A DNA stretch of 21,266 bases from positions 1 through 21,266 of the forward strand of contig JABMDE010000029.1 in the NCBI GenBank assembly GCA_015904055.1, in the 5' to 3' direction. The position numbers were made by a program, and so were the translations under genes. The notes below the pieces were generated by a model that saw nothing but the letters and a program-made list of their open reading frames with translations, made no database searches and was not told the DNA's origin. Numbering within the stretch: position 1 is the stretch's first letter; each line of letters starts with the position of its first letter. The stretch comes from Nitrospira sp. GTDB lineage: Bacteria > Nitrospirota > Nitrospiria > Nitrospirales > Nitrospiraceae. Positions 1 to 21,266 of this stretch are shown in pieces.

Positions 1-31
1 TCATCATGCCTTTGCACTTCGGACATTCCAT
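1..31 (-). CDS. Zinc-ribbon small protein, first ~10 codons only (cut by window edge)
   Basis: Reading leftwards from the start codon at 31-29 gives MECPKCKGMM, identical to the start of the complete 57-residue zinc-ribbon protein at 12668-12841. A good ribosome-binding site (GGAGG) sits just upstream on the minus strand in both copies. The rest of the gene lies beyond position 1, so whether this copy is intact is unknown. Function: see the complete copy. Confidence 0.7.
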   Translation of the reverse strand, partial: MECPKCKGMM

Positions 32-125
32 CACTTCCTCCCAGGTGGCTAGGTGTACAGCTGGTGACGTACATAGCAAGAGATGCACCAATTTGTCGCG
101 TTACGATATTTCAATGGGTTACGTT

Positions 126-205
126 CTACGTAGTTCACACAATGGCAAAAATGGCATGACCAGCTAGTACAAAAACGTCCTGGTGTCATTTTTTGTGCGT
201 CAAAG
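126..205 (+). promoter_or_regulatory. Conserved non-coding leader upstream of radC, copy A
   Basis: Bases 126-170 are identical to 12936-12980, and 171-205 match 12981-13016 apart from two substitutions and one indel. The flanking radC reading frames differ at roughly 8% of bases. The block holds an 8-bp palindrome CTACGTAG and a duplicated ATGGCA, and runs up to the radC start codon. I found no convincing -35/-10 pair and no Shine-Dalgarno directly before radC, so the role (promoter, operator or leader) is inferred only from conservation. Confidence 0.4.
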
Positions 206-931
206 ATGGCTACAATGACAGGCAAGAAGCTGGCAAAGGGAATTACACAGTGGCCTGAAACTGAACGTCCGCGTGAGCGGCTGATGGCGAAGGGCCCCGA
301 TGCGCTGTCGGATGCGCAGCTGCTCGCCATTCTCCTCAGAACCGGTCGCCGTGATTCGTCCGCTGTACAAGTCGCAATCGAACTGCTTGGCCGAGTCGGA
401 GGTATCGGTGGGTTGGCCATGTGCGGGATTGAAGAGCTCTGTGCAATTCAGGGTATCGGACCTGCCAAGGCAGCCCAGCTAAAAGCCGCAGTAGAATTAG
501 GACGCCGAGCACTGGCCGCCCCGCTCTCGACCGGCACACGCATCTCCTCAAGCGCCGATCTCTTCAAGCATTTTCACCCTATCCTGCGTGATCGCAAGCA
601 GGAGCTCTTCAAGGTTGTGCTGCTGGACGCTAAGAATACTGTCGTCAAGGAAGCCACCGTGTCGGAAGGGACATTGACACTCAGCCTCGTGCACCCTCGA
701 GAAGTGTTCGCCTCTGCGGTTCGTGAGTCTGCCGCTGCCGTGATCTTTTTGCATAACCATCCCAGCGGCGATCCGACTCCAAGCCTGGAAGATCGACACC
801 TGACAGATCGTTTGGCGGAGGCCGGCCGATTACTGGGCATTCCCGTGCTGGATCACGTGATCATTGGCGACGGCCGGTATGTAAGTTTTGCTGATCAGGG
901 CTGGATCAAAGGACAACACAGCAGCGATTAA
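206..931 (+). CDS. radC: RadC family JAB/MPN-domain protein, copy A
   Basis: 241 residues, a normal RadC length. The N-terminus has the family signature WPETERPRERL (16-26) and ALSDAQLLAILLRTG (33-47). A helix-hairpin-helix-like stretch follows at about 60-100 (IQGIGPAKAAQLKAAVELG). The C-terminal JAB domain has the full JAMM metal motif: His183, His185, Ser193 and Asp196 in HNHPSGDPTPSLED. RadC was once assigned to DNA repair, but its biochemical role is unsettled. The ATG at 206 has no clear ribosome-binding site; the in-frame ATG at 215 is an alternative. An EF-G-like gene follows after 54 bp on the same strand, suggesting co-transcription. The protein is about 95% identical to the copy at 13017-13742 (13 differences I counted), with all motifs retained, so both look functional. 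Confidence 0.95.
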   Translation: MATMTGKKLAKGITQWPETERPRERLMAKGPDALSDAQLLAILLRTGRRDSSAVQVAIELLGRVGGIGGLAMCGIEELCAIQGIGPAKAAQLKAAVELGRRALAAPLSTGTRISSSADLFKHFHPILRDRKQELFKVVLLDAKNTVVKEATVSEGTLTLSLVHPREVFASAVRESAAAVIFLHNHPSGDPTPSLEDRHLTDRLAEAGRLLGIPVLDHVIIGDGRYVSFADQGWIKGQHSSD

Positions 932-985
932 GATCGGGAGGGAGAGATGCTCTAAACCGTGCTCAATCGATGAGGAGGGCAGACC

Positions 986-3089
986 ATGGACAATATCCGT
1001 GTGGGGCCCATCAGAAATGTCGCGATTGTGTCCAATGTTCGGCGCAGGCAAGACATCCCTCAGCGAGGCGATTCTCTTCGCCAGCGGAGCCGTTCCCGTC
1101 CTCGGCTCCATCGCACAGGGCACGACCGTATCAGATTTTGAACCGGAAGAACTGCACCATCGCAGTTCCGTCAGTACCAGCGTGCTTCAGTTTTCTTGGA
1201 ATCAGACCACCATCTCGCTGCTTGATCCTCCCGGTGCACTCAGTCTGCTCGGGGAACCACTTTCCGCATTGCGGGCCGTCGATGCCGCATTGATCGTTCT
1301 CGACGGACAGGCCGGTGTCCGAACTGAGTTGTCGCGTCTGTGGGTGCGCATCGAAGAACTTGGTCTGCCCTGCCTGTTCTTCGTCAACGGATTGGATCGG
1401 GACGGTGCGTCGATCGACCATGCGCTGGAAACCTGCCGGACACAACTTAACTGTATTCCCATTCCCATGGTTGTCCCGGTCGGCCTCGGCCCTCAGCTGG
1501 AGGGCGTGATCGACATCCTCCAGGAGCGGTTCATCGGGTCCGGACCAGCTACTGCCAAGGTACAAATATTACCGGTGCCAGCTCATTTTGAATCTGCTGC
1601 GAAGGAAGGCCGTAGCAGGCTGATGGAGGCCGTAGCAGAGACCGAGGATGCCCTGCTGAATGCCTATGTTGCCCAGGGAGATCTGAATCGTGACATGCTT
1701 TTCTCCGGACTTCGTTCCGGCATCCTGCGAAGGCAGGTGTTTCCACTGTACGCTGGCTCCGCAGTGCGCAACCTAGGGGTATGGTCGCTGATAAATGCAC
1801 TGACGGATTTGTTGCCATCACCAAGTGAACGCTGCGCCGTGCATCCTTCACTGGGGGTACAGCCAAGTACAGACTTGTCATGCGAACGGAAGGGGAGTGC
1901 GCAGGAGCCATTCTCGTCATTGGTATTCAAAACACTGATCGATCCGTTCGTAGGGCGATTGTCGTATTGCCGTATTCTCTCAGGAACCGTCCATGCTGAT
2001 TCTCTCGTGTGGAACGCGTCGAAACAGGTGCGTGAGAAGCTGGGACATTTCTATACGCTTTTCGGGAAACGGCACACCGCGGTTGCGTCGGCATCGGCAG
2101 GAGAAATCGTGGCCATCGGAAAGTTGCATGACACATACACCGGTGACACGCTGTGCGATGAGAAGAATCAGATTTGCTATCCGGCGATCGGACTGCCTCG
2201 GCCGGTCCTGTCATTCGCGATTGAGGCTATGTCAAAGGCGGAGATTGAGAAAGTGAGTCTCGGCCTGCATAAGCTGATTGAGGAAGATCCGACGCTGGCA
2301 TTTTCTCGCAACGCGGAGACCAAAGAGATGGTGCTCAGCAGTCTTGGCCAACTCCATATTGACCTGGCGGTCGAGAAGCTCCACCGGAAATTTGGGGCCG
2401 GCGTCACCCTGCATATGCCGAAGATCCCTTATCATGAAACCGTACACGCAACTGCGCAGGCGCAGGGCAAATATAAGAAACAGACGGGCGGCCACGGACA
2501 ATATGGGGACTGCTGGCTGGAAGTCGCGCCCTTGCCGCGTGGCGGCGGATTTATCTTCGAACATCGTGTCGTCGGCGGGGCGATTCCACGAAACTTCATT
2601 CCTGCGGTGGAAAAAGGAGTGAGTGAGGCGATGCATGAGGGTGTGTTGGGTGGATTTCCTGTCGTCGACGTCCGGGTCGCTGTGTACGACGGTTCTTACC
2701 ATGTAGTCGATTCGTCAGAAATGTCATTTAAAATTGCAGGGTCGATGGCTTTCAAGAAAGCGATGGAAACCGCGCAGCCGGTGTTGTTAGAACCGATGAT
2801 GACGGTTGAGATTGAAGCACCGACGGACGCCGTCGGTGCGGTGATGGGCGACCTGAATGCGCGCAGAGGTCGTATCCTTTCAGTCAACGCGAACGATCAT
2901 GCCGAGCAGATTGTTGCGCTTGTGCCGCTTGCTGAATTGCTGAAGTATGCACCAGCGCTGAATGGCATGACAGGCGGGCGGGGGAGTTATGTGATGGAGT
3001 TTGCCCGCTACGAGGAAGTGCCGCGCGAGCTGGCAGGCAAAATTGTCGAGCAACACAAGATGGAGCGGCAGGCCGTGGGGGCGCATTGA
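986..3089 (+). pseudogene. EF-G-like translational GTPase, copy A, frameshifted in the P-loop region
   Basis: The expected start ATG at 986 has a strong ribosome-binding site (GAGGAGGG) and encodes MDNIRVGPIRNVAIVSNV. An extra base at about 1036-1040 (AATGTTCGGC here, AACGTCGGT in copy C) then changes frame immediately before GAGKTS. From there the frame is open to the stop at 3087 and encodes domains that align with copy C throughout: G domain, domain II, and domains III-V with GGHGQYGD, YHVVDSSEMSF and GDLNARRGRI. A body-frame ATG at 1017 or 1035 could give a shorter protein lacking the first beta strand, but neither has a clear ribosome-binding site. I call it a recently broken gene; a sequencing error or programmed shift is possible. 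It lies downstream of radC and convergent with the protease gene. Confidence 0.8.
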
Positions 3090-3129
3090 TGGGCGTGATC
3101 GCTCGCCGTGTGTGAAGGAGAGTTTGTCC

Positions 3130-3159
3130 TTCGACCCCTCGGCCTCGCTCGGGGTCGAA
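3130..3159. repeat. Perfect 9-bp inverted repeat in the fusA/degP convergent gap, copy A
   Basis: TTCGACCCC at 3130-3138 pairs perfectly with GGGGTCGAA at 3151-3159 across a 12-nt loop. It lies between the converging stop codons of the EF-G-like gene and the protease gene. There is no T-tract, so it is not a textbook intrinsic terminator, although it could stop or stabilise transcripts from either side. The corresponding gap in repeat B lacks this palindrome and has a different one, so it looks like a small inserted REP-like element. Confidence 0.6.
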
Positions 3160-3187
3160 CCTGTGTCACGAGATACGCTGGACGCAA

Positions 3188-4600
3188 TCACTCGGCGGAT
3201 TTGAGCACAATATAGAAAGCCCGATTCTCGCGCAGTATTCGGAGCAAGATCGTGTCTCCTCGCCGGAGCCGCGAGATCGCCGAGTGAAACTCCGTGGCCG
3301 AAGTCACTTCTGCGCGATTCACTTCTTTGATCAGGTCGCCTTCTCGGAGGCCTTCGGTGTGGGCCAGGCTGCCGGTTTCAACCTTTGTGATGAGCGCACC
3401 TTTCGACTCGCGCAGATTGAATGTGTCGGCCAATCCTGGGGTGAGATCTTGTGTGTCGAGGCCGAGCTTCAGGTCTGCCTTGGTTTGCGGAATGGCTGCG
3501 GTCATTACGGCATCGCGCCGCTCGATTAATGGGACATTCAGGATGAGGCGATTGCGATCGCGAATGACTTCAATATGCGCTGTGGTGCCAGGAGTGAGTG
3601 CACCGATCAGCCGTGACAACTTATTTGGTGAATCAACGGGACTCCCGTTAATGTTCACGATAATATCACCCGGCTTCATGCCTGCCGATGCAGCTGGGTC
3701 TTTTTCAAAGACCTCATTGACGAGGACCCCTTCGCTTTCGGTTACGCCGAATTTTTTGGCCAATTCGGGTGTCATCGGTTGAATGCCAACACCAAGCCAT
3801 CCCCGCACCACTTTGCCCTTTGCCAGGAGTTGCTCGATGACCTGCTTGGCCATGTTTGACGGAATGGCGAAGCCGATGCCTTGGGCAAAATTGATGATGG
3901 CTGTATTGATGCCGATCACTTCGCCGTAGAGATTGAACAGTGGCCCGCCGGAATTGCCAGGATTGATCGACGCATCGGTCTGAATGAAATTTTCGTACCG
4001 TGATAGGTTCATATTTTCCCGCCCGATGCCGCTGACGACTCCGAGCGTGACCGTGCGATCGAGTCCAAAGGGATTCCCCACTGCAAGGACCCATTGCCCG
4101 ACTTTCACGGAAGTGGAATCGCCGAAACGAGCGTTGGGGAGTGGCCGGCTTGCCGTTACTTTGAGAAGGGCCAGGTCAGTATCCGGATCTTTCCCGACCA
4201 CGCTCGCTATTAGTTTGGTCTTATCGGAAAACCGGACTTCGATCTCGGTTGCATCGCCGATCACGTGGTTATTTGTGATGATGTACCCGTCGCTGTCGAT
4301 AATCAGGCCAGAGCCTGACCCTGAGGCATTCGGAGCGCGGTCCTCAAACCCTTCACGAGACCGGCCGGTACTCGGAAGAGGAAACAGATTTACAACGGAT
4401 GGCTTAGCCTGTTCAGCCAAGTTCGTAATCACGGCCTGAATTTCTTCAAGAAGACGAATGCCGGGCCGTTCGGTGCGGACGGCGTCTGCATTTGGTTCTG
4501 CCAGTACAAGCTCTGGATATACCAGTGCAGGAAACAGCAGGAGAATGGGCAGGACTACGTGCTGCCACAGATTATAATGAGCAGAGCGTCTCGTGAACAT
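3188..4600 (-). CDS. degP: HtrA/Do-family periplasmic serine protease, copy A
   Basis: 470 residues. An N-terminal signal sequence (hydrophobic about 14-33, likely cleavage after Ala34) exports it to the periplasm. The trypsin-like domain has the full triad: His112 (TNNHVIGD), Asp142 (DPDTDLALLKV) and Ser217 (INPGNSGGPL). Two PDZ domains follow, at about 265-358 (GWLGVGIQ, DPAASAGMKPGDII) and 377-465 (TEGLREGDLIKEVNR). This is the DegP/DegQ/MucD architecture for degrading or refolding misfolded envelope proteins; which subtype cannot be decided from sequence alone, so the symbol is a family label. The ATG at 4600 matches the conserved start of the second copy; no strong ribosome-binding site is visible. 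It lies 46 bp downstream of the RCK_C gene on the same strand, probably in one operon. Confidence 0.93.
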   Translation of the reverse strand: MFTRRSAHYNLWQHVVLPILLLFPALVYPELVLAEPNADAVRTERPGIRLLEEIQAVITNLAEQAKPSVVNLFPLPSTGRSREGFEDRAPNASGSGSGLIIDSDGYIITNNHVIGDATEIEVRFSDKTKLIASVVGKDPDTDLALLKVTASRPLPNARFGDSTSVKVGQWVLAVGNPFGLDRTVTLGVVSGIGRENMNLSRYENFIQTDASINPGNSGGPLFNLYGEVIGINTAIINFAQGIGFAIPSNMAKQVIEQLLAKGKVVRGWLGVGIQPMTPELAKKFGVTESEGVLVNEVFEKDPAASAGMKPGDIIVNINGSPVDSPNKLSRLIGALTPGTTAHIEVIRDRNRLILNVPLIERRDAVMTAAIPQTKADLKLGLDTQDLTPGLADTFNLRESKGALITKVETGSLAHTEGLREGDLIKEVNRAEVTSATEFHSAISRLRRGDTILLRILRENRAFYIVLKSAE

Positions 4601-4646
4601 GAGAACGTACCGTATTGTTGTGAATGCTCGTCACTGTGCCCTCAGT

Positions 4647-5285
4647 CTAGGCGGATTTAGTTGTTGCAGCATTGAGTGTGCGCTGGCTGGTAAACCATGT
4701 CACCAGTCGATCTAACTCGGATTCTATTCCAATTAAGACGACGATATCGTCGCTCCGGAAGATCAGCCCCTCAGACGGAGCAAGTAAGAATGGTCCGCGT
4801 AAGACGGATACAATATGGATCGAGGACGATCGAGGCATGGCACTGATGGTTTGGCCGACGGCAGCGGCATGTCTGGTAATCGTCAGTCGCTCAATCTTGG
4901 CAGACCGAACCGCTAAGTCCTGTTGAAGCTTAAGGGAATCCTCGTGGATCGCTTCAAGTTTGAGTTCGCGGATTTGTCCATCGATCCGCGTCAAGGACCG
5001 CTTCAGTTCCTGCACACGGGCCGCCGCGTGCGACACGGTCGTGTCCATTGTAGAGTCATGCTGGTTCTGGTTTGAGAATGGGCGGCCGGTGTGATCGACA
5101 ACCTGTCGGCCGACCTCGGCGGTGACCTCATCGATCCGTTGAAGTACTCCTGACGCGTGCCAGTGAAGGCGAATAATCTGTGTCTTGCGATTCACGCGTT
5201 CAGAAATCGAGAGGACGATTTCATACAGCGCGCTGCCGGTGATCGACAGTTCCTTGTGAAGGCGTCCGAAGAATTCGAGGCTCAT
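4647..5285 (-). CDS. RCK_C (TrkA-C) domain protein with central coiled coil, copy A
   Basis: 212 residues with no signal peptide or membrane segment, so probably cytoplasmic. Residues 1-60 are helical and amphipathic. Residues 66-79 form a polar linker (HTGRPFSNQNQHD). About 85-135 is a charged coiled coil (VQELKRSL, IRELKLEAIHED). Residues 138-198 resemble the TrkA-C/RCK_C fold: a beta-rich stretch with VLRGPFLLAPSEG, then the DDIVVLIGIESELDRL turn-strand-helix. RCK_C domains usually bind small ligands, for example cyclic di-AMP in potassium transport regulators. Here the NAD-binding RCK_N domain and a transporter are absent, so the ligand and partner are unknown. It is the first gene of the RCK_C-protease operon. 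About 89% identical to the 17410-18048 copy, with differences clustered in the linker. Confidence 0.75.
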   Translation of the reverse strand: MSLEFFGRLHKELSITGSALYEIVLSISERVNRKTQIIRLHWHASGVLQRIDEVTAEVGRQVVDHTGRPFSNQNQHDSTMDTTVSHAAARVQELKRSLTRIDGQIRELKLEAIHEDSLKLQQDLAVRSAKIERLTITRHAAAVGQTISAMPRSSSIHIVSVLRGPFLLAPSEGLIFRSDDIVVLIGIESELDRLVTWFTSQRTLNAATTKSA

Positions 5286-5353
5286 GGTCTGATAAGATTG
5301 ATTATGTCAACTTGTGGATTTGTCACACCTTCATGCTGACGGCGTCCACTCCA

Positions 5354-5379
5354 CTGGTATTCGGTACGTACAATACCAG
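5354..5379. promoter_or_regulatory. 8-bp inverted repeat, possible operator upstream of the RCK_C gene, copy A
   Basis: CTGGTATT (5354-5361) and AATACCAG (5372-5379) are perfect inverted arms separated by 10 bp. The site is about 70 bp upstream of the RCK_C start. In repeat B the same position keeps only a partial version (TCGTATT...CATACCAG). A transcription-factor site is possible but not shown. The surrounding 5286-5433 spacer has a TATAAC/GTTATA element near 5400 conserved in both repeats, but no matching -35 box. Confidence 0.3.
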
Positions 5380-5425
5380 ATAACTGTTTCGACTTCATTG
5401 TATAACTGACTCGTTTCCATATGCG

Positions 5426-5440
5426 CAAAGAAGTTGATCG
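5426..5440. other. Recombination seam between repeat A and the truncated EF-G-like copy
   Basis: CAAAGAAGTT at 5426-5435 is the last stretch shared with repeat B (18189-18198). From 5434 the sequence (TTGATCGTTCTC) instead matches the interior of the EF-G-like gene at 1290 onward. Only the two bases TT are common to both parents. This is the signature of illegitimate end-joining, as expected for the novel junction of a tandem duplication. Confidence 0.85.
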
Positions 5441-7233
5441 TTCTCGACGGACAGGCCGGTGTCCGGACCGAGTTGTCGCGTCTGTGGGTGCGCATCGAAG
5501 AACTTGGTCTGCCCTGCCTGTTCTTCGTCAACGGATTGGATCGAGTCGGTGCGTCGATCGACCATGCGCTGGAAATTTGCCGGATACAACTTAATTGTAT
5601 TCCCATTCCCATGGTTGTCCCGGTCGGCCTCGGCCCTCAGATGGAGGGCGTGATCGATATCCTCCAAGAGCAGTTCATACGGTCCGGACCAGCTGCTGCC
5701 AAGGTAGAAATATTACCGGTGCCAGCTCATTTTGAATCTGCTGCGAAGGAAGGCCGTACCAGGCTGATGGAGGCCGTAGCAGAGACCGAGGATGCCCTGC
5801 TTGATGCCTATGTTGCCCAGGGAGGTCTGAATCATGACATGCTTTTCTCCGGACTTCGTTCCGGCATCCTGCGAAGGCAGGTGGTTCCGCTGTACGCGGG
5901 CTCCGCAGTGCGCAACCTAGGAGTATGGTCGCTGCTGAATGCACTGACTGCCTTGCTACCATCACCAAGTGAACGCTGCGCTGCTCATCCTTCACAGGGC
6001 CTACATCCTAGTACGGACTTGTCATGCGAACGGAAGGGGAGTGCGCAGGAGCCATTCTCGTCGTTCGTATTCAAAACACTGATCGATCCGTTCGTAGGGC
6101 GATTGTCGTATTGCCGTATTCTCTCAGGAGCCGTCCATGCTGATTCTCTTGTGTGGAACGCGTCGAAACAGGTGCGTGAGAAGCTGGGACATTTCTATAC
6201 GCTCTTCGGGAAACGGCACACCGCAGTTGAGTCGGCAGCGGCAGGAGAAATCGTGGCCATCGGAAAGTTGCATGACACATACACGGGTGACACGCTGTGT
6301 GATGAACAGGCTCAGATTTGCTATCCGGCGATCGGACTGCCTCGGCCGGTCCTGTCCTTCGCGATTGAGGCCACGTCAAAGGTGGAGATTGAGAAAGTGA
6401 GTCTCGGCCTGCATAAGCTGATTGAGGAAGATCCGACGCTGGCATTTTCTCGCAACGCAGAGACCAAAGAGATGGTGCTCAGCAGTCTTGGTCAACTCCA
6501 TATTGATCTGGCGGTAGAGAAGCTCCACCGGAAATTCGGGGCCGACGTCACGCTGCATATGCCGAAGATTCCTTATCATGAAACCGTACATGCGACAGCG
6601 CGCGCGCAGGGCAAATACAAGAAACAGACGGGCGGCCACGGGCAATATGGGGACTGCTGGCTGGAAATCGCGCCCTTGTCGCGTGGCGGCGGATTCATCT
6701 TTGAACATCGCGTCGTCGGTGGAGCGATTCCCAGAAACTTCATTCCTGCGGTGGAAAAAGGAGTGAGTGAGGCGATGCATGAGGGTGTGTTGGGCGGATT
6801 TCCCGTCGTCGACGTCCGGGTCGCTGTGTACGACGGGTCTTACCATGTGGTGGATTCGTCAGAAATGTCATTTAAAGTTGCAGGGTCGATGGCTTTCAAA
6901 AAAGCGATGGAAACAGCGCAGCCGGTGTTGTTAGAACCGATGATGACGGTTGAGATTGAAGCTCCGACGGACACGGTTGGAGCCGTGATGGGCGACCTGA
7001 ATGCGCGCAGAGGTCGTATCCTTTCAGTCAACGCGAACGATCATGCCGAGCAGATTGTTGCGCTTGTGCCGCTTGCCGAATTGCTGAAGTATGCGCCAGC
7101 GCTGAATGGCATGACAGGCGGGCGGGGGAGTTATGTGATGGAGTTTGCCCGTTACGAGGAAGTGCCGCGCGAGCTGGCAGTCAAGATTGTCGAGCAGCAC
7201 AAGACAGAGCGGCAGGCCGTGGGGGCGCATTGA
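5434..7233 (+). pseudogene. EF-G-like translational GTPase, copy B, 5'-truncated
   Basis: The open frame begins exactly at the seam and corresponds to residues 102-700 of copy C. It lacks the P-loop (G1), switch I (G2) and DPPG (G3), but keeps NGLDR (G4), the GSA (G5) region and all of domains II-V without a stop. The only possible start is TTG at 5434, with no usable ribosome-binding site; ATG at 5421 is out of frame. I regard it as a fragment, although 599 uninterrupted codons suggest recent truncation or occasional repair by conversion with its paralogues. It is nearer to copy A in its 5' half but shares tracts with copy C further on. purD follows almost immediately. Confidence 0.82.
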
Positions 7234-7253
7234 GGGGCGCGATCACTCGGCGG

Positions 7254-8522
7254 GTGAAAATTCTTGTCGTCGGTGGTGGTGGACGCGAGCACACGATTGT
7301 GTGGAAGCTTGCGCAGAGCCCACGGAAACCAGTCATATTCTGTGCACCGGGTAATGCCGGTATCGAATCGCTAGCCGCCTGTGTGCCGATCAAGGCCGAC
7401 GATATTGCCGCGCTGAAAGATTTCGTCATCAGAGAGCAGATCGACTTCACGGTTGTTGGACCGGAAGCGCCGCTGGCACTGGGAATTGCCGATGAATTCC
7501 GCCGCGCCAAACTGAAGATTTTCGGTCCTACCAAGAATGCCGCGCGGCTGGAAGCCAGCAAGATCTTTTCAAAAGATGTGATGGCACAAGCCAAGATTCC
7601 AACTGCGCGGGCCAAAAGTTTTGACAAGGCAACCGAGGCGCTTGACTATCTTGAGCACCATGAACTGCCTGTGGTGATCAAGGCGGACGGTCTGGCCCAA
7701 GGGAAGGGCGTGATCATCGCCACGACACGGGAACAAGCGCGCGAGGCGATCGGCGACTCCATGGAAAAAGGCATCTTTGGTCAGGCAGGCAAGCAGGTAT
7801 TGATCGAACAATTCCTCAACGGCGAAGAACTCACGATCATGGCATTCACCGACGGCCAGACCGTCGTACCGATGTTGCCGGCGCAAGATCACAAGCGGGT
7901 AGGGGATGGTGATACCGGACTGAATACCGGCGGCATGGGTGCCTACTGTCCGGCGCCGTTGGGCACCCCGGCTCTCTGTGAGCACGTCGCCCGTACGGTG
8001 TTACAGCCGATCGTGGAGACGATGTCGCGACTGGGATCGCCCTTTCAGGGTGTCCTCTACGCCGGCCTCATGGTCGTCAATGGTATGCCCTATGTGTTGG
8101 AGTTTAATGCGCGGATGGGCGATCCTGAGACGCAGGTGGTGCTCCCGTTGCTCAAGACCGATTTGCTCGACGTCATTGAGGCGGTCATCGAGCATCGACT
8201 CGATCAACTCAGAGTCGAATGGCATCATGACACGGCGGTCTGCGTTGTGATGACGTCAGGCGGATATCCTGGTCAATATCAGAACGGATTTCCTTTGCAT
8301 GGTTTGCAGGGCGCGGCTGCTGCACGGGCCCTTGTCTTTCATGCTGGAACCGCCAGGAAGAATGATGCTGTTGTGACAGCCGGTGGACGTGTCTTGGGCA
8401 TTACCGGACAGGGAGCCACGTTGAAAGACGCGCAAGCGGAAGCCTATAGGGCCGTATCCGCCATTTCATTCGAAGGGTGTCATTATCGAAAGGATATTGC
8501 CCATCGCGCGGTGACTTCTTAG
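7254..8522 (+). CDS. purD: Phosphoribosylamine-glycine ligase (GAR synthetase)
   Basis: 422 residues from the GTG at 7254, which gives the canonical family start MKILVVGGGGREHT. A TTG at 7230 overlapping the preceding stop would add eight unrelated residues, so I reject it. PurD joins glycine to 5-phosphoribosylamine using ATP, the second step of de novo purine synthesis, in the cytoplasm. Visible motifs include the N-terminal VVGGGGREH loop, VVGPEAPL (68-75), the ATP-grasp KADGLAQGKG (143-152), QDHKRVGDGDTGLNTGGMGAY region (211-231) and metal-binding EFNARMGDPETQ (283-294). Length is typical. It starts 20 bp after the truncated EF-G-like copy, and a tsaC-family gene follows 30 bp later. Confidence 0.96.
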   Translation: MKILVVGGGGREHTIVWKLAQSPRKPVIFCAPGNAGIESLAACVPIKADDIAALKDFVIREQIDFTVVGPEAPLALGIADEFRRAKLKIFGPTKNAARLEASKIFSKDVMAQAKIPTARAKSFDKATEALDYLEHHELPVVIKADGLAQGKGVIIATTREQAREAIGDSMEKGIFGQAGKQVLIEQFLNGEELTIMAFTDGQTVVPMLPAQDHKRVGDGDTGLNTGGMGAYCPAPLGTPALCEHVARTVLQPIVETMSRLGSPFQGVLYAGLMVVNGMPYVLEFNARMGDPETQVVLPLLKTDLLDVIEAVIEHRLDQLRVEWHHDTAVCVVMTSGGYPGQYQNGFPLHGLQGAAAARALVFHAGTARKNDAVVTAGGRVLGITGQGATLKDAQAEAYRAVSAISFEGCHYRKDIAHRAVTS

Positions 8523-8552
8523 TCTGCGATTTACGGGTTGGTTTCCGTACGG

Positions 8553-9197
8553 ATGTCAGAAATCCTTCCATACAGTGCCGGTGACATGCACCGGTTATCG
8601 GACCAGGTCAGACAAGTAGTTGCACGTGGCGGCATTGTGGCGGTGCCGACGGAGACCTATTACGGTCTCGGCGTGAATCCGTTTGATCCACAGGCCGTAG
8701 ACCGATTAGTGCGTCTCAAAGGCCGGCCGGACGGCAAACCAATTCTGGTGTTGATTGGAAACCGTGGACAGCTCACGATGTTGGTCCAGAAGGTCTCTCG
8801 ACCCGCCGCGCTGTTAATGGACACGTTCTGGCCCGGCCCGCTCACTATCCTCTTTACGGCTGCGCCGTCGCTTCCAAGCAATCTGACAGCGGGGACCGGT
8901 ACGGTCGGCGTGCGGCTGAGTTCTTGTGGTCCGTTAGCGGAACTGTTAGCAGTGACAGGTCCTCTCACAGGAACGAGTGCCAACTATGCCGGCGAGTCAC
9001 CTGCGCAATATGCGAGCCAGGTGCAGGATAGACTGGGACACGATCTTAGTCTCATCGTTGATGCAGGCCCAACCCCTGGCGGACCGCCATCGACTGTCAT
9101 CGATGCACGCGAAGCTGTGTGTGTGATTCGCGAAGGTGCCGTCACTCGACAGATGCTACAGGACGTGTTACAGACAGATGGAATGTCGCTGGCATGA
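8553..9197 (+). CDS. tsaC: Sua5/YciO/YrdC-family L-threonylcarbamoyladenylate synthase
   Basis: 214 residues from ATG 8553; a TTG at 8538 is a possible upstream start. The YrdC fold is recognised from PTETYYGLG (32-40), KGRPDGKP (56-63), the FWPGPLT segment (92-98), GVRLSS (119-124) and GTSANYAG (140-147). The family makes threonylcarbamoyl-AMP from threonine, bicarbonate and ATP for the t6A37 modification of ANN-decoding tRNAs. Length fits the short TsaC form, without the extra C-terminal Sua5 domain. It is probably co-transcribed with purD. A non-t6A YciO paralogue is the main alternative, but the KGRP...SAN set favours TsaC. Confidence 0.88.
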   Translation: MSEILPYSAGDMHRLSDQVRQVVARGGIVAVPTETYYGLGVNPFDPQAVDRLVRLKGRPDGKPILVLIGNRGQLTMLVQKVSRPAALLMDTFWPGPLTILFTAAPSLPSNLTAGTGTVGVRLSSCGPLAELLAVTGPLTGTSANYAGESPAQYASQVQDRLGHDLSLIVDAGPTPGGPPSTVIDAREAVCVIREGAVTRQMLQDVLQTDGMSLA

Positions 9198-9265
9198 GGA
9201 CCGTTCAAATATCGCTGCAGTTCTTAGATTTGTGTGTCTGGTGATTCCATAGAAGGAGGGCGGAG

Positions 9266-9667
9266 ATGATGATCGTGGGGAAAACACAGGCGATGCGATT
9301 GGCCGGCGTCGCGCTTGGACTCGGGTGTTTGGTAAGTATGACGGGATGCGACTATTGGCCTCCGGCGCTGCAAGCCCAGGTCGAGCAACTTCGATCGGAG
9401 ACGCAAACCTTGGCAACCGAAAAGGCGCAACTTCAGGTACAGATCAACGACCTGTCCAATGCACGGCGGGATTTGCAGTCGCAGCTTGATGAGATCAGTC
9501 GGGTCAATCGAGAGAAGACCGTGATGATTACAAGCCTGCAACACCAAGTCGATGCGCTGCGTGCCAAAGGGGCAAAGTCCGTGGCCTCTGCCAAAGCGGC
9601 AGTGAAGCCGGCGGCGAAATCTGCGGCTAAACAGCCAGTCAAGAAAAAGGCGGTCCCGAAGAGGTAG
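9266..9667 (+). CDS. Small coiled-coil lipoprotein with Lys/Ala-rich tail
   Basis: 133 residues with a strong ribosome-binding site (GAAGGAGGG) before ATG 9266. A basic N-terminus, hydrophobic core (about 11-25) and a lipobox-like MTGC predict lipidation at Cys28. The next residue is Asp29, which in enterobacteria favours inner-membrane retention; whether that rule applies here is unknown. Residues 34-100 form a heptad-rich coiled coil (LQAQVEQLRSETQTL, LQSQLDEISRV), and 101-133 are almost all Lys, Ala, Pro and Val. This resembles Lpp-like or envelope-spacer proteins, and the Lys-rich end could contact peptidoglycan or other anionic polymers. I do not recognise a named family. It converges with fmdB, only 10 bp between the stops. 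Confidence 0.75.
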   Translation: MMIVGKTQAMRLAGVALGLGCLVSMTGCDYWPPALQAQVEQLRSETQTLATEKAQLQVQINDLSNARRDLQSQLDEISRVNREKTVMITSLQHQVDALRAKGAKSVASAKAAVKPAAKSAAKQPVKKKAVPKR

Positions 9668-9677
9668 CAGAAAGCGG

Positions 9678-10052
9678 TCAGGTCGAACTTGACGATGTTC
9701 CCGATGAGGAGGTACTGCCGGATGAGGTGCTACCGGTTGTCGTGGGAGTGGCGGCAGGGGTAGCTGCCGAAGAAGTTGTCGTGGCAGGCGCCGGGGAGGC
9801 CGGCGTCGCCTTCTCAGGAGTCGTTGCCGGTTCTTTCTTCGTGCCGGACGTCGAGTCGGATGGTGGTTTCATCTTGTCGGAATAATCCGTAACATACCAT
9901 CCGCTTCCTTTGAACATGATTGCAGGCGCAGAAATAATCCGGCTGACCGACTTTCCACATTTGGAGCAGGCGGCGACGGGGTCGTCTTTCATGCTCTGTT
10001 TCAATTCAAACCGGAACGAGCAGTCCTGGCAGAGATATTCGTAGATCGGCAC
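9678..10052 (-). CDS. FmdB-family zinc-ribbon putative regulator with Ser/Thr/Pro/Ala tail
   Basis: 124 residues. Residues 1-60 are the FmdB/CxxC zinc-ribbon domain: MPIYEYLCQDC, FELKQS, and CSKCG, with Cys8, Cys11, Cys29 and Cys32 as metal ligands, followed by the family motif FKGSGWYVTDY (47-57). Residues about 64-124 are low complexity, nearly all Ser, Thr, Pro, Ala and Gly. The biochemical role of the family is poorly defined. The start at 10052 has a good ribosome-binding site (GAAGGAGG). It is probably the last gene of the rsmD-coaD-aminotransferase operon, 71 bp after the aminotransferase stop; that gap holds a 5-bp GC hairpin (10090-10104) without a T-tract. Confidence 0.85.
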   Translation of the reverse strand: MPIYEYLCQDCSFRFELKQSMKDDPVAACSKCGKSVSRIISAPAIMFKGSGWYVTDYSDKMKPPSDSTSGTKKEPATTPEKATPASPAPATTTSSAATPAATPTTTGSTSSGSTSSSGTSSSST

Positions 10053-10123
10053 CGAGCCTCCTTCTGTATGTGTCGCAGGTCAACTCTATGGGGCAAATCG
10101 CCCCTCGTCAACAGGATTATCGC

Positions 10124-11320
10124 TTAGACGGTTAACTGGCCGAATGCTGCTGCAATTCGGTCCATCCCACGCTCAATCGATTCCATGCTCGTCGCGTAAG
10201 AAAGCCGGATGTGCTGGTGGCTTCCAAAGGGCTCTCCGGGAACAACGGCAACATGGAAGTTTTTCAAGAGGTATTGCGCCAGTTCATGTGGAGTTCGAAT
10301 GGTGCCAGCCGGAGTACTTCGGCCCAGAATCCCACTAATGTTTGGAAAGGCATAGAACGCGCCGGTAGGCATGCGGCAGGTTACCCCGGGCATTGCATTC
10401 AACCGGCCGATCATTACTTTTCGACGACGATCGAATTCCGCGACCATCTTTTCCGTAAAGGGTTGGCCAAGCCGTAATGCGGCGACGGCGGCCTTTTGTG
10501 AAATAGAACAGGGATTCGATGTGCTCTGGCTTTGAATGTTGGCCATTGCCGTCAGTAGGTCTTTGGGACCTGCGGCATAGCCGATCCGCCAGCCGGTCAT
10601 CGCATAGGCTTTTGAGACCCCGTTGATAATCACTGTCTGCGCCGCCACTTCGGCACCGAGTGTGGCGATGCTCATATGCGTCGCGCCATCGTACAAGACC
10701 TGTTCATATATCTCGTCTGAAATGATGAGTATCTTATGCCGGACTGCGATATCGGCAATGGCTTCGAGCGTGTTCCGGTTATAGGTGGCCCCGGTCGGAT
10801 TACATGGACTATTGAGGATGATTGCTTTGGTTCGTGGCGTGATCAGCCGCTCTAGGTCATCCGCATTGATGGCATATCCGTTTGATTCATGTGTGGGCAG
10901 AAGGACTGGCGTCGCATCATTCAACATCGCTTGGTCGGCATACGAGACCCAATAGGGCGTCGGGATGATGATCTCATCGCCGGCTTCAAGAAGCGCTTCC
11001 GCTAAGTTGTAGAGCGAGTGCTTCGCGCCACACGAGACCAAGATTTGCGACTTCTCATACCGGAGCCCGTGCTCACCCTGTAACTTGTCGATGATGGCTT
11101 GGCGTAATTCGTCGGTGCCCGACGACGGCGTATACTTTGTGAAACCGGCCCGAATGGCCGCCTCAGCCGCGGCTTTGACCGGATCCGGAGTATCAAAATC
11201 CGGTTCTCCCGATGAAAAGTCGACGACATCAAGTCCTTGTGCCGCCATGGCTTTGGCTGTTGCGGTCATCGCCAACGTCGGGGAAGGCGTAATGCGGCCG
11301 ACACGTGCGGCAAGTTTCAT
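10124..11320 (-). CDS. aspC: Class I PLP-dependent aminotransferase (aspartate aminotransferase, subgroup I-beta type)
   Basis: 398 residues, the usual length. The PLP lysine is Lys237 in NGVSKAYAMTGWRIGY. Other cofactor and substrate motifs are SSGEPDF (36-42), KYTPSSGTDELRQAI, NPTG (174-177, with the PLP-binding Asn174), SDEIYE (201-206) and a C-terminal IRLSYATS containing the likely carboxylate-binding Arg. The family moves amino groups between aspartate or other amino acids and 2-oxoglutarate. Motifs match bacterial I-beta aspartate/prephenate aminotransferases, so substrate could include prephenate. The start codon overlaps the coaD stop by ATGA, implying translational coupling. Confidence 0.9.
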   Translation of the reverse strand: MKLAARVGRITPSPTLAMTATAKAMAAQGLDVVDFSSGEPDFDTPDPVKAAAEAAIRAGFTKYTPSSGTDELRQAIIDKLQGEHGLRYEKSQILVSCGAKHSLYNLAEALLEAGDEIIIPTPYWVSYADQAMLNDATPVLLPTHESNGYAINADDLERLITPRTKAIILNSPCNPTGATYNRNTLEAIADIAVRHKILIISDEIYEQVLYDGATHMSIATLGAEVAAQTVIINGVSKAYAMTGWRIGYAAGPKDLLTAMANIQSQSTSNPCSISQKAAVAALRLGQPFTEKMVAEFDRRRKVMIGRLNAMPGVTCRMPTGAFYAFPNISGILGRSTPAGTIRTPHELAQYLLKNFHVAVVPGEPFGSHQHIRLSYATSMESIERGMDRIAAAFGQLTV

Positions 11321-11805
11321 GATTTGAGACTCCGAATTCGTTCGTGGAGCCGACGAGCCACTTCGGGATGAAGAAATTCAGCCAAGCTGCCGCCATGGTG
11401 CGCCACATCTTTGATGATCGTAGAAGACAAGTATGAATATTCCTCGCTCGGCATCAGGAAGACGGTTTCCACATTCCTGGCCAATTTGCGGTTGATGAGA
11501 GCCATTTGGAATTCATGTTCAAAGTCCGAGATGGCGCGCAGTCCACGGATAATAGCATGTGCGTTGGCGCGCTCGACATAGTCGACTAAGAGTCCGTCGA
11601 ACGTCATCACTTCCACTTGATCGACCCCTTTCATAACCAGCGTAACCATATCAAGTCGTTCGGCAAGATTGAAGAGTGGATGTTTAGCTGGATTGGGCGC
11701 GACCGCAACGATGACTTTATCAAAAACACGTAAGCTTCGCGTAATAATATCGGTATGGCCGTGGGTAACAGGATCAAATGTGCCGGGGTAGACACCGATC
11801 TTCAT
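11317..11805 (-). CDS. coaD: Pantetheine-phosphate adenylyltransferase (PPAT)
   Basis: 162 residues. It catalyses ATP + 4'-phosphopantetheine to dephospho-CoA + PPi, the penultimate step of CoA synthesis, in the cytoplasm. The nucleotidyltransferase signature is YPGTFDPVTHGH (6-17, HxGH His15 and His17). Other family features are NPAKHPLF (38-45), IIRGLRAISDFEHEFQMA (85-102) and YLSSTIIKDVA (125-135, the ISSTxxK/R equivalent). Length is standard. Both ends overlap neighbours by four bases (ATGA with rsmD upstream and the aminotransferase downstream), so the three genes form a tightly coupled operon. Confidence 0.96.
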   Translation of the reverse strand: MKIGVYPGTFDPVTHGHTDIITRSLRVFDKVIVAVAPNPAKHPLFNLAERLDMVTLVMKGVDQVEVMTFDGLLVDYVERANAHAIIRGLRAISDFEHEFQMALINRKLARNVETVFLMPSEEYSYLSSTIIKDVAHHGGSLAEFLHPEVARRLHERIRSLKS

Positions 11806-12371
11806 CGTAAGACCGTGCCTGAAGAGGAATATAAAGAGAGGGCCGTGTCGCCATAGCGATACCGGCGCACATAGGCGGCGGAGCCCAGAGAAAGAGGAAG
11901 AGTCGTTTTCTCTGCATGCTCAACGATGAGCCAGGAGTCGGGGGTCAGGAGGCGTTCGGTGACAGTCTGAGTCAACAATGATTCCAGATCGTGTGCGAGA
12001 GCGTAGGGGGGATCGGCAAATACGATATCGTAAGGGCCTTCCCACTGTTCCGGTCGGTTGAGAAATTGTTTGACGGTATGTGCGTACACAGTGATGTGAT
12101 GGGCTATCCCGCAGTCCAGCATATTCTGACGTAAGAGTTTCAGTGCTTCAATATCTGATTCAACACAGGTCACATGCATGGCGCCTCGGCTTATGGCTTC
12201 GATCCCGATCGCTCCGGTTCCTGCATAGAGATCTAGTACTCGGCCAGAGGGAAGGCGATTGCCAAGAATCGAGAACAATGCCTCCCGGACTCGGTCGGAG
12301 GTCGGCCGTAAGCGCGATCCTTGGGGGCCACGAAGACGACGGCCTCGATGGATTCCTGCAATGACGCGCAT
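11802..12371 (-). CDS. rsmD: 16S rRNA (guanine966-N2)-methyltransferase
   Basis: 189 residues, a normal RsmD length. It methylates G966 of 16S rRNA using S-adenosylmethionine. The N-terminus MRVIAGIHRGRRLRGP and LRPTSDRVREALFSIL (21-36) are family signatures. The SAM site is VLDLYAGTGAIGIEAISRG (45-63), and the catalytic motif IV is DPPY (120-123). It is the first gene of the minus-strand operon, and the rsmD-coaD pairing is common in bacteria. A plausible sigma70 promoter lies 34-63 bp upstream; no clear ribosome-binding site precedes the ATG. Confidence 0.95.
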   Translation of the reverse strand: MRVIAGIHRGRRLRGPQGSRLRPTSDRVREALFSILGNRLPSGRVLDLYAGTGAIGIEAISRGAMHVTCVESDIEALKLLRQNMLDCGIAHHITVYAHTVKQFLNRPEQWEGPYDIVFADPPYALAHDLESLLTQTVTERLLTPDSWLIVEHAEKTTLPLSLGSAAYVRRYRYGDTALSLYSSSGTVLR

Positions 12372-12404
12372 AGCAAATGACTACAGGTTCGCCCAGCCCG
12401 GGAG

Positions 12405-12434
12405 ACTCTAACATAGCGTTTTTGAAGGGGTCAA
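12405..12434 (-). promoter_or_regulatory. Predicted sigma70 promoter of the rsmD-coaD-aminotransferase operon
   Basis: On the minus strand, TTGACC (12434-12429, 5/6 match) is followed after 18 bp by TAGAGT (12410-12405, 4/6 match). Transcription would start near 12398 and leave a leader of about 27 nt before the rsmD ATG. Position and spacing are sensible, but the -10 is imperfect. Confidence 0.45.
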
Positions 12435-12467
12435 GAACGGTCGTGTGGATGAGTTTTATCCAGACGA

Positions 12468-12482
12468 CAACGTGAAACGTTG
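12468..12482. repeat. Short perfect hairpin between divergent promoters
   Basis: CAACGT-GAA-ACGTTG is a 6-bp perfect inverted repeat with a 3-nt loop, located in the 106 bp between the minus-strand rsmD promoter and the plus-strand promoter at 12541. An operator reading to either side is possible; no regulator can be named. Nothing else recognisable was seen in 12435-12540. Confidence 0.35.
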
Positions 12483-12540
12483 CGGGATTTATACAGCGGA
12501 ATGCGGATTGAAGGCTGTGCTGGGTACGCGCGACATCATT

Positions 12541-12569
12541 TTGACGGTCGAATAGAGGGAGACTATAAT
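12541..12569 (+). promoter_or_regulatory. Near-consensus sigma70 promoter without an obvious adjacent gene
   Basis: TTGACG (12541-12546, 5/6) and TATAAT (12564-12569, 6/6) are separated by exactly 17 bp. This is the best promoter match I found by eye in the window. Transcription should start near 12576 on the plus strand. The first good gene downstream in that direction is radC at 13017, about 440 bp away, and the zinc-ribbon gene in between is on the opposite strand. Confidence 0.65.
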
Positions 12570-12575
12570 ACAGGG

Positions 12576-12710
12576 TGAATGAGAAACCGGTCCGGTCCTA
12601 TCCCGATCCGTCTAACCGTCACTCAGCAAGCCGTCGTGCGGATCGGGGTCGATAGAGGCCTATTAAATTATCGGGTCGTGACGGGCTGCGCGTCGCGTGC
12701 TGCAAGGCTT
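12576..12710 (+). ncRNA. Candidate structured transcript (leader or small RNA) from the promoter at 12541
   Basis: The predicted transcript begins with a strong stem: 12600-12610 pairs with 12639-12649, including nine perfect pairs CCCGATCCG/CGGATCGGG plus one G-U and one A-T, around a 28-nt loop. A weaker GC-rich hairpin near 12690-12702 precedes a five-T run at about 12711-12715, a poor terminator candidate. It could be a small RNA, the long leader of radC, or an antisense RNA against the zinc-ribbon gene. The 3' end is a guess. A 65-codon frame (12579-12776) here resembles no family I know. Confidence 0.3.
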
Positions 12711-12841
12711 TTTCGTCGATTATTGGAGATCGTGCGATCAATGATCGCGCCGCAGTTGATGCATTTCCATGCGTAGAAAATAAGAAAGAAATCGGAGAAT
12801 CGCTCCAACATCATCATGCCTTTGCACTTCGGACATTCCAT
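12668..12841 (-). CDS. Small zinc-ribbon protein (57 aa), complete copy
   Basis: The likely start is the ATG at 12841, preceded on its strand by GGGAGGAAG, rather than a longer frame beginning at 12901. The 57-residue product is MECPKCKGMMM..., with Cys3/Cys6 (CPKC) and Cys27/Cys30 (CINC) spaced as a compact zinc ribbon, then a basic tail (NNRRKSLAARD). The hydrophobic stretch FSDFFLIFYAW (15-25) lies between the two cysteine pairs. Similar ribbon mini-proteins occur widely with no assigned function; a nucleic-acid or protein-binding role is only inferred. It is divergent from radC, separated by a 175-bp conserved spacer, and its 3' half would be covered by antisense transcription from the 12541 promoter. 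Confidence 0.7.
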   Translation of the reverse strand: MECPKCKGMMMLERFSDFFLIFYAWKCINCGAIIDRTISNNRRKSLAARDAQPVTTR

Positions 12842-12935
12842 CACTTCCTCCCAGGTGGCTAGGTTTACAGCTGCTGACGTACTAAGCAAGAGATGCACCA
12901 ATTTGTTACATCACGATATTTCAATGAGTTATGGT

Positions 12936-13016
12936 CTACGTAGTTCACACAATGGCAAAAATGGCATGACCAGCTAGTACGAAAACGTCCGGGGTGTCAT
13001 TTTTTGTGCGTCAAAG
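12936..13016 (+). promoter_or_regulatory. Conserved non-coding leader upstream of radC, copy B
   Basis: Counterpart of 126-205, with the first 45 bases identical. It contains CTACGTAG, the doubled ATGGCA and a six-T run shortly before the radC ATG. It also lies in the divergent spacer that must carry the zinc-ribbon promoter, so either gene could be the reason for conservation. Confidence 0.4.
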
Positions 13017-13742
13017 ATGGCTGCGATGACAGGTAAGAGGCTGGCAAAGGGAATTACGCAGTGGCCTGAAACTGAACGTCCGCGTGAGCGGCTGATGGCG
13101 AAGGGCCCCGACGCTCTATCAGATGCGCAACTGCTCGCCATTCTTCTCAGAACCGGTCGTCGGGACTCTTCCGCTGTACAAGTTGCAATCGAATTGCTTG
13201 GCCGAGTCGGAAGTATCGGTGGGTTGGCTATGTGCGGGATTGACGAACTCTGTGCGATTCCTGGGATAGGACCTGCAAAAGCTGCTCAGCTAAAAGCCGC
13301 AGTAGAATTAGGGCGCCGATCGCTGGCTGCCCCGCTTTCGACCGGTACGCGCATCTCCTCAAGCGCTGATCTCTTCAAGCATTTCCACCCGATCCTGCGC
13401 GATCGTAAGCAGGAACTCTTCAAGGTTGTGCTGTTGGACGCCAAGAACACCGTGATCAAAGAATCTACTGTGTCGGAAGGAACGTTGACTCTCAGTCTCG
13501 TGCATCCGCGAGAAGTGTTCGCCGCTGCGGTTCGTGAGTCTGCCGCTGCCGTAATCTTTTTGCATAACCATCCCAGTGGCGATCCGACTCCAAGCTTGGA
13601 GGATCGCCATCTGACAGACCGTTTGGCGGAGGCTGGCCGATTACTGGGCATTCCTGTGCTGGATCATGTGATTCTTGGCGACGGCCGGTATGTGAGTTTT
13701 GCTGATCAGGGCTGGATCAAAGGACAACCCAGTAGGGAGTAA
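13017..13742 (+). CDS. radC: RadC family JAB/MPN-domain protein, copy B
   Basis: 241 residues, co-linear with the copy at 206-931. The JAMM metal ligands (His183, His185, Ser193, Asp196), the WPETERPRERL signature and the helix-hairpin-helix-like region are all present. Substitutions against copy A are conservative (for example Lys8Arg, Gly66Ser, Glu76Asp, Gln81Pro, Val149Ile) and most base changes are silent, which suggests both genes have been under purifying selection. The intact EF-G-like gene starts 55 bp downstream with its own strong ribosome-binding site. The plus-strand promoter at 12541 could feed this operon through a ~440-nt leader, or a promoter may lie in the conserved spacer just upstream. 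Confidence 0.95.
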   Translation: MAAMTGKRLAKGITQWPETERPRERLMAKGPDALSDAQLLAILLRTGRRDSSAVQVAIELLGRVGSIGGLAMCGIDELCAIPGIGPAKAAQLKAAVELGRRSLAAPLSTGTRISSSADLFKHFHPILRDRKQELFKVVLLDAKNTVIKESTVSEGTLTLSLVHPREVFAAAVRESAAAVIFLHNHPSGDPTPSLEDRHLTDRLAEAGRLLGIPVLDHVILGDGRYVSFADQGWIKGQPSRE

Positions 13743-13797
13743 GACAGGGAGGGGAGACATGCTCTAAACCGTGCGCAATCGATGAGGAGGGCAGACC

Positions 13798-15900
13798 ATG
13801 GATAATATCCGTATGGAGTCCATGAGGAATGTCGCGATTGTGTCCAACGTCGGTGCAGGCAAGACATCTCTCAGCGAGGCGATTCTCTTCGCCAGCGGAG
13901 CCATTCCCATTCTCGGTTCCATCACACAGGGCACAACCGTATCGGACTTTGAACCGGAAGAACTGCACCACCGCAGTTCCGTCAGTACCAGCGTACTTCA
14001 GTTTTCTTGGAATCAGACCGCTATCTCGCTGCTTGATCCTCCCGGTGCACTCAGCCTACTCGGTGAACCACTCTCCGCATTGCGGGCCGTCGATGCCGTA
14101 TTGATTGTGCTCGACGGGCAGGCCGGTGTTCGCACTGAGTTGTCGCGTCTGTGGGGGCGCATCGGAGAACTTGGTCTACCCTGTCTGTTTTTTGTGAACG
14201 GATTGGATCGAGACGGTGCGTCGATCCAACATGCGCTGGAGATGTGCCGCACACAACTTGACTGTATTCCTATTCCCATGGTTCTACCGGTCGGCCTCGG
14301 TCCTCAGACGGAGGGAGTGATTGACCTCTTCCAAGAGCAGTTCATACGGTCCGGGCCGTCGACTCCCAGGGTAGAGACCTTGCCGATACCTGTTCATCTG
14401 GAATCTGCTGCAAAGGAGGGACATGTCAGGCTTATGGAAGCCGTAGCGGAAACCGAGGATGCCCTGCTGGACGCCTATGTCGCCCAGGGAGCTCTGGATC
14501 ATGACGCGCTGTTCTCAGGCCTTCGCTCTGGTATCCTGCGAAGACAGGTGTTTCCACTGTACGCCGGTTCCGCAGTGCGCAATCTAGGGATATGGCCGCT
14601 GATACATGCAATGGCAGCCTTGTTGCCATCACCAGGCGAACGCTGTGCCGCGCATCCTGTGCAGGGCGTCCAGCTGGATACAGGACGGCCATGCGAACGG
14701 AAGGGGAGTGTGCAGGAACCATTCTCCGCGTTTGTATTCAAGACACTGATCGACCCGTTCGTCGGACGACTGTCGTATTGTCGTCTGCTCTCAGGAACCG
14801 TCCAGGCGGATTCTCTCGTGTGGAACGCGTCGAAACAGGTGCGTGAGAAGCTGGGTCATTTCTATACACTCTTCGGCAAACGGCATACTCCTGTTGCGTC
14901 AGCATTGGCTGGAGATATCGTGGCCATCGGAAAATTACATGACACACACACCGGTGACACGTTGTGTGACGAAAAGAATCAGATTTGCTATCCGGCGATT
15001 GGACTGCCTCGACCCGTTCTGTCATTCGCGATTGAGGCCAAGTCGAAGGCGGAGATCGAGAAAGTCAGTCTCGGCCTGCATAAGCTGATTGAGGAAGATC
15101 CGACGCTGGAGTTTTCTCGCAACTCGGAGACCAAAGAGATGGTACTCGGCAGTCTTGGTCAACTCCATATTGATCTGGCTTTGGAAAAGCTCCATCGGAA
15201 ATTTGGGGCTGACGTCACGTTGCATACGCCGAAGATTCCCTATCATGAAACCGTGCACATGACAGCGCGCGCGCAGGGTAAATACAAGAAACAGACGGGC
15301 GGCCACGGACAATATGGGGACTGCTGGTTGGAGGTCGCGCCGTTGCCGCGTGGCGGTGGATTCATCTTCGAACATCGCGTCGTCGGAGGAGCGATTCCCA
15401 GACAGTTCATTCCTGCGGTGGAAAAAGGAGTGAGCGAGGCGATGCATGAGGGTGTGTTGAGCGGATTTCCCGTCGTCGATGTCCGAGTCGCTGTGTACGA
15501 TGGCTCGTATCATGTGGTGGATTCGTCAGACATGTCATTTAAAATTGCAGGGTCAATGGCCTTCAAGAAAGCGATGGAAATGGCGCAGCCGGTGTTGCTG
15601 GAACCGATGATGACGGTTGAGATTGAAGCTCCGACGGACACGGTTGGAGCCGTGATGGGCGATCTGAATGCGCGCAGAGGTCGGATCCTCTCAGTCAATG
15701 CGAGTGATCATGCCGAGCAGATTGTTGCACTTGTGCCGCTTGCTGAATTGCTGAAGTATGCGCTGGCGCTGAATGGCATGACAGGCGGGCGGGGGAGCTA
15801 TGCGATGGAGTTTTCCCGTTATGAGGAAGTGCCGCGCGAGCTGTCAATCAAGATTGCCGACCAGCACAAGACGGAACGGCAGGCCGTGGGAGCGCATTGA
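13798..15900 (+). CDS. Non-canonical EF-G-like translational GTPase, copy C (intact)
   Basis: 700 residues in the EF-G domain order, from ATG 13798 behind GAGGAGGG. The G domain is unusual. G1 is SNVGAGKTS (16-24), with Ser at the first P-loop position. The switch I RGIT-like motif is replaced by RSSVSTS. G3 is DPPGA (80-84), where canonical EF-G has DTPGH with its catalytic His. G4 is NGLD (134-137) instead of NKxD. Domains IV-V are close to canonical EF-G: GGHGQYGDCW, VVGGAIPRQFIPAVEKG, YHVVDSSDMSFKIAG, GDLNARRGRI and GMTGGRGSYAMEF. It should still bind the ribosome A site, but GTP hydrolysis may be slow or differently triggered. It is unlikely to be the housekeeping EF-G, since no rpsL-rpsG-tuf context is present. 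radC lies upstream; the protease gene converges. Confidence 0.9.
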   Translation: MDNIRMESMRNVAIVSNVGAGKTSLSEAILFASGAIPILGSITQGTTVSDFEPEELHHRSSVSTSVLQFSWNQTAISLLDPPGALSLLGEPLSALRAVDAVLIVLDGQAGVRTELSRLWGRIGELGLPCLFFVNGLDRDGASIQHALEMCRTQLDCIPIPMVLPVGLGPQTEGVIDLFQEQFIRSGPSTPRVETLPIPVHLESAAKEGHVRLMEAVAETEDALLDAYVAQGALDHDALFSGLRSGILRRQVFPLYAGSAVRNLGIWPLIHAMAALLPSPGERCAAHPVQGVQLDTGRPCERKGSVQEPFSAFVFKTLIDPFVGRLSYCRLLSGTVQADSLVWNASKQVREKLGHFYTLFGKRHTPVASALAGDIVAIGKLHDTHTGDTLCDEKNQICYPAIGLPRPVLSFAIEAKSKAEIEKVSLGLHKLIEEDPTLEFSRNSETKEMVLGSLGQLHIDLALEKLHRKFGADVTLHTPKIPYHETVHMTARAQGKYKKQTGGHGQYGDCWLEVAPLPRGGGFIFEHRVVGGAIPRQFIPAVEKGVSEAMHEGVLSGFPVVDVRVAVYDGSYHVVDSSDMSFKIAGSMAFKKAMEMAQPVLLEPMMTVEIEAPTDTVGAVMGDLNARRGRILSVNASDHAEQIVALVPLAELLKYALALNGMTGGRGSYAMEFSRYEEVPRELSIKIADQHKTERQAVGAH

Positions 15901-15924
15901 GGGACATGATCGCTCGCCGTCCTG

Positions 15925-15956
15925 CGCGTCACGCTTCACGAGATAGGTGTGACGCG
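15925..15956. repeat. 8-bp inverted repeat in the fusA/degP convergent gap, copy B
   Basis: CGCGTCAC (15925-15932) and GTGACGCG (15949-15956) pair across a 16-nt loop, ending just before the protease stop codon. Like the unrelated palindrome in the same gap of copy A, it lacks a T-tract but is placed where a bidirectional terminator would be useful. Confidence 0.5.
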
Positions 15957-15957
15957 A

Positions 15958-17364
15958 TCACTCGGCGGATTTGAGTACCACATAGAAGGCCCGATTCTCG
16001 CGCAGTACGCGAAGCAGGATGGTATCTCCTCGACGGAGCCGCGAGATCGCTGAGTGAAACTCCAGGGCTGAGGCCACTTCTGCGCGATTCACCTCCTTGA
16101 TGAGATCGCCTTCCCGGAGGCCTTCGGCATGTGCCAGACTGCTGGCTTCAACTTTTGTGATGAGCGCGCCTTTCGACTCGCGCAAATTGAATGTATCTGC
16201 CAATCCCGGAGTCAAGTCCCGCACATCAATACCAAGCCTCACGTCCATCTTGGTTTGTGGAAGCACGGTGGTAATCACCGCATCACGCCGCTCGGTCAAT
16301 GGAATATTCAGAGTGAGGCGATTATGGTCGCGAATGACTTCAATATGCGCAGTTGTGCCGGGAGTGAGCGCGCCGATCAGCCGTGACAACCTATTCGGCG
16401 AATCGACGGGACTTCCGTCAATGGTCACGATGATATCACCCGGTTGAATGCCTGCCGATGCGGCCGGGTCTTTTTCAAAGACCTCATTGACGAGAACCCC
16501 TTCGTTTTCGGTCATGCCAAATTTCTTGGCCAATTCAGGCGTCATGGGTTGAATGCCGACACCGAGCCATCCCCGCATCACTTTGCCCTTTGCCAGGAGT
16601 TGCTCGATAACCTGCTTGGCCATATTTGAGGGAATGGCGAAGCCGATGCCTTGGGCAAAATTGATGATGGCCGTATTAATCCCGATCACTTCGCCGTGGA
16701 GATTGAACAGCGGTCCGCCGGAATTGCCGGGATTAATTGACGCATCGGTCTGAATAAAGTTTTCGTATCGTGATAGGTTCATGTTTTCCCGTCCGATGCC
16801 GCTGACGACTCCGAGCGTGACCGTGCGGTCGAGCCCAAAGGGATTCCCCACTGCAAGGACCCATTGCCCTACTTTCACAGAAGTCGAGTCGCCGAAATGA
16901 GCAGCAGGGAGCGGCTGGTTTGTCGTCACTTTGAGAAGAGCCAGATCGGTATCCGGATCTTTGCCGACCACGGTCGCCACCAATTTAGTCTTATCGGAAA
17001 ACCGGACTTCGATCTCGTTTGCATCGCCAATGACGTGATTGTTCGTGATGATGTATCCGTTGCTGTCGATAATCAGGCCAGAGCCTGATCCTGAGGCATT
17101 CGGCGTGCGTTCTCCAGATCCTTCACGAGACCGGCCGGTATTTGGAAGAGGAAACAGATTCACAACGGATGGCTTGGCCTGTTCAGCCAGGTCGGTAATC
17201 ACAGACTGAATTTCTTCAAGAAGACGAATGCCTGGTGGCTCTGCGCGGACGGCAGCTGTCTTCGAATCTGCTCGAACAAGCTCTGGATATACCAGTGCGG
17301 GAAGCAGCAGGAGAAGGAGCAGGACTACCTGCCGATTATTATGAGCAACGTGTCTCGTGAACAT
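15958..17364 (-). CDS. degP: HtrA/Do-family periplasmic serine protease, copy B
   Basis: 468 residues from the ATG at 17364, the position equivalent to the start of copy A; an upstream in-frame ATG at 17385 would add seven residues (MNIWFFL) and is less likely. The signal peptide contains a long leucine run (about 14-21). The triad is intact at His110, Asp140 and Ser215 (PGNSGGPL), followed by two PDZ domains. Most differences from the other copy fall in the signal peptide, the linker after the mature N-terminus and the second PDZ domain, while the protease core is nearly unchanged. The two copies could differ in substrate or regulation. It lies 45 bp downstream of the RCK_C gene in the same orientation. 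Confidence 0.93.
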   Translation of the reverse strand: MFTRHVAHNNRQVVLLLLLLLPALVYPELVRADSKTAAVRAEPPGIRLLEEIQSVITDLAEQAKPSVVNLFPLPNTGRSREGSGERTPNASGSGSGLIIDSNGYIITNNHVIGDANEIEVRFSDKTKLVATVVGKDPDTDLALLKVTTNQPLPAAHFGDSTSVKVGQWVLAVGNPFGLDRTVTLGVVSGIGRENMNLSRYENFIQTDASINPGNSGGPLFNLHGEVIGINTAIINFAQGIGFAIPSNMAKQVIEQLLAKGKVMRGWLGVGIQPMTPELAKKFGMTENEGVLVNEVFEKDPAASAGIQPGDIIVTIDGSPVDSPNRLSRLIGALTPGTTAHIEVIRDHNRLTLNIPLTERRDAVITTVLPQTKMDVRLGIDVRDLTPGLADTFNLRESKGALITKVEASSLAHAEGLREGDLIKEVNRAEVASALEFHSAISRLRRGDTILLRVLRENRAFYVVLKSAE

Positions 17365-17409
17365 GAGGAAGAACCATATGTTCAAGAATGCGCGTCACTG
17401 CGCTTCAGT

Positions 17410-18048
17410 CTACGCGGATTTAGTTGTCGTAGTGTTGAGTGTGCGTTGGCTGGTAAACCATAGTGCCAGCCGATCTAACTCGGATTCTATTCCAATTAAG
17501 ACGACAATATCATCGGTCCGGAAGATCAGTCCCTCGGACGGAGCGAGTAGGAATGGTCCGCGTAAGACGGATGCAATATGGACCGAGGACGATCGAGGCA
17601 TGGCACCGATTGCTTGGCCAACGGCAGCGGCGTGCCTGGTAATTGTGAGTCGCTCAATCTTGGCAGATCGAACCAGCAAGTCTTGCTGCAGCTTAAGAAA
17701 GTCCTCATGGATCGCTTCAAGTTTAAGTTCGCGAATTTGTGCGTCAATTTGTGTTAATGACTGCTTCAGCTCCTGTACCCTGGCCGCCGCGTGTGACACG
17801 GTCGTGTCCATTGCTGAATCATGCTGGTGCGGATGTGAGAGCGGGTGACCGACGTGGTCGACAACCTGTCGGCCAACCTCTGCGGTGAGCTCATCGATTC
17901 GTTGAAGTATTCCCGACGCGTGCCAGTGAAGGCGAATGATCTGCGTTTTGCGATTTACGCGCTCAGAAATCGAGAGGAGGATTTCGTACAGCGCGCTGCC
18001 AGTGATCGACAGTTCCTTATGAAGGCGGCCGAAGAATTCAAGACTCAT
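17410..18048 (-). CDS. RCK_C (TrkA-C) domain protein with central coiled coil, copy B
   Basis: 212 residues, same architecture as the copy at 4647-5285: helical N-terminus, linker, coiled coil (about 85-135) and RCK_C-like domain (about 138-198, VLRGPFLLAPSEG and DDIVVLIGIESELDRL conserved). I count 24 differences (about 89% identity). The linker at 65-77 is enriched in histidine here (HVGHPLSHPHQHD, five His in 13 residues) but not in copy A, hinting at metal contact or simple drift. No RCK_N domain, transporter or transmembrane helix is nearby, so involvement in ion homeostasis is only suggested by the domain. It leads the operon with the protease and is divergent from the ttuA-like gene. 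Confidence 0.75.
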   Translation of the reverse strand: MSLEFFGRLHKELSITGSALYEILLSISERVNRKTQIIRLHWHASGILQRIDELTAEVGRQVVDHVGHPLSHPHQHDSAMDTTVSHAAARVQELKQSLTQIDAQIRELKLEAIHEDFLKLQQDLLVRSAKIERLTITRHAAAVGQAIGAMPRSSSVHIASVLRGPFLLAPSEGLIFRTDDIVVLIGIESELDRLALWFTSQRTLNTTTTKSA

Positions 18049-18089
18049 AGTCCGATAAGATAGATTATGTCAACTTATGGATTTGCCCT

Positions 18090-18105
18090 GCCTTCGTATG
18101 AAGGC
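18090..18105. promoter_or_regulatory. 6-bp hairpin in the RCK_C/ttuA divergent spacer
   Basis: GCCTTC-GTAT-GAAGGC is a perfect short inverted repeat about 42 bp upstream of the RCK_C start. It is not conserved in repeat A. The whole spacer 18049-18236 must hold promoters for both divergent genes; TATAAC at 18163-18168 is a possible -10 for ttuA but no good -35 lies at the right distance. Confidence 0.25.
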
Positions 18106-18236
18106 GTCCACTCCAATCGTATTCACCACGTACCATACCAGATTGCCGTATCGACTTCATCGTATAACTGAGTTGGTTTTCATAAGAGCAAAGAAGTTTG
18201 CATTCATTCCGTGCTGCTCGTAGAATTCACAGCTGT

Positions 18237-19181
18237 ATGAACTGTACAAAATGCAAAACAAAAGCAGTCATGAAGTTGCCACGGCACAATGCCGCCTTTT
18301 GCAAGCCATGTTTCAATTATTTTGTCCATGATCAAGTCGCGAAGGCGATCAAGTCGCAAGCGATGTTCGGTCCAGACGATCGCATTCTTGTGGCCGTCTC
18401 GGGCGGCAAAGATAGCCTGGCGCTCTGGCATATTCTCCTAACCCTGGGTTACCGCGCAGACGCGTTATATGTACATCTGGGTATTGCAGGCTATTCAGAG
18501 CGATCGCATGACAAAGTTCAATGTTATGCGAAGATGATTGCGACGCCACTGGGCGCCACACTGCACACGCATACCGTTGAACAGGAAGCGGGCGCCGGGA
18601 TTAAAGAATTGGCCCAGCTGGTCCATCGCCCTACCTGTTCGACGTGCGGCACAATCAAACGCTACCAGTTTAACCGGGCAGCGATTGAAAAAGAGTACGA
18701 TGTCATGGCCACCGGCCATAATCTCGATGACGAAGCCGCCCGCCTTCTTGGCAATGTGCTGCATTGGCAAGAGGAGTATCTGGAAAAACAGGGCCCCAGT
18801 TTGCCCGCTTCCGTAGAAGGTTTTGCCAAGAAGGTGAAACCACTCTATCGATTGACGGAACGTGAGCTCGCTGCCTATTGTGTCTTAAATAAAATCGATT
18901 ATATCGTGGATGAATGTCCAATGGCTCAAGGGGCAAGGACGCTTCTGTATAAGGAGGTCTTGAATAGACTAGAGACGGAATCCCCCGGCACGAAGCAATA
19001 TTTCTATTGGGGGTTTCTGGAGAAGCAGCGTAAACAAGGTGCGACTTCTGCGCCGACGACAATGGCTGAAAAAGACCAGACGATATTGCACCCTTGTATG
19101 TCATGTGGTCAGCCGACGACTGCCGAAAGTTGTTCGTACTGCAAGCTCATGGCGCGGGCGAAAAGCGCGGTCCCGCACTGA
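18237..19181 (+). CDS. TtuA/TtcA-family tRNA 2-thiolation protein (PP-loop ATPase)
   Basis: 314 residues from ATG 18237, chosen because MNCTKC places the first zinc-finger cysteines at the N-terminus; an upstream TTG at 18198 would add 13 unrelated residues. Domains: N-terminal zinc finger (Cys3, Cys6, Cys22, Cys25), PP-loop ATPase with SGGKDS (55-60), the cysteine triad Cys134, Cys137 (CSTC) and Cys226, ATGHNLDDEA (158-167), and a C-terminal zinc finger (Cys287, Cys290, Cys299, Cys302). The triad spacing matches the [4Fe-4S] ligands of Thermus TtuA, which thiolates U54 of tRNA. TtcA (C32 thiolation) normally lacks the two zinc fingers, so TtuA/Ncs6 type is favoured. The sulfur-carrier partner is not in the window. 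A DnaJ-like gene follows after 18 bp. Confidence 0.87.
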   Translation: MNCTKCKTKAVMKLPRHNAAFCKPCFNYFVHDQVAKAIKSQAMFGPDDRILVAVSGGKDSLALWHILLTLGYRADALYVHLGIAGYSERSHDKVQCYAKMIATPLGATLHTHTVEQEAGAGIKELAQLVHRPTCSTCGTIKRYQFNRAAIEKEYDVMATGHNLDDEAARLLGNVLHWQEEYLEKQGPSLPASVEGFAKKVKPLYRLTERELAAYCVLNKIDYIVDECPMAQGARTLLYKEVLNRLETESPGTKQYFYWGFLEKQRKQGATSAPTTMAEKDQTILHPCMSCGQPTTAESCSYCKLMARAKSAVPH

Positions 19182-19199
19182 CACGATACAGGCAAACGG

Positions 19200-20222
19200 A
19201 TGGCCTCTTCCTCACGCAACTATTACCAGGTTCTCGGCCTTTCACGGGAAGCCTCCGCCGACGACATTAAAAAAGCGTACCGGCGCCTTGCCCGTCAGTA
19301 CCATCCCGATCTCCATGCGGGCACGAAAAAAGTCGAGATGGAACGGAAGTTTAAAGAACTCAATGAAGCACAGGAAGTGCTGTCCGATCCTGAGAAGCGG
19401 AAAAAGTACGATCAGTACGGTTCGCAATGGGAACAAACCGAGGCATTTGAGCAGGCGCGCCGGCAGACCGGGGGTGGATTCGGCGGCAGGGCCAGTACCG
19501 GGTATAGTACAGGAGACTTCTCAGATATTTTCGAGACTCTCTTTGGCGGTAACGCGCGCACCGGCGGTCCACGAGGATTTGCCGTGCACGGTGAGGATGT
19601 GGAAACCGACGTCGCGCTGTCGTTGCGGGAAGTGCTGTCCGGCGTGACGAAGCGGGTCTCCCTCATGGAGCCGGTGTCCTGTAGATCGTGTCGAGGAAGC
19701 GGATCGCCCAGGGGCCGTTCCTGCCAGGTCTGTCACGGATCAGGCACCAGCATGGAGCCAACGACAATCGAAGTCAGAATTCCGGCCGGTGTGCTCGATG
19801 GGACGCGAGTGCGTGTGGGTGGGAAAGGTCAGCCTGGTAGCAACGGTGGAAAGCGCGGAGACCTCTACCTCCATGTCTCAATTAAAGAGGACAAAATATT
19901 TCGCCGGCAAGGCAGCGATCTCCATGCCACTCTCCCCGTCTGGCCCTGGGAAGCTGCTTTAGGGGCTGAAGTGATGGCGCCGACGCTGGGGGAACCGGTG
20001 CGCGTCAAAATTCCAGCCGGAAGTCGAGCAGATAGCAAGTTGCGCCTCAAGGGAAAGGGCCTTCCGGCGGCGACCGGCACCCACGGCGATCTATTTCTCA
20101 CTCTTCAAATCGTGATGTCGTCTTCTCTGTCAAATGAGGAACGGTTGCTGTACGAGCAACTCGCTCGGCAGCCTCATCAGGACCCGCGAGCTGAGTTGAT
20201 CGTCAAAGCTCAACAAGACTAG
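19200..20222 (+). CDS. DnaJ/CbpA-type co-chaperone with reduced zinc centre
   Basis: 340 residues. An N-terminal J domain (about 7-72) carries the Hsp70-stimulating HPD at 35-37. A Gly/Phe-rich linker (about 90-126) is followed by a substrate-binding region with only two CxxCxGxG motifs (CRSCRGSG 161-168 and CQVCHGSG 175-182) instead of the four of DnaJ. Two C-terminal beta-sandwich domains follow ([20 protein letters not shown] and [17 protein letters not shown]). The protein lies between classical DnaJ (type A) and CbpA (type B), so I leave the symbol empty. It starts 18 bp after the ttuA-like stop, probably in one transcript. No dnaK or grpE is nearby. Confidence 0.9.
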
Positions 20223-20396
20223 CTCTGAAATATCACAGATCAGCGCGAGATACGGGCTCTGCAAATGTACTCGATAGCTGCCGCGTTTCGTCCCTTCCTC
20301 CCCCTCCCCTACGATTCGGTGCTTGGCGATTGCTTGCGTTGCCTCGGCCTGTATGGCAAGCTACAGCGCGTAAATGGCGAGCCGACCATGATTCAT

Positions 20397-20431
20397 ACGG
20401 CTGATGTTGGGTGTGCGCCATTTTCAGCCGT
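20397..20431 (+). promoter_or_regulatory. 8-bp inverted repeat in the leader of the LTxxQ protein gene
   Basis: ACGGCTGA (20397-20404) and TCAGCCGT (20424-20431) form a perfect stem with a 19-nt loop, about 35 bp upstream of the start codon at 20466. It could be an operator for an envelope-stress or metal regulator, or an mRNA hairpin. The rest of the 243-bp spacer 20223-20465 shows no convincing gene; I saw no good -35/-10 pair. Confidence 0.35.
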
Positions 20432-20465
20432 TCGAAAGCGGCGTTCTTAGAAAAAGGAGGAGTCT

Positions 20466-21107
20466 ATGAAGCGAGTAACAAGGACGACGGTGTCATGCGG
20501 TGTTGCAGCGATGTTGATGCTGGTCTTGGGGGGAACGAGTGTGTGGGCCAATGATCCCGGCTACGGCCATACCGGAGGCCATGGTGGACACGGCGGAATG
20601 GGCGATTACGGGAAAGGCATGATGCATAGCGGGACCGGCCATTTGATCCGGCACTTGCTCAAGCATGAAAAGGACATTGGGCTGACGGTGGACCAAGTCG
20701 CGAAACTGAAAGACTTCCAATTGAGTCTGGATAAGGTTCGTATCAAGACAGAGGCTGAGATTCAAATTGCCGAGCGCGAACTGAAGTCCCTCACCGATGA
20801 TGATAAGTCTGATGTTGCGGCGATCGAAACGAAACTGAAGCAGAGCGAAGATTTGCAGATACTGCTTCGCTTGACCTCGATCAAGATGCGGCGTGACGTG
20901 ATGGCGGTGTTGACATCTGAACAGCGCGAGAAGGAAAAGGCCGAACACGACAAGGTGATGCAGCAGCACAAAGGTGGCGGTATGGGGCATGGTAATCCAC
21001 ATGGCGGCGGCATGTCCTATGGTGCCAATCCCCATGGCAAGAATCCACATGCGGGGTATGGCGAGGGGGCATCACCGTCTCCATCCAGCAACATATCTGC
21101 GCAATAG
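20466..21107 (+). CDS. Secreted His/Gly/Met-rich LTxxQ-motif protein (Spy/CpxP-like)
   Basis: 213 residues with a strong ribosome-binding site (AAAGGAGG). A signal peptide runs to about Ala28 (VWA-ND), so the protein is periplasmic. Residues 32-58 are Gly/His/Met-rich (GHTGGHGGHGGMGDYGKGMMH). The centre (about 60-165) is an all-helical region with two LTxxQ motifs, LTVDQ (73-77) and LTSEQ (149-153), the hallmark of CpxP/Spy/CnrX-type proteins. The C-terminus again is Gly/His/Met-rich with three NPH repeats. Relatives are ATP-independent periplasmic chaperones or metal sensors; the His/Met-rich ends suggest copper, nickel or similar metal binding. No partner two-component system or efflux genes are in view. 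Confidence 0.82.
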   Translation: MKRVTRTTVSCGVAAMLMLVLGGTSVWANDPGYGHTGGHGGHGGMGDYGKGMMHSGTGHLIRHLLKHEKDIGLTVDQVAKLKDFQLSLDKVRIKTEAEIQIAERELKSLTDDDKSDVAAIETKLKQSEDLQILLRLTSIKMRRDVMAVLTSEQREKEKAEHDKVMQQHKGGGMGHGNPHGGGMSYGANPHGKNPHAGYGEGASPSPSSNISAQ

Positions 21108-21190
21108 AGTGCCGAATTGCAGGACGCATCATGATTGACCGTAATGCAGGCACGAGACGAGTACGAAAAGAAAGGACGCGTACATAGGCT

Positions 21191-21266
21191 ATGCCGAAAG
21201 AGCTGACACTGAAGAGTCATGATCTGCTGGTTGGTCCCTCTCGGGCACCGGCTCGAGCGATGCTGA
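21191..21266 (+). CDS. N-terminus of an unfinished gene, possibly dihydroxy-acid dehydratase
   Basis: From ATG 21191 the frame stays open to the window edge (25 codons), reading MPKELTLKSHDLLVGP then SRAPARAML. The RAPARAML ending resembles the RAPxRAxLRA motif near the start of IlvD, the Fe-S dehydratase of branched-chain amino acid synthesis. Too little is present to be sure, and the symbol is left empty. A purine-rich AAAGGA lies about 14 bp upstream, a little far for a ribosome-binding site. Confidence 0.5.
   Translation, partial: MPKELTLKSHDLLVGPSRAPARAML

Follow-up and report, generated by a model that had tools for sequence, protein, structure and literature searches.

We identify three copies of an EF-G-like gene, fusA, in the 21,266-nucleotide stretch of Nitrospira DNA analyzed here (the window), two of them within long blocks of shared gene order and the third lying between these blocks. 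The window contains no N and has a G+C content of 54.9%; a scan of it for RNA families, tRNAs, and tandem repeats found none. Its features are the following, with supporting matches in parentheses.

1..5435, block A: zinc-ribbon gene start, radC, fusA, degP, and rck, truncated on the left by the window edge (BLAST to block B and to genome G042)
206..931, + strand, radC copy A, intact, 241 aa (Pfam RadC 4e-44)
986..3089, + strand, EF-G-like fusA copy A, frame broken in the window (unbroken counterpart P0002, 700 aa)
3188..4600, - strand, degP-like protease copy A, intact, 470 aa (Pfam Trypsin_2, PDZ)
4647..5285, - strand, TrkA_C (RCK_C) protein copy A, rck, intact, 212 aa (Pfam TrkA_C)
5433..5436, seam 1: junction of the region upstream of rck with fusA codon 101, 2 bp (TT) common to both sides
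5434..7233, + strand, fusA copy C, truncated at its 5' end, 599 aa, no P-loop (identical to the last 599 aa of P0001)
7234..7258, seam 2: junction of the 20 nt past the fusA stop with the purD start codon
7254..12810, single-copy segment between C and B (Pfam; colinear with G042 at 88.6%)
12811..18198, block B: zinc-ribbon gene start, radC, fusA, degP, and rck, every gene intact (self-BLAST, Pfam)
13798..15900, + strand, fusA copy B, intact, 700 aa (identical to P0010)
18198..20222, + strand, ttuA-like gene and dnaJ, which form the usual right flank and occur once, after B (Pfam)

Self-BLAST aligns positions 1-3109 with 12811-15920 at 88.3% identity and 3166-5435 with 15936-18198 at 85.5%; these matches and the Pfam families confirm the two blocks of common gene order that a sequence-only reading of the window had proposed. 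That reading put their divergence at ~10%, whereas we measure about 12-15%. Gene order in A and B is identical and head to tail, the pattern by which tandem duplication in place is recognized, and the repeat spacings of ~12.8 and ~4.1 kb were also recovered by a comparison other than self-BLAST. Bases 1-31 are the start of the zinc-ribbon gene in A, and bases 1-54 are identical to 12811-12864. Because the window edge falls inside this gene, A continues left of position 1, in support of the leftward extension suggested earlier. The segment between C and B holds, in order, purD, tsaC, a gene for a 133-aa coiled-coil protein, an fmdB-type zinc ribbon, an aminotransferase, coaD, rsmD, and a zinc ribbon.

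A third EF-G-like piece had been described as joined to the right end of A at 5434, and self-BLAST bears this out: 5434-7258 matches 1290-3116 in A at 93.9%, and 5434-7249 matches 14101-15916 in B at 87.3-87.4%. The seam there, reported as visible, is in fact exact, in that A tracks B as far as GCAAAGAAGTT, which in B lies a short way ahead of ttuA, and then continues at fusA codon 101. At seam 2, the stop codon of C (7231-7233) lies 20 nt before the purD GTG start at 7254, and similarity between A and C ends within GTGAA, a motif common to the post-fusA sequence in A and to the purD start. No long word is common to both sides of seam 1 or of seam 2. Pfam detects every EF-G domain in A and B, with the frame of A broken in the window by a single additional T within codon 18 (1037-1039; ATG at 986). 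Copy C lacks the first 100 fusA codons, the P-loop among them, as is also seen in its Pfam matches.

Copy C has no stop over its 599 codons. Seventeen relatives share 306 invariant columns, at which A, B, and C carry 5, 3, and 3 private changes, respectively; the corresponding count for each relative, when it is the one left out, is 2-22, and 2-4 for the close ones. Changes assigned to branches stand at 16.5 nonsynonymous to 16.5 synonymous in C and 7.5 to 27.5 in A, with 37 changes unassigned. C is thus relatively richer in amino-acid changes (Fisher p 0.024 on rounded counts), and this difference from A likely reflects some relaxation of constraint in C. Since C has otherwise scarcely decayed, its truncation appears to be recent.

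Protein searches returned counterparts of all three copies (P0001 for C, P0002 for A, and P0010 for B), each with a longest contig of 78,859 bp, a common figure from which we infer that they share one contig. P0010 equals B over 700 residues, and A, once its extra base is removed, is identical to P0002 (MBH0182644.1, 700 aa) at each of the 682 residues compared; intact A was found on two contigs. P0001 (688 aa) consists of MRKEV, then fusA from codon 18 (84 residues), and then the 599 residues of C. Since the residues MRKEV are encoded in the window just before seam 1, the left side of the seam is identical; fusA is entered at codon 18 in P0001 versus codon 101 in the C of the window. With a longer C, intact A, and B all tied to the 78,859-bp contig, the join is not unique to the window. 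The C of the window is 254 nt shorter than P0001, and the gap starts at codon 18, the position to which the extra T of A corresponds. Both codon-18 lesions are absent from the three proteins, and no other difference occurs in 1,981 residues (682, 599, and 700). That both lesions fall at one spot of near-identical copies, with no other difference, suggests that they arose during assembly of the window and are not biological. Assemblers usually work with word lengths such as 127, of which 254 is exactly twice, and the numbers hint, faintly, at a k-mer origin for the 254-nt difference (2 x 127) and for the 54-base repeat at position 1. The sequence-only reading predicts a second purD-rsmD series left of position 1, and rsmD and tsaC proteins were searched as an indirect sign of one on the 78,859-bp contig. 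In these searches, no match had a longest contig of 78,859 bp among the best 120 of 247 and the best 120 of 423, respectively; a tsaC protein identical to that of the window (P0241, 203 aa) lies on two contigs, the longest being 71,793 bp among the matches listed.

The closest loci belong to Nitrospira, and the best 80 of 578 confirmed loci were used for comparison. The same arrangement had been suggested as worth seeking in relatives: a second fusA match over half its length is present in 0/80 of these loci. Of the same best 80, 57 hold purD, 53 of them with >1.5 kb of upstream sequence; purH lies directly before purD in 52 of the 53 and fusA in none, the lone exception (L048) having no purH match. 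Each of the three complete-chromosome loci (L007, L068, and L073) has one copy. The nearest genome compared (G042, ~88%) carries purH-purD...rsmD-radC-fusA-degP-rck-ttuA once, on a 576,717-bp contig, with its purH confirmed by Pfam, and block A matches it by BLAST at 88.1% and 83.4%. Among 79 genomes of the genus (76 matched; three candidates per genome scored, table read by eye), none has two full-length copies on one contig, and in two, G037 and G042, a further copy sits on a separate contig. In G042, a 4,459-bp contig (L102, G042:C31, identical to L011) carries a second fusA locus 70% like B, while the bin also has an 86% copy; this second fusA contig is perhaps a contaminant of the bin.

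Synonymous distances were computed for the three fusA copies over the 599 codons present in all. A-C dS is 0.170, against 0.465 for A-B and 0.417 for B-C, with omega of 0.14-0.17. Across radC, fusA, degP, and rck, dS is 0.46-0.51 for A-B, 0.41-0.60 for A-G042, and 0.39-0.71 for B-G042, with omega of 0.06-0.15 throughout; A, B, and the single-copy sister G042 are about equidistant in the four genes and under similar purifying selection. Sites that group two sequences against one over the whole block number 345 for A with B, 309 for A with G042, and 299 for B with G042 (chi-square p 0.16), and with L001 as outgroup 78, 60, and 74 (p 0.28). Neither dS nor these sites place A and B closer to each other than to the sister-species ortholog. 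A stop flagged in L001 radC is the normal gene end, two codons ahead of the cut used. No conversion tracts were seen between A and B, whose identity profile and exact runs resemble those between species (longest runs 54 for A-B, 77 for A-G042, and 72 for B-G042). Gene conversion was also rejected as the cause of A-C closeness, identity between these two being even along the gene at 90-96%. In the protein tree, A and C group at 100/99 and fall outside a weak (81/81) group of B and seven relatives. Under import, one copy would be expected to nest with another species; no donor was found, and a single clade of A, B, and C is not rejected (p-AU 0.258), so an old split within one genome is compatible with the tree. 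Exact branching aside, the three copies appear, from their sequences, to behave as orthologs from different lineages.

We propose, as a reading with about an even chance of being right, that A, C, and B are separately evolved working versions of one Nitrospira locus, at sister-species distance, that were recently joined head to tail in a cell. DNA of one or two sister lineages would have been added beside the resident locus, as in merodiploids made by transformation, and the junctions may have been made at microhomology of 2 bp at seam 1 and ~5 bp at seam 2. Seam 1 would thereby have placed the region between rck and ttuA ahead of the EF-G remnant C, and seam 2 would have placed C directly before the purD start codon. 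With C in this position, purD and the genes that follow it, deprived of their usual purH neighbor, would be read from upstream of C. A more doubtful extension, which we regard as possible, is that a living Nitrospira keeps sister-species radC, EF-G paralogue, degP, and rck beside its own and that an EF-G remnant captured the purD operon under the rck-ttuA control region. We lean slightly toward joining in a cell on the strength of the absence of N, the lack of long common words at the seams, the recurrence of the left side of seam 1 in P0001, and the position of seam 2 on a start codon. Against it stand the C-branch relaxation, the unrejected clade of A, B, and C, and the tsaC match lying off the 78,859-bp contig among the matches listed.

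The contig may instead be a strain-chimeric assembly that abuts homologous pieces of two or three co-occurring Nitrospira species, an arrangement present in no cell; we consider this a serious possibility, if short of an even one. In mixed-strain assemblies, false duplication sets diverged homologous pieces head to tail. Equal-sized divergence among A, B, and G042, equal, ortholog-like constraint, and the lack of conversion are all expected of such an assembly too, and both window lesions, the extra T in A and the shortening of C, point to assembly trouble at fusA codon 18; the left edge of C also differs between the window and P0001. Comparable mixed structures turned up in a self-repeat scan of the 80 loci, which gave matches in four (L028, L056, L015, and L021). 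L028 carries at 1911-7337 a head-to-tail repeat from the 3' part of purD to the aminotransferase, with copies 82-86% alike and a seam inside two genes. In L056, a second radC piece (12903-13457) follows a cut degP and matches L052 at 94.9%, whereas the first radC matches L054 at 94.8%; judged on sequence, this would be a mixed-species contig or a transfer. Such structures therefore do occur in draft bins, and the window resembles both in its head-to-tail diverged pieces. The seams of L028 and L056 lie inside genes, however, whereas one seam of the window falls on the purD start codon and the left half of the other recurs in P0001; the presence of intact A on two contigs, the absence of N, and the lack of a long word common at either seam likewise speak against misassembly. 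If the window is an assembly product, diverged tandem copies in Nitrospira draft bins, those of L028 and L056 included, need read checks before duplications are dated from them.

The sequence-only reading had instead proposed an old tandem duplication of a unit running from mid-fusA (C) through rck, which on our measure would have been retained at ~12% divergence, and we find this very improbable: the head-to-tail order, the single seam, the run of A into the zinc-ribbon gene, the unrejected clade, and the 345 A-B sites against 309 and 299 agree with it, but a unit that starts in C makes C no younger than the A/B split, which the A-C dS of 0.17, far below A-B and B-C, contradicts. The left end of such a unit also requires an ancestral neighborhood of fusA beside purD, and in the 53 informative loci among the best 80 of 578 that place is taken by purH in 52 and by fusA in none. 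Had C existed since the A/B split, it would be expected to show decay, yet it has scarcely decayed, nor has conversion been seen; rescue by conversion of C from A is ill-matched with the even A-C identity.

Joining of sister-lineage versions in a cell has partial parallels in known systems. Merodiploids arise by natural transformation when part of the chromosome is duplicated in tandem during DNA uptake, and the window resembles them in having two copies of one region side by side, although they span 100-900 kb, form by crossing-over at a repeat, and have nearly identical copies (Johnston et al. 2013, PMC3784515). The copies in the window, unlike these, are 12-15% apart, and its seams have only 2-5 bp of common sequence. 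In homology-facilitated illegitimate recombination, one end of the foreign DNA is anchored through homology, and the opposite end is joined at microhomology. The joining at microhomology is alike in the window, and the homologous side, if any, would lie left of position 1. If the joining did occur in a cell, the window would represent a natural merodiploid, built from the DNA of sister species by an uncultured nitrifier and still showing both microhomology seams, and it would illustrate how diverged repeats can come about that were never identical and hence unstable.

The remaining loci in the self-repeat scan, L021 (6651-9127) and L015 (1-1268), carry further internal repeats of >600 bp at 76-83%. 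The EF-G-like protein encoded at 13798-15900 is a paralogue, and G001 and G002 each have a second full-length EF-G elsewhere, at 37% identity.
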